Assembly (NCBI GenBank): GCA_964019135.1
Contig: OZ025256.1
Coordinates: 16,871,911 to 16,935,910 of the forward strand
Direction of reading: 5' to 3'
From: Arenicola marina
Taxonomy: Eukaryota > Annelida > Polychaeta > Arenicolidae
DNA length: 64,000 nucleotides
Shown here: one piece after another, positions 1 to 64,000 of the stretch
How the letters are laid out: every line of letters begins with the position of its first letter
How positions within the stretch are numbered: the first letter of the stretch is position 1
The notes under the pieces: generated by a model
The model's database searches: none
Seen by the model: only the letters and a program-made list of their open reading frames with translations
Told to the model about the DNA's origin: nothing
Program-made: the position numbers and the translations under genes

Positions 1-399
1 ATGTGTAATAAGTAAACCAAATTTCATCTTTATCTCGATAAACTCTTACAAATAACGGCAAAGCGGTCGGATAAGCACCATATTCACATATCTACAAATA
101 TATGTATATATATATATATATACGTTTAAACCACCCATCGATGAGCTTGGTATTAACAGGTTTGGGCTTGCAAGCTGAAAGCCCCTATTTCGTCAATGAC
201 GTCATCATCTGTCCAGTGACGTCATACTGCAGTCTGGTGACGTACGCAATTAACATCGACCCATTTCACTGCATCGTGCAGCTTGGGATTAAATAGTTCA
301 TGCGTGTAAGCGGGAAGTCTTCCTTTCGCTTAATGACGTCATCCGACGACGTCATCACCTGTCCAGTGACGTCATCGCAGCAGTCCAGTGCATCCGCCA
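1..399. promoter_or_regulatory. TUBGCP5 3' flank with a TGACGTCA cluster
   Basis: Contains perfect TGACGTCA palindromes at 197-204, 217-224, 334-341 and 367-374, plus near-matches at 238 and 346, within about 180 bases. A (TA)n run lies at 105-122. TGACGTCA is the CRE/ATF site; whether these act as an enhancer, a promoter of a neighbour, or are remains of a GACGT-rich repeat cannot be told. No AATAAA on the minus strand. Confidence 0.5.
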
Positions 400-452
400 T
401 CAATATTTTGCCACTTCACTGCAGGTCACCAGAGCGAAGGCCAGGAATTCAA
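400..452 (-). CDS. TUBGCP5: TUBGCP5 exon 22 (terminal exon, stop)
   Basis: 53 nt including TGA at 402-400. With the carried C it reads LEFLAFALVTCSEVAKY, parallel to the human C terminus LESLALSLMAGMEQS. The acceptor TATATTTTCAG has a good pyrimidine tract. Short, but the phase, the position just beyond array A and the residue pattern all agree. Confidence 0.88.
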
Positions 453-3400
453 CTGAAAATATAACCACCACATGCATGTAAACGACAAAAGCCTCGATGA
501 TACCCATGACCAACGTGTAGCATTGGTGGATTCGCACAAACAATATATATTATAACACATGTGTATCCCCTGGCTATCAGCTAGGTGTTTCACCTCATCA
601 GATTCCAATACTTACGGTGAAATTCACTTTATTACCGAGATGTTATAAACAATATTTTCTTGGTGACGTAGCATAACACACTGTCATGACTTAGAGCACA
701 TGTTGACAGAGTGTAGCGGATCATCTATGACGTAGTACACACATACTTACGGTGAGGAACGGATCCTCTCTTGGTCATGTGGGTATGACGTAGTACACAC
801 ATACTTACGGTGAGGAACGGATCCTCTCTTGGTCATGTGGGTATGACGTAGTACACACATACTTACGGTCAGGGAATGATCCTCTCTTGGTCACGTGGGT
901 ATGACGTAATACACACATACTTACGGTGATGAAAGAATCCTCTCCTGGGACCGTATTCATAATCCCCTCGTAAGTTACGCACGAAAAGTGCGTTTTCATC
1001 TTAGCCTCACCAGCTCGTTGCGGTGGTGCTCATGATCAAGAAATCGTCTTCAAAATAATTTTAGCACTTTCTCAATTTAGAAAATCCACTTTTTGGGTGA
1101 CTTATGTATTTTGAACCCAAAAAACGACAAATCTTCCACTTAGCGCTAAGTCTATTGGCGCAGCCTAAGTGGTGATTTATGAATACGGCCCCTGGTCACG
1201 TGGGTATGACGTAGTACACACATACTTACGGCGAGGGAAGGATCCCCTCTTGATGACGTGGGTATGACGTAGTACACACATACTTACGGCGAGGGAAGGA
1301 TCCCCTCTTGATGACGTGGGTATGACGTAGTACACACATACTTACGGTCAGGGAAGGATCCTCTCTTGGTGACGTGGGTATGACGTAGTACACACATACT
1401 TACGGCGAGGGAAGGATCCCCTCTTGGTCACGTGGGTATGACGTAGTACACACATACTTACGGTCAGGGAAGGATCCTCTCTTGGTCACGTGGGTATGAC
1501 GTAGTACACACATACTTACGGCGAGGGAAGGATCCTCTCTTGATGACGTGGGTATGACGTAGTACACACATACTTACGGCGAGGGAAGGATCCCCTCTTG
1601 ATGACGTGGGTATGACGTAGTACACACATACTTACGGTCAGGGAAGGATCCTCTCTTGGTCACGTGGGTATGACGTAGTACACACATACTTACGGCGAGG
1701 GAAGGATCCCCTCTTGGTCACGTGGGTATGACGTAGTACACACATACTTACGGTCAAGAAAGGATCCTCTCTTGGTCACGTGGGTATGACGTAGTACACA
1801 CATACTTACGGCGAGGGAAGGATCCCCTCTTGATGATGTGGGTATGACGTAGTACACACATACTTACGGTCAGGGAAGGATCCTCTCTTGGTGACGTGGG
1901 TATGACGTAATACACACATACTTACGGTCAGGGAAGGATCCTCTCTTGGTGACGTGGGTATGACGTAGTACACACATACGTACGGTGAGGGAAGGATTCT
2001 CTCTTGGTCACGTGTGTATGACGTAGTATACACATACTTACGGTGAGGGAAGGATCCTCTCTTGGTCACGTGTGTATGACGTAGTAAACACATACTTACG
2101 GTCAGGGAAGGATCCTCTCTTGGTCACGTGGGTATGACGTAGTACACACATACTTACGGTCAGGGAAGGATCCTCTCTTGGTGACGTGGGTATGACGTAG
2201 TACACACATACTTACGGTCAGGGAAGGATCCTCTCTTGGTGACGTGGGTATGACGTAGTACACACATACTTACGGTGAGGGAAGGATCCTCTCTTGGTGA
2301 CGTTGGTCAGGAATGAAGACAGGAACAGGATACAACGAGAAACTTCCGCCTCTGCCTCAGTCAGTTGCTGGAAGCTGAGAGTGAAGGTCAAGGTCAAACA
2401 AGCTATCTCATAATAAATTATTCAGTAATAATCAGCATAAGCTCAGCAATTTGCTACAATGTATTTGAGACCATTCCATCTAATCTGATTACTTAATGAT
2501 GCAATTTCTTCTAAAATGTTTAATTATTTAACAAGGAATGATATCATTTAGTTTTACGCTAGACGTTCATCCTGTGGCCCTTTGAAGGCAAAGAACCAGT
2601 TGCCAATGAGCACCCAATCATTCAAAACATTGATAATGTGTACATTTATTGAATACTGGAAGGCCGTTGGCCCATTGGTAAATAATATAATTTCAATTAC
2701 ATGTGTGAGTCAGTTTTCATGGCATACTGTACTGCGGGGATACCAAACTAACAATTAACCATCATAAGGTCTCAGTTCTATCTCTATAAATGTTGCTAAG
2801 TTGTATAACTCTTTTGTATCTGTTGTCCCCATCACGGCCTGGAATCTGTGAGGTCGGTTTTTTAATTGCGCCAGTGGCATAAATTCCGCACGCAAGTCAT
2901 CATATAAAGGACATACAAAAAGTACACAAGGTATTCAGTACATCTAACATCCTCTACGTCTACCCCGTTATCGCGAGTATTAACACAATATTTACAATTC
3001 TAAAATATTGATAAAACTATTATGAACTCTTTTATTTCTTTTAAAAACATTGATTCCTCATACGCCCAAATCCAACAGGATGCAAGTAATGGCCTCCAAT
3101 GCGTAAATCATTTGCAGTTCATCATTATTTACCTGTAGCTGTCGACTCCCTCGTGCCACCTGGCGGCGAAGGTCAAAGCGAGGTTCATCACCTTGGTAAC
3201 CACTTCCCGGATGAAGGACACTCGCTTGTGGAGCAGACAGCGCTCGTACAGCTTCTTCACGTACGTCTTGTGCGCCAACAACACCTGGTCCAAGTCCTTC
3301 GCTTGCTGTATGTCAGACTCAAACTCCAGCCCAGTGCTGTGAAGTATCTACAATACAGGGGAGAATGTGATCGAAGGCAGCGAGTGGGGAAGAACAATTT

Positions 3401-6400
3401 TAAAAGAATAGTCGTGACGAAGTTAAAGCCATCGTATTATAATCTTCGTATTCTATAATAATGGAACGAGTAACAAGCAAAGGGGGACGAATGAAATGCT
3501 GGTGTTTAGGCCACTTTTGTGCACAGTATGACTATAAATAGGGCTCCCGGGATAGTTTTACTTTCTACAAAGAGTTTAAAACGAGAACGAATGTGGCTGC
3601 CCAAAAGTAATAAAACAGTGTTCAATTGTCCCCCAATGACCTATTTCTGCCATGGCCTATGCCGACCGTTTGACCTTTGACCTCTGACCTACCCGGGTCA
3701 TAATGTAGGTGTGAAGGCTGTTGATGAAGTGGATCAGTCGCATCCGGAACACTTGCATCCGGTGGGTGAGATCCTTACGGGCTTGGCCGGACTCCGCACC
3801 ATTACCCAGAATGCTCTCCTCAAGGTCACGCGGGGATACGAAGTCCTCCTTTTGGAGGTCTGAGGGTCACAGGAAACGATGGTAAATATTGGTGGTTTAG
3901 GCCAGTTTTGTGCACACAAGAGCTACAACTCGCCAACAATAACCAATGATATGTCAACGGTCATGTCAGGCAACGAAATAACATTTTTGGGGTGTTTTAG
4001 GCCAGTTTTGTGCACATGAAGGCTAACTTGAGCCATGACAATGACATGGAAATGGGCGAAACCAGATGAAGGAGCCAGGGTTCGAACCCACGACTTGTGG
4101 ATCTGCAGATCAGCCGCCCTACCAACTGAGTTAGAGAGCCCCCCCCCCGACCCCTTATACGAATGGTATGACCGACAAATCAAATTATAAACTTGTTTAT
4201 GACAAAAACGAAATATTCCCATCCTGTGAACACGTCAGAAGACGAACTGAAAATGAAACGTTTCGGTGTTTCAGGCCATGTTTCTGTGCACGTCAAGACT
4301 AAATGGGCCAAAAAGCCTCCCGGGACGATCAAATGGAGTTGGATATAACAAGCTCCAAATCCAGGAGTGAGGGTTCGAACCCATCACCCCAAGACATGGT
4401 ACCAGTGACCATTAACTGATGAACTGACCACTCACCATGGAACCCATCACCCCAAGACATGGTACCAGTGACCATTAACTGATGAACTGACCACTCACCA
4501 TGGAACCCATCACCCCAAGACATGGTACCAGTGACCATTAACTGATGAACTGACCACTCACCATGGAACCCATCACCCCAAGACATGGTACCAGTGACCA
4601 TTAACTGATGAACTGACCACTCACCATGGAACCCATCACCCCAAGACATGGTACCAGTGACCATTAACTGATGAACTGACCACTCACCATGGAACCCATC
4701 ACCCCAAGACATGGTACCAGTGACCATTAACTGATGAACTGACCACTCACCATGGAACCCATCACCCCAAGACATGGTACCAGTGACCATTAACTGATGA
4801 ACTGACCACTCACCATAGAACCCATCACCGCAAGACAGGGTACCAGTGGCCATTAACTGATGAACTGACCATTCACCATGGAACCCATCACCCCAAGACA
4901 GGGTACCAGTGACCATTAACTGATGAACTGACCGCTCACCATGGAACCCATCACCCCAAGACATGGTACCAGTGACCATTAACTGATGAACTGACCACTC
5001 ACCATGGAACCCATCACCCCAAGACATGGTACCAGTGACCATTAACTGATGAAGTGACCACTCACCATGGAACCCATCACCCCAAGACATGGTACCAGTG
5101 ACCATTAACTGATGAACTGACCACTCACCATGGAACCCATCACCCCAAGACATGGTACCAGTGACCATTAACTGATGAACTGACCACTCACCATGGAACC
5201 CATCACCCCAAGACACGGTACCAGTGACCATTAACTGATGAACTGACCACTCACCATGGAACCCATCACCCCAAGACATGGTACCAGTGACCATTAACTG
5301 ATGAACTGACCACTCACCATGGAACCCATCACCCCAAGACATGGTACCAGTGACCATTAACTGATGAACTGACCACTCACCATGGAACCCATCACCCCAA
5401 GACATGGTACCAGTGACCATTAACTGACCACTCACCATGGAACCCATCACCCCAAGACATGGTACCAGTGGCCATTAACTGATGAACTGACCACTCACCA
5501 TGGAACCCATCACCCCAAGACAGGGTACCAGTGACCATTAACTGATGAACTGACCACTCACCATGGAACCCATCACCCCAAGACATGGTACCAGTGACCA
5601 TTAACTGATGAACTGACCACTCACCATGGAACCCATCACCCCAAGACATGGTACCAGTGACCATTAACTGATGAACTGACCACTCACCATGGAACCCATC
5701 ACCCCAAGACATGGTACCAGTGGCCATTAACTGATGAACTGACCACTCACCATGGAACCCATCACCCCAAGACAGGGTACCAGTGACCATTAACTGATGA
5801 ACTGACCACTCACCATGGAACCCATCACCCCAAGACATGGTACCAGTGACCATTAACTGATGAACTGACCACTCACCATGGAACCCATCACCCCAAGACA
5901 TGGTACCAGTGACCATTAACTGATGAACTGACCACTCACCATAGAACCCATCACCCCAAGACATGGTACCAGTGACCATTAACTGATGAACTGACCACTC
6001 ACCATGGAACCCATCACCCCAAGACATGGTACCAGTGACCATTAACTGATGAACTGACCACTCACCATGGAACCCATCACCCCAAGACATGGTACCAGTG
6101 ACCATTAACTGATGAACTGACCACTCACCATGGAACCCATCACCCCAAGACATGGTACCAGTGACCATTAACTGATGAACTGACCACTCACCATGGAACC
6201 CGTCACCCCAAGACATGGTACCAGTGACCATTAACTGACGAAGTGACCGCTCACCATGGAACCCATCACCCCAAGACATGGTACCAGTGACCACTAACTG
6301 ATGAACTGACCACTCACCATGGAACCCATCACCCCAAGACATGGTACCAGTGACCATTAACTGATGAACTGACCGCTCACCATGGAACCCATCACCCCAA

Positions 6401-9400
6401 GACATGGTACCAGTGACCATTAACTGATGAACTGACCACTCACCATGGAACCCATCACCCCAAGACATGGTACCAGTGACCATTAACTGATGAACTGACC
6501 ACTCACCATGGAACCCATCACCCCAAGACATGGTACCAGTGACCATTAACTGATGAACTGACCACTCACCATAGAACCCATCATCGCAAGACAGGGTACC
6601 AGTGGCCATTAACTGATGAACTGACCATTCACCATGGAACCCATCACCCCAAGACAGGGTACCAGTGACCATTAACTGATGAACTGACCGCTCACCATGG
6701 AACCCATCACCCCAAGACATGGTACCAGTGACCATTAACTGATGAACTGACCACTCACCATGGAACCCATCACCCCAAGACATGGTACCAGTGACCATTA
6801 ACTGATGAACTGACCACTCACCATGGAACCCATCACCCCAAGACATGATACCAGTGACCATTAACTGATGAACTGACCACTCACCATGGAACCCATCACC
6901 CCAAGACATGGTACCAGTTACCATTAACTGATGAACTGACCACTCACCATGGAACCCATCACCCCAAGACATGGTACCAGTGACCACTAACTGATGAACT
7001 GACCACTCACCATGGAACCCATCACCCCAAGACATGGTACCAGTGACCATTAACTGATGAAATGACCACTCACCATGGAACCCTTCACCCCAAGACATGG
7101 TACCAGTGACCATTAACTGATGAACTGACCACTCACCATGGAACCCATCACCCCAAGACACGGTACCAGTGACCATTAACTGATGAAATGACCACTCACC
7201 ATGGAACCCATCACCCCAAGACATGGTACCAGTGACCATTAACTGATGAACTGACCACTCACCATGGAACCCATCACCCCAAGACATGGTACCAGTGACC
7301 ATTAACTGACCACTCACCATGGAACCCATCACCCCAAGACAGGGTACCAGTGACCATTAACTGATGAACTGACCACTCACCATGGAACCCATCACCCCAA
7401 GACATGGTACCAGTGACCATTAACTGATGAACTGACCACTCACCATGGAACCCATCACCCCAAGACATGGTACCAGTGACCATTAACTGATGAACTGACC
7501 GCTCACCATGGAACCCATCACCCCAAGACATGGTACCAGTGACCATTAACTGACCACTCACCATGGAACCCATCACCCCAAGACAGGGTACCAGTGACCA
7601 TTAACTGATGAACTGACCACTCACCATGGAACCCATCACCCCAAGACATGGTACCAGTGACCATTAACTGATGAACTGACCACTCACCATGGAACCCATC
7701 ACCCCAAGACATGGTACCAGTGACCATTAACTGATGAACTGACCGCTCACCATGGAACCCATCACCCCAAGACATGGTACCAGTGACCATTAACTGATGA
7801 ACTGACCACTCACCATGGAACCCATCACCCCAAGACATGGTACCAGTGGCCATTATCTGATGAACTGACCACTCACCATGGAACCCATCACCCCAAGACA
7901 GGGTACCAGTGACCATTAACTGATGAACTGACCACTCACCATGGAACCCATCACCCCAAGACATGGTACCAGTGACCATTAACTGATGAACTGACCACTC
8001 ACCATGGAACCCATCACCCCAAGACATGGTACCAGTGACCATTAACTGATGAACTGACCACTCACCATAGAACCCATCACCCCAAGACATGGTACCAGTG
8101 ACCATTAACTGATGAACTGACCACTCACCATGGAACCCATCACCCCAAGACATGGTACCAGTGACCATTAACTGATGAACTGACCACTCACCATAGAACC
8201 CATCACCCCAAGACATGGTACCAGTGACCATTAACTGATGAACTGACCACTCACCATGGAACCCATCACCCCAAGACATGGTACCAGTGACCATTAACTG
8301 ATGAACTGACCACTCACCATGGAACCCATCACCCCAAGACATGGTACCAGTGACCATTAACTGATGAACTGACCACTCACCATGGAACCCATCATCCCAA
8401 GAAATGGTACCAGTGACCATTAACTGATGAACTGACCACTCACCATGGAACCCGTCACCCCAAGACATGGTACCAGTGACCATTAACTGACGAACTGACC
8501 GCTCACCATGGAACCCATCACCCCAAGACATGGTACCAGTGACCATTAACTGATGAACTGACCACTCACCATGGAACCCATCACCCCAAGACATGGTACC
8601 AGTGACCATTAACTGATGAACTGACCGCTCACCATGGAACCCATCACCCCAAGACATGGTACCAGTGACCATTAACTGATGAACTGACCACTCACCATGG
8701 AACCCATCACCCCAAGACACGGTACCAGCGACCATTAACTGATGAACTGACCACTCACCATGGAACCCATCACCCCAAGACAGGGTACCAGTGACCATTA
8801 ACTGATGAATTGACCACTCACCATGGAACCCATCACCCCAAGACAGGGTACCAGTGATCATTAACTGATGAACTGACCACTCACCATGGAACCCATCACC
8901 CCAAGACATGGTACCAGTGACCATTAACTGATGAACTGACCACTCACCATGGAACCCATTACCCCAAGACAGGGTACCAGTGACCATTAACTGATGAACT
9001 GACCGCTCACCATGGAACCCGTCACCCCAAGGCATGGTACCAGTGACCATTAACTGATGAACTGACCGCTCACCATGGAACCCATCACCCCAAGACATGG
9101 AACCAGTGACCATATACTCATGAACTGACCGCTCACCATGGCACCCATCACCCCAAGACATGGTACCAGTGACCATTAACTGACGAACTGACCACTCACA
9201 ATGGAACCCGTCACCCCAAGACATGGTACCAGTGACCATTAACTGATGAATTGACCACTCACCATGGAACCCATCGCCCCAAGACATGGTACCAGTGACC
9301 ATTAACTGACCACTCACCATGGAACCCATCACCCCAAGACATGGTACCAGTGACCATTAACTGACGAACTGACCACTCACCATGGAACCCGTCACCCCAA

Positions 9401-12400
9401 GACATGGTGCCAGTGACCATTAACTGATGAACTGACCACTCACCATGGAACCCATCACCCCAAGACATGGTACCAGTGACCATTAACTGATGAACTGACC
9501 ACTCACCATGGAACCCATCGCCCCAAGACACGGTACCAGTGACCATTAACTGACCACTCACCATGGAACCCATCACCCCAAGACATGGTACCAGTGACCA
9601 TTAACTGACGAACTGACCACTCACCATGGAACCCGTCACGCCAAGACATGGTGCCAGTGACCATTAACTGATGAACTGACCACTCACCATGGAACCCATC
9701 ACCCCAAGACATGGTACCAGTGACCATTAACTGATGAATTGACCACTCACCATGGATCCCATCGCCCCAAGACATGGTACCAGTGACCATTAACTGACCA
9801 CTCACCATGGAACCCATCACCCCAAGACATGGTACCAGTGACCATTAACTTATGAACTGACCACTCACCATGGAACCCATCACCCCAAGACATGGTACCA
9901 GTGACCATTAACTGATGAATTGACCACTCACCATGGAACCCATCGCCCCAAGACATGGTACCAGTGACCATTAACTGACCACTCACCATGGAACCCATCA
10001 CCCCAAGACATGGTACCAGTGACCATTAACTGATGAACTGACCACTCACCATGGAACCCATCACCCCAAGACATGGTACCAGTGACCATTAACTGATGAA
10101 CTGACCACTCACCATGGAACCCATCACCCCAAGACATGGTACCAGTGACCATTAACTGATGAACTGACCGCTCACCATGAAACCCGTCGCCCCAAGACAT
10201 GGAACCAGTGACCATTTACTGATGAACTGACCACTCACCATGGAACCCATCACCCCAAGACATGGTACCAGTGACCATTAATTGATGAACTGACCACTCA
10301 CCATGGAACCCATCACCCCAAGACACGGTACCAGCGACCATTAACTGATGAACTGACCACTCACCATGGAACCCATCACCGCAAGACATGGTACCAGTGA
10401 CCATTAACTGATGAACTGACCACGCACCATGGAACCCATCACCCCAAGACATGGTACCAGTGACCATTAACTGATGAACTGACCACTCACCATGGAACCC
10501 ATCACCACAAGACATGCTACCAGTGACCATTAACTGATGAACTGACCACTCACCATGGAACCCATCACCCCAAGACATGGTACCAGTGACCATTAACTGA
10601 TGAACTGACCACTCACCATGGAACCCATCACCCCAAGACATGGTACCAGTGACCATTAACTGATGAACTGACCACTCACCATGGAACCCATCACCCCAAG
10701 ACAGGGTACCAGCGACCATTAACTGATGAACTGACCACTCACCATGGAACCCATCACCCCAAGACATGGTACCAGTGACCATTAACTGATGAACTGACCA
10801 CTCACCATGGAACCCATCACCCCAAGACATGGTACCAGTGACCATTAACTGATGAACTGACCACTCACCATGGAACCCATCACCCCAAGACATGGTACCA
10901 GTGACCATTAACTGATGAACTGACCACTCACCATGGAACCCATCAGCCCAAGACATGGTACCAGTGACCATTAACTGATGAACTGACCACTCACCATGGA
11001 ACCCATCACCCCAAGACATGATACCAGTGACCATTAACTGATGAACTGACCACTCACCATGGAACCCATCACCCCAAGACATGGTACCAGTGACCATTAA
11101 CTGATGAACTGACCACTCACCATGGAACCCATCACCCCAAGACATGGTACCAGTGACCATTAACTGATGAACTGACCACTCACCATGGAACCCATCACCC
11201 CAAGACATGGTACCAGTGACCATTAACTGATGAACTGACCACTCACCATGGAACCCATCACCCCAAGACATGGTACCAGTGACCATTAACTGATGAACTG
11301 ACCACTCACCATGGAACCCATCACCCCAAGACATGGTACCAGTGACCATTAACTGATGAACTGACCGCTCACCATGGAACCCATCACCCCAAGACATGGT
11401 ACCAGTGACCATTAACTGATGAACTGACCGCTCACCATGGAACCCATCACCCCAAGACATGGTACCAGTGACCATTAACTGATGAACTGACCACTCACCA
11501 TGGAACCCATCACCCCAGGACATGGTACCAGTGACCATTAACTGATGAACTGACTACTCACCATGGAACCCATCACCCCAAGACATGGTACCAGTGACCA
11601 TTAACTGATGAACTGACCACTCACCATGGAACCCATCACCCCAAGACATGGTACCAGTGACCATTAACTGATGAACTGACCACTCACCATGGAACCCATC
11701 ACCCCAAGACAGGGTACCAGTGACCATTAACTGATGAACTGACCACTCACCATGGAACCCATCACCCCAAGACATGGTACCAGTGACCATTAACTGATGA
11801 ACTGACCACTCACCATGGAACCCATCACCCCAAGACATGGTACCAGTGACCATTAACTGATGAACTGACCGCTCACCATGGAACCCATCACCCCAAGACA
11901 TGGTACCAGTGACCATTAACTGATGAACTGACCACTCACCATGGAACCCATCACCCCAAGACATGGTACCAGTGACCATTAACTGATGAACTGACCGCTC
12001 ACCATGGAACCCATCACCCCAAGACATGGTACCAGTGACCATTAACTGATGAACTGACCACTCACCATGGAACCCATCACCCCAAGACATGGTACCAGTG
12101 ACCATTAACTGATGAACTGACCACTCACCATGGAACCCATCACCCCAAGACATGGTACCAGTGACCATTAACTGATGAACTGACCACTCACCATGGAACC
12201 CATCACCCCAAGACATGGTACCGGTGACCATTAACTGATGAACTGACCACTCACCATGGAACCCATCACCCCAAGACATGGTACCAGTGACCATTAACTG
12301 ATGAACTGACCACTCACCATGGAACCCATCACCCCAAGACATGGTACCAGTGACCATTAACTGATGAACTGACCACTCACCATGGAACCCATCACCCCAA

Positions 12401-15400
12401 GACATGGTACCAGTGACCATTAACTGATGAACTGACTACTCATCATGGAACCCATCACCCCAAGACATGGTACCAGTGACCATTAACTGATGAATTGACC
12501 ACTCACCATGGAACCTAAGTTCGTCCAAGTCGTACTTGACCCGTTTGATCTGCAGGAGAAAGCTGAAGACTTTGTTGTAGACTTCGATGCTTTTGGAGTT
12601 GATGATAATGTTGACTGGCCACGGCACCTACAACACAAGTGTCCCACCAACAACATTAGTAACGTGGAAAAAAACGCAATGACATACACGGCAATGGTGG
12701 ATTATTCTGCAATCGTGGAGAATCTAACATCATGTCATAGTTGTTTATATTCCGTCCATGACGGGAACTTATCAATGCAGGATTAACCAATCAGAATGGG
12801 CGTGACTTTACTGACAGCAGTTTTCATGCCTTGCCGTAGATGACTCAGCAAAACAAGACCCGCCATCTTTGAACCAACATCGCGGGTGGAAAAAAAATCC
12901 CGCGACATATGTTTTGGCGTCCTTTTCTAGTTCTGTGCATAGAAACACGCAATTTCTTGCAGGCAAATGATCTTAGCTAAGTCTTAGCTACTTCCAGACG
13001 TCACCATCTTAAAAATGTTGCGCAAATCATACCTTGTAGTCCAAGGTCAAGTCGTCAAGGACACCGATGGGATGATGCTTCTTTCTGGGTTTACTACCAG
13101 CCTCGTTGTGGAAGGTCACAAACAACCTGAAACGGAAGCAGGCACGGTTGGCTGTAGTTAGGTTGGCTGCTTGGTTGTGGGCGCATTTCTTTGGTAACCC
13201 GGGTGTATCCCTACAGTGGACCGAATACGCACATTACGCATCGGTTCACCGCCCGACAATTCTTTCACGCGGGTATGGGCTGATGGGTGCGCGCGCATCC
13301 ATTCGGTATGCCGATGTGCCCCGTTCTAAACAGCACGGGGCATTCAGAAGATGGCGGCTGATTGAAAGGTGATGAGAGTAGGTTGATTCCAGTGCCTTAA
13401 TGTGCACCGGATGTGAACGGTGTGTGCATTTCATTGGAATAGGCATATCTCTATCGGCACACTCGGAAGTTCCCTGTCACGTGTTGCGGGCCCGGGGCGG
13501 GCTACCGAACCTGGCCCAAAGAAATGCGCCCTGTATAGTCAGGATGCTTTAAACATTTGGTCATATCGCGTCAATGGGAGAAGGAAGGGGGAGTGGAGAC
13601 ATGTCCCGGGGTTACCCCCTACTCTTTGCGAAGAAGGACATGGGATCTTTACCCTGCGACCACACAGACATGGCCACAGCGGGGCTCCAACCACCGATCC
13701 ACGTGCCGTTAGGCTCTCAGGTGGCCAGAGCGCTCAATGCGAACGCTCTCCCCCACTGAGCTATCGGGCCGGCCCCCCTCACATCATGAACCTACGACAT
13801 AATTAACATGTAACAGATGAATCAGAGAGACAAAACTGGGGACAAACCTGTTGATTTCTTCCGGATAATGTTCCTGAAGGGCTTCTGCGAGGCAGCTATT
13901 CAGGAACGAGATGTCCTGCCACGAGTCCTGCCGATTGATCTGGATTGATCGGGATAGAGAAGAAACAATGTACCCCGCATTCTACACATTGTCTGGAGGT
14001 AAAATTTAAGGCTAGACAGACAGACTTATTTAATCCGGAATTAAGCATATGTCAGCGATAGGTCAAGCGAGACGAGCCGTGTACAAACCATTTACTTCAC
14101 AGAAACTATAACTGGTGTTGTGGTTAGCGCACTAGACGGCAGATCAACTCCGGGACTCCTGGCCTGGGCACCTAGTAATCTGGGGCCTGTGTCATCCATT
14201 CATCACTCATCTTTCAGCGGGGGGGGGGGGTTCCTTGGCCCAGTTTAGCCCTTGTGTACACAAAATCGGCCTAAAACACTTTCATTCGCAGAGACTTTTT
14301 CTGTGTATTGGATAACTGACTGATGGTCCATTGGTCTGGATCGCTTTATAATGATGGCGGCGCATTGACGGTGTATGCCACTTTGGTGCACGCATGCTAA
14401 TCCTGGTCAGGGCCCCGGGACCATGAGGTGAGGGGGTGAGATGGCCCCAGACACGGGCGGGGTTTGTACCCGCAACCGGTTGGTCTGCAGTCGACCACGC
14501 CACCCCGTCGCCCACGGTGTCTGCCCCAGTCACGGGCGGGGTTTGTACCCGCAACCTGCTGGTCTGCAGTCGACCACGCCACCCCCTGTCGACCACGGTG
14601 TCTGCCCCAGTCACGGGCGGGGTTTGTACCCGCAACCTGTTGGACTGCAGTCGACCACGCCAACCCGTCGACCACGGTGTCTGCCCCAGTCACGGGCGGG
14701 GTTTGTACCCGTAACCTGTTGGACTGCAGTCGACCACGCCAACCCGTCGACCACGGTGTCTGCCCCAGTCACGGGCGGGGTTTGTACCCGTAACCTGTTG
14801 GACTGCAGTCGACCACGCCAACCCGTCGACCACGGTGTCTGCCCCAGTCACGGGCGGGGTTTGTACCCGCAACCTGTTGGACTGCAGTCGACCACGCCAA
14901 CCCGTCGACCACGGTGTCTGCCCCAGTCACGGGCGGGGTTTGTACCCGTAACCTGTTGGACTGCAGTCGACCACGCCAACCCGTCGACCACGGTGTCTGC
15001 CCCAGTCACGGGCGGGGTTTGTACCCGTAACCTGTTGGACTGCAGTCGACCACGCCAACCCGTCGACCACGGTGTCTGCCCCAGTCACGGGCGGGGTTTG
15101 TACCCGTAACCTGTTGGACTGCAGTCGACCACGCCAACCCGTCGACCACGGTGTCTGCCCCAGTCACGGGCGGGGTTTGTACCCGCAACCTGTTGGTCTG
15201 CAGTCGACCACGCCACCCCGTCGACCACGGTGTCTGCCCCAGTCACGGGCGGGGTTTGTACCCGCAACCGGTTGGTCTGCAGTCGACCACGCCACCCCGT
15301 CGACCACGGTGTCTGCCCCAGTCACGGGCGGGGTTTGTACCCGTAACCTGTTGGTCTGCAGTCGACCACGCCACCCCGTCGACCACGGTGTCTGCCCCAG

Positions 15401-18400
15401 TCACGGGCGGGGTTTGTACCCGTAACCTGTTGGTCTGCAGTCGACCACGCCACCCCGTCGACCACGGTGTCTGCCCCAGTCACGGGCGGGGTTTGTACCT
15501 GCAACCTGTTGGTCTGCAGTCGACCACGCCACCCCGTCGACCACGGTGTCTGCCCCAGTCACGGGCGGGGTTTGTACCCGCAACCTGTTGGTCTGCAGTC
15601 GACCACGCCCCCCCGTCGACCACGGTGTCTCCCCCAGTCACGGGCGGGGTTTGTACCCTCAACCTGTTGGCCTGCAGTCGACCACGCCACCCCGTCGACC
15701 ACGGTGTCTCCCCCAGTCACGGGCGGGGTTTGTACCCTCAACCTGTTGGTCTGCAGTCGACCACGCCACCCCGTCGACCACGGTGTCTCCCCCAGTCACG
15801 GGCGGGGTTTGTACCCTCAACCTGTTGGTCTGCAGTCGAGCACGCCACCCCGTCGACCACGGTGTCTGCCCCAGTCACGGGCGGGGTTTGAACCCGCAAC
15901 CTGTTGGTCTGCAGTCGACCACGCCACCCCGTCGACCACGGTGTCTGCCCCAGTCACGGGCGGGGTTTGAACCCGCAACCTGTTGGTCTGCAGTCGACCA
16001 CGCCACCCCGTCGACCACGGTGTCTGCCCCAGTCACGGGCGGGGTTTGTACCCTCAACCTGTTGGCCTGCAGTCGACCACGCCACCCCGTCGACCACGGT
16101 GTCTCCCCCAGTCACGGGCGGGGTTTGTACCCTCAACCTGTTGGTCTGCAGTCGAGCACGCCACCCCGTCGACCACGGTGTCTGCCCCAGTCACGGGCGG
16201 GGTTTTTACCCTCAACCTGTTGGTCTGCAGTCGACCACGCCACCCCGTCGACCACGGTGTCTGCCCCAGTCCCGGGCGGGGTTTGTACCTGCAACCTGTT
16301 GGTCTGCAGTCGACCCCGTCGACCACGGTGTCTGCCCCAGTCACGGGCGGGGTTTGTACCCTCAACCTGTTGGTCTGCAGTCGACCACGCCACCCCGTCG
16401 ACCACGGTGTCTGCCCCAGTCCCGGGCGGGGTTTGTACCTGCAACCTGTTGGTCTGCAGTCGACCCCGTCGACCACGGTGTCTGCCCCAGTCACGGGCGG
16501 GGTTTGTACCCTCAACCTGTTGGTCTGCAGTCGACCACGCCACCCCGTCGACCACGGTGTCTGCCCCAGACACGGGCGGGGTTTGTACCTGCAACCTGTT
16601 GGTCTGCAGTCGACCACGCCACCCCGTCGACCACGGTGTCTGCCCCAGTCACGGGCGGGGTTTGAACCCGCAACCTGTTGGCCTGCAGTCGACCACGCCA
16701 CCCGTCGACCACGGCGGCTCCCCCAGTCACGGGCGCTGTTTGAACCCGCAACCTGTTGGTCTGCAGTCGACCACGCCACCCCGTCGACCACGGTGTCTGC
16801 CCCAGTCACGGGCGGGGTTTGTACCTGCAACCTGTTGGTCTGCAGTCGACCACGCCACCCCGTCGACCACGGTGTCTGCCCCAGTCACGGGCGGGGTTTG
16901 TACCTGCAACCTGTTGGTCTGCAGTCGACCACGCCACCCCGTCGACCACGGTGTCTGCCCCAGTCACGGGCGGGGTTTGAACCCGCAACCTGTTGGTCTG
17001 CAGTCGACCACGCCACCCCGTCGACCACGGTGTCTGCCCCAGTCACGGGCGGGGTTTGTACCGGCAACCTGTTGGTCTGCAGTCGACCACGCCACCCCGT
17101 CGACCACGGTGTCTGCCCCAGTCACGGGCGGGGTTTGAACCCGCAACCTGTTGGTCTGCAGTCGACCACGCCACCCCGTCGACCACGGTGTCTGCCCCAG
17201 TCACGGGCGCTGTTTGAACCCGCAACCTGTTGGCCTGCAGTCGACCACGCCACCCCGTCGACCACGGTGTCTGCCCCAGTCACGGGCGGGGTTTGAACCC
17301 GCAACCTGTTGGTCTGCAGTCGACCACGCCACCCCCCGTCGACCACGGCGGCTCCCCCAGTCACGGGCGCTGTTTGAACCCGCAACCTGTTGGCCTGCAG
17401 TCGACCACGCCACCCCGTCGACCACGGTGTCTGCCCCAGTCACGGGCGGGGTTTGAACCCGCAACCTGTTGGTCTGCAGTCGACCACGCCACCCCCCGTC
17501 GACCACGGCGGCTCCCCCAGTCACGGGCGCTGTTTGAACCCGCAACCTGTTGGTCTGCAGTCGACCACGCCACCCGTCGACCACGGTGTCTGCCCCAGTC
17601 ACGGGCGGGGTTTGTACCCTCAACCTGTTGGTCTGCAGTCGACCACGCCACCCCGTCGACCACGGTGTCTGCCCCAGTCCCGGGCGGGGTTTGAACCCGC
17701 AACCTGTTGGCCTGCAGTCGACCACGCCACCCCGTCGACCACGGTGTCTGCCCCAGTCACGGGCGGGGTTTGAACCCGCAACCTGTTGGCCTGCAGTCGA
17801 CCACGCCACCCCCCGTCGACCACGGCGGCTCCCCCAGTCACGGGCGCTGTTTGAACCCGCAACCTGTTGGTCTGCAGTCGACCACGCCACCCCGTCGCCC
17901 ACGGTGTCTGCCCCAGACACGGGCGGGGTTTGTACCCTCAACCTGTTGGTCTGCAGTCGACCACGCCCCCCCGTCGACCACGGTGTCTCCCCCAGTCACG
18001 GGCGCTGTTTGAACCCGCAACCTGTTGGTCTGCAGTCGACCACGCCACCCCCCGTCGACCACGGTGTCTGCCCCAGTCACGGGCGGGGTTTGTACCCGCA
18101 ACCTGTTGGTCTGCAGTCGACCACGCCACCCCGTCGACCACGGTGTCTGCCCCAGTCACGGGCGGGGTTTGTACCCTCAACCTGTTGGTCTGCAGTCGAC
18201 CACGCCACCCCGTCGACCACGGTGTCTCCCCCAGTCACGGGCGGGGTTTGAACCCGCAACCTGTTGGTCTGCAGTCGACCACGCCACCCCGTCGACCACG
18301 GTGTCTGCCCCAGTCACGGGCGGGGTTTGTACCCGCAACCTGTTGGTCTGCAGTCGACCACGCCACCCCGTCGACCACGGTGTCTGCCCCAGTCACGGGC

Positions 18401-21400
18401 GGGGTTTGTACCCGCAACCTGTTGGTCTGCAGTCGACCACGCCCCCCCGTCGACCACGGTGTCTGCCCCAGTCACGGGCGGGGTTTGTACCCGCAACCTG
18501 TTGGTCTGCAGTCGACCACGCCACCCCGTCGACCACGGTGTCTGCCCCAGTCACGGGCGGGGTTTGTACCCGCAACCTGTTGGTCTGCAGTCGACCACGC
18601 CACCCCGTCGACCACGGTGTCTGCCCCAGTCACGGGCGGGGTTTGTACCTGCAACCTGTTGGTCTGCAGTCGACCCCGTCGACCACGGTGTCTGCCCCAG
18701 TCACGGGCGGGGTTTGTACCCTCAACCTGTTGGCCTGCAGTCGACCACGCCACCCCGTCGACCACGGTGTCTCCCCCAGTCACGGGCGGGGTTTGTACCC
18801 TCAACCTGTTGGTCTGCAGTCGAGCACGCCACCCCGTCGACCACGGTGTCTGCCCCAGTCACGGGCGGGGTTTGTACCCTCAACCTGTTGGTCTGCAGTC
18901 GACCACGCCACCCCGTCGACCACGGTGTCTGCCCCAGTCCCGGGCGGGGTTTGTACCTGCAACCTGTTGGTCTGCAGTCGACCCCGTCGACCACGGTGTC
19001 TGCCCCAGTCACGGGCGGGGTTTGTACCCTCAACCTGTTGGTCTGCAGTCGACCACGCCACCCCGTCGACCACGGTGTCTGCCCCAGACACGGGCGGGGT
19101 TTGTACCTGCAACCTGTTGGTCTGCAGTCGACCACGCCACCCCGTCGACCACGGTGTCTGCCCCAGTCACGGGCGGGGTTTGAACCCGCAACCTGTTGGC
19201 CTGCAGTCGACCACGCCACCCGTCGACCACGGCGGCTCCCCCAGTCACGGGCGCTGTTTGAACCCGCAACCTGTTGGTCTGCAGTCGACCACGCCACCCC
19301 GTCGACCACGGTGTCTGCCCCAGTCACGGGCGGGGTTTGTACCTGCAACCTGTTGGTCTGCAGTCGACCACGCCACCCCGTCGACCACGGTGTCTGCCCC
19401 AGTCACGGGCGGGGTTTGTACCTGCAACCTGTTGGTCTGCAGTCGACCACGCCACCCCGTCGACCACGGTGTCTGCCCCAGTCACGGGCGGGGTTTGAAC
19501 CCGTAACCTGTTGGTCTGCAGTCGACCACGCCACCCCGTCGACCACGGTGTCTGCCCCAGTCACGGGCGGGGTTTGTACCTGCAACCTGTTGGTCTGCAG
19601 TCGACCACGCCACCCCGTCGACCACGGTGTCTGCCCCAGTCACGGGCGGGGTTTGAACCCGCAACCTGTTGGTCTGCAGTCGACCACGCCACCCCGTCGA
19701 CCACGGTGTCTGCCCCAGTCACGGGCGGGGTTTGTACCGGCAACCTGTTGGTCTGCAGTCGACCACGCCACCCCGTCGACCACGGTGTCTGCCCCAGTCA
19801 CGGGCGGGGTTTGAACCCGCAACCTGTTGGTCTGCAGTCGACCACGCCACCCCGTCGACCACGGTGTCTGCCCCAGTCCCAGGCGGGGTTTGAACCCGCA
19901 ACCTGTTGGCCTGCAGTCGACCACGCCACCCCGTCGACCACGGTGTCTGCCCCAGTCACGGGCGGGGTTTGAACCCGCAACCTGTTGGCCTGCAGTCGAC
20001 CACGCCATCCCCCGTCGACCACGGCGGCTCCCCCAGTCACGGGCGCTGTTTGAACCCGCAACCTGTTGGTCTGCAGTCGACCACGCCACCCCGTCGACCA
20101 CGGTGTCTGCCCCAGTCCCGGGCGGGGTTTGAACCCGCAACCTGTTGGCCTGCAGTCGACCACGCCACCCCGTCGACCACGGTGTCTGCCCCAGTCACGG
20201 GCGGGGTTTGAACCCGCAACCTGTTGGCCTGCAGTCGACCACGCCACCCCCCGTCGACCACGGCGGCTCCCCCAGTCACGGGCGCTGTTTGAACCCGCAA
20301 CCTGTTGGTCTGCAGTCGACCACGCCACCCCGTCGACCACGGTGTCTGCCCCAGTCACGGGCGGGGTTTGAACCCGCAACCTGTTGGTCTGCAGTCGACC
20401 ACAGCGGTTTACAATGATCTCTGCTAACCTTGTCGAACAGTTCCGTGTAGAAGTCGTACATCACGTGTCCAGCTTCCATCAAGAAAAAGCGCTGGAACAA
20501 AACAGCATTTATAACTTATACGCATACGCACGTTGGTGTAACTTAGAGGTTTTAAGATGTGTAGGCCATATGGCGACAATGGGAAGGATCAATAACCTCC
20601 TACCCTTTGCGCAGTAAGACGTAGGATCTTAAAGTTGCATGTAGAGCTCTTTCTCGCCAAAACTAAAGAGGTCCAAATACAAATAAGAATCAGTCCTTGA
20701 ATCATTCAAGATTTCTTTTGTCCATACTCCACCCATGCCAGACTGCAAAATAGTGTCTCTTAGCCTTGTCGGTGATATCAATTTACCACAAGTGTTCATA
20801 TTAGTGGTAAACGTCATCAGTTTGTGCGTTTCGCGATGCTTTGGTATAAGTAGCAGTGCCGCGACAGAGTTCTGTGGTGTCCGGGGATAGACACGTTTGC
20901 CACACCACAGCCGAAACGACGATGTTTATCAGGTTTCTGAATTTATCAAATAAAACAATCGAGTTTTCTGCAAATTTTGATTTAAATTTCGCCTGGGCCT
21001 AGTTTTGGCGGGAAAGAACTCGACATGCAACTTTAAGTCCTAAACAGACACAAACTTCATATTCCCATAGTAAGATAATTATATTCATATGTAGGGTTTC
21101 GTTTGTTTCTATCGCACTTTTGCGCGATTTGCGCAAAAGATTTTCAGTTTGCGCATTCTTAGCTGTAGCAAAGCGCCAAAATCGCTCATTACAACCGCCG
21201 GATAATATCGAAGAGGTTATATAAAAGATCAACAGTGTGCTGCGACCACCACAAAAGCTAACCCTTTTATGCTATTATAGCTCCACTCTCCCTTCCTTCC
21301 CCCATTGACGCGACATGACCAAAAGTAGTTAAAGCGTCCCGAATATACAACCAACCATCTGACACTTGTGAGTGGCATACAAGCTTAGTAGAGTTGTTTA

Positions 21401-24400
21401 TGACTTGTAACACATATAAATAATACATATACATATAGATGACGTACTTTAATCAACAACTTCATAACAATAGTCGTTGAAATCTCTTTAACGCACGCTC
21501 TATTTAAGAAGAAAGCTTACTCTGGTGGCAGCGAAGTAATCCGGGAGATGGTACTCTTCCTTCAGGATCTGCAGCAGTCTGGAGCAGACGAGCTCGGACT
21601 GCCGGCGGATGTGGGGGTAGAGACACTTCTGGAGCAGCAGCTGGATGGGGGTCAGACCGCCAACCGACAGTCCGGAGAGGCGGCTGGAACATCGTTTAGA
21701 ACGATATCAGGATCATAGGATTAACCTAGTTGTAAAACAGGATCACCAGGATTATGAGGTGATCAGGACAATAGGATTAACATGATTGCCAAGTAAATGG
21801 CGATCAGTTATGGAATCATCGGGTTCCCAGGAATAACTGTTAAACAGGGTCACCAGGATTATCAGGATCACCAACAGCATGGGATTATCAAGACCAACAA
21901 CGTCATGGGATTATCAACATTATGGGATTATCAACATTATGGGATTATTAACATTATGGGATTAGTAACATTATGGGATTATTAACATTATGGGATTATT
22001 AACATTATGGGATTATTAACATTATGGGATTACTATTGCTAACACGGATCAGCCAGGTCGCTCTTCATTCATGTCGCCACTGCATAGACAAGGTTTATAA
22101 GCCAAATCAGATCCTCGCCTTGTCATCAGTCATCGATGTAAACCGAATGTTAATTCATTCTGATCAAAGGTAATAAAAAGGCGGAGGCCGATATGTTCCC
22201 CATCGGTGGGGAGTGGGGGGGGGAGGGGGGTGAGCAACTTAAGACCCCCCGATCTAAATCCCTCAAGCCGAGGCTGGTAGGAATGGTTTGGCGTACTCGT
22301 TACTTCTGCAATAATGTAGTTAAGCCAAAAGTCTCATCGTTCAAAACTAGAAAAGGCAATAGCTATACGAACCCATTCAACTTCTCCTGCTTGTCATCCA
22401 GGGGGTCCTTCGGGAATATCTCGGGGTGGAATATTTTTGAGAAGTTCAGCCGATACAATGGGTCGTCGTTGCCGCTCAGCGCCATCTGTTGTGAGATTCG
22501 CTCCTCGAACACGTGGTCCAGTGCGACAGCGCCTCCTGGAGGAGGGACCACCGCTACAGGCTGCTGAGCGTCAGGGGAATTTTGAGGACCATTTTCCTTC
22601 CACGGTTGATCTGTTCGTAAGAATTCCTCCATATCGGCGATGAAACTTTCGTACAAATCGATCCTGTCGCGACCTGAATATAATACGTGCATACACATGA
22701 CCTTGGATATGAATTGATTGATTTGGGTAACACTCTTCAACCCGTGTAGGTCATATTGCGATAATAGGAAGCGAGGAGCCCCGTGTCCTCGGGAATAGGG
22801 CTATACAGTTCTCGCGATCGGGCCGCGAGACTTCAGTTTTGGGGACAAACAAACACACGTGCTCCATGTTGAAGTATAGGCAGCTATAAGTCAATTTCTT
22901 TCCAGGTTCATTCTAAAGACTATGAGTACCATTTCACTAAACATGGCTATGGGAGATATACGTTAAAATATTTGGAGGCGATGAAGCGCAGAACTTTGGG
23001 AATATACAAGGAAAAATCCGTCTTCAAAACGCTCGAAAGCTAAAAATAACGTTTTAAATTTAGCCCTGCACCCGGGCTTTCGCAAGTTCACCAAATAGCG
23101 AGTGACGTCACAGAGTTTCGCGTGCCTCCGCGGTAACAAAAATGGCGAGAGCAAGTAATCGACTTAACCATTCCGCTGTCAAAATGTGCAGTGCATGGAG
23201 TAACAACACACGGGTGCCTCATTAAACCACATGGTAAAGATCAAATAAGACCAGTTGGATGCTTTCGTATCACTTTTGGATCGCGAAAAGACAAAGTTTT
23301 TCTTCATTTTTGTAAGTTTTCTGTTTGAGGCGTTGCGCCAACGTTGTCACTGGAGAGAATCCGTGTGACGTCATAAAGCCTCGTTTTCGTAGGAAATGCA
23401 AAAAAAACTTGGTTTCTCAGTCGTATTGTCCCGTCGTAACAAATATTCGTCATTGTGATGGCGCAAACGAATAAAAAATATGTCATGTATCCGTTTTGTG
23501 AAGCTATATTTCTTAAATATTCTTAATCATAGCGCTAGGCCTTCCGCAATGGACCCACCCCTCGGTGCCTGGCTTTTGCGCGGGTAGTCTGGTTCCCAGT
23601 CTCTCTCTTTGCGTAACATGCACGTCACCCCTACGTCACAGATAGTCAGGATACCAGTGTGCGCAGAGATTCTAAACTCGTTCCGAACACGTGCTTCGTT
23701 TGTTTGTCCCCAAAATGAGTAAACCGGAAGTCAAGGCGAACGAGACTTTATAGCCCTATAACCTCACACTAGTCACGCAGGAAGACATGGGCTCGTTATC
23801 CTGTATTTGCACATATGAGATTTCAACCAGAAGATGTTATTTCTTCATAAATTAACATACGGGCGCCATTTTGCGCTTGTCTATGGATCTTATAAGATCT
23901 TTGAAACGTGTTTAAACTTACTATGCTTCGGACCAAGCTATAATTGCGTTCCATAGAGGTACGGGATAAAAATGTCGCGGGAACAAAAGGCCTAAGTTTA
24001 CATTATTTCGGTTTACTCTGGCTTCGGTTCAGAAAGGTTCTACTTTTGTTCTAATATTGTTTCTGTATTATATACGAAAGTTTCTACGGTGAACCACTGG
24101 ATCTTCAATTCTATTAAGCACCAGCGTTGTAGTCATCCCATTTACAAATCAATAGATTAGTATCGAGAAATCCACTGTTATTGGTGGATTCGTCAATATC
24201 AGTAGAATCGTAACGTGAATCAGTCTGAGAACTGTGCTAACCAGTAGATTTTATGACGCTGTGGTTTAAGCCGGAGATAGAACGATAGATTCGTAGCCCT
24301 GGCAATCAGGTTCATGTTCTATGAATCTATCCCACCTCGACTTTTTCCATGACATAACACACTACCAACAGCGTCTTCAGCAGTCTGGATGCATTAAGTT

Positions 24401-27400
24401 TACGCCGCAATGAATGTATATTCCATCAGTATTCAAAGAGCGTTTTTTATTTTTCTATCATAATGTTTTGGTTATTTTTACTGTACTATGAAGTAAATAA
24501 AGCTACCAATGATTTAGTATGGATCATCTCACCCGCGATCCCTGCCACATCTCTCAGGCGTCCCAAGTTCTGGAGCATCTCCATGGACTTCCCAGCAAGG
24601 ATGACCTCACCCAGGACTGGTATCAGGAACCCCGGAGCCCACGGCATATTTCCGTGACCTTCACCTTGGGAGGCTTGCGTCCCGCGCGTGGAGTCACGTG
24701 ATGAGCTGGTGCCTGAGTCTTGCTGACAGTACAGGAGAGTGAAGGCAGTGTCCCAGAATGTCTCGTCCAGCGCCCGCACGCCAGTGTTCCTAAACACATG
24801 TCCAAATTATACCAATTATGACGTTTGTTAAAGTTATTCATACAGATATTTCGCCACAAATTCCCAAAAAATCAGCACAGTTCACTGAAAAAAACTGAAT
24901 TCACAGAACTGTAAAATATGCTTCAAAATGTAAAGGTAAATCGGATAAAAAAAGTTATTTTGGGCTTGACAGCTGACCGTAGGTTGGAAGTTTTACATGT
25001 CTTTAAAAGTAAATTGCATGCATTGTCTAACTCATATACCCTCCCAAATCAGCACAATGCAAACGTAAGTTACTTTCAATCGATAACGTTATCGACTTGT
25101 AACATCTAATTTCACAACAATAAAGTGTTAACAAATTCATATAAATTGGTCGCTCGAAAAATTGAAATGATTGACATAATTATTTATCATAATCATTGAA
25201 ATATAACAATCGTTAAAAAAACTCAAGGTGTGCGTTGAAAGATAAAAACTTCATGATTCCCCAAAAATATTATTTTACTTTCAACATTCGCTCACCTCTG
25301 GATCACAAATTCCTCGTAGGGGTCGATCAGATCTCCCTTGTGAATCCAGGTATCTACAATATCCAGAAAAGGTCGACAGGTCTTGATCCAGATCGGCAGT
25401 AGCAGGGATACCTAGAAAATGACGGTTAGGCATTGATTAGGGTTAAAATTGAAGTATGGACCAGATGAAATATAAGAGAATAGAACAGAAACTACTTTAC
25501 CTCTGCGCGAGCTTCTTCTCCCCGACAGTCGTATTCAGTGATCATTTCAAACAGGACCGACAGCAACTGAGAGGCACGCTGGCCCACAGAAGTCACGTGA
25601 CTAAATGCTGCGACGCCATTGGTGTAGACTGAATGGAGTAAGTGGATCTCTTCGAACCTCTCCTGGAGACAATCTTGCAGTGTCACAAGCGTCATGATCT
25701 CCTCTGTAAGTAACAATCACAGGGGCATGGGAGGGTGGCGGTCACGGTCTGTGGGCTGTAAGTAACAATCACAAGGGCATGGGAGGGTGGCGGTCACGGT
25801 CTGTGGGCTGTAAGTAATAATCACAGGGGCATGGGAGGGTGGCGGTCACGGTCTGTGGGCTGTAAGTAACAATCACAGGGGCATGGGAGGGTGGCGGTCA
25901 CGGTCTGTGGGCTGTAAGTAATAATCACAGGGGCATGGGAGGGTGGCGGTCACGGTCTGTGGGCTGTAAGTAACAATCACAGGGGCATGGGAGGGTGGCG
26001 GTCACGGTCTGTGGGCTGTAAGTAACAATCACAAGGGCATGGGAGGGTGGCGGTCACGGTCTGTGGGCTGTAAGTAACAATCACAGGGGCATGGGAGGGT
26101 GGCGGTCACGGTCTGTAGGTTGTAAGTAACAATCACAGGGGCATGGGAGGGTGGCGGTCACGGTCTGTGGGCTGTAAGTAACAATCACAGGGGCATGGGA
26201 GGGTGGCGGTCACGGTCTTTGGGCTGTAAGTAACAATCACAGGGGCATGGGAGGGTGGCGGTCACGGTCTGTGGGCTGTAAGTAACAATCACAGGGACAT
26301 GGGAGGGTGGCGGTCACGGTCTGTGGGCTGTAAGTAACAATCACAGGGGCATGGGAGGGTGGCGGTCACGGTCTGTGGGCTGTAAGTAACAATCACAAGG
26401 GCATGGGAGGGTGGCGGTCACGGTCTGTGGGCTGTAAGTAACAATCACAGGGGCATGGGAGGGTGGCGGTCACGGTCTGTGGGCTGTAAGTAACAATCAC
26501 AGGGGCATGGGAGGGTGGCGGTCACGGTCTGTGGGCTGTAAGTAACAATCACAGGGGCATGGGAGGGTGGCGGTCACGGTCTGTGGGCTGTAAGTAACAA
26601 TCACAGGGGCATGGGAGGGTGGCGGTCACGGTCTGTGGGCTGTAAGTAACAATCACAGGGGCATGGGAGGGTGGCGGTCACGGTCTGTGGGCTGTAAGTA
26701 ATAATCACAGGGGCATGGGAGGGTGGCGGTCACGGTCTGTGGGCTGTAAGTAACAATCACAGGGGCATGGGAGGGTGGCGGTCACGGTCTGTGGGCTGTA
26801 AGTAACAATCACAGGGGCATGGGAGGGTGGCGGTCACGGTCTGTGGGCTGTAAGTAACAATCACAGGGGCATGGGAGGGTGGCGGTCACGGTCTGTGGGC
26901 TGTAAGTAACAATCACAGGGGCATGGGAGGGTGGCGGTCACGGTCTGTGGGCTGTAAGTAACAATCACAGGGGCATGGGAGGGTGGCGGTCACGGTCTGT
27001 GGGCTGTAAGTAACAATCACAGGGGCATGGGAGGGTGGCGGTCACGGTCTGTGGGCTGTAAGTAACAATCACAAGGGCATGGGAGGGTGGCGGTCACGGT
27101 ATGTGGGCTGTAAGTAACAATCACAAGGGCATGGGAGGGTGGCGGTCACGGTCTGTGGGCTGTAAGTAACAATCACAGGGGCATGGGAGGGTGGCGGTCA
27201 CGGTCTGTGGGCTGTAAGTAACAATCACAGGGGCATGGGAGGGTGGCGGTCACGGTCTGTGGGCTGTAAGTAACAATCACAAGGGCATGGGAGGGTGGCG
27301 GTCACGGTATGTGGGCTGTAAGTAACAATCACAAGGGCATGGGAGGGTGGCGGTCACGGTCTGTGGGCTGTAAGTAACAATCACAGGGGCATGGGAGGGT

Positions 27401-30400
27401 GGCGGTCACGGTCTGTGGGCTGTAAGTAACAATCACAGGGGCATGGGAGGGTGGCGGTCACGGTCTGTGGGCTGTAAGTAACAATCACAGGGGCATGGGA
27501 GGGTGGCGGTCACGGTCTGTGGGCTGTAAGTAACAATCACAAGGGCATGGGAGGGTGGCGGTCACGGTCTGTGGGCTGTAAGTAACAATCACAGGGGCAT
27601 GGGAGGGTGGCGGTCACGGTCTGTGGGCTGTAAGTAACAATCACAGGGGCATGGGAGGGTGGCGGTCACGGTCTGTGGGCTGTAAGTAACAATCACAGGG
27701 GCATGGGAGGGTGGCGGTCACGGTCTGTGGGCTGTAAGTAACAATCACAGGGGCATGGGAGGGTGGCGGTCACGGTCTGTGGGCTGTAAGTAACAATCAC
27801 AAGGGCATGGGAGGGTGGCGGTCACGGTCTGTGGGCTGTAAGTAACAATCACAGGGGCATGGGAGGGTGGCGGTCACGGTCTGTGGGCTGTAAGTAACAA
27901 TCACAAGGGCATGGGAGGGTGGCGGTCACGGTCTGTGGGCTGTAAGTAACAATCACAGGGGCATGGGAGGGTGGCGGTCACGGTCTGTGGGCTGTAAGTA
28001 ACAATCACAGGGGCATGGGAGGGTGGCGGTCACGGTCTGTGGGCTGTAAGTAACAATCACAGGGGCATGGGAGGGTGGCGGTCACGGTCTGTGGGCTGTA
28101 AGTAACAATCACAGGGGCATGGGAGAGTGGCGGTCACGGTCTGTGGGCTGTAAGTAACAATCACAGGGGCATGGGAGGGTGGCGGGCACGGTCTGTGAGC
28201 TGTAAGTAACAATCACAGGGGCATGGGAGGGTGGCGGTCACGGTCTGTGGGCTGTAAGTAACAATCACAGGGGCATGGGAGGGTGGCGGGCACGGTCTGT
28301 GGGCTGTAAGTAACAATCACAGGGGCATGGGAGGGTGGCGGTCACGGTCTGTGGGCTGTAAGTAACAATCACAGGGGCATGGGAGGGTGGCGGTCACGGT
28401 CTGTGGGCTGTAAGTAACAATCACAGGGGCATGGGAGGGTGGCGGTCACGGTCTGTGGGCTGTAAGTAACAATCACAGGGGCATGGGAGGGTGGCGGTCA
28501 CGGTCTGTGGGCTGTAAGTAACAATCACAGGGGCATGGGAGGGTGGCGGTCACGGTCTGTGGGCTGTAAGTAACAATCACAGGGGCATGGGAGGGTGGCG
28601 GTCACGGTCTGTGGGCTGTAAGTAACAATCACGGGGGCATGGGAGGGTGGCGGTCACGGTCTGTGGGCTGTAAGTAACAATCACAGGGGCATGGGAGGGT
28701 GGCGGTCACGGTCTGTGGGCTGTAAGTAACAATCACAGGGGCATGGGAGGGTGGCGGTCACGGTCTGTGGGCTGTAAGTAACAATCACAGGGGCATGGGA
28801 GGGTGGCGGTCACGGTCTGTGGGCTGTAAGTAACAATCACAGGGGCATGGGAGGGTGGCGGTCACGGTCTGTGGGCTGTAAGTAACAATCACAGGGGCAT
28901 GGGAGGGTGGCGGTCACGGTCTGTGGGCTGTAAGTAACAATCACAGGGGCATGGGAGGGTGGCGGTCACGGTCTGTAAGTAACAATCACAGGGGCATGGG
29001 AGGGTGGCGGTCACGGTCTGTGGGCTGTAAGTAACAATCACAGGGGCATGGGAGGGTGGCGGTCACGGTCTGTGGGCTGTAAGTAACAATCACAGGGGCA
29101 TGGGAGGGTGGCGGTCACGGTCTGTGGGCTGTAAGTAACAATCACAGGGGCATGGGAGGGTGGCGGTCACGGTCTGTAAGTAACAATCACAGGGGCATGG
29201 GAGGGTGGCGGTCACGGTCTGTGGGCTGTAAGTAACAATCACAGGGGCATGGGAGGGTGGCGGTCACGGTCTGTGGGCTGTAAGTAACAATCACAGGGGC
29301 ATGGGAGGGTGGCGGTCACGGTCTGTGGGCTGTAAGTAACAATCACAGGGGCATGGGAGGGTGGCGGTCACGGTCTGTGGGCTGTAAGTAACAATCACAG
29401 GGGCATGGGAGGGTGGCGGTCACGGTCTGTGGGCTGTAAGTAACAATCACAGGGGCATGGGAGGGTGGCGGTCACGGTCTGTGGGCTGTAAGTAACAATC
29501 ACAGGGGCATGGGAGGGTGGCGGTCACGGTCTGTGGGCTGTAAGTAACAATCACAGGGGCATGGGAGGGTGGCGGTCACGGTCTGTGGGCTGTAAGTAAC
29601 AATCACAGGGGCATGGGAGGGTGGCGGTCACGGTCTGTGGGCTGTAAGTAACAATCACAGGGGCATGGGAGGGTGGCGGTCACGGTCTGTGGGCTGTAAG
29701 TAACAATCACAGGGGCATGGGAGGGTGGCGGTCACGGTCTGTGGGCTGTAAGTAACAATCACAAGGGCATGGGAGGGTGGCGGGCACGGTCTGTGGGCTG
29801 TAAGTAACAATCACAAGGGCATGGGACGGTGGCGGTCACGGTCTGTAAGTAACAATCACAGGGGCATGGGAGGGTGGCGGTCACGGTCTGTAAGTAACAA
29901 TCACAGGGGCATGGGAGGGTGGCGGTCACGGTCTGTAAGTAACAATCACAGGGGCATGGGAGGGTGGCGGTCACGGTCTGTGGGCTGTAAGTAACAATCA
30001 CAGGGGCATGGGAGGGTGGCGGTCACGGTCTGTAAGTAACAATCACAGGGGCGTGGGAGGGTGGCGGTCACGGTCTGTAAGTAACAATCACAGGGGCATG
30101 GGAGGGTGGCGGTCACGGTCTGTAAGTAACAATCACAGGGGCATGGGAGGGTGGCGGTCACGGTCTGTGGGCTGTAAGTAACAATCACAGGGGCATGGGA
30201 GGGTGGCGGTCACGGTCTGTGGGCTGTAAGTAACAATCACAGGGGCATGGGAGGGTGGCGGTCACGGTCTGTGGGCTGTAAGTAACAATCACAGGGGCAT
30301 GGGAGGGTGGCGGTCACGGTCTGTAAGTAACAATCACAGGGGCATGGGAGGGTGGCGGTCACGGTCTGTAAGTAACAATCACAGGGGCATGGGAGGGTGG

Positions 30401-33400
30401 CGGTCACGGTCTGTAAGTAACAATCACAGGGGCATGGGAGGGTGGCGGTCACGGTCTGTAAGTAACAATCACAGGGGCATGGGAGGGTGGCGGTCACGGT
30501 CTGTAAGTAACAATCACAGGGGCATGGGAGGGTGGCGGTCACGGTCTGTGGGCTGTAAGTAACAATCACAGGGGCATGGGAGGGTGGCGGTCACGGTCTG
30601 TGGGCTGTAAGTAACAATCACAGGGGCATGGGAGGGTGGCGGTCACGGTCTGTGGGCTGTAAGTAACAATCACAGGGGCATGGGAGGGTGGCGGTCACGG
30701 TCTGTGGGCTGTAAGTAACAATCACAGGGGCATGGGAGGGTGGCGGTCACGGTCTGTAAGTAACAATCACAGGGGCATGGGAGGGTGGCGGTCACGGTCT
30801 GTAAGTAACAATCACAGGGGCATGGGAGGGTGGCGGTCACGGTCTGTAAGTAACAATCACAGGGGCATGGGAGGGTGGCGGTCACGGTCTGTGGGCTGTA
30901 AGTAACAATCACAGGGGCATGGGAGGGTGGCGGTCACGGTCTGTGGGCTGCAAGTAACAATCACAGGGGCATGGGAGGGTGGCGGTCACGGTCTGTGGGC
31001 TGTAAGTAACAATCACAGGGGCATGGGAGGGTGGCGGTCACGGTCTGTGGGCTGTAAGTAACAATCACAGGGGCATGGGAGGGTGGCGGTCACGGTCTGT
31101 GGGCTGTAAGTAACAATCACAGGGGCATGGGAGGGTGGCGGTCACGGTCTGTGGGCTGTAAGTAACAATCACAGGGGCATGGGAGGGTGGCGGTCACGGT
31201 CTGTAAGTAACAATCACAGGGGCATGGGAGGGTGGCGGTCACGGTCTGTGGGCTGTAAGTAACAATCACAGGGGCATGGGAGGGTGGCGGTCACGGTCTG
31301 TAAGTAACAATCACAGGGGCATGGGAGGGTGGCGGTCACGGTCTGTGGGCTGTAAGTAACAATCACAGGGGCATGGGAGGGTGGCGGTCACGGTCTGTGG
31401 GCTGTAAGTAACAATCACAGGGGCATGGGAGGGTGGCGGTCACGGTCTGTGGGCTGTAAGTAACAATCACAGGGGCATGGGAGGATGGCGGTCACGGTCT
31501 GTGGGCTGTAAGTAACAATCACAGGGGCATGGGAGGGTGGCGGTCACGGTCTGTGGGCTGTAAGTAACAATCACAGGGGCATGGGAGGGTGGCGGTCACG
31601 GTCTGTGGGCTGTAAGTAACAATCACAGGGGCATGGGAGGGTGGCGGTCACGGTCTGTAAGTAACAATCACAGGGGCATGGGAGGGTGGCGGTCACGGTC
31701 TGTGGGCTGTAAGTAACAATCACAAGGGCATGGGAGGGTGGCGGTCACGGTCTGTGGGCTGTAAGTAACAATCACAGGGGCATGGGAGGGTGGCGGTCAC
31801 GGTCTGTAAGTAACAATCACAAGGGCATGGGAGGGTGGCGGTCACGGTCTGTAAGTAACAATCACAAGGGCATGGGAGGGTGGCGGTCACGGTCTGTGGG
31901 CTGTAAGTAACAATCACAAGGGCATGGGAGGGTGGCGGTCACGGTCTGTAAGTAACAATCACAAGGGCATGGGAGGGTGGCGGTCACGGTCTGTGGGCTG
32001 TAAGTAACAATCACAGGGGCATGGGAGGGTGGCGGTCACGGTCTGTGGGCTGTAAGTAACAATCACAAGGGCATGGGAGGGTGGCGGTCACGGTCTGTGG
32101 GCTGTAAGTAACAATCACAGGGGCATGGGAGGGTGGCGGTCACGGTCTGTAAGTAACAATCACAAGGGCATGGGAGGGTGGCGGTCACGGTCTGTGGGCT
32201 GTAAGTAACAATCACAAGGGCATGGGAGGGTGGCGGTCACGGTCTGTAAGTAACAATCACAAGGGCATGGGAGGGTGGCGGTCACGGTCTGTGGGCTGTA
32301 AGTAACAATCACAAGGGCATGGGAGGGTGGCGGTCACGGTCTGTAAGTAACAATCACAAGGGCATGGGAGGGTGGCGGTCACGGTCTGTGGGCTGTAAGT
32401 AACAATCACAGGGGCATGGGAGGGTGGCGGTCACGGTCTGTGGGCTGTAAGTAACAATCACAAGGGCATGGGAGGGTGGCGGTCACGGTCTGTGGGCTGT
32501 AAGTAACAATCACAGGGGCATGGGAGGGTGGCGGTCACGGTCTGTAAGTAACAATCACAAGGGCATGGGAGGGTGGCGGTCACGGTCTGTGGTCTGTAAG
32601 TAACAATCACAGGGGCATGGGAGGGTGGCGGTCACGGTCTGTGGGCTGTAAGTAACAATCACAAGGGCATGGGAGGGTGGCGGTCACGGTCTGTGGGCTG
32701 TAAGTAACAATCACAAGGGCATGGGAGGGTGGCGGTCACGGTCTGTGGGCTGTAAGTAACAATCACAGGGGCATGGGAGGGTGGCGGTCACGGTCTGTAA
32801 GTAACAATCACAGGGGCATGGGAGGGTGGCGGTCATGGTCTGTGGGCTGTAAGTAACAATCACAAGGGCATGGGAGGGTGGCGGTCACGGTCTGTAAGTA
32901 ACAATCACAAGGGCATGGGAGGGTGGCGGTCACGGTCTGTGGGCTGTAAGTAACAATCACAGGGGCATGGGAGGGTGGCGGTCACGGTCTGTGGGCTGTA
33001 AGTAACAATCACAGGGGCATGGGAGGGTGGCGGTCACGGTCTGTGGGCTGTAAGTAACAATCACAAGGGCATGGGAGGGTGGCGGTCACGGTCTGTAAGT
33101 AACAATCACAAGGGCATGGGAGGGTGGCGGTCACGGTCTGTGGGCTGTAAGTAACAATCACAAGGGCATGGGAGGGTGGCGGTCACGGTCTGTGGGCTGT
33201 AAGTAACAATCACAAGGGCATGGGAGGGTGGCGGTCACGGTCTGTGGGCTGTAAGTAACAATCACAAGGGCATGGGAGGGTGGCGGTCACGGTCTGTGGG
33301 CTGTAAGTAACAATCACAAGGGCATGGGAGGGTGGCGGTCACGGTCTGTGGGCTGTAAGTAACAATCACAAGGGCATGGGAGGGTGGCGGTCACGGTCTG

Positions 33401-36400
33401 TGGGCTGTAAGTAACAATCACAAGGGCATGGGAGGGTGGCGGTCACGGTCTGTGGGCTGTAAGTAACAATCACAAGGGCATGGGAGGGTGGCGGTCACGG
33501 TCTGTGGGCTGTAAGTAACAATCACAGGGGCATGGGAGGGTGGCGGTCACGGTCTGTGGGCTGTAAGTAACAATCACAGGGGCATGGGAGGGTGGCGGTC
33601 ACGGTCTGTGGGCTGTAAGTAACAATCACAAGGGCATGGGAGGGTGGCGGTCACGGTCTGTGGGCTGTAAGTAACAATCACAGGGGCATGGGAGGGTGGC
33701 GGTCACGGTCTGTGGGCTGTAAGTAACAATCACAAGGGCATGGGAGGGTGGCGGTCACGGTCTGTAAGTAACAATCACAAGGGCATGGGAGGGTGGCGGT
33801 CACGGTCTGTGGGCTGTAAGTAACAATCACAAGGGCATGGGAGGGTGGCGGTCACGGTCTGTGGGCTGTAAGTAACAATCACAAGGGCATGGGAGGGTGG
33901 CGGTCACGGTCTGTAAGTAACAATCACAAGGGCATGGGAGGGTGGCGGTCACGGTCTGTGGGCTGTAAGTAACAATCACAAGGGCATGGGAGGGTGGCGG
34001 TCACGGTCTGTAAGTAACAATCACAAGGGCATGGGAGGGTGGCGGTCACGGTCTGTGGGCTGTAAGTAACAATCACAGGGGCATGGGAGGGTGGCGGTCA
34101 CGGTCTGTGGGCTGTAAGTAACAATCACAAGGGCATGGGAGGGTGGCGGTCACGGTCTGTGGGCTGTAAGTAACAATCACAGGGGCATGGGAGGGTGGCG
34201 GTCACGGTCTGTGGGCTGTAAGTAACAATCACAAGGGCATGGGAGGGTGGCGGTCACGGTCTGTGGGCTGTAAGTAACAATCACCGGGGCATGGGAGGGT
34301 GGCGGTCACGGTCTGTGGGCTGTAAGTAACAATCACAGGGGCATGGGAGGGTGGCGGTCACGGTCTTTGGGCTGTAAGTAACAATCACAGGGGCATGGGA
34401 GGGTGGCGGTCACGGTCTGTGGGCTGTAAGTAACAATCACAGGGACATGGGAGGGTGGCGGTCACGGTCTGTGGGCTGTAAGTAACAATCACAGGGGCAT
34501 GGGAGGGTGGCGGTCACGGTCTGTGGGCTGTAAGTAACAATCACAGGGGCATGGGAGGGTGGCGGTCACGGTCTGTGGGCTGTAAGTAACAATCACAGGG
34601 GCATGGGAGGGTGGCGGTCACGGTCTGTGGGCTGTAAGTAACAATCACAGGGGCATGGGAGGGTGGCGGTCACGGTCTGTGGGCTGTAAGTAACAATCAC
34701 AGCGGCATGGGAGGGTGGCGGTCACGGTCTGTAAGTAACAATCACAGGGGCATGGGAGGGTGGCGGTCACGGTCTGTGGGCTGTAAGTAACAATCACAGG
34801 GGCATGGGAGGGTGGCGGTCACGGTCTGTGGGCTGTAAGTAACAATCACAGGGGCATGGGAGGGTGGCGGTCACGGTCTGTGGGCTGTAAGTAACAATCA
34901 CAGGGGCATGGGAGGGTGGCGGTCACGGTCTGTGGGCTGTAAGTAACAATCACAGGGGCATGGGAGGGTGGCGGTCACGGTCTGTGGGCTGTAAGTAACA
35001 ATCACAGGGGCATGGGAGGGTGGCGGTCACGGTCTGTGGGCTGTAAGTAACAATCACAGGGGCATGGAGAGGGTGGCGGTCACGGTCTGTGGGCTGTAAG
35101 TAACAATCGCAGGGGCATGGGAGGGTGGCGGTCACGGTCTGCGGGCTGTAAGTAACAATCACAGGGGCATGGGAGGGTGGCGGTCACGGTCTGTGGGCTG
35201 TAAGTAACAATCACAGGGGCATGGGAGGGTGGCGGTCACGGTCTGTAAGTAACTATCACAGGGGCATGGGAGGGTGGCGGTCACGGTCTGTGGGCTGTAA
35301 GTAACTATCACAGGGGCATGGGAGGGTGGCGGTCACGGTCTGTGGGCTGTAAGTAACTATCACAGGGGCATGGGAGGGTGGCGGTCACGGTCTGTAAGTA
35401 ACTATCACAGGGGCATGGGAGGGTGGCGGTCACGGTCTGTGGGCTGTAAGTAACTATCACAGGGGCATGGGAGGGTGGCGGTCACGGTCTGTGGGCTGTA
35501 AGTAACAATCACAGGGGCATGGGAGGGTGGCGGTCACGGTCTGTGGGCTGTAAGTAACAATCACAGGGGCATGGGAGGGTGGCGGTCACGGTCTGTGGGC
35601 TGTAAGTAACAATCACAAGGGCATGGGAGGGTGGCGGTCACGGTCTGTGGGCTGTAAGTAACAATCACAGGGGCATGGGAGGGTGGCGGTCACTGTCTGT
35701 GGGCTGTAAGTAACAATCACAGGGGCATGGGAGGGTGGCGGTCACGGTCTGTGGGCTGTAAGTAACAATCACAGGGGCATGGGAGGGTGGCGGTCACGGT
35801 CTGTGGGCTGTAAGTAACAATCACAGGGGCATGGAGAGGGTGGCGGTCACGGTCTGTGGGCTGTAAGTAACAATCGCAGGGGCATGGGAGGGTGGCGGTC
35901 ACGGTCTGCGGGCTGTAAGTAACAATCACAGGGGCATGGGAGGGTGGCGGTCACGGTCTGTGGGCTGTAAGTAACAATCACAGGGGCATGGGAGGGTGGC
36001 GGTCACGGTCTGTAAGTAACTATCACAGGGGCATGGGAGGGTGGCGGTCACGGTCTGTGGGCTGTAAGTAACTATCACAGGGGCATGGGAGGGTGGCGGT
36101 CACGGTCTGTGGGCTGTAAGTAACTATCACAGGGGCATGGGAGGGTGGCGGTCACGGTCTGTAAGTAACTATCACAGGGGCATGGGAGGGTGGCGGTCAC
36201 GGTCTGTGGGCTGTAAGTAACTATCACAGGGGCATGGGAGGGTGGCGGTCACGGTCTGTGGGCTGTAAGTAACAATCACAGGGGCATGGGAGGGTGGCGG
36301 TCACGGTCTGTGGGCTGTAAGTAACAATCACAAGGGCATGGGAGGGTGGCGGTCACGGTCTGTGGGCTGTAAGTAACAATCACAGGGGCATGGGAGGGTG

Positions 36401-39400
36401 GCGGTCACTGTCTGTGGGCTGTAAGTAACAATCACAGGGGCATGGGAGGGTGGCGGTCACGGTCTGTGGGCTGTAAGTAACAATCACAGGGGCATGGGAG
36501 GGTGGCGGTCACGGTCTGTGGGATTTAAGTAACAATCACAGGGGCATGGGAGGGTGGCGGTCACGGTCTGTGGGCTGTAAGTAACAATCACAGCGGCATG
36601 GGAGGGTGGCGGTCACGGTCTGTGGGCTGTAAGTAACAATCACAGGGGCATGGGAGGGTGGCGGTCACGGTCTGTGGGCTGTAAGTAACAATCACAGGGG
36701 CATGGGAGGGTGGCGGTCACGGTCTGTGGGCTGTAAGTAACAATCACAGGGGCATGGGAGGGTGGCGGTCACGGTCTGTGGGCTGTAAGTAACAATCACA
36801 GGGGCATGGGAGGGTGGCGGTCACGGTCTGTGGGCTGTAAGTAACAATCACAGGGGCATGGGAGGGTGGCGGTCACGGTCTGTGGGCTGTAAGTAACAAT
36901 CACAGGGGCATGGAGAGGGTGGCGGTCACGGTCTGTGGGCTGTAAGTAACAATCGCAGGGGCATGGGAGGGTGGCGGTCACGGTCTGTGGGCTGTAAGTA
37001 ACAATCACAGGGGCATGGAGAGGGTGGCGGTCACGGTCTGTGGGCTGTAAGTAACAATCGCAGGGGCATGGGAGGGTGGCGGTCACGGTCTGTGGGCTGT
37101 AAGTAACAATCACAGGGGCATGGGAGGGTGGCGGTCACGGTCTGTGGGCTGTAAGTAACAATCACAGGGGCATGGGAGGGTGGCGGTCACGGTCTGTGGG
37201 CTGTAAGTAACAATCACAGGGGCATGGGAGGGTGGCGGTCACGGTCTGTGGGCTGTAAGTAACAATCACAGGGGCATGGGAGGGTGGCGGTCACGGTCTG
37301 TGGGCTGTAAGTAACAATCACAGGGGCATGGGAGGGTGGCGGTCACGGTCTGTGGGCTGTAAGTAACAATCACAGGGGCATGGGAGGGTGGCGGTCACGG
37401 TCTGTGGGCTGTAAGTAACAATCACAGGGGCATGGGAGGGTGGCGGTCACGGTCTGTGGGCTGTAAGTAACAATCACAGGGGCATGGGAGGGTGGCGGTC
37501 ACGGTCTGTGGGCTGTAAGTAACAATCACAGGGGCATGGGAGGGTGGCGGTCACGGTATGTGGGCTGTAAGTAACAATCACAGGGGCATGGGAGGGTGGC
37601 GGTCACGGTCTGTGGGCTGTAAGTAACAATCACAGGGGCATGGGAGGGTGGCGGTCACGGTCTGTGGGCTGTAGGTAACAATCACAGGGGCATGGGAGGG
37701 TGGCGGTCACGGTCTGTGGGCTGTAAGTAACAATCACAGGGGCATGGGAGGGTGGCGGTCACGGTCTGTGGGCTGTAAGTAACAATCACAGGGGCATGGG
37801 AGGGTGGCGGTCACGGTCTGTGGGCTGTAAGTAACAATCACAGGGGCATGGGAGGGTGGCGGTCACGGTCTGTGGGCTGTAAGTAACAATCACAGGGGCA
37901 TGGGAGGGTGGCGGTCACGGTCTGTGGGCTGTAAGTAACAATCACAGGGGCATGGGAGGGTGGCGGTCACGGTCTGTGGGCTGTAAGTAACAATCACAGG
38001 GGCATGGGAGGGTGGCGGTCACGGTCTGTGGGCTGTAAGTAACAATCACAGGGGCATGGGAGGGTGGCGGTCACGGTCTGTGGGCTGTAAGTAACAATCA
38101 CAGGGGCATGGGAGGGTGGCGGTCACGGTCTGTGGGCTGTAAGTAACAATCACAGGGGCATGGGAGGGTGGCGGTCACGGTCTGTGGGCTGTAAGTAACA
38201 ATCACAGGGGCATGGGAGGGTGGCGGTCACGGTCTGTGGGCTGTAAGTAACAATCACAGGGGCATGGGAGGGTGGCGGTCACGGTCTGTGGGCTGTAAGT
38301 AACAATCACAGGGGCATGGGAGGGTGGCGGTCACGGTCTGTGGGCTGTAAGTAACAATCACAGGGGCATGGGAGGGTGGCGGTCACGGTCTGTGGGCTGT
38401 AAGTAACAATCACAGGGGCATGGGAGGGTGGCGGTCACGGTCTGTGGGCTGTAAGTAACAATCACAGGGGCATGGGAGGGTGGCGGTCACGGTCTGTGGG
38501 CTGTAAGTAACAATCACAGGGGCATGGGAGGGTGGCGGTCACGGTCTGTGGGCTGTAAGTAACAATCACAGGGGCATGGGAGGGTGGCGGTCACGGTCTG
38601 TGGGCTGTAAGTAACAATCACAGGAGCATGGGAGGGTGGCGGTCACGGTCTGTGGGCTGTAAGTAACAATCACAGGGGCATGGGAGGGTGGCGGTCACGG
38701 TCTGTGGGCTGTAAGTAACAATCACAGGGGCATGGGAGGGTGGCGGTCACGGTCTGTGGGCTGTAAGTAACAATCACAGGGGCATGGGAGGGTGGCGGTC
38801 ACGGTCTGTGGGCTGTAAGTAACAATCACAGGGGCATGGGAGGGTGGCGGTCACGGTCTGTGGGCTGTAAGTAACAATCACAGGGGCATGGGAGGGTGGC
38901 GGTCACGGTCTGTGGGCTGTAGGTAACAATCACAGGGGCATGGGAGGGTGGCGGTCACGGTCTGTGGGCTGTAAGTAACAATCACAGGGGCATGGGAGGG
39001 TGGCGGTCACGGTCTGTGGGCTGTAAGTAACAATCACAGGGGCATGGGAGGGTGGCGGTCACGGTCTGTGGGCTGTAAGTAACAATCACAGGGGCATGGG
39101 AGGGTGGCGGTCACGGTCTGTGGGCTGTAAGTAACAATCACAGCGGCATGGGAGGGTGGCGGTCACGGTCTGTGGGCTGTAAGTAACAATCACAGCGGCA
39201 TGGGGGGGTGGCGGTCACGGTCTGTGGGCTGTAAGTAACAATCACAGGGGCATGGGAGGGTGGCGGTCACGGTCTGTGGGCTGTAAGTAACAATCACAGG
39301 GGCATGGGAGGGTGGCGGTCACGGTCTGTGGGCTGTAAGTAACAATCACAGGGGCATGGGAGGGTGGCGGTCACGGTCTGTGGGCTGTAAGTAACAATCA

Positions 39401-42400
39401 CAGGGGCATGGGAGGGTGGCGGTCACGGTCTGTGGGCTGTAAGTAACAATCACAGGGGCATGGGAGGGTGGCGGTCACGGTCTGTGGGCTGTAAGTAACA
39501 ATCACAGGGGCATGGGAGGGTGGCGGTCACGGTCTGTGGGCTGTAAGTAACAATCACAGGGGCATGGAGAGGGTGGCGGTCACGGTCTGTGGGCTGTAAG
39601 TAACAATCGCAGGGGCATGGGAGGGTGGCGGTCACGGTCTGTGGGCTGTAAGTAACAATCACAGGGGCATGGGAGGGTGGCGGTCACGGTCTGTGGGCTG
39701 TAAGTAAGAATCACAGGGGCATGGGAGGGTGGCGGTCACGGTCTGTGGGCTGTAAGTAACAATCACAGGGGCATGGGAGGGTGGCGGTCACGGTCTGTGG
39801 GCTGTAAGTAACAATCACAGGGGCATGGGAGGGTGGCGGTCACGGTCTGTGGGCTGTAAGTAACAATCACAGGGGCATGGGAGGGTGGCGGTCACGGTCT
39901 GTGGGCTGTAAGTAACAATCACAGGGGCATGGGAGGGTGGCGGTCACGGTCTGTGGGCTGTAAGTAACAATCACAGGGGCATGGGAGGGTGGCGGTCACG
40001 GTCTGTGGGCTGTAAGTAACAATCACAGGGGCATGGGAGGGTGGCGGTCACGGTCTGTGGGCTGTAAGTAACAATCACAGGGGCATGGAGAGGGTGGCGG
40101 TCACGGTCTGTGGGCTGTAAGTAACAATCACAGGGGCATGGGAGGGTGGCGGTCACGGTCTGTGGGCTGTAAGTAACAATCACAGGGGCATGGGAGGGTG
40201 GCGGTCATGGTCTGTGGGCTGTAAGTAACAATCACAGGGGCATGGGAGGGTGGCGGTCACGGTCTGTGGGCTGTTAGTAACAATCACAGGGGCATGGGAG
40301 GGTGGCGGTCACGGTCTGTGGGCTGCAAGTAACAATCACAGGGGCATGGGAGGGTGGCGGTCACGGTCTGTGGGCTGTAAGTAACAATCACAGGGGCATG
40401 GGAGGGTGGCGGTCACGGTCTGTGGGCTGTAAGTAACAATCACAGGGGCATGGAGAGGGTGGCGGTCACGGTCTGTGGGCTGTAAGTAACAATCACAGGG
40501 GCATGGGAGGGTGGCGGTCACGGTATGTGGGCTGTAAGTAACAATCACAGGGGCATGGGAGGGTGGCGGTCATGGTCTGTGGGCTGTAAGTAACAATCAC
40601 AGGGGCATGGGAGGGTGGCGGTCACGGTCTGTGGGCTGTAAGTAACAATCACAGGGGCATGGGAGGGTGGCGGTCACGGTCTGTGGGCTGTAAGTAACAA
40701 TCACAGGGGCATGGGAGGGTGGCGGTCACGGTCTGTGGGCTGTAAGTAACAATCACAGGGGCATGGGAGGGTGGCGGTCACGGTCTGTGGGCTGTAAGTC
40801 ACAATCACAGGGGCATGGGAGGGTGGCGGTCACGGTCTGTGGGCTGTAAGTAACAATCACAGGGGCATGGGAGGGTGGCGGTCACGGTCTGTGGGCTGTA
40901 AGTAACAATCACAGGGGCATGGGAGGGTGGCGGTCACGGTCTGTAAGTAACAATCACAGGGGCATGGGAGGGTGGCGGTCACGGTCTGTGGGCTGTAAGT
41001 AACAATCACAGGGGCATGGGAGGGTGGCGGTCACGGTCTGTAAGTAACAATCACAGGGGCATGGGAGGGTGGCGGTCACGGTCTGTGGGCTGTAAGTAAC
41101 AATCACAGGGGCATGGGAGGGTGGCGGTCACGGTCTGTAAGTAACAATCACAGGGGCATGGGAGGGTGGCGGTCACGGTCTGTAAGTAACAATCACAGGG
41201 GCATGGGAGGGTGGCGGTCACGGTCTGTGGGCTGTAAGTAACAATCACAGGGGCATGGGAGGGTGGCGGTCACGGTCTGTAAGTAACAATCACAGGGGCA
41301 TGGGAGGGTGGCGGTCACGGTCTGTAAGTAACAATCACAGGGGCATGGGAGGGTGGCGGTCACGGTCTGTGGGCTGTAAGTAACAATCCCAGGGGCATGG
41401 GAGGGTGGCGGTCACGGTCTGTAAGTAACAATCACAGGGGCATGGGAGGGTGGCGGTCACGGTCTGTGGGCTGTAAGTAACAATCCCAGGGGCATGGGAG
41501 GGTGGCGGTCACGGTCTGTAAGTAACAATCACAGGGGCATGGGAGGGTGGCGGTCACGGTCTGTGGGCTGTAAGTAACAATCCCAGGGGCATGGGAGGGT
41601 GGCGGTCACGGTCTGTAAGTAACAATCACAGGGGCATGGGAGGGTGGCGGTCACGGTCTGTGGGCTGTAAGTAACAATCACAGGGGCATGGGAGGGTGGC
41701 GGTCACGGTCTGTGGGCTGTAAGTAACAATCACAGGGGCATGGGAGGGTGGCGGTCACGGTCTGTGGGCTGTAAGTAACAATCACAGGGGCATGGGAGGG
41801 TGGCGGTCACGGTCTGTGGGCTGTAAGTAACAATCACAGGGGCATGGGAGGGTGGCGGTCACGGTCTGTGGGCTGTAAGTAACAATCCCAGGGGCATGGG
41901 AGGGTGGCGGTCACGGTCTGTAAGTAACAATCACAGGGGCATGGGAGGGTGGCGGTCACGGTCTGTAAGTAACAATCCCAGGGGCATGGGAGGGTGGCGG
42001 TCACGGTCTGTGGGCTGTAAGTAACAATCACAGGGGCATGGGAGGGTGGCGGTCACGGTCTGTAAGTAACAATCACAGGGGCATGGGAGGGTGGCGGTCA
42101 CGGTCTGTAAGTAACAATCACAGGGGCATGGGAGGGTGGCGGTCACGGTCTGTAAGTAACAATCACAGGGGCATGGGAGGGTGGCGGTCACGGTCTGTAA
42201 GTAACAATCACAGGGGCATGGGAGGGTGGCGGTCACGGTCTGTAAGTAACAATCACAGGGGCATGGGAGGGTGGCGGTCACGGTCTGTAAGTAACAATCA
42301 CAGGGGCATGGGAGGGTGGCGGTCACGGTCTGTAAGTAACAATCCCAGGGGCATGGGAGGGTGGCGGTCACGGTCTGTAAGTAACAATCACAGGGGCGTG

Positions 42401-45400
42401 GGAGGGTGGCGGTCACGGTCTGTAAGTAACAATCACAGGGGCATGGGAGGGTGGCGGTCACGGTCTGTAAGTAACAATCACAGGGGCATGGGAGGGTGGC
42501 GGTCACGGTCTGTAAGTAACAATCCCAGGGGCATGGGAGGGTGGCGGTCACGGTCTGTGGTCTGTAAGTAACAATCACAGGGGCGTATCGATCGTAATAC
42601 AAAATTTTAAAATTAATCAAAATACTAGTGATAGAAATTATTATATTATACAGATTAAATATTAGTATAAAAAACACAGTATATATTTTTGATACAAATC
42701 CGCTGCAATTATTTATATCTTCTTTAGAAGGAGAAGTGGTGGGTAACAGAACCTTATGACCACTATGTTAAATGGCAGGTAATAAAGGAAGCCACAAAGC
42801 TCTAGGAAACGGAGATATCCATACCATACGTTGGCGCGCCCCAACACAGAAATCAGCGGAGGTCGTTTTATAACAACGCTTCTTCCAATACATCTATGCG
42901 GAGAACAATAACACAGGCATACAACCCCATCCTATCAACAGCCCCCACCCGCCCTCTCCCAACAATACAGGTGGGACTGGCCCTTCCCTAGTTGTCCAAT
43001 GCAAACAAGATAGCTATGGAATTAGATGGTGGTCCACTTTCGGGTACCCAGCCGGCTTAATTTGTTATATCTGGTTACGTCTCGGGATGGGGCACAAAGG
43101 ACCGGAATGGTAGGGGTGGTTGGGGGGGGGGGTCCATTTCTACAGAAGAACTCTATAGAGGCCAGTTTCTATTGATGATACTGGTGACCTAGAACGTGTG
43201 ACGCTCAGTTTAGAGACTAAAAACAACCTGAGTGAACATAGTAAAGTAATCATCAAAAGTAATCGAGATTACGATTACATTGGCAATGTAATACATTGCT
43301 TTTAAAACCAATGTAATCGATTACGACTACTTGGAAAATGTAATCGATTACGATTACTGATTATGATTACCCCATGTCTGGTAACCACCAGAACCAGTAC
43401 ACAATTTAATGCCGCCCTCTGGTTATCCAGTTTGTGAGGTAACAAGTCGCAACAATAGGAGAATATTCCGACGGTAAGACGACGAGATACCGTCTGCTGC
43501 AGACCGGTGGATGGCCATGTACCTTGACAGTGCAGCTTGGCTTCCACCCGCCTCAGAGTGGTCCTGTAGGACTGCAGGTACTCGGCCAGCGCCCCAGCGA
43601 ACGCCTGGTACGTGCGACACGTCGGCAGCGTCGAGTCAGCGTCCGTCGTGACTTCTACGTTCGTCGCGACCTCCACGAACGCCTGCAGCTCCTGTACGGC
43701 GGAAGCGTACAGCGCCATCTGCGTTAAGAGTGTGCGCAGAGATTCCTGAAAGTGTAGACGGCGCGATTAGTGAATGAAGTGACATAGATTGGTATTTTAG
43801 GCCATGTTTGTGCACACAAGGGCTATATTGGATCCAGAAACAACGCCGGACGTTAATGGATGAAATATGGATGCCGAAGGTAAGGCTAGGCCCGAACCCA
43901 GGACCCGTTATGTGCGCTAACGACTACACCAGTGAGCCCCCCCCCCACCTCCCGTTAGTAAAGGAAGTGCCAACTTCCGCTCTTACCGAGGCCCAGATCT
44001 ACTGTTATCATGTATACCTTCAAATAATAGACACAATAGTTGGCACTGTTGCAGAAGGAAACTGGTTGTCATTATGACGATCCAATTTGCATCAATTATA
44101 AGTATCTAATTACTAAATCCTAAAATTATAAGGTTACTCCCGAAATTAGGGTTCCTTTCCACCTTGACCCTTCTCTTTTCTCGCGACATGACCTACAGAG
44201 GCTAAAGCATCATATTTATAAGCAACAAAAAAAGCCTCTGTGTCTTGGGTCGTTATGCGTTATTCTTAAAGCAGTTATTAAACGACGTCCATTTCTTCGT
44301 TACTATGGTAATCACCTGGGCCACATGGCTTAACTGGATGTCCTGTCTGGGTGCGAGGCTCTCTCCCTGCCGCTGGAAGATGAACGACCGCTGTGCACCC
44401 CCCAGCAACCTGAAGTGGGGTGAAACCCCAGTAACTCGGGGGTTACTATCGGGGGGTATTTATCTCTTTGACAAATCTTTTCACTAATTTACGCTCCACA
44501 TATTGTGCTACAATCCTGATAGCTGCTTAGTGAATTCGCCGGCAACAAATGTTATGCTACATTATAGGAAGAAAAATAGTTCGCGACGACGAAAGTAATT
44601 CAATAGCGCGTACGGTACGAAAAGGAATATCATTTTACTTTGGTGAGTTATGTTTTAAGTCGGGACAAGAGACTGCCAATAGTATATACACGTTATCTCA
44701 CTTCAGAAAATTGTATAAGACTATATATTTGGCAGTACAAACGAAAACACTATAATGAACTTAGCCATTTTTGTTTACGAAGCACTCACCTTAAAGAGAG
44801 TCATTTCTAGCATCGCTGCAGCTGGCGTTTTTTATATAGACCTGTATGTCATCTAACTGACTATTGTATCGCAAATTGCATAGTTTATGAACTTAGTCAT
44901 TTTTGTTTACGAAGCATTCAACTTAAAGAGAGTCATTTGTAGCATCGCTGCAGCTGACGTTCGTATATAGACCTGTATGTCATCTAACTGACTAGTGTAT
45001 CGCAAATTGCATAGCTTTAACATGGGAGTTGTGCCCAAAATACTGAATAAGACATATACCATTTACCATACCATACGTTTCACAGCGAACTCGTTCATGC
45101 TGCAGTATGCGACGAGAAGAACAGACCGGTACAGACTGGGACCATAGCTTACCATAACATTTCTCTCATCAAGTGATATTCCGTGAGGTGGTATTTCGGC
45201 GTAGGAACATAGATGGAATTCAATTTGCATTGGTACGCTTCCCTACAAACAATAGATACACAACAGGTGACATGGCATACACAAGAACAAGTAAATTAGC
45301 AATGTTATAATTCATCACTGTAAACATTAAGGGTCAACTTCCCCCCACACCCCCAACACCAACCCACCCAATACACACGCTTACCAGTCGGCCGCGAGAT

Positions 45401-48400
45401 TGCAGGACGGATGCGGCAGTTTGTCTGGAGCGTCATCCCTGACTCCGGTCCAGTACTGAACCATCACGTTATCCCGGAGCCACTCCAGAACGTCGTCCGC
45501 CGCACCGGGACTACCGAGAGCGGAGTCCGGAGAGTCCATACCACCACTCCCTGGATCACCCCAGCCGTCCTCTGACCGCCCAGTGAGGCCGGCACCGCTG
45601 GCGAAGGCGAGTTTCTTATGTGACGTTCTGTCCAGAGTAGAGTCCTCATCTTCATCATCATCTGACCACTGGGAAAGAAAATATCTTTTTCTTATCCCTT
45701 ATATACAATGAACGAATTGGTGTTTTACGGCGCTTTTGTGCACAGAAGGGCGTAAAACGGGGTCAAGGCCCCTCCAGGCACGAATGAAGGATGAACTGAA
45801 GACCAGGTCAGATGTCCGGGTTCGCATTCGAACCCAGGACCCATTGATCTGCGGGCTGGTGCGCTAACCACTACACCAGGGAGGCCCCCAGGACCTATTG
45901 ATCTGCGGTCTAGTACGCTAACCACTACACCAGGGAGGTCCCCAGGACCTATTGATCTGCGGTCTAGTGCGCTAACCACTACACCAGGTAGTCCCCCAGG
46001 ACCTACTGATCTGCGGTCTAGTGCGCTAACCACTACACCAGGTAGTCCCCCAGGACCTATTTATCTGCGGTCTAGTGCGCTAACCACTACACCAGGGAGG
46101 CCCCCAGGACCTATTGATCTGCGGGCTGGTGCGCTAACCACTACACCAGGGAGGCCCCCCGGACCTATTGATCTGCGGTCTAGTGCGCTAACCACTACAC
46201 CAGGGAGGCACCCAGGACCTATTGATCTGCGGTCTAGTGCGCCAACCACTACACCAGGGAGGCCCCCAGGACCTATTGATCTGCGGTCTAGTACGCTAAC
46301 CACTACACCAGGGAGGTCCCCAGGACCTATTGATCTGCGGTCTAGTGCGCTAACCACTACACCAGGTAGTCCCCCAGGACCTACTGATCTGCGGTCTAGT
46401 GCGCTAACCACTACACCAGGTAGTCCCCCAGGACCTATTTATCTGCGGTCTAGTGCGCTAACCACTACACCAGGGAGGCCCCCAGGACCTATTGATCTGC
46501 GGGCTGGTGCGCTAACCACTACACCAGGGAGGCCCCCCGGACCTATTGATCTGCGGTCTAGTGCGCTAACCACTACACCAGGGAGGCACCCAGGACCTAT
46601 TGATCTGCGGTCTAGTGCGCTAACCACTACACCAGTGAGGTCCCCAGGACCTATTGATCTGCGGTCTAGTGCGCTGACCGCTACACCAGGGAGGCCCCAA
46701 GATCCTATTGATCTGCGGTCTAGTGCGCTAACCACTACACCAGGGAGGCCCCCAGGACATATTGATCTGCGGTCTAGTGCGCTAACCACTACACCAGGGA
46801 GGCCCCAACGTCCTATTTATCTGCGGTCTAGTGCGCTAACCACTACACCAGCGAGGCCCCCAAGATCTATTGATCTGCGGTCTAGTGCGCTAACCACTAC
46901 ACCAGGGAGGCCCCCAGGACCTATTGATCTGCGGTCTAGTACGCTAACCACTACACCAGGGAGGCCCCCAGGACCTATTGATCTGCGGTCTAGTACGCTA
47001 ACCACTACACCAGGGAGGCCCCCAGGACCTATTGATCTGCGGTCTAGTACGCTAACCAATACACCAAGGAGGCCCCCCGGACCTATTGATCTGCGGTCTG
47101 GTACGCTAACCACTACACCAGCGAGGCCCCCAGGACCTATTGATCTGCGGTCTGGTACGCTAACCACTACACCAGCGAGGCCCCCAGGACCTATTGATCT
47201 GCGGTCTAGTACGCTAACCACTACACCAGGGAGGCCCCCAGGACCTATTGATCTGCGGTCTAGTACGCTAACCACTACACCAGGGAGGCCCCCAGGACCT
47301 ATTGATCTGCGGTCTAGTACGCTAACCACTACACCAGGGAGGCCCCCAGGACCTATTGCTCTGCGGTCTAGTACGCTAACCCCTACACCAAGGAGGCCCC
47401 CCGGACATATTGATCTGCGGTCTAGTACGCTAACCACTACACCAGGGAGGCCCCCAGGACCTATTGATCTGCGGTCTAGTACGCTAACCACTACACCAGG
47501 GAGGCCCCCAGGACCTATTGATCTGCGGTCTAGTACGCTAACCACTACACCAGGGAGGCCCCCAGGACCTATTGATCTGCGGTCTAGTACGCTAACCACT
47601 ACACCAGGGAGGCCCCCAGGACCTATTGATCTGCGGTCTAGTACGCTAACCACTACACCAGGGTGGCCCCCAGGACATATTGATCTGCGGTCTAGTGCGC
47701 TAACCACTACACCAGGGCGGCCCCCAAGATCTATAGATCTGCGGTCTAGTGCACTAACCACTACACCAGGGAGGCCCCCAGGACCTATTGATCTGCGGTC
47801 TAGTGCGCTAACCACTACACCAGGGAGGCCCCCAGGACCTATTGATCTGCGGTCTAGTACGCTAACCACTACACCAGGGAGGCCCCCCGGACCTATTGAT
47901 CTGCGGTCTAGTGCGCCAACCACTACACCAGGGAGGCCCCCAGGACCTATTGATCTGCGGTCTAGTACGCTAACCACTACACCAGGGAGGCCCCCCGGAC
48001 CTATTGATCTGCGGTCTAGTGCACTAACCACTACACCAGGGAGGCCCCCAGGACCTATTGATCTGCGGTCTAGTACGCTAACCACTACACCAGGGAGGCC
48101 CCCAGGACCTATTGATCTGCGGTCTAGTACGCTAACCACTACACCAGGGAGGCACCCAGGACCTATTGATTTGCGGTCTAGTACGCTAACCACTACACCA
48201 GGGAGGCCCCCAGGACCTATTGATCTGCGGTCTAGTACGCTAACCACTACACCAGGGAGGCCCCCAGGACATATTGATCTGCGGTCTAGTAAGCTAACCA
48301 CTACACCAGGGAGGCCCCCAGGACCTATTGATCTGCGGTCTAGTACGCTAACCACTACACCAGGGAGGCCCCCCTCAGGCTGAGCGGTAGATTAACAGGT

Positions 48401-51400
48401 CGTGGGTATGAACCTGAGCACCCGCATCAGGGGCAAGTCCCATCCAAACTCATTCCATTCTCGCGAGAGGTTTTGTGGCCTACATTCTAACCTTCATGTG
48501 CGGCCTTAAATACCGCTACTTTTTTTCAAATAATAAGGTTAACACAATATCCATCATCACTGATTTTACCTTTTACATACGAGATATGTTGCATGGCATG
48601 TGATCAGTTACAAAAGAAACTATTAGTATCGATGACGTTATGATTGATCCATAAAGTATGGTGTATTTTGAGTGTAAGTAAGTTTATTTCGTATAGGAGG
48701 CCATCAGGCCCATAGTACATACAAGGTTACATAAATATTTCGGTGTAACAGGATATATATAATTTAAGTTTTGTCGTTTGCTTAGTGCAACGCTTCTGCC
48801 TTGTATAAATAAATCGATAAATTCAGTATATCTTTCTTATTGTGGGACTTATTGTGGGACATCACTTTAGCGAACATTTGTGACGAGTTATTCAATCGGT
48901 AGTTCACATCTATATATGATAACTTTTAGCTTTTCATACAATGGGCATTGACAATGTGATGTGAGTGTTTAAATTGTCTAACATTGAACTTGTTAGACAC
49001 TTTTCCTTTACAAAATCGGTATATTCTTCCTCTATAAAATATCTACCAGTAGCCAAGATAAACCCTGGGGACTGCCTACTATTTGTACTCACTGAGGAGT
49101 CCGAGCTGTCTTGTAGCGTTAACTCCTCTTCCTCCAGAAGGTAAGACCTCCAATCAAAGTTTTCCTCTTCTCCTGTAAGCGATCATACATCACATATTAA
49201 GTTTTCCATCGACCCAATAAAAAAAAAAAAATAGTATAAACTACTTGTTTAATCTCTATATTAGGCTGATACATTGAAGAAGTTTATTTCAGTATTCTAG
49301 GTGCAACGTACTTGTTACAAGAACAGTTTACACAACATGTGAACAAAATAAAAGGAGAATATTTCAAAATACTTTCAGTCCTAATTAAGGTATATATATA
49401 CTACTAGTTGCTTCACACTTCTGCATCTGTTGCAGTTTTGGTTAGAATAAAGTTATCTTTATCTTTAGTTATTGCATAGATTTGTACCGATGATATAACC
49501 ATGCAACATCAACCTTGTTTCTCTGTCTTCTTTGGCTCAGTGTAGGTTACATTGGTAGGAGATTCAGCCAAGTTCAGAAGCAATGACAGAATTGCATAGT
49601 GTGTATCCGTCTGAAGAAGAACGTATTTGAATTATAAGAATATTCTTACGCTTTATCTCTATACTTTATAGTTGTCAATGATATATCAGTTTAATTAAGC
49701 TAGAGAATTTGACCCTTGATCATAAGACATAAGATAAATACAGAAGCTGTTGGTTTGAGTTGGTTTAAGTAGAACAGTTTAATTTCGCGCATGTGTGTCA
49801 CATCACTACAAAGAGAAGGGCCAAAGTAGAGAGAATTCATGTTGAAAACTAATTTTTCTGATCGAAAAAGAGAGTTCTTTACACCAGCACAAATACAGAA
49901 ATGACAATGAAATTGGGGATTTGATTACCTTGCCATATTCCTGACTTTCAAATGAAGGTTTCTGCAAAAAGTCATCTACTTTTTCTTTCAAGGCCTTGGC
50001 TTTGTGGTCTTGACAGTGGATGATAAATTTCTGGCAGTATCTGGAGTAACAAATGACAGAAGAAATTAAAGTCAAGGGCAGACGTTTTTATAACAGCATA
50101 CCAATTAAACATTAAAATTATGTTGATTACATTTCAATCATGCATAAAATGAACAGTTTATAAATAAAGCTTAATGTTTAAATTAACTTCAAGTTAAGAA
50201 AAAATTCACTATATCATATCTGTCTTCAAATATATACTCACCCATCAAATGCTCTGCAAACTACATGGCTATTCACATCTAAGAAACGATGATATTTGAA
50301 GTTGGACAGGATATATTGAAGACACAATTCAAAATTTTCATCTTCTTCCTGAAACAAAAATGAATAAAGTAACATCAATACAAACATATCCATGTTGAAT
50401 GAAAATATCACAATAAGAAATATTAAAGGGATCTAGTGACTCATGCATTATTTGATTCCTTCTATTTTATAACATTTTCTCTAGGAACAAAATTGTGCAC
50501 CATATATGTTTGGCTTATTAATTATTCAGTTTCCACAACATTTAAGATTAAACAACAAAGTTCATTAGCAGTAATACTTTTTATTATCCAATTACTTTTT
50601 GCCATGTTTAAATGGTTTAACAGCGGGTAAGTATGTTTACTTTAGTGGTTTCAAGGAATGATGAATGACTTCATACCACTTCAATTGGGACAAGAATGTT
50701 ACACAACAACCATGACCAAGGTATTTCTGTTTCACACCTGATATACCGGTAGCTAGTAAATGAATAGGTTGTTTTCATCATGACCAATGCAGCCAGTGAC
50801 ATATTTGACCCTACCCCTAGTACATTCACTTGAAAAGCCTTCATCATATTCATCAGGGACTGTATTCATAAATTACACAGGCTATGCTAATCTTGGTGTG
50901 CTTGCTCTAGAGCAATTCATTTTAATTCGCCACTGTGGCTAAACACCTTCAATTTTTTTAACCACACACAGATCCTATTAGCCACATATATGTTGTATTT
51001 TTCCCCTCTGCACCACTGCAGGCAATCAATTTCGCGAAATCACGTTTTGATCGTTGATCGAAAACCAGGCCATTTATTTTGTTTTTGCCAATGTGGCGAC
51101 ATGTGTGGACCAGTCTTGCGCCACATATAATTGGCTTTCGCCATTGGCGATATTGCGGCGAAAGGTTAGAACGCACCCAGCTAGCAAAATTAGTACTGAG
51201 TAAACCATTTGCCAAGTGATTATTGGTTTCAAAATTCATAAGTATTTAACCAACTTTCAACATTTATTTATAAATATTAATGCATATGTTCCTACCAGTT
51301 GCCTTAATTTATTAATGTAGACAAAGTCTATATGAACTTTTATTTCTTTTTTAGGTTCCAGGTTATATCAGGCAGATATATATACCATAATTTCTAGGGT

Positions 51401-53019
51401 ATAAGTCCCATCTGCAGATTTTGAGAAATATTTAGACTTGAGTCATATATAAGCCGCACCTTCAGTGTAAGGTTTACCTATGCATGGAAGCACTGTGTAT
51501 ATGATGGTGTAGTTGGAATAGCATTTTGGCGTAAATGCCCCCAGGCAAACCCGCTTCTCTAGGGACACAATGGTAACAATGTTAAAATCCTTCGACGTTA
51601 GTAGGGAATCGACTGTAGCTTTTATTATAATGTGGGCGCATACAATAATAGTGCTTACATATTCTATATACCTGGTTCTATCTTCTGACATCAAGAAATT
51701 GTGTCAACACTAGATTGTTGCAGTCATATTTTGGTGAACAAATGTTGGAGCATGTGATTTTTCCCTACAAACCGCCATGCATATGCAGCGCCACCTGGCA
51801 AATCCCGCCACTATTTGAACCATTTGTAGCCTGGGTCCCAAACTTTGTCACAGTCAATCACCTTTGAAAGAGGGCCCTGCTGTTGTCCTTAAGTTCAAGT
51901 GAGCGACTGACAAGGCCCTCTAGCGGAGAGTCATATGCTAACGGAGAGGAGGAACCAAGACGCATTCACAGGTACCGGCATCTGCCAAAAAGAAATATGG
52001 TGGACGGCTGGTCGGGAACAGTTGTGTGCTCCAACATTTCTTCGCAAAAATATAACCAAAACAACCTAGTGTCAATACACTTTATTGATGTCAGAAAATA
52101 GAACAAGGTATATAGAATACGTAAACACTATGATTGTTCGAGCACACATTATAATAAAAGCTACAGTCGATTCCCTACTAACGTCGAAGGATTTTAACAT
52201 TGTTATCGTTGTACCCCTAGAGAAGCAGACTTGCCTGGGGGCACTTGCACCAAAATGGCATTAAGCTGACTGTATAAGATTTTCCCTTTGATATTATCAA
52301 AAGAAAAACATCATCTGAAAGTGAAATTACAGTATCTTTATTTAGACTTCCACGTATGTCTACCATTATTAAATATTACCCGTAAATTAAATTTAAATTG
52401 GCGTTTACATCAGCGGCACTGGTTTGACACCCTGCAGCTAACAGTCATCCTAAAGAGTGAGCAAGTCAATTAGGCATTGTTTATACAGCATTACAGGTGG
52501 TTTATGCATAGTCTGAAAATCAGATGCTAGTGTCGTGAGACAGTCTGAGGTTTAATGTTGATCCCTCAGACTGTCTCACAACAGTATTCAGTAACCTGGT
52601 AACATCTGATCTGCTGATTTTCAGGCCAGTTGACGAGTTGCATGGTCAGTAAAGCCATGTTGCATTTGTACTACAATAATACAGTAATCCCTAATCCCAC
52701 CTACCCCCTCCGCGGTCAAACCATCCCGCGGTCAAAGTGGGCCTAATACACTAGCTATGCGGAGGCATCACGCCATCACCAGATCACTGGCACCAGGCAC
52801 AGCATTCCACGGGTGTAGGAGGGCGATAATACAATAACAAATGAAGCTAAACACATAAAACGGAATGCCATTTATTAGCTTGGCAATAGAATTGTTTTGA
52901 AATGTCACTGGAGTGAAAAGAAAGCATACATGCCAAGCAAATGTACTTACATCGAAGTGCGTTAAGTTTTTTATCAACTGTTTCGAGTCATTTTCATAAC
53001 AATGTTTTGCTCGCGCCAT
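400..53019 (-). CDS. TUBGCP5: TUBGCP5 gene, whole 22-exon coding span (gamma-tubulin complex component 5)
   Basis: GCP5 is a subunit of the gamma-tubulin ring complex, which nucleates microtubules at centrosomes; GCP2-6 lateral contacts and their C-terminal domains position gamma-tubulin. Exons, in transcription order: 53019-52951, 50348-50242, 50040-49929, 49610-49514, 49172-49093, 45668-45385, 45242-45153, 44409-44316, 43745-43523, 25703-25501, 25411-25296, 24789-24533, 22673-22373, 21683-21521, 20491-20429, 13927-13848, 13128-13033, 12627-12507, 3859-3693, 3347-3133, 2374-2274, 452-400. They total 3092 nt, one base short of 1031 codons; the missing base falls in exon 17. All introns are GT-AG and all phases agree. 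The N-terminal GCP (Grip1-type) domain begins about residue 260 (exon 7) and the C-terminal GCP domain about residue 730 (exons 14-15). I see no AATAAA downstream of the stop. Introns hold five large minisatellites. Confidence 0.93.
725..2310. repeat. Minisatellite A, 58-bp unit, about 23 copies, anchored on the exon 21 donor
   Basis: Direct tandem repeat with successive copies 58 bases apart, interrupted once by a MITE at about 947-1193. On the gene strand each unit holds CACCAAGAGAGGATCCTTCC, then the junction CACC|GTAAGTATGTG, then CGTCATACCCACGT. The exon-proximal copy at 2274-2303 is exon 21 itself. Variants alternate GGTCAGGG, GGTGAGGG and GGCGAGGG on the plus strand. The unit is not a multiple of three, and reading through the junction reaches a stop after roughly twenty codons. 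Confidence 0.95.
947..1193. mobile_element. MITE inserted inside minisatellite A
   Basis: About 247 bp bounded by inverted ends GGGACCGTATTCATAA and TTATGAATACGGCCCC. It interrupts one repeat unit: ATCCTCTCCT on the left and CCTGGTCACG on the right together restore a normal unit, with a likely short duplication CCTG. No coding capacity. The family is not identified. Confidence 0.8.
2274..2374 (-). CDS. TUBGCP5: TUBGCP5 exon 21, 5' splice site copied in array A
   Basis: 101 nt, residues 980-1014. Reads FQQLTEAEAEVSRCILFLSS then FLTNVTKRGSFPH, matching human ESDFKNCHMFLVTILNKAVCRGSFPH. Acceptor CACTCTCAG. The donor is a consensus GTAAGT at 2273-2268, leaving one base (C) of a Leu codon. The last part of this exon (ACCAAGAGAGGATCC onward) and the donor recur in every unit of array A. 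Confidence 0.93.
2375..3132. other. TUBGCP5 intron 20
   Basis: About 760 bases of AT-rich unique-looking sequence. I see no gene, repeat array or recognisable mobile element in it. Confidence 0.6.
3133..3347 (-). CDS. TUBGCP5: TUBGCP5 exon 20
   Basis: 215 nt, residues 909-980. Reads ILHSTGLEFESDIQQAKDLD and later LYERCLLHKRVSFIREVVTK, VMNLALTFAARWHEGV. Human has ILHSTGLEFQHQVEEAKDLD, DRCLLREKVSFVKEAI and VLNLALMFADGWQAG. These are the last helices of the C-terminal GCP domain. Acceptor GTATTGTAG, donor GTAAAT, two bases carried over. Confidence 0.95.
3485..3925 (-). mobile_element. SINE family 1 tail fragments around exon 19
   Basis: Two partial 3' tails on the minus strand: 3500-3545 (GGTGTTTAGGCCACTTTTGT, GTGCACA) and 3885-3925 (GGTGGTTTAGGCCAGTTTTG, TGCACACAAG). 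They share the tail of the full SINE copies at 3985, 4262, 43788 and 45716. Exon 19 (3693-3859) lies between them. Confidence 0.6.
3693..3859 (-). CDS. TUBGCP5: TUBGCP5 exon 19
   Basis: 167 nt, residues 853-908. After an acidic linker (LQKEDFVSPRDLEESI) it reads THRMQVFRMRLIHFINSLHT then YIMTR, matching human IHRMFLLRVKLMHFVNSLHNYIMTR. It lies in the C-terminal GCP domain. Acceptor GTGACCCTCAG, donor GTAGGT, phase 0. Confidence 0.95.
3985..4150 (-). mobile_element. tRNA-derived SINE, family 1
   Basis: On the minus strand it starts GGCTCTCTAACTCAGTTGGT and has GTGGGTTCGAACCC as B box, giving a tRNA-like head of about 70 nt. A unique body follows, with a tail ending in GTGCACAAAACTGGCC and TAAAACACC. 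The acceptor and T stems do not pair properly, so it is a retroposon head and not a functional tRNA gene. Confidence 0.7.
4262..4395 (-). mobile_element. SINE family 1 copy whose head merges into minisatellite B
   Basis: The plus-strand tail CGGTGTTTCAGGCCATGTTT, CTGTGCACG and body end at GAGGGTTCGAACCCATCACC (about 4370-4390), after which sequence is array B. On the minus strand the T-arm-like GGGTTCGAACCC is preceded by TGTCTTGGGGTGAT, which is the end of the repeat unit. The repeat interior therefore appears to be this SINE's head. Confidence 0.6.
4376..12515. repeat. Minisatellite B, 63-bp unit, about 129 copies, anchored on the exon 18 donor
   Basis: Nearly perfect 63-bp tandem repeat over 8.1 kb. 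On the gene strand each unit runs GGTTCCATG|GTGAGTGGTC (last nine bases of exon 18 plus its donor), then TTCATCAGTTAATGGTCACT, then GGTACCATGTCTTGGGGTGA. Sixty-three is 21 codons, so minus-strand frames stay open for long stretches, translating to repeats of VHQLMVTGTMSWGDGFHGEWS-type sequence with no protein character. Several copies carry an 8-bp deletion in the TGATGAAC segment (55-bp units, for example near 5425, 7300, 7550, 9310). The left end merges into a SINE with GGGTTCGAACCC at about 4370-4382. Confidence 0.97.
12507..12627 (-). CDS. TUBGCP5: TUBGCP5 exon 18, 5' splice site copied in array B
   Basis: 121 nt, residues 813-853. Begins VPWPVNIIINSKSIEVYNKV then FSFLLQIKRVKYDLDELRFH, matching human VPWPVDIVISLECQKIYNQV and LLLLQIKWAKYSLDVLLF. 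Acceptor GTGTTGTAG. The donor is CATG|GTGAGT at 12506-12501, chosen over an upstream GT (AG|GTTCCA) because only it gives the phase needed by exon 19. The last nine exon bases and this donor are the start of the 63-bp repeat of array B. Confidence 0.93.
13033..13128 (-). CDS. TUBGCP5: TUBGCP5 exon 17, with an apparent one-base frameshift
   Basis: 96 nt. The first half, in the frame set by exon 16, reads RLFVTFHNEAGSKPRK (human RLSISFENVDTAKKK). The last third reads IGVLDDLTLDYK (human VHILDGLTLSYK), but only in a different frame; the switch lies near the run of four T at 13079-13082 (A on the coding strand). As written, the frame meets TGA at 13049-13047. One base appears to be missing. Acceptor CGTTTCAG, donor GTATGA. 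A consensus indel, an allelic null or unusual splicing could explain it; consensus error is most likely because all other 21 exons are intact. Confidence 0.85.
13533..13785 (-). mobile_element. tRNA-derived SINE, family 2, minus-strand copy
   Basis: The reverse complement reads GGCCCGATAGCTCAGTGGG at the head, GTGGTTGGAGCCCCGCTGTG as degenerate B box, then CATGTCTGTGTGGTCGCAGG and a tail with CATTGACGCGATATGACCA. It is closely related to the copies at 60483 and 62413. The gene-strand orientation matches TUBGCP5 intron 16. Confidence 0.8.
13848..13927 (-). CDS. TUBGCP5: TUBGCP5 exon 16
   Basis: 80 nt, residues 754-780. Reads DSWQDISFLNSCLAEALQEH then YPEEIN, matching human ETWQNVSFLNVQLQEAVGQRYPED. 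Acceptor CAATCGGCAG, donor GTTTGT, leaving two bases of an Arg codon. Confidence 0.93.
14105..14285 (+). mobile_element. tRNA-derived SINE, family 1, plus-strand copy
   Basis: Head GGTGTTGTGGTTAGCGCACT (A-box region), then AGACGGCAGATCAACTCC. The tail is TTAGCCCTTGTGTACACAAA and CGGCCTAAAACAC. It contains an eleven-G run at about 14220. The head is the same one from which array E is built. Confidence 0.7.
14437..20402. repeat. Minisatellite C, 79-bp unit, about 75 copies, with higher-order blocks
   Basis: 79-bp tandem repeat in intron 15. Each unit contains GTTTGTACCCGCAACCTG, CTGCAGTCGACCACG and a second CGTCGACCACGG, so it has an internal direct repeat of GTCGACCACG. On the gene strand it contains GCGGGTTCAAACCC, which resembles a tRNA T-loop/B box. 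Variants include 71-bp units lacking CACGCCAC, GGCGGCTCCC substitutions and GGGCGCTG substitutions. A block of variants at about 16.0-17.1 kb recurs at about 18.7-19.8 kb, offset near 2.5 kb. It stops 26 bases short of the exon 15 donor. Confidence 0.95.
20429..20491 (-). CDS. TUBGCP5: TUBGCP5 exon 15 (RFFLMEAG motif)
   Basis: A 63-nt micro-exon, residues 733-753: RFFLMEAGHVMYDFYTELFD plus K. Human GCP5 has NFFLMEGGDTMYDFYTSIFDK. The FFLM-x-x-G motif opens the C-terminal GCP domain in all family members. Acceptor TTGTTCCAG, donor GTTAGC, phase 0 at both ends. Array C begins about 26 bases into the downstream intron without overlapping the donor. Confidence 0.95.
20555..20628 (-). mobile_element. 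Degenerate SINE family 2 tail, cut by a MITE
   Basis: The reverse complement has GATCCTACGTCTTACTGCGC, then a GGGTAGGAGG segment and CCATTGTCGCCATATGGCC, a diverged version of the family 2 tail. It ends exactly where the TTAA of the neighbouring MITE begins, suggesting the MITE inserted into it. Confidence 0.45.
20629..21036. mobile_element. piggyBac-like MITE, copy 1 (TTAA target duplication)
   Basis: 408 bp flanked by TTAA at 20629-20632 and 21033-21036. The inverted ends are AGTTGCATGTAGAGCTCTTT with CTCGCCAAAACTA, and TAGTTTTGGCGGGAAAGAAC with TCGACATGCAACT. Non-coding. A second copy with the same TTAA flanks lies at 56398. TTAA duplication is the hallmark of piggyBac-type transposition. 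Confidence 0.85.
21277..21356 (+). mobile_element. SINE family 2 tail, 5'-truncated
   Basis: CCACTCTCCCTTCCTTCCCC, then ATTGACGCGACATGACCAAA and GCGTCCCGAATATACAACCA. This is the 3' portion of the element seen in full at 60483-60744; 5' truncation is typical of retroposed copies. Confidence 0.7.
21521..21683 (-). CDS. TUBGCP5: TUBGCP5 exon 14
   Basis: 163 nt, residues 678-732. Ends with LLLQKCLYPHIRRQSELVCS and LLQILKEEYHLPDYFAATR, matching human LRSCLYPHIDKQYLDCC and LMQTLKKDYRLVEYLQAMR. This is the transition into the C-terminal GCP domain that binds gamma-tubulin. Acceptor GATGTTCCAG, donor GTAAGC, phase 0. Confidence 0.95.
21898..22036. repeat. 17-bp minisatellite, about 8 copies
   Basis: Tandem CATTATGGGATTATTAA-type units (variants ATCAA, AGTAA) in intron 13, preceded by irregular ATCACCAGGATTAT repeats from about 21730. 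It is short and AT-rich. Confidence 0.85.
22373..22673 (-). CDS. TUBGCP5: TUBGCP5 exon 13
   Basis: 301 nt, residues 578-678. Begins GRDRIDLYESFIADMEEFLR, runs through a Pro/Gln-rich linker, and contains DDPLYRLNFSKIFHPE, matching human HDPLLAINFARMYLEQ. Acceptor TATATTCAG. The donor GTTCGT is poor, but it is the only GT nearby that keeps frame with exon 14 (Gly codon GG plus C). Confidence 0.9.
22795..23761. mobile_element. Non-autonomous DNA transposon, 0.97 kb, in intron 12
   Basis: Bounded by inverted ends ATAGGGCTATACAGTTCTCG (left) and CGAGACTTTATAGCCCTAT (right). The inverted similarity continues inward through GGGGACAAACAAACAC and its complement near 23700. The interior has no open frame of note. 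The family is not identified. Confidence 0.6.
23762..24532. other. TUBGCP5 intron 12, unique part
   Basis: AT-rich sequence downstream of the TIR element with no gene or repeat that I can support. Intron 11 (24790-25295) is similar. Confidence 0.5.
24533..24789 (-). CDS. TUBGCP5: TUBGCP5 exon 12
   Basis: 257 nt, residues 492-578. Includes FWDTAFTLLY (human FWYATYTLYS), a polar loop, and LIPVLGEVILAGKSMEMLQN, matching human FLKPVLKQIIMAGKSMQLLKN; the AGK-S motif is a GCP hallmark. Acceptor GTTTAG, donor GTGAGA, one base carried over. Confidence 0.94.
25296..25411 (-). CDS. TUBGCP5: TUBGCP5 exon 11
   Basis: 116 nt, residues 454-492. Reads VSLLLPIWIKTCRPFLDIVD then TWIHKGDLIDPYEEFVIQ, matching human VSLLFSLWVETVRPYLQTVDEW and the WDGAREFIIQR region. 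This DPYEEF-type motif is conserved throughout the GCP family. Acceptor ATTTTCTAG, donor GTGAGC, leaving two bases of an Arg codon. Confidence 0.95.
25501..25703 (-). CDS. TUBGCP5: TUBGCP5 exon 10, 3' splice site copied in array D
   Basis: 203 nt, residues 386-453. Reads EEIMTLVTLQDCLQERFEEI through HLLHSVYTNGVAAF and GQRASQLLSVLFEMITEYD, matching human LKVLHKVFSTGVAE and VRASHLLNTLYKAILEYD. Donor GTAAAG, phase 0 exit. The acceptor GTTACTTACAG is also the terminal 11 bases of the 52-bp repeat that fills the upstream intron, so the last repeat copy abuts the exon with no unique base between them. Confidence 0.95.
25704..42586. repeat. Minisatellite D, 52/45-bp unit, about 330 copies, anchored on the exon 10 acceptor
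   Basis: A 16.9-kb array filling almost all of intron 9. The 52-bp unit on the plus strand begins CTGTAAGTAACAATCAC and continues with GGGGCATGGGAGGGTGGCGG; a 45-bp form lacks the CTGTGGG heptamer. On the gene strand every unit ends GTGATTGTTACTTACAG, preceded by a C-rich tract, which is the authentic exon 10 acceptor; the final copy touches exon 10 at 25703/25704. The 45-bp form is concentrated at 28.9-31.9, 31.9-34.0 and 40.9-42.6 kb. Minor variants (CAAGGGC, AACTATCAC, GGCATGGAGAGG) are clustered. Confidence 0.97.
42587..43522. other. Unique 5' portion of intron 9
   Basis: The only non-repetitive part of intron 9, about 0.94 kb between exon 9 and array D. AT-rich near the array, with the GTAATCGATTAC cluster at 43235-43375. 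No gene seen. Confidence 0.6.
43235..43375. repeat. Palindromic GTAATCGATTAC cluster
   Basis: Several near-copies of TGTAATCGATTACGATTAC and its complement within 140 bases in intron 9, just outside the unique end of array D. It looks like the terminal region of a DNA transposon; the element itself is not delimited. Confidence 0.5.
43523..43745 (-). CDS. TUBGCP5: TUBGCP5 exon 9, immediately 5' of the 18-kb intron
   Basis: 223 nt, residues 312-386. Begins ESLRTLLTQMALYASAVQEL and includes RTYQAFAGALAEYLQSYRTT, matching human FRTYQAFMWALYKYFISFKE. Acceptor TTTCAG. The donor GTACAT is weak and leaves one base (G). The following intron (43522-25704) is about 17.8 kb, nearly all minisatellite D. 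In this intron only the last AG before exon 10 is compatible with the reading frame. Confidence 0.94.
43788..43945 (-). mobile_element. tRNA-derived SINE, family 1
   Basis: The minus strand reads GGGGCTCACTGGTGTAGTCG with TTAGCGCACATAACGGGTCC, B-box region CTGGGTTCGGGCC, and tail AGCCCTTGTGTGCACAAACA with TGGCCTAAAATACC. It lies in intron 8, same orientation as TUBGCP5. Confidence 0.75.
44316..44409 (-). CDS. TUBGCP5: TUBGCP5 exon 8
   Basis: 94 nt, residues 280-311. Completes the Trp of the LWLLGG motif and reads LLGGAQRSFIFQRQGESLAP, aligned with human LLSGVKKLFIFQ, then IQLSHVAQ. It encodes the first helices of the N-terminal GCP domain. Acceptor CACTTCAG, donor GTGATT, phase 0. Confidence 0.93.
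44755..45016. repeat. Two-copy 130-bp tandem duplication in intron 7
   Basis: Copy one at about 44755-44886 and copy two at about 44887-45016, both starting ATGAACTTAG and containing GCATCGCTGCAGCTG and CTGTATGTCATCTAACTGAC. Roughly 90 percent identical by eye. It is a possible first step of the kind that gave rise to the larger arrays here. Confidence 0.85.
45153..45242 (-). CDS. TUBGCP5: TUBGCP5 exon 7, start of the N-terminal GCP domain
   Basis: 90 nt, residues 250-280. Reads YVPTPKYHLTEYHLMREMLW against human YVPDDRVLVTETQVIRETLW. This is the beginning of the conserved N-terminal GCP (Grip1-type) domain, which mediates lateral contacts in the gamma-tubulin ring. Acceptor GTTTGTAG, donor GTAAGC, splitting a Trp codon. 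Confidence 0.94.
45385..45668 (-). CDS. TUBGCP5: TUBGCP5 exon 6
   Basis: 284 nt, residues 156-250. Begins WSDDDEDEDSTLDRTS (acidic linker, human WSEESEEENDQQ) and passes through a Gly/Ser/Asp-rich stretch. It ends in VLEWLRDNVMVQYWT and SCNLAADW, matching human SWLEHHVVHQYWT and SNLAAVW. Acceptor TTTCCCAG, donor GTAAGC, leaving two bases of a Trp codon. Confidence 0.95.
45716..45885 (-). mobile_element. Parent SINE (family 1) at the edge of minisatellite E
   Basis: The minus strand holds a complete head, CCTCCCTGGTGTAGTGGTTA through GCGCACCAGCCCGCAGATCA, then TCCTGGGTTCGAATGCGAAC as B box, a body, and tail CTTCTGTGCACAAAAGCGCC with GTAAAACACC. Its first 54 bases are the unit of array E, so the array looks like serial duplication of this head. 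Confidence 0.8.
45834..48373. repeat. Minisatellite E, 54-bp unit, about 47 copies, built from a tRNA-SINE head
   Basis: 54-bp tandem repeat in intron 5. On the gene strand each unit reads CCTCCCTGGTGTAGTGGTTA then GCGCACTAGACCGCAGATCA and AATAGGTCCTGGG, which is the A-box half of the tRNA-derived SINE that continues intact at its left edge (45716-45885). Copies vary mainly at GTGCGC/GTACGC and AGGCCC/AGTCCC. Because 54 is 18 codons, both strands show long spurious open frames. It does not touch a splice junction (exon 6 ends at 45668, exon 5 at 49093). Confidence 0.95.
48374..49092. other. TUBGCP5 intron 5, unique part
   Basis: AT-rich sequence between array E and exon 5. It includes TTTATTTCGTATAGGAGGCC (about 48687), which resembles a retroposon 3' tail, but no element can be delimited. 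Confidence 0.4.
49093..49172 (-). CDS. TUBGCP5: TUBGCP5 exon 5
   Basis: 80 nt, residues 129-155, acceptor CGCTTACAG, donor GTGAGT, ends at phase 0. Reads GEEENFDWRSYLLEEEELT, the counterpart of human DDFDWGKYLMEDEEM, followed by a Ser/Asp run. The acidic character fits the poorly ordered linker of GCP5. Confidence 0.92.
49514..49610 (-). CDS. TUBGCP5: TUBGCP5 exon 4
   Basis: 97 nt, residues 97-129 (split). Reads TDTHYAILSLLLNLAESPTN, matching human TDAHYSILSLLLCLSDSPSN almost residue for residue. The acceptor is TTCTTCAG. The donor GTTGAT is a weak match to consensus, but the join gives the correct frame into exon 5. Confidence 0.93.
49929..50040 (-). CDS. TUBGCP5: TUBGCP5 exon 3
   Basis: 112 nt. 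The first base completes the split Gly codon from exon 2 and the exon ends at phase 0 after YGK. Donor is GTAATC and acceptor ACTCCAG. Reads GYCQKFIIHCQDHKAKALKE and on, parallel to the human GIYEKFVIHSDLSKA region of the GCP5 N-terminal extension. Confidence 0.92.
50242..50348 (-). CDS. TUBGCP5: TUBGCP5 exon 2
   Basis: 107 nt, residues 24-59, acceptor TTTTTGTTTCAG, donor GTGAGT, entering at phase 0 and leaving with two bases (GG). It includes SNFKYHRFLDVNSH, nearly identical to the human GCP5 segment SNFRFHRFLDVNSH, the most recognisable stretch of the N-terminal extension of GCP5. It is diagnostic for GCP5 against the other GCPs. Confidence 0.95.
50349..51507. other. TUBGCP5 intron 1, upstream part
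   Basis: AT-rich, no coding sequence. A stretch at 50855-50885 (GGGACTGTATTCATAAATTA) matches one end of the MITE found in array A, but I cannot find its partner. Segments around 51130-51180 repeat TTCGCCATTGGCGA-like palindromes also seen at 55985-56060. Confidence 0.45.
51508..52266. mobile_element. Foldback element I (inverted arms of about 205 bp)
   Basis: The left arm at about 51508-51718 is the reverse complement of the right arm at about 52060-52266, with a 340-bp spacer. Shared sequence includes TCCTTCGACGTTAGTAGGGA and GACTGTAGCTTTTATTATAA. The arms are perhaps 85 percent identical. No coding content. It lies in intron 1 of TUBGCP5. Confidence 0.8.
52951..53019 (-). CDS. TUBGCP5: TUBGCP5 exon 1 (start codon)
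   Basis: Encodes residues 1-23, MARAKHCYENDSKQL onward, ending in THFD. The ATG is at 53019-53017, with A at -3 and G at +4. An in-frame TAA lies two codons upstream, so this is the real start. The donor is a consensus GTAAGT at 52950-52945, phase 0. The N terminus is not conserved with human GCP5, as expected for this family; the assignment rests on the phase-0 join to exon 2. Confidence 0.85.
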
Positions 53020-53028
53020 GATTTACGC

Positions 53029-53036
53029 TCTCGCGA
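53029..53036. promoter_or_regulatory. TCTCGCGA motif just 5' of the TUBGCP5 start
   Basis: TCTCGCGA lies 10 bases upstream of the ATG and matches 8 of 10 positions of the palindromic TCTCGCGAGA element found near start sites of many housekeeping genes in animals. Only the motif is seen; promoter function is inferred from its place at the 5' end of a housekeeping gene. Confidence 0.3.
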
Positions 53037-53888
53037 ATTCTCGTTGTCAAACATATGTAAACAAATGCTTTTTTTCAAGCATCCTGTAGTTATCCGCATC
53101 TAAAAACACGTGTATGCATACTTTCTGTTAATGTCTTCAAACTGTGCATAGTTTCTTGCATTATTTTACACGATTTACGATAAAAACAACCGCTGGAACA
53201 GATCTCGTGGCCATACCGGCTGATCACGTGATCGCACTGCTGTCAAGAAGACGAAGCAAATGTGCACAGACGGCCACACGTACGTCTGAAAAATCGGCCG
53301 TAAATTCTTAAATATTTGACCTTTCGTCCACCATATCAGTCGCCATATATCTTTTTTCAACAAAGAGAGATCGACGGTTGCTATTCTGATGCTTCATTGA
53401 AAGGGTACGCCCATTTGTTCACGTTTTGTTTTGATTTCCAAGTGACAACAAACTGACATTAGCCGAGGTTAGGCGCACGCTGCCGCAAGTCACGGACGGT
53501 GTGTTTGTAAACATGGCCAACTTTGGGCATCCGCCGAACTGTTGATGCAGAGGTTATGCATGCGGTTTTACAGATTGTGGCAGTGTGAGTAACTGCATAG
53601 TGCGGTTTATGTAAGAATGCTTCAGGGACGAATATGCCAGGCGAAGCCTTCATTTGGAAAATAGATCTGTTGTAGACTGGCCTTTTTTAGTTCAAATCCA
53701 GGCCTATAAAGTCTGGTTCCCACGATGAGGATTATTGCATGCGATTCGAGGCAAGCGACAGGTTTTGCCGATACTCTTACCGTGTGAACGGCGCTCAAGA
53801 TACGATTTAACACTATTTAACGACAGAATAGATGCCTCCCAGAAATAGGGTATGCTCTATTTCCATGCAACAACATCAGAGAGCAGCA

Positions 53889-55160
53889 GCCAGGTCTGGT
53901 TGGTATCAAGGGACAGCATGGTTCCCTTTTGCCATACATGACCATTACAAGCAGAGAGCTGTGTAAGGTCATACCAACAAGCGCACGTTTGCTGTGCAAA
54001 ACGGCACATGACATCGCCACAAGCATAACAAGCATCCCTTCCGCTAACTCAAAATACTTAATATCTTCTTCATTCTTATTTCTAATGTGGGGTAGGTTTT
54101 ATAAAGGCTAAACTCACGCACAGACTGTACAATTCCGATTCCTTTCCAAGCTTTTTATTTCACATAACTCTGTCTGCCATGACAGTTCTCGCGAGGTTCT
54201 CATTATGCCTGCGAGATGACGTAGAGGTGCTACCGTGCGGTCTGAAATTGGTCGTTGAATTTTTTCGCTTCGTCATGGCCTCTTTGTCGGCGCAAGATTT
54301 GATATCGAATGTTGGCCGTTCTTACAAAAATTAAAACATATATAACATCCATCAAAATAGGATATCAATCTTTATGCTACACATTATCACAGGTATGCAT
54401 ATGACATATTATTACGATAATAACGAATTAGTTCATCAACATTATACAATTGTTTGTAGATGAAGTGTCTTAGAAAAATATTTTTCTCCAGAAATGTGAG
54501 TATTAAAAAATTAGACCCAAATCAATATGTTATTTCATTTTCTTCTCATATTAGACATCTTTAAACGGCCACAGCATGTACACATATACCAACAAATTGT
54601 ACATAATTTTGGATGGGCCAGCAATAAGTTTCCTTATTTACACCATTGCATCAGTTTTCTCACAAATTAGCTTGTATATATATATCTAACCTCTTGTAGC
54701 CGTGTCCTCTTTTGGAAAATTCATTGTCACAAATAGAGCAAGTTCTATTAGTGACCGTATTAGAGGATATTTTAGACGTAAACAAAGTCTTACTGGCACA
54801 TCATTGAGAAGCATGTGACATCTCGCGTACACCTCCATATTTTTATGTGTCATGTGACCTAAACGAGAACTGTCATGGCAGACAAAGTGATGTGAAGTAA
54901 AAAGCTTGGAAAGGAATCGGAATTGTACAGTCTGTGCGTGAGTTTAGCCTTTATAAGACCTACCCCACATTAGAAATAAGAATGAAGAAGATATTAAGTA
55001 TTTCGAGTTAGCGGAAGGGATGCTTGTTATGCTTGTGGCGATGTCATGTGCCGTTTTTGCACAGCAAACGTGCGCTTGTTGGTATGACCTTACACAGCTC
55101 TCTGCTTGTAATGGTCATGTATGGCTAGGTTCCCTTGCACCAACCAGACCCCCCCAGGAG
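53889..55160. mobile_element. Foldback element II (inverted arms of about 300 bp)
   Basis: The left arm at about 53889-54195 and right arm at about 54862-55160 are reverse complements. They share GTACAATTCCGATTCCTTTC, GCTAAACTCACGCACAGACT and TACATGACCATTACAAGCAG; the spacer is about 665 bp. It sits about 0.9 kb upstream of the TUBGCP5 start, in the region shared with the divergent gene. Confidence 0.85.
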
Positions 55161-55200
55161 CACCTATAATTAAAGTACAAGTAGTGACCTCTAAAGTCAA

Positions 55201-55753
55201 AGTCATAAATGTCGTAGCGTGTCGTTTTGGCCCATATTTTCCACGAATTTGCCGCGATCGCTCTAAAAATCACTGATCATGAGAAAGCAACACCGTGCAA
55301 TTTTAATGATACCAAACTTATGTGTGTACTGCGATGTTATCCTTTTTTAAGACATAAACAATATTTCTCTATGCTAACACTCCATTGGCAGCAAACACAG
55401 TTCCGCAAATATACTAAAGTACAAGTCATAAGATGACGTAGTTGCTATCGCGCCGAACGTGCTCTGAACAATAGATACTCTATATTTGTACCAGCCACGC
55501 GCGCCATGGCAACTATAGAGCATTTCATTGTCTGTGATTTAGTCTATTGGCGACAAAGTGTCTGTTGGCAATGGAGTGTCAGCATGGAGAAATATTATTT
55601 GTGGATAAAAAAGGATAACCTTTGCAGTACACACGTAAGTTTGGTATCATTAAAATTGCACAGTGTTACTTTCTCACGTCAGTGATTTTTAGAGCGATTG
55701 CGACAAATTCGTGGAAAATATGGGCCGAAACGACACGCTATAGCATTTATGAC
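55201..55753. mobile_element. Foldback element III (inverted arms of about 200 bp)
   Basis: Left arm 55201-55400 and right arm 55553-55753 are reverse complements. They share ATGCTAACACTCCATTGGC-like, TTTTCCACGAATTTG and AAAGTAACACTG-type segments and outer ends GTCATAAATG. The spacer is about 150 bp. Directly adjacent to foldback element II. Confidence 0.8.
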
Positions 55754-57838
55754 TGACTTTAATAACAGCACATCCTCCCTTTGAGACATGGTTTTGGGTC
55801 GTGGTGAGCATGTGCCTGTTGCGAAGACTCCAGAAGGTAGGCCTACAATAAAGAACAGATGGCCAGTTTGAAGATCAAAGTAAAATTCTACAAGATAAAA
55901 CTCACCATGTGAATGGAGAATCTCAGCAGATACAGTTTCACCAGATATCTTCTAGGTGACGAATTGCATGCTGGGCTCGCCTTAGCATTCGCCAATAGCC
56001 ATTTGGCGAGAAAATTCGGGATTTGGCGATAAGAACTTCCTGGACACTCGCCAAAATGGCGAATATAAAATTTCAACTACAAACACATTTTTATTCATGT
56101 TTTTTTCAACAAATATATTTGGCTAATTTTGACTAATGTTTTTCCACGGAATTAGCCAAATTGGCTAATGAAAAAAATATCCTAGCGCGAGCCCAGGCAT
56201 GCAATAATCTCATTGTGGAAACTAGGCTTAATTAGAACAGTAGAAGTGTATAAAAAGTATAAATATAAGGCTTTTGGCTATTTCAAGAAAGCACTATAAT
56301 TGACCCATTATTAACCTGTTGAAGCGGATTATAATGAATTGTAATTGCACACAGTCATAAATACTGACTAAGGTAAGCTTGGTGACAATGCCACTGGTTA
56401 AAGTTACATGTCAAACTCTTTCCCACCAAAACTAAAGAGGTCAAAATACAAATAAGAATCAGTCCTTGAATCATTCAAGATTTCTTATGTCTATACTTCA
56501 CCCATGCCAGACTGCCAAATAGTGTCTCTTAGCCCTGCCTGTGATATCAATTTGCCACAAGTTTTTATTTTAGCATGTTTAGTGGTAAACATCATCAGTT
56601 TTTGGGCTTTACAATGCTTTGGTACAAGTAGCAGTGCAGTGAGCAGGTGAGTTCTGTATTGTCCAGGGATGGACACGATTGCCACACCAAAGCCTAAATG
56701 GCAATGTTTATCAGGTTTCTGAATTTATAGAATGAAACAATCAAGTTTTCTGCAAATTTTGATATAAATTTTGCCTGGGCTTAATTTTGGCGGGAAAGAA
56801 CTCTACTTGCAACTTTAAGTTGACATTATTACAGAGCACAGGACCCCAAGTATTAGCTGTATAGGGTAGATCTAGGCTAGTTGACAGATCTGAGGTTTTC
56901 TAGCGAAAAATGGAGTTAATTGTTTAATCAGATATAGATATATATAGTGGTTGACAAGCCTCAGGAGAGACTGTTAGGTCTTTTGAAAAAGAATAGATCT
57001 ATAGTTATTAGTGCAGTGATTGCGCAAGAAGCAAAAGCTGGTTAAAATAATTTGCAGATTGCTGAGAATCTTACAAAATAGATGTCAAGGTAGCTGTCAG
57101 ATATGAAGGCTTCTGTCTGGTGAAATAGACAGAATTTCATATTAATAAGATAATGAAAGTTTATTTCAGCAAGTTAAAAATCTCTGGTACCTGCGCAATC
57201 ACTGGTCTATCTTCTATATGCATATTTAGGAATTCAGATATATCTGGAAGTACACTGCATGGGACTAAAGATATTCTTGTATGGATCATGAATAGTTCAT
57301 ATCAGTAGCATTATCAGCCTGGTGACTACAGGATGCTTGAACCTGCTGATACAGCAATTTCTACATACATTGTCAGCTTATGAGCTTCAAGATATTTTGC
57401 AGAAATTTCCTGGACACATTGGCTGATTGAATGTTAACTATATGATTTAGATATGTTTTTGTGTCATAAACAATACAAAAAATTAGAGTTGAAGTTTTAA
57501 TAATATAGTACAAGTGACAGCAATACTTTTCCATAGAACATATACATTTTAGCCCAAGCAGTGGATTATCAATATGGCCTGATATCTATCTTTTGCCATG
57601 TATGTGTGTGTATTCAATACAAAATTCAACACATTTCCATTCAAGCTATTTTACTGATGGAACATATTACTGTGAGTAACTTTACTTTATTGTTACTCAT
57701 ACAGTATTTTCTTTTCTGAATAACGAATTCCAGATTGTTTTATAAAGTTTTTGTCTTAAAACTGGAACTGACCATGTGTACCTGATGCTTGGTCAGTTCA
57801 GCGTTCTGAGTGAATACATTGTATTGTTTTTTTTTTAG
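55754..57838. other. Upstream region of the 353-aa gene
   Basis: Contains TTGGCGA/TTAGCCAAATTGGC palindromic segments (55985-56200), the piggyBac-like MITE, and about 1 kb of AT-rich sequence ending in the polypyrimidine tract and AG at 57838. A first exon of the downstream gene should lie here or nearer 53 kb, but I cannot place it. Confidence 0.4.
56398..56818. mobile_element. piggyBac-like MITE, copy 2 (TTAA target duplication)
   Basis: 421 bp flanked by TTAA at 56398-56401 and 56815-56818. Collinear with the copy at 20629-21036, for example AAATACAAATAAGAATCAGT and TGTTTATCAGGTTTCTGAAT are identical in both. Clear point differences and small indels show the two are old. Confidence 0.85.
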
Positions 57839-57844
57839 GCTGTG

Positions 57845-58906
57845 ATGGAGGTGTATGACGGTTGTTACTGCTGTGTCAAGCCTTCCACATCCCACAACGG
57901 ACATTCAATGACCTCAGCATCTGGTTCCCTGTCAGGTGGAGGTGCTGCATACAGCTGGACGCAAGAGGCACCACGTGATCAGGCCTCCATGGACCTTGAC
58001 TCGGCTCTCAACGAGCTGGGGATGTTGAGCACCGTGACAGATGGTCGGCGGGAGTACCAACGGGAGGAGGAAGATCGCTACCGGCGCCAGCAGCAGCAGA
58101 GAAGAGCCCGGGCCAGCCTTCCACCTAGGGAGCGCAACCTCAGCGAGTCTGCCTTGGGCGGAGGGGGCGGCTTCTCTGCCGCCACGCCATCCAACAGCCC
58201 TAACAAACCGGGCACCTGCCACATACTCCAACTCAACACGCAGTTTGTGACCGGGTTCTCCACCGGGAGCAGCGGCGGGGAGGGCGGCAGCACTTGGAAG
58301 AGCGGCGACCCCACGGGTTTGCAGACGCTCGCCCCGCCGCCCCCGCAGACATCCGGGACTCTGGCCGGCGCCGCCCGACTGGACTTTGGCGAGCGCTACG
58401 ACCAAGCGGAATTGGCCGCTCTGTATAACCGCTGCGTGCGGCTAAAACAAAACCGAGGACGTCATAATAAGAAACCGTACGAGTTTCCCAGGCGATGTGA
58501 GCGCATGGAGTCTTCGATCAGGATTGAGCAGGTGATGTCTCTTCCCGTACCGATATTTTCCCTCGATCAGGGACCAGCGATTCACATCGATGGCTTATTG
58601 TACAACAGCAGAGAACAAGAACTTGAACCGCCCACGTTCTGTCGGTCCCTGGAGAGAACCGGCAGACCGCCAGGCGCCGAGAAGCGCTGCGCCAGCTCCA
58701 ACGCGAGTACCCCTGAAAAGAAAGAGAACCGAACCTCATTCGATCTCCACATCGAGGCCGCGTCCGTCACGCGCTCTAGGTCTCTCGACGACTTAGATCT
58801 CTCCAAACTCAGCGTCACTGACTCAGAAAACCACAACTTTATTCAAGAAAGAAAAGACATTGATCATGTTTCTCAGCGTTTGCTAAACTTCCATGTCCAA
58901 GAATAA
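57845..58906 (+). CDS. Terminal coding exon of an unrecognised plus-strand gene, 353 aa
   Basis: An open frame of 353 codons begins MEVYDGCYCCVKPSTSHNGH and ends in NFHVQE, stop TAA at 58904-58906. The exon opens at 57839 after a long T run ending in AG, so at least one upstream exon, probably 5' UTR, exists. The protein is soluble-looking and low-complexity: an acidic LDSALNELG segment (about residues 36-55), a Gln/Arg-rich patch (about 70-90), a Gly-rich region, a basic GRHNKKPYEFPRRCER segment (about 207-222), and a C-terminal Ser/Arg-Asp/Leu motif (RSRSLDDLDLSKL). No transmembrane segment or catalytic motif is visible. GC content rises sharply over the exon, and codon use looks genuine. 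I do not recognise the family and offer no function. It lies head to head with TUBGCP5. Confidence 0.75.
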   Translation: MEVYDGCYCCVKPSTSHNGHSMTSASGSLSGGGAAYSWTQEAPRDQASMDLDSALNELGMLSTVTDGRREYQREEEDRYRRQQQQRRARASLPPRERNLSESALGGGGGFSAATPSNSPNKPGTCHILQLNTQFVTGFSTGSSGGEGGSTWKSGDPTGLQTLAPPPPQTSGTLAGAARLDFGERYDQAELAALYNRCVRLKQNRGRHNKKPYEFPRRCERMESSIRIEQVMSLPVPIFSLDQGPAIHIDGLLYNSREQELEPPTFCRSLERTGRPPGAEKRCASSNASTPEKKENRTSFDLHIEAASVTRSRSLDDLDLSKLSVTDSENHNFIQERKDIDHVSQRLLNFHVQE

Positions 58907-59300
58907 TTGAATTGGGGAAGTTTTCATGGCTGTTGGAGGCTTTTCCTGGGTGACCGATTACTAAAATTGCTCTATTTTAGTTTGGGTGTCTTTACTCGGA
59001 ACCTCCTGTCCACGTTGGTCGCCCGTCGTTACCATGGTTACGGTTTTTGTCGGAATCTCCGAATCGGGTGGGGTGCGGCCCTTCGCCGCGTATGTTGTCT
59101 TATGGAAACTACAGCATGAGACGTTTTTTTCTGTTGAGCATTACTAGTCTTGAAATTGTTTGCTCATGGATTTTTTTTCGCTGGATTACCTGCTGAGTGG
59201 ATAATAGAGAAGTATGTAGCTTGTCCACGTATTGTTCATGATATCGGTATGTAACATTATGTAAAATGTTCGGCGTTATAAGGTTATGCTGAGTTGAAGA
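58907..59300 (+). other. Probable 3' UTR of the 353-aa gene
   Basis: AT-rich non-coding sequence directly after the stop codon at 58906. No canonical AATAAA is evident before the SINE at about 59323; a poly(A) run lies at 59958-59979 and an AATAAA at about 62271, so the true 3' end cannot be placed by eye. Confidence 0.35.
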
Positions 59301-59322
59301 TTGGTTATATATACTGAGGAGC

Positions 59323-59560
59323 GCCCCGTGGCCTAGTAGGTAGCGCGTTTGGCTCTTGTCGAGTATGATTTGCTAGGCCAGCCAAAGCGGCCGGTGCGTG
59401 GTTCGAAGCCCGCCTGTGCAAATGCTCATTTTTTTTTGCGGGATAAAGATTCCATGCCGTTTGTTCGCAAACAGTAGAGGGGGTTACTCCCCGGAGACCT
59501 GGCTCATCGCTATATTGACCCTTATCATTTTTGCGATGTGACGTAGAGGTTACACTTACA
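59323..59560 (+). mobile_element. SINE related to family 2 with a different tRNA-like head
   Basis: Head GCCCCGTGGCCTAGTAGGTA with GCGCGTTTGGCTCTTG, B box GCGTGGTTCGAAGCCCGCC, then a body with GCGGGATAAAGATTCCATGC and GGGTTACTCCCCGGAGACCT and a tail similar to family 2. Folding into a proper cloverleaf is poor, so this is not called a tRNA gene. Confidence 0.65.
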
Positions 59561-60482
59561 GCGTCCGAATTAAACCTGTCCACGTCTTACTCGTGCTGGT
59601 AAAATGTTCATGGACTGTGGGATGAAATCTGACTTACATGAGAAGTTACATACCTGTGCAATAATAACCCTCTTTAATTGTTTCTTCTTCCGCGTCATTC
59701 TGTTGAAAGCTTCAGTTGGCATTGATAATAGAGTTATAGTTTGGGCATATTTTAATTGGCGGAGATGAAACGCTTTACTTGTGTTCGTGGCTAAGCGTTG
59801 GTTATCTTTACCGTATTTCCCTTTCTGATATATTAAACACATTTCATTTAGAAAAAATAATTCCGAAGTACATTGTTATGTTTAGGGCTGCACATAATCT
59901 TGAAAACAGGTGTAGACTATAAATATATTCTGCAGAACTTGGAGAATGAGTTTTGTAAAAAAAAAAAAAAAAAAAAAAGCTAAATTATTTGGATGGTTGT
60001 AATGACGCACACTTATGTGCATTGTCTTATGTTATTGCAAACAATATTGAATAATTGGTTAACAGTCTATTCCGTCACCAGCTACTTCAATCGCTATCGT
60101 GATAACATTATGTTTGTAATGTCGCCTTACCTATAATATTTTGGTCTGGTGCATTATTTGCACAAGACAGCTGGTTGGTGAATATTAGAAGATATGGAAA
60201 TACGGTAAACCGATGTATAGTGTCTGATTGATGCCCAGTGACCTATGTCACTGGGCACTGGAACACGTGTTATCGTAGAAGAATAAGTGATCAGGGTAAA
60301 AGTCATCTCCGCAAGTAAATAAGCAGAACGGGCCTATTTAATTTTCACCGGAATGCCCTACGTTTTTTTCTTGGATCTCCTTCGAATTTCCTCTTTTTTT
60401 CTGGCACAACTAACCCTGCTTTTCTCTACATTTCCTGTTCCTTTCTGGCACAACTAGCTTAATTTACCTCTACTTTTTTCGG

Positions 60483-60744
60483 GGGCCGCCCCGATAGCTC
60501 AGTGGGTTAGAGCGCTCGCCTTGAGTGCTCTGGCCACCTGAGAGCCTAACGGCACGTAGATCGGTGGTTCGAGCCCCGCTATGGCCATGTCTGTGTGGTC
60601 GCAGGATAGAGATCCCATGTCTTTCTTAGCAATGAGTAGGGGGGTACCTACGGGGACATGGCTCCATCCATTCATCCTTCTACCATTGACGCGATATGAC
60701 CAAAAAGTGGTTAAAGCGTCCTAAATATACAACCAACCAACCTC
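60483..60744 (+). mobile_element. Full-length SINE family 2 with target duplication
   Basis: Head GCCCCGATAGCTCAGTGGGT with TAGAGCGCTCGCCTTGAG (Leu-type, long variable arm), B box GGTGGTTCGAGCCCCGC, body CATGTCTGTGTGGTCGCAGG, tail TTGACGCGATATGACCAAAA to ATATACAACCAACCAA. Flanks ACCTCTACTTTTT (left) and ACCTCTACCTTTT (right) look like the target-site duplication, which marks it as a retroposed copy. Confidence 0.85.
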
Positions 60745-62412
60745 TACCTTTTGCGTGAGTGGTCAATCACAGGCCTGGGATACACGAATGGTAACGTTGT
60801 TCATTCAACCAGTAAACATGGCGCCGTTCGCCTACAGATCGCCTCCTAGAGGTTCCCCTGTACTGGGTAAAGTATACGGCAGGTAATAAGGTCCACAATC
60901 TTCAAAGCTAGCCGTTATGAGATGATGGTCGCTTTATAACTATGCAGGTACCGCTAGGCCTAATCGTCATTTACACTCTTGTTGAAGCGAGATAGTACCA
61001 GCAAACTAATACTATCAAAAGTCTTTGCTGATCACGAACGGATTGTCTGTGAATTATGTGAAGCGACGGTTGATCAAGTGCGTCCTGGCCTGGCTTAGCC
61101 AACAGGGAGTTACACCAATCATCATGTTGACTTTGGTATTGGTCAATGTTAATGTTATCTGGTCCCAGGTTACATTTTGAGTAGCCGTGTTTTCGCGGAC
61201 TTAGCAGACATTATTTTTCGCGTGGTCAAACCAACCTCTCATCATGGGCTGTATCCCAAGGAAACAAAACTGTGCCCCCCCGCCCCATCCTCCACCGCTC
61301 TGCGTCCCCGCCGCCACCCCCAATGTTCTCAATACTGCTGTTTCGATTCACCACCACTAGATGTCGCTTGGGTGAATATCCTGATCGACTGCAGATAAAT
61401 AGGTGGTGGGTTCAACCCCCAACTACGTGTGGAGCTGTTCACTATGTTTCATCTCGGTGTGACGGCTGTTCGTTGGCCCATTTATAATTTCTGTGTACGA
61501 ACACTATACCACCAACAATCCAACAAGAAAGTGAGAAACGAAACTAGTTTTGAATGGAAAGAACCTTTTGACTTAGTTCGCAACTCAGTAGGTAAGCATC
61601 TAGGCATGCGCCAAGTTCGTGAACACCTCACCCGCTTTGTGTGAGACTGAGCTGTCTTCTTGCAAGCATTATTTGATTTTTGATGAGCCTTAGATATAAA
61701 CTGTTTACAAGAGAGAGAGGGGGGAGAGGTGGGTCCACTACCTGAGGCCGGTGCCAGACTTCCAAATTGTGCTCCTACGGTGTGGGTCCCATCTTCCATG
61801 TCAGAGCCCGCGAAATTGTAGTAAAAGGTCGGCGCGAGTTTACGTGGAGGAACGACCAAGGTTTGAAACGCTGATTGTTGAATCCAAGGTTCGCATTGTG
61901 TGGTACGATAGTGAGCGAAGAATGTTTGCTGTGGTTACTAACTGTATGCAAGGTTGACATATATATTAATTTATCGCATGTATATTTATGAGTGTCGATA
62001 ACTCTTGCATGCATGGACATTAATTTGTCGAGTAGCTATATAAATACCTATCATTGAACGTTGTCTTTCGTCTTCAGCGTAAGCTTGTTTTTCTTTTCAT
62101 TTGTAGAACTTCTCTCATCTCTCTCTTACATTTATTTCCTGCTGTAGTTTCATTGTAGTCAAATTATGTTTTCAAACAATGAGTTATTGGTTGTTGCCAT
62201 GGTTACTGTCGCTGAAGTTAGAAGGAAGACTTTAAGAAACGCGAGTCGTTTGTTAAAGAAAAATTGCAGAATAAAGTATTATGCGGTTGATGTTTTTGTC
62301 TTTGATCAATTTTTTTACACATTATCACTGCTCAGGAGTCTTTAAGGATTCCCCATTACAGCTAACTTTATCGTTGCTTGTTTTGTCCTACGCCTCCGAA
62401 TGGTTTCTAGTG

Positions 62413-62636
62413 GTCGGCCCGGTAGCTCAGTGGGCTAAAACGTTCGCCGTAAGTGATCTGGCCACCTGAGAACCTAACGGCACATGGATCGGTGGTTCGA
62501 GCTCCGCTGTGGCCATGTCTGTGTGGTCGCAAAGAGTAGGGAGTTACCCCCCGGTGACATGGCTCCACTCTCCCTACCTTTTCCCGTTGACGCGATATGA
62601 CCAAAGTGGTTAAAGCGTCCTGAATATACAACCAAC
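62413..62636 (+). mobile_element. SINE family 2, second full copy
   Basis: Head GGCCCGGTAGCTCAGTGGGC, B box ATCGGTGGTTCGAGCTCCGC, body with GTCTGTGTGGTCGCAAAGAG and CCCCGGTGACATGGCTCCAC, tail GTTGACGCGATATGACCAAA to AATATACAACCAACCAA. Slightly shorter in the body than the 60483 copy. Confidence 0.85.
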
Positions 62637-64000
62637 CAAGCAGAAATAACTTTCTGAAACCTGTATATCCAAAAATCTGATTCTTCAGATGAACTGTTAC
62701 ATAACTAAGCCAAACGACCGCTGCCAACCAGTTGTCAAACTCCACCCATAGTATTAGAGACCGAAAAAACAGAAGCCTAGTATCATGAACTTGCCAGAGA
62801 AAAATAATTTAAGCCACACGAATAAGTATATGTCTGTATTCTAATATTTATTGAACGGATTGGAACTTAGTAAAATTCTCGGCCACGTCATACTCTTCAC
62901 AGAACACAGCACCACGTTAACACACAACGTCACCAACATAGCACTTTGGTTATATATGGATACAACGGCTATCGATACACATCAGTGAAATATCCACATA
63001 TGGAACCTGGAGTTTTCAAAGTGCTACCAGGTGTTTCCACACAGTCTGGCATCAGGGCTCAAAGAGTACTCTTACAATACTTTGCTCTCCGAATAATAGG
63101 GCCCCAAAGGTCCTTTCGACACGGCGACATGGCGATTTTTAAAATCAACAAGGCGACATTGGGGCTGGCTTAAAATCGACATTCGATATAAGACTGAACG
63201 ACACGCGACATGAAATTCTTCTTAAAATCAAGATGCGACATGGCTAGTAGAAATAACCTGGACATATTCTTCGATCTGTTGTTCAGTGTTAATTTATACA
63301 TTCCCAAAGACGTGGCAAATACAGCATCAACAAGGCTCAGAGTTTGATGACACAATAACGCCACGTAAAGGTATTTCCTTGAGTGTTCTTGGAATATGGC
63401 TTAGAGCGTGCAATGACGGTTATCATAAATGCCATGAAGTGTTCTATTTGACACTAAGATAACCACCTCAGCGTAACTTGTAACAACAGAACTATCGTAA
63501 AGTAATGCTGTATTTTGGTCATTAATGCATGAGTACAAATCTAATGCAATAAATAAGAGGGTAATTAGTAAGGACTTTTTTTGTTTGAATGAGGGGGGAA
63601 TATGCAATACGTCTTCAAAAGTTAAACATTACTGCCCTGATTGCCAACCTGAAAAGTAAAATCGAGGACTCGTACATTTCTTTACCAGCCAAAACTAACA
63701 TGATCAGGCCATTTGTCCAGCAAGTTATTCTATAGGTGAACGATTACCGAGTGAGCATTTTTAGTGATATAATTAAATTAAGTAGAACATAGGTGAAGCC
63801 TATGAACATAATTCCTCAAATGCGAACAGCCTCATTTCGCGCTCTCAATCGTGGAAGCTTAAATTCCATCGTCTGTTTTAGCATTTGACGCGAAATCATC
63901 TCCTTGGTAGCATTTTATAACAAATGTTTGCCAAGGCCTGATGTTGCGCATATACGTGAACACCATAAGACATATATCACTGTAATAGTAATAGATCTAG

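Follow-up and report, generated by a model that had tools for sequence, protein, structure and literature searches.

Minisatellites that repeat a splice site and lie against the exon to which that site belongs are found in the gene TUBGCP5 of the annelid Arenicola marina, and arrays of the same build recur, as judged from open frames, splice motifs and protein families, at unrelated genes of its genome. These arrays are the same kind of element as the mirages of amphioxus, but in another phylum and, in TUBGCP5, in far more copies. We think it probable, if well short of certain, that they are splice-boundary minisatellites of the mirage type at several genes, which began as short microhomology duplications at exon edges, expanded into the intron and are tolerated by splicing, the copied sites being passengers. 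Earlier reports concern mirages in single amphioxus genes and short boundary repeats in duplicated human genes; now several unrelated annelid genes are involved, with up to hundreds of copies. Two questions thereby become testable, namely how an exon edge turns into a tandem repeat and how the spliceosome chooses one among hundreds of near-identical sites.

Five long arrays in TUBGCP5

The window, that is the whole analysed stretch of 64,000 nucleotides on contig C9 (assembly of 867 Mb in 762 contigs), carries TUBGCP5 on its minus strand. The gene is identified by exon translations that match GCP5 chains in PDB and the Pfam family GCP_C_terminal, and its exons are numbered as in the initial annotation, a sequence-only reading. 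Beyond the TUBGCP5 exons found here, the plus strand holds a GC-rich open frame of 355 codons (57839-58906) with a weak match to the Pfam family UNC119_bdg, under the cut-off (E 0.004). TRF finds five long arrays in TUBGCP5: A, B and D touch exons 21, 18 and 10, while C and E touch none. Arrays and exons are given below in the order of the window, a slash marking the splice junction.

401..452, minus strand: predicted last exon (exon 22) of TUBGCP5, LEFLAFALVTCSEVAKY-stop, with acceptor TATATTTTCAG; target of intron 21
726..948, minus strand: distal piece of array A, 3.8 copies of the 58-bp unit (TRF)
949..1192, minus strand: insert inside array A, some 240 bp long and bounded by the inverted ends GGCCGTATTCATAA...TTATGAATACGG, read directly
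1193..2307, minus strand: main piece of array A, 19.2 copies of 58 bp (TRF), each with a CACC/GTAAGT-like donor
2274..2367, minus strand: exon 21 of TUBGCP5, with a predicted start and the donor following 2274; splice sites scored
4377..12515, minus strand: array B, 130.1 copies of a 63-bp unit (TRF), nearly all with CCATG/GTGAG
12507..12627, minus strand: exon 18 of TUBGCP5; homology gives its start, and the donor follows 12507
14444..20402, minus strand: array C, a tRNA-Gln-like unit of 79 bp in 75.7 copies; mid-intron and off any junction (counter-example)
25501..25703, minus strand: exon 10 of TUBGCP5, beginning with base 25703 and matching GCP5 in PDB at E 2.2e-6; donor predicted
25704..42584, minus strand: array D, 332.4 copies of a 52-bp unit (TRF), 16.9 kb, nearly all ending in TTACTTACAG
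45833..48373, strand not given: array E, 47 copies of 54 bp (TRF); mid-intron and off any junction (counter-example)

The initial annotation had placed three arrays at exons 21, 18 and 10, with units of 58, 63 and 52 bp, a scale of about 26.6 kb and nearly 500 copies, and TRF together with protein homology bears this out: A, B and D comprise about 485 copies over TRF spans of 26.4 kb, or 26.6 kb when the insert inside A is counted. The three unit sequences are, as it had stated, unrelated to one another, and growth is into the intron, the arrays running downstream of the two donors and upstream of the acceptor. It had further described every array as starting on, and containing, the exon/intron boundary, and here the arrays divide. 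A start on the junction is correct for D, which stops precisely at the AG preceding exon 10, whereas A and B have their edges 30-34 nt inside exon 21 and 9 nt inside exon 18, respectively, and carry copies of the 5' splice site onward into the intron. Conversely, A and B do contain the boundary, while D includes the AG with 0 nt of exon sequence and thus abuts rather than spans it. Beyond the insert and the distal piece of A lies a degenerate unit with GTAAGT, at about 618. Since the insert with its inverted ends sits inside A, A probably predates it.

Protein homology that runs up to each array edge supports the junctions of exons 10, 18 and 21 predicted there. Exon 18 matches GCP5 in PDB (E 3.2e-7) and Pfam GCP_C_terminal (E 8.5e-10) and ends at 12507 with LRFH-G/GTGAGT, in letters ...GGTTCCATG/GTGAGT, after VKYDLDELRFH. 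Exon 10 begins at 25703 with TTACTTACAG/AGGAGATC, a start given by homology to GCP5, and by the same homology the last copy of D is its authentic acceptor. The match of exon 21 to GCP5 in PDB is weak (E 0.47), yet in register at RGSFPH: the exon ends at 2274 with RGSFPH-C/GTAAGT (...AAGAGAGGATCCTTCCCTCACC/GTAAGT), where GCP5 has RGSFPH-L. The frame of exon 22 completes RGSFPH/L, as in RGSFPHLESL of GCP5, with LEFLAFALVTCSEVAKY supplying the rest of the L codon, and because this last exon fits at 452, TUBGCP5 probably ends near 401. The proposal that the authentic junction lies in the copy touching the exon thus agrees with protein homology in A, B and D, that of exon 21 being weak and in register.

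Array C is built of head-to-tail tRNA-Gln(CTG)-like units on the minus strand, 14 of about 76 of which are called by ARAGORN; none of its units reaches the Rfam gathering score, and Rfam gives 0 matches at gathering over the whole window. Array E resembles, by eye, part of a tRNA-derived element (...GGTCTAGTACGCTAACCACTACACCA...). If each array is given a 12% chance of lying at a junction, a rough assumption, the location of three of the five there has P ~0.014; the window having been picked for such arrays, this value is post hoc.

The copied splice sites and the edges of the arrays

Selection on the copied splice sites was sought in A, B and D by per-position conservation and was not found. 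Mean conservation per unit position is 0.958 in the main piece of A, 0.986 in B and 0.993 in D, and the splice motif compares with the rest of the unit as 0.953 vs 0.959 in A, 0.982 vs 0.987 in B and 0.995 vs 0.992 in D. As the motif is no better conserved than the remainder of the unit, the copies do not appear to be kept for splicing and look passive; B copy 2 apart, the copied sites are neither protected nor purged. These values also bear on the idea that the arrays are functional, as a sponge for U1 or U2AF, as a transcription timer or as a source of alternative exon lengths (63 bp being in frame), which we regard as very improbable. The splice dinucleotide is indeed intact in 19/19 copies of the main piece of A, 129/130 of B and 272/274 of D (copies with both bases aligned), as such a function would have it, but the motif positions are conserved no more than their surroundings.

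A second point against functional arrays comes from B. Its unit is 63 bp long and mostly open in the frame of exon 18, so that a retained intron would encode long repeats of 21 residues. Copy 2, which adjoins the authentic donor, is the sole donor without GT among 123 parsed, and it also puts an in-frame stop (TAG) into the otherwise open 21-codon repeat; with the stop present and the donor lost, longer in-frame exons would be blocked. This copy hints at some selection on the copies, as a single event seen after the fact.

The edges of B retain a trace of what may have been the founding event. B opens with the word GGTTC, inside the exon, and closes with the same word where the distal flank GAACCC begins, the two being in phase with the 63-bp unit; this points to a duplication joined by 5-bp microhomology, which would leave such edges. 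In A, ACGTCA occurs at both ends in a register that is not clean, and microhomology is clear for B only. At 4000-4380, adjoining the distal end of B, GGGTTCGAACCC bears a resemblance, judged by eye, to the B box found in tRNA-derived SINEs, and the microhomology word of B may come from this SINE-like stretch.

From the build of the arrays we infer the following course. A short tandem duplication of about 30-70 bp, with breakpoints flanking or at an exon edge and joined by a few bases of microhomology, would make the start, and unequal exchange or slippage would then expand the array into the intron and homogenise it. Because the edge copy would still splice, a duplication over an exon edge would be harmless and could persist and grow into the intron; and because the exon-proximal copy would retain the authentic site, splicing would remove all other copies and leave the protein unchanged. 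Only duplications whose edge copy retains the junction, and whose growth is into the intron, would survive. Tolerance by splicing explains the survival of junction arrays. Two observations stand against it as the full account. Tolerance alone predicts a few per cent of arrays at junctions, whereas the small samples available give 3/5, 3/10 and 3/7; and boundary repeats in duplicated human genes, according to the cited passages, change splicing and may form introns (PMC2812944).

In the reverse order of events, tandem duplication of an exon piece with AG/GT would have created splice sites and hence an intron younger than the array. Such a model is published, in the passages cited, for mirages (PMC3087553) and for human boundary repeats (PMC2812944), and many donors elsewhere in the genome studied here read AG/GTRAGT, though they were selected for that word. 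For TUBGCP5 we hold this order to be improbable: introns 9, 18 and 21 also hold non-array sequence, D is free of exon sequence, and the donors of A and B read CC/GT and TG/GT, not AG/GT.

Junction arrays at other genes and their frequency

To sample arrays elsewhere, the genome was searched with patterns of three donors in tandem (AGGTAAGT, AGGTGAGT) at a spacing of 38-68 bp; the sampled arrays are those among the matches listed, on C1 and, for GGATTCCA, on C1, C2, C4 and the start of C5. The latter is a neutral word, free of GT, AG, AC and CT. Thirteen of 28 sampled arrays (among the matches listed) reach an exon-like ORF at one of its splice sites, donor or acceptor. With the donor motif AGGTRAGT, 7 of 11 distinct arrays, all on C1 and among the matches listed, start within an exon-like ORF, at the donor of that frame; the exons include one of ALDH ending in AGWCDKIQ (period 39), a tubulin-tyrosine-ligase-like one ending in LVDSAFDDMLK (52), an AASS-like one ending in ALLDAILEK (41) and four others. 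Three of seven arrays found with the permuted motif AAGTAGGT lie at junctions (donors of ST7 and Dpy19, acceptor of L036), as do 3/10 found with GGATTCCA (donors of L088 and L094, acceptor of a PhoPQ-related exon in L099), both counts being among the matches listed. L067 and L072, which showed no exon, and L066 and L074/L082, where the array fills the sequence read up to its limit and its edge is unseen, were counted as misses in the donor set; L081 and L098, with array edges beyond the stretch read, were likewise counted as misses. The ten GGATTCCA arrays exclude two places, C1 9636430 and C1 53295267, set aside beforehand as apparent copies of a single dispersed element.

Pfam was searched with ten exon ORFs, and seven match a family. 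Five matches are above the cut-off (Aldedh, E 7e-8; TTL, 8.5e-15; ST7, 5e-32; Dpy19, 6e-12; PhoPQ_related, 6e-7) and two under it (AlaDh/PNT, E 4e-5; Lustrin, 1e-4), and in all seven the alignment reaches within about 5 residues of the junction. Six further exon ORFs, among them those of L036, L070 and L068, gave zero Pfam matches, and a PDB search with two unmatched exon ORFs gave nothing convincing; six of the 13 junction calls are therefore made from the open frame and the splice sites only. To the initial annotation the scale in TUBGCP5 looked exceptional, a view not supported as it stands, since arrays of the same build are present in other genes, though D is large. The occurrence in several independent genes, at donor as well as acceptor ends, with differing unit lengths and copy variants and on contigs of 43-77 Mb, also makes it scarcely credible that collapsed or inflated repeats were mis-assembled at exon edges, even if the copy numbers of arrays so long can be wrong in any assembly.

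Some words proved unsuitable for counting. The motif AAGTAGGT was rejected as a clean control, as it contains GTAGGT and 3/7 of its own arrays are at junctions, and TGGCGATT was rejected as a search word, its many places belonging to apparently one dispersed family. The matches to TGGCGATT include, at G000:C1:45199914 and other places on C1-C5, an apparent dispersed element in which TGGCGATTTTCGCCATAACAAACAG recurs as an internal repeat of 40 bp, the letters having been read at one place. Whole-genome counts of triples are 7112 for AGGTAAGT, 11842 for AGGTGAGT, 1172 for AAGTAGGT, 1712 for AGTAAGGT, 2077 for AAGGTAGT and 6488 for AGTGAGGT. The same six patterns reversed give 2915 to 6354 matches genome-wide, so several unrelated words approach the donor counts. 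Raw pattern matches were dropped as array counts because long arrays dominate them.

Distinct arrays give a different measure. On C1, AGGTAAGT (GTAAGT) yields 8 in 19.6 Mb and its three dinucleotide-identical permutations 20 in 197.6 Mb (AAGGTAGT 9 in 77.0 Mb, AGTAAGGT 4 in 61.3 and AAGTAGGT 7 in 59.3), all among the matches listed; the density of GTAAGT arrays is thus 4.0 times that of the permutations (P 0.003, or 0.009 without the last array, in view of the stopping rule). The GTGAGT pattern AGGTGAGT has no clear excess: it yields 3 arrays in 1.75 Mb, and its permutation AGTGAGGT yields 2 in 3.5 Mb, again among the matches listed. The 3/10 of GGATTCCA has P 0.009 if 4.5% are expected and 0.07 if 10% are, both expectations assuming a junction density, and a Fisher test of 7/11 (donor motif) against 3/10 (neutral motif) is not significant (P 0.20). 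An excess of junction arrays over chance is therefore likely, though not firmly measured, the samples being small and the density test partly negative (GTGAGT).

Two answers to such frequent junction arrays are live, namely a nucleating process at transcribed exon edges and a longer survival of exon-anchored arrays. Under the first, splice junctions would nucleate duplication through breaks or template switches coupled to transcription or splicing (R-loop, U1-bound nascent RNA, a fragile GC step at exon ends), and arrays would be far commoner there. The fourfold density of GTAAGT arrays, the 3/10 of the neutral word and the 3/5 of TUBGCP5 favour this process; the GTGAGT result does not, nor do the three TUBGCP5 units, which share no sequence and hold the junction anywhere within the unit, nor the edges of B with their look of plain microhomology, and the expectation itself is built on an assumed junction density. 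We consider it possible, though on balance doubtful. The initial annotation had read a splice-site-nucleated mechanism from the pattern itself, which goes too far, since the survival of splice-removable duplications explains much of the pattern and B resembles an ordinary microhomology duplication; such a mechanism for the arrays is possible. Its wider form, in which splice junctions are hot spots of minisatellite birth throughout the genome in this lineage, by duplication of exon edges coupled to transcription or splicing and independently in annelids and cephalochordates, we treat as a tentative idea of about the same standing. If it were true, splice sites would be the starting point for a large part of the genome's minisatellites and for much of the growth of its introns, and splicing or transcription would be linked to the birth of repeats and the growth of introns.

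Under the second answer, arrays would arise everywhere and intronic ones would decay, while exon-anchored ones would keep a clean copy that reseeds and homogenises the array and would so grow long. This would explain the excess without a special mutational process, and the D copy adjoining exon 10 does show 0 divergence from the consensus. However, C and E lie wholly within introns and are nevertheless long, at 76 and 47 copies, with neighbouring copies matching at 94% (TRF), and in the copies of A the exonic part is conserved at 0.931 vs 0.987 for the intronic part, against constant reseeding from the exon. We rate this answer as unlikely, below nucleation, and prefer microhomology duplication tolerated by splicing.

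Relation to known boundary repeats and mirages

Introns are reportedly gained by tandem duplication of AG/GT proto-splice sites, a process for which PMC3087553 cites Rogers, Gao and Lynch, and Zhuo et al. Splice sites are carried alike in the arrays described here, but existing introns are lengthened, without a demonstrated new intron.

The mitochondrial contig of the assembly (C762) carries its genes on one strand in the order cox1-cox2-cox3-nad6-cob-atp6-nad5-nad4L-nad4-rRNAs-nad1-nad3-nad2, which we take to be the annelid order; the genes were named by eye from their translations (cox1 by Pfam) and the places of the rRNAs were derived from a gap and tRNA-Val. Annelid mitochondrial genes are described, in the part of the source cited, as lying on one strand in a conserved order common to the group (PMC4505326). 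By this gene order the host is most likely an annelid, and amphioxus was rejected as host; a resemblance in COI makes a polychaete likely. Searches for repeats of this class in an open-access collection that omits most subscription journals gave the two amphioxus papers and the human one cited below, and no annelid case. The earthworm metallothionein genes have ordinary minisatellites in intron 1 (PMC12783039); these are long, intronic and from an annelid, like C and E, and the cited passages report no link to splice sites (PMC12783039).

Minisatellites at exon-intron boundaries are also described from another animal group, in human genes of segmental duplications, where units of about 30 bp in about 4 copies are described as modifying introns, in 27 cases, and may create novel introns (PMC2812944, passages cited). 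The human repeats differ from the annelid ones in belonging to recent paralogs, in arising within exons and in being able to make novel introns or to stay in the mRNA (PMC2812944, same passages).

The closest counterparts are the mirages of amphioxus, to which the initial annotation had rightly linked the arrays. In the cited passages, mirages are tandem units that carry the exon-intron boundary, at 5' and at 3' sites (PMC3087553, PMC3902484), and they are reported not to disturb splicing (PMC3087553). Tandem units of minisatellite size are present here (TRF periods 58, 63 and 52), and A and B have exon and intron sequence in each copy (30-34 nt and 9 nt of exon, respectively). With 0 nt of exon, the unit of D does not span the boundary, and we do not file D as a strict mirage, though it works alike. 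The amphioxus globin mirages were, by the same passages, checked by RT-PCR, while the annelid arrays are known here from sequence alone. Common to both, as far as those passages go, are the boundary-carrying units, the authentic junction in the edge copy and the AG/GT kept in many copies, and the unit lengths overlap (10-72 bp in Adh3 vs 58, 63 and 52 bp here). What sets the present arrays apart is the annelid host, the 13 further loci reached by sampling, an array (D) that abuts its exon without copying it, and a size of up to 332 copies and 16.9 kb, compared with the 3 or 6 units given for BflGb6 in the amphioxus passages cited.
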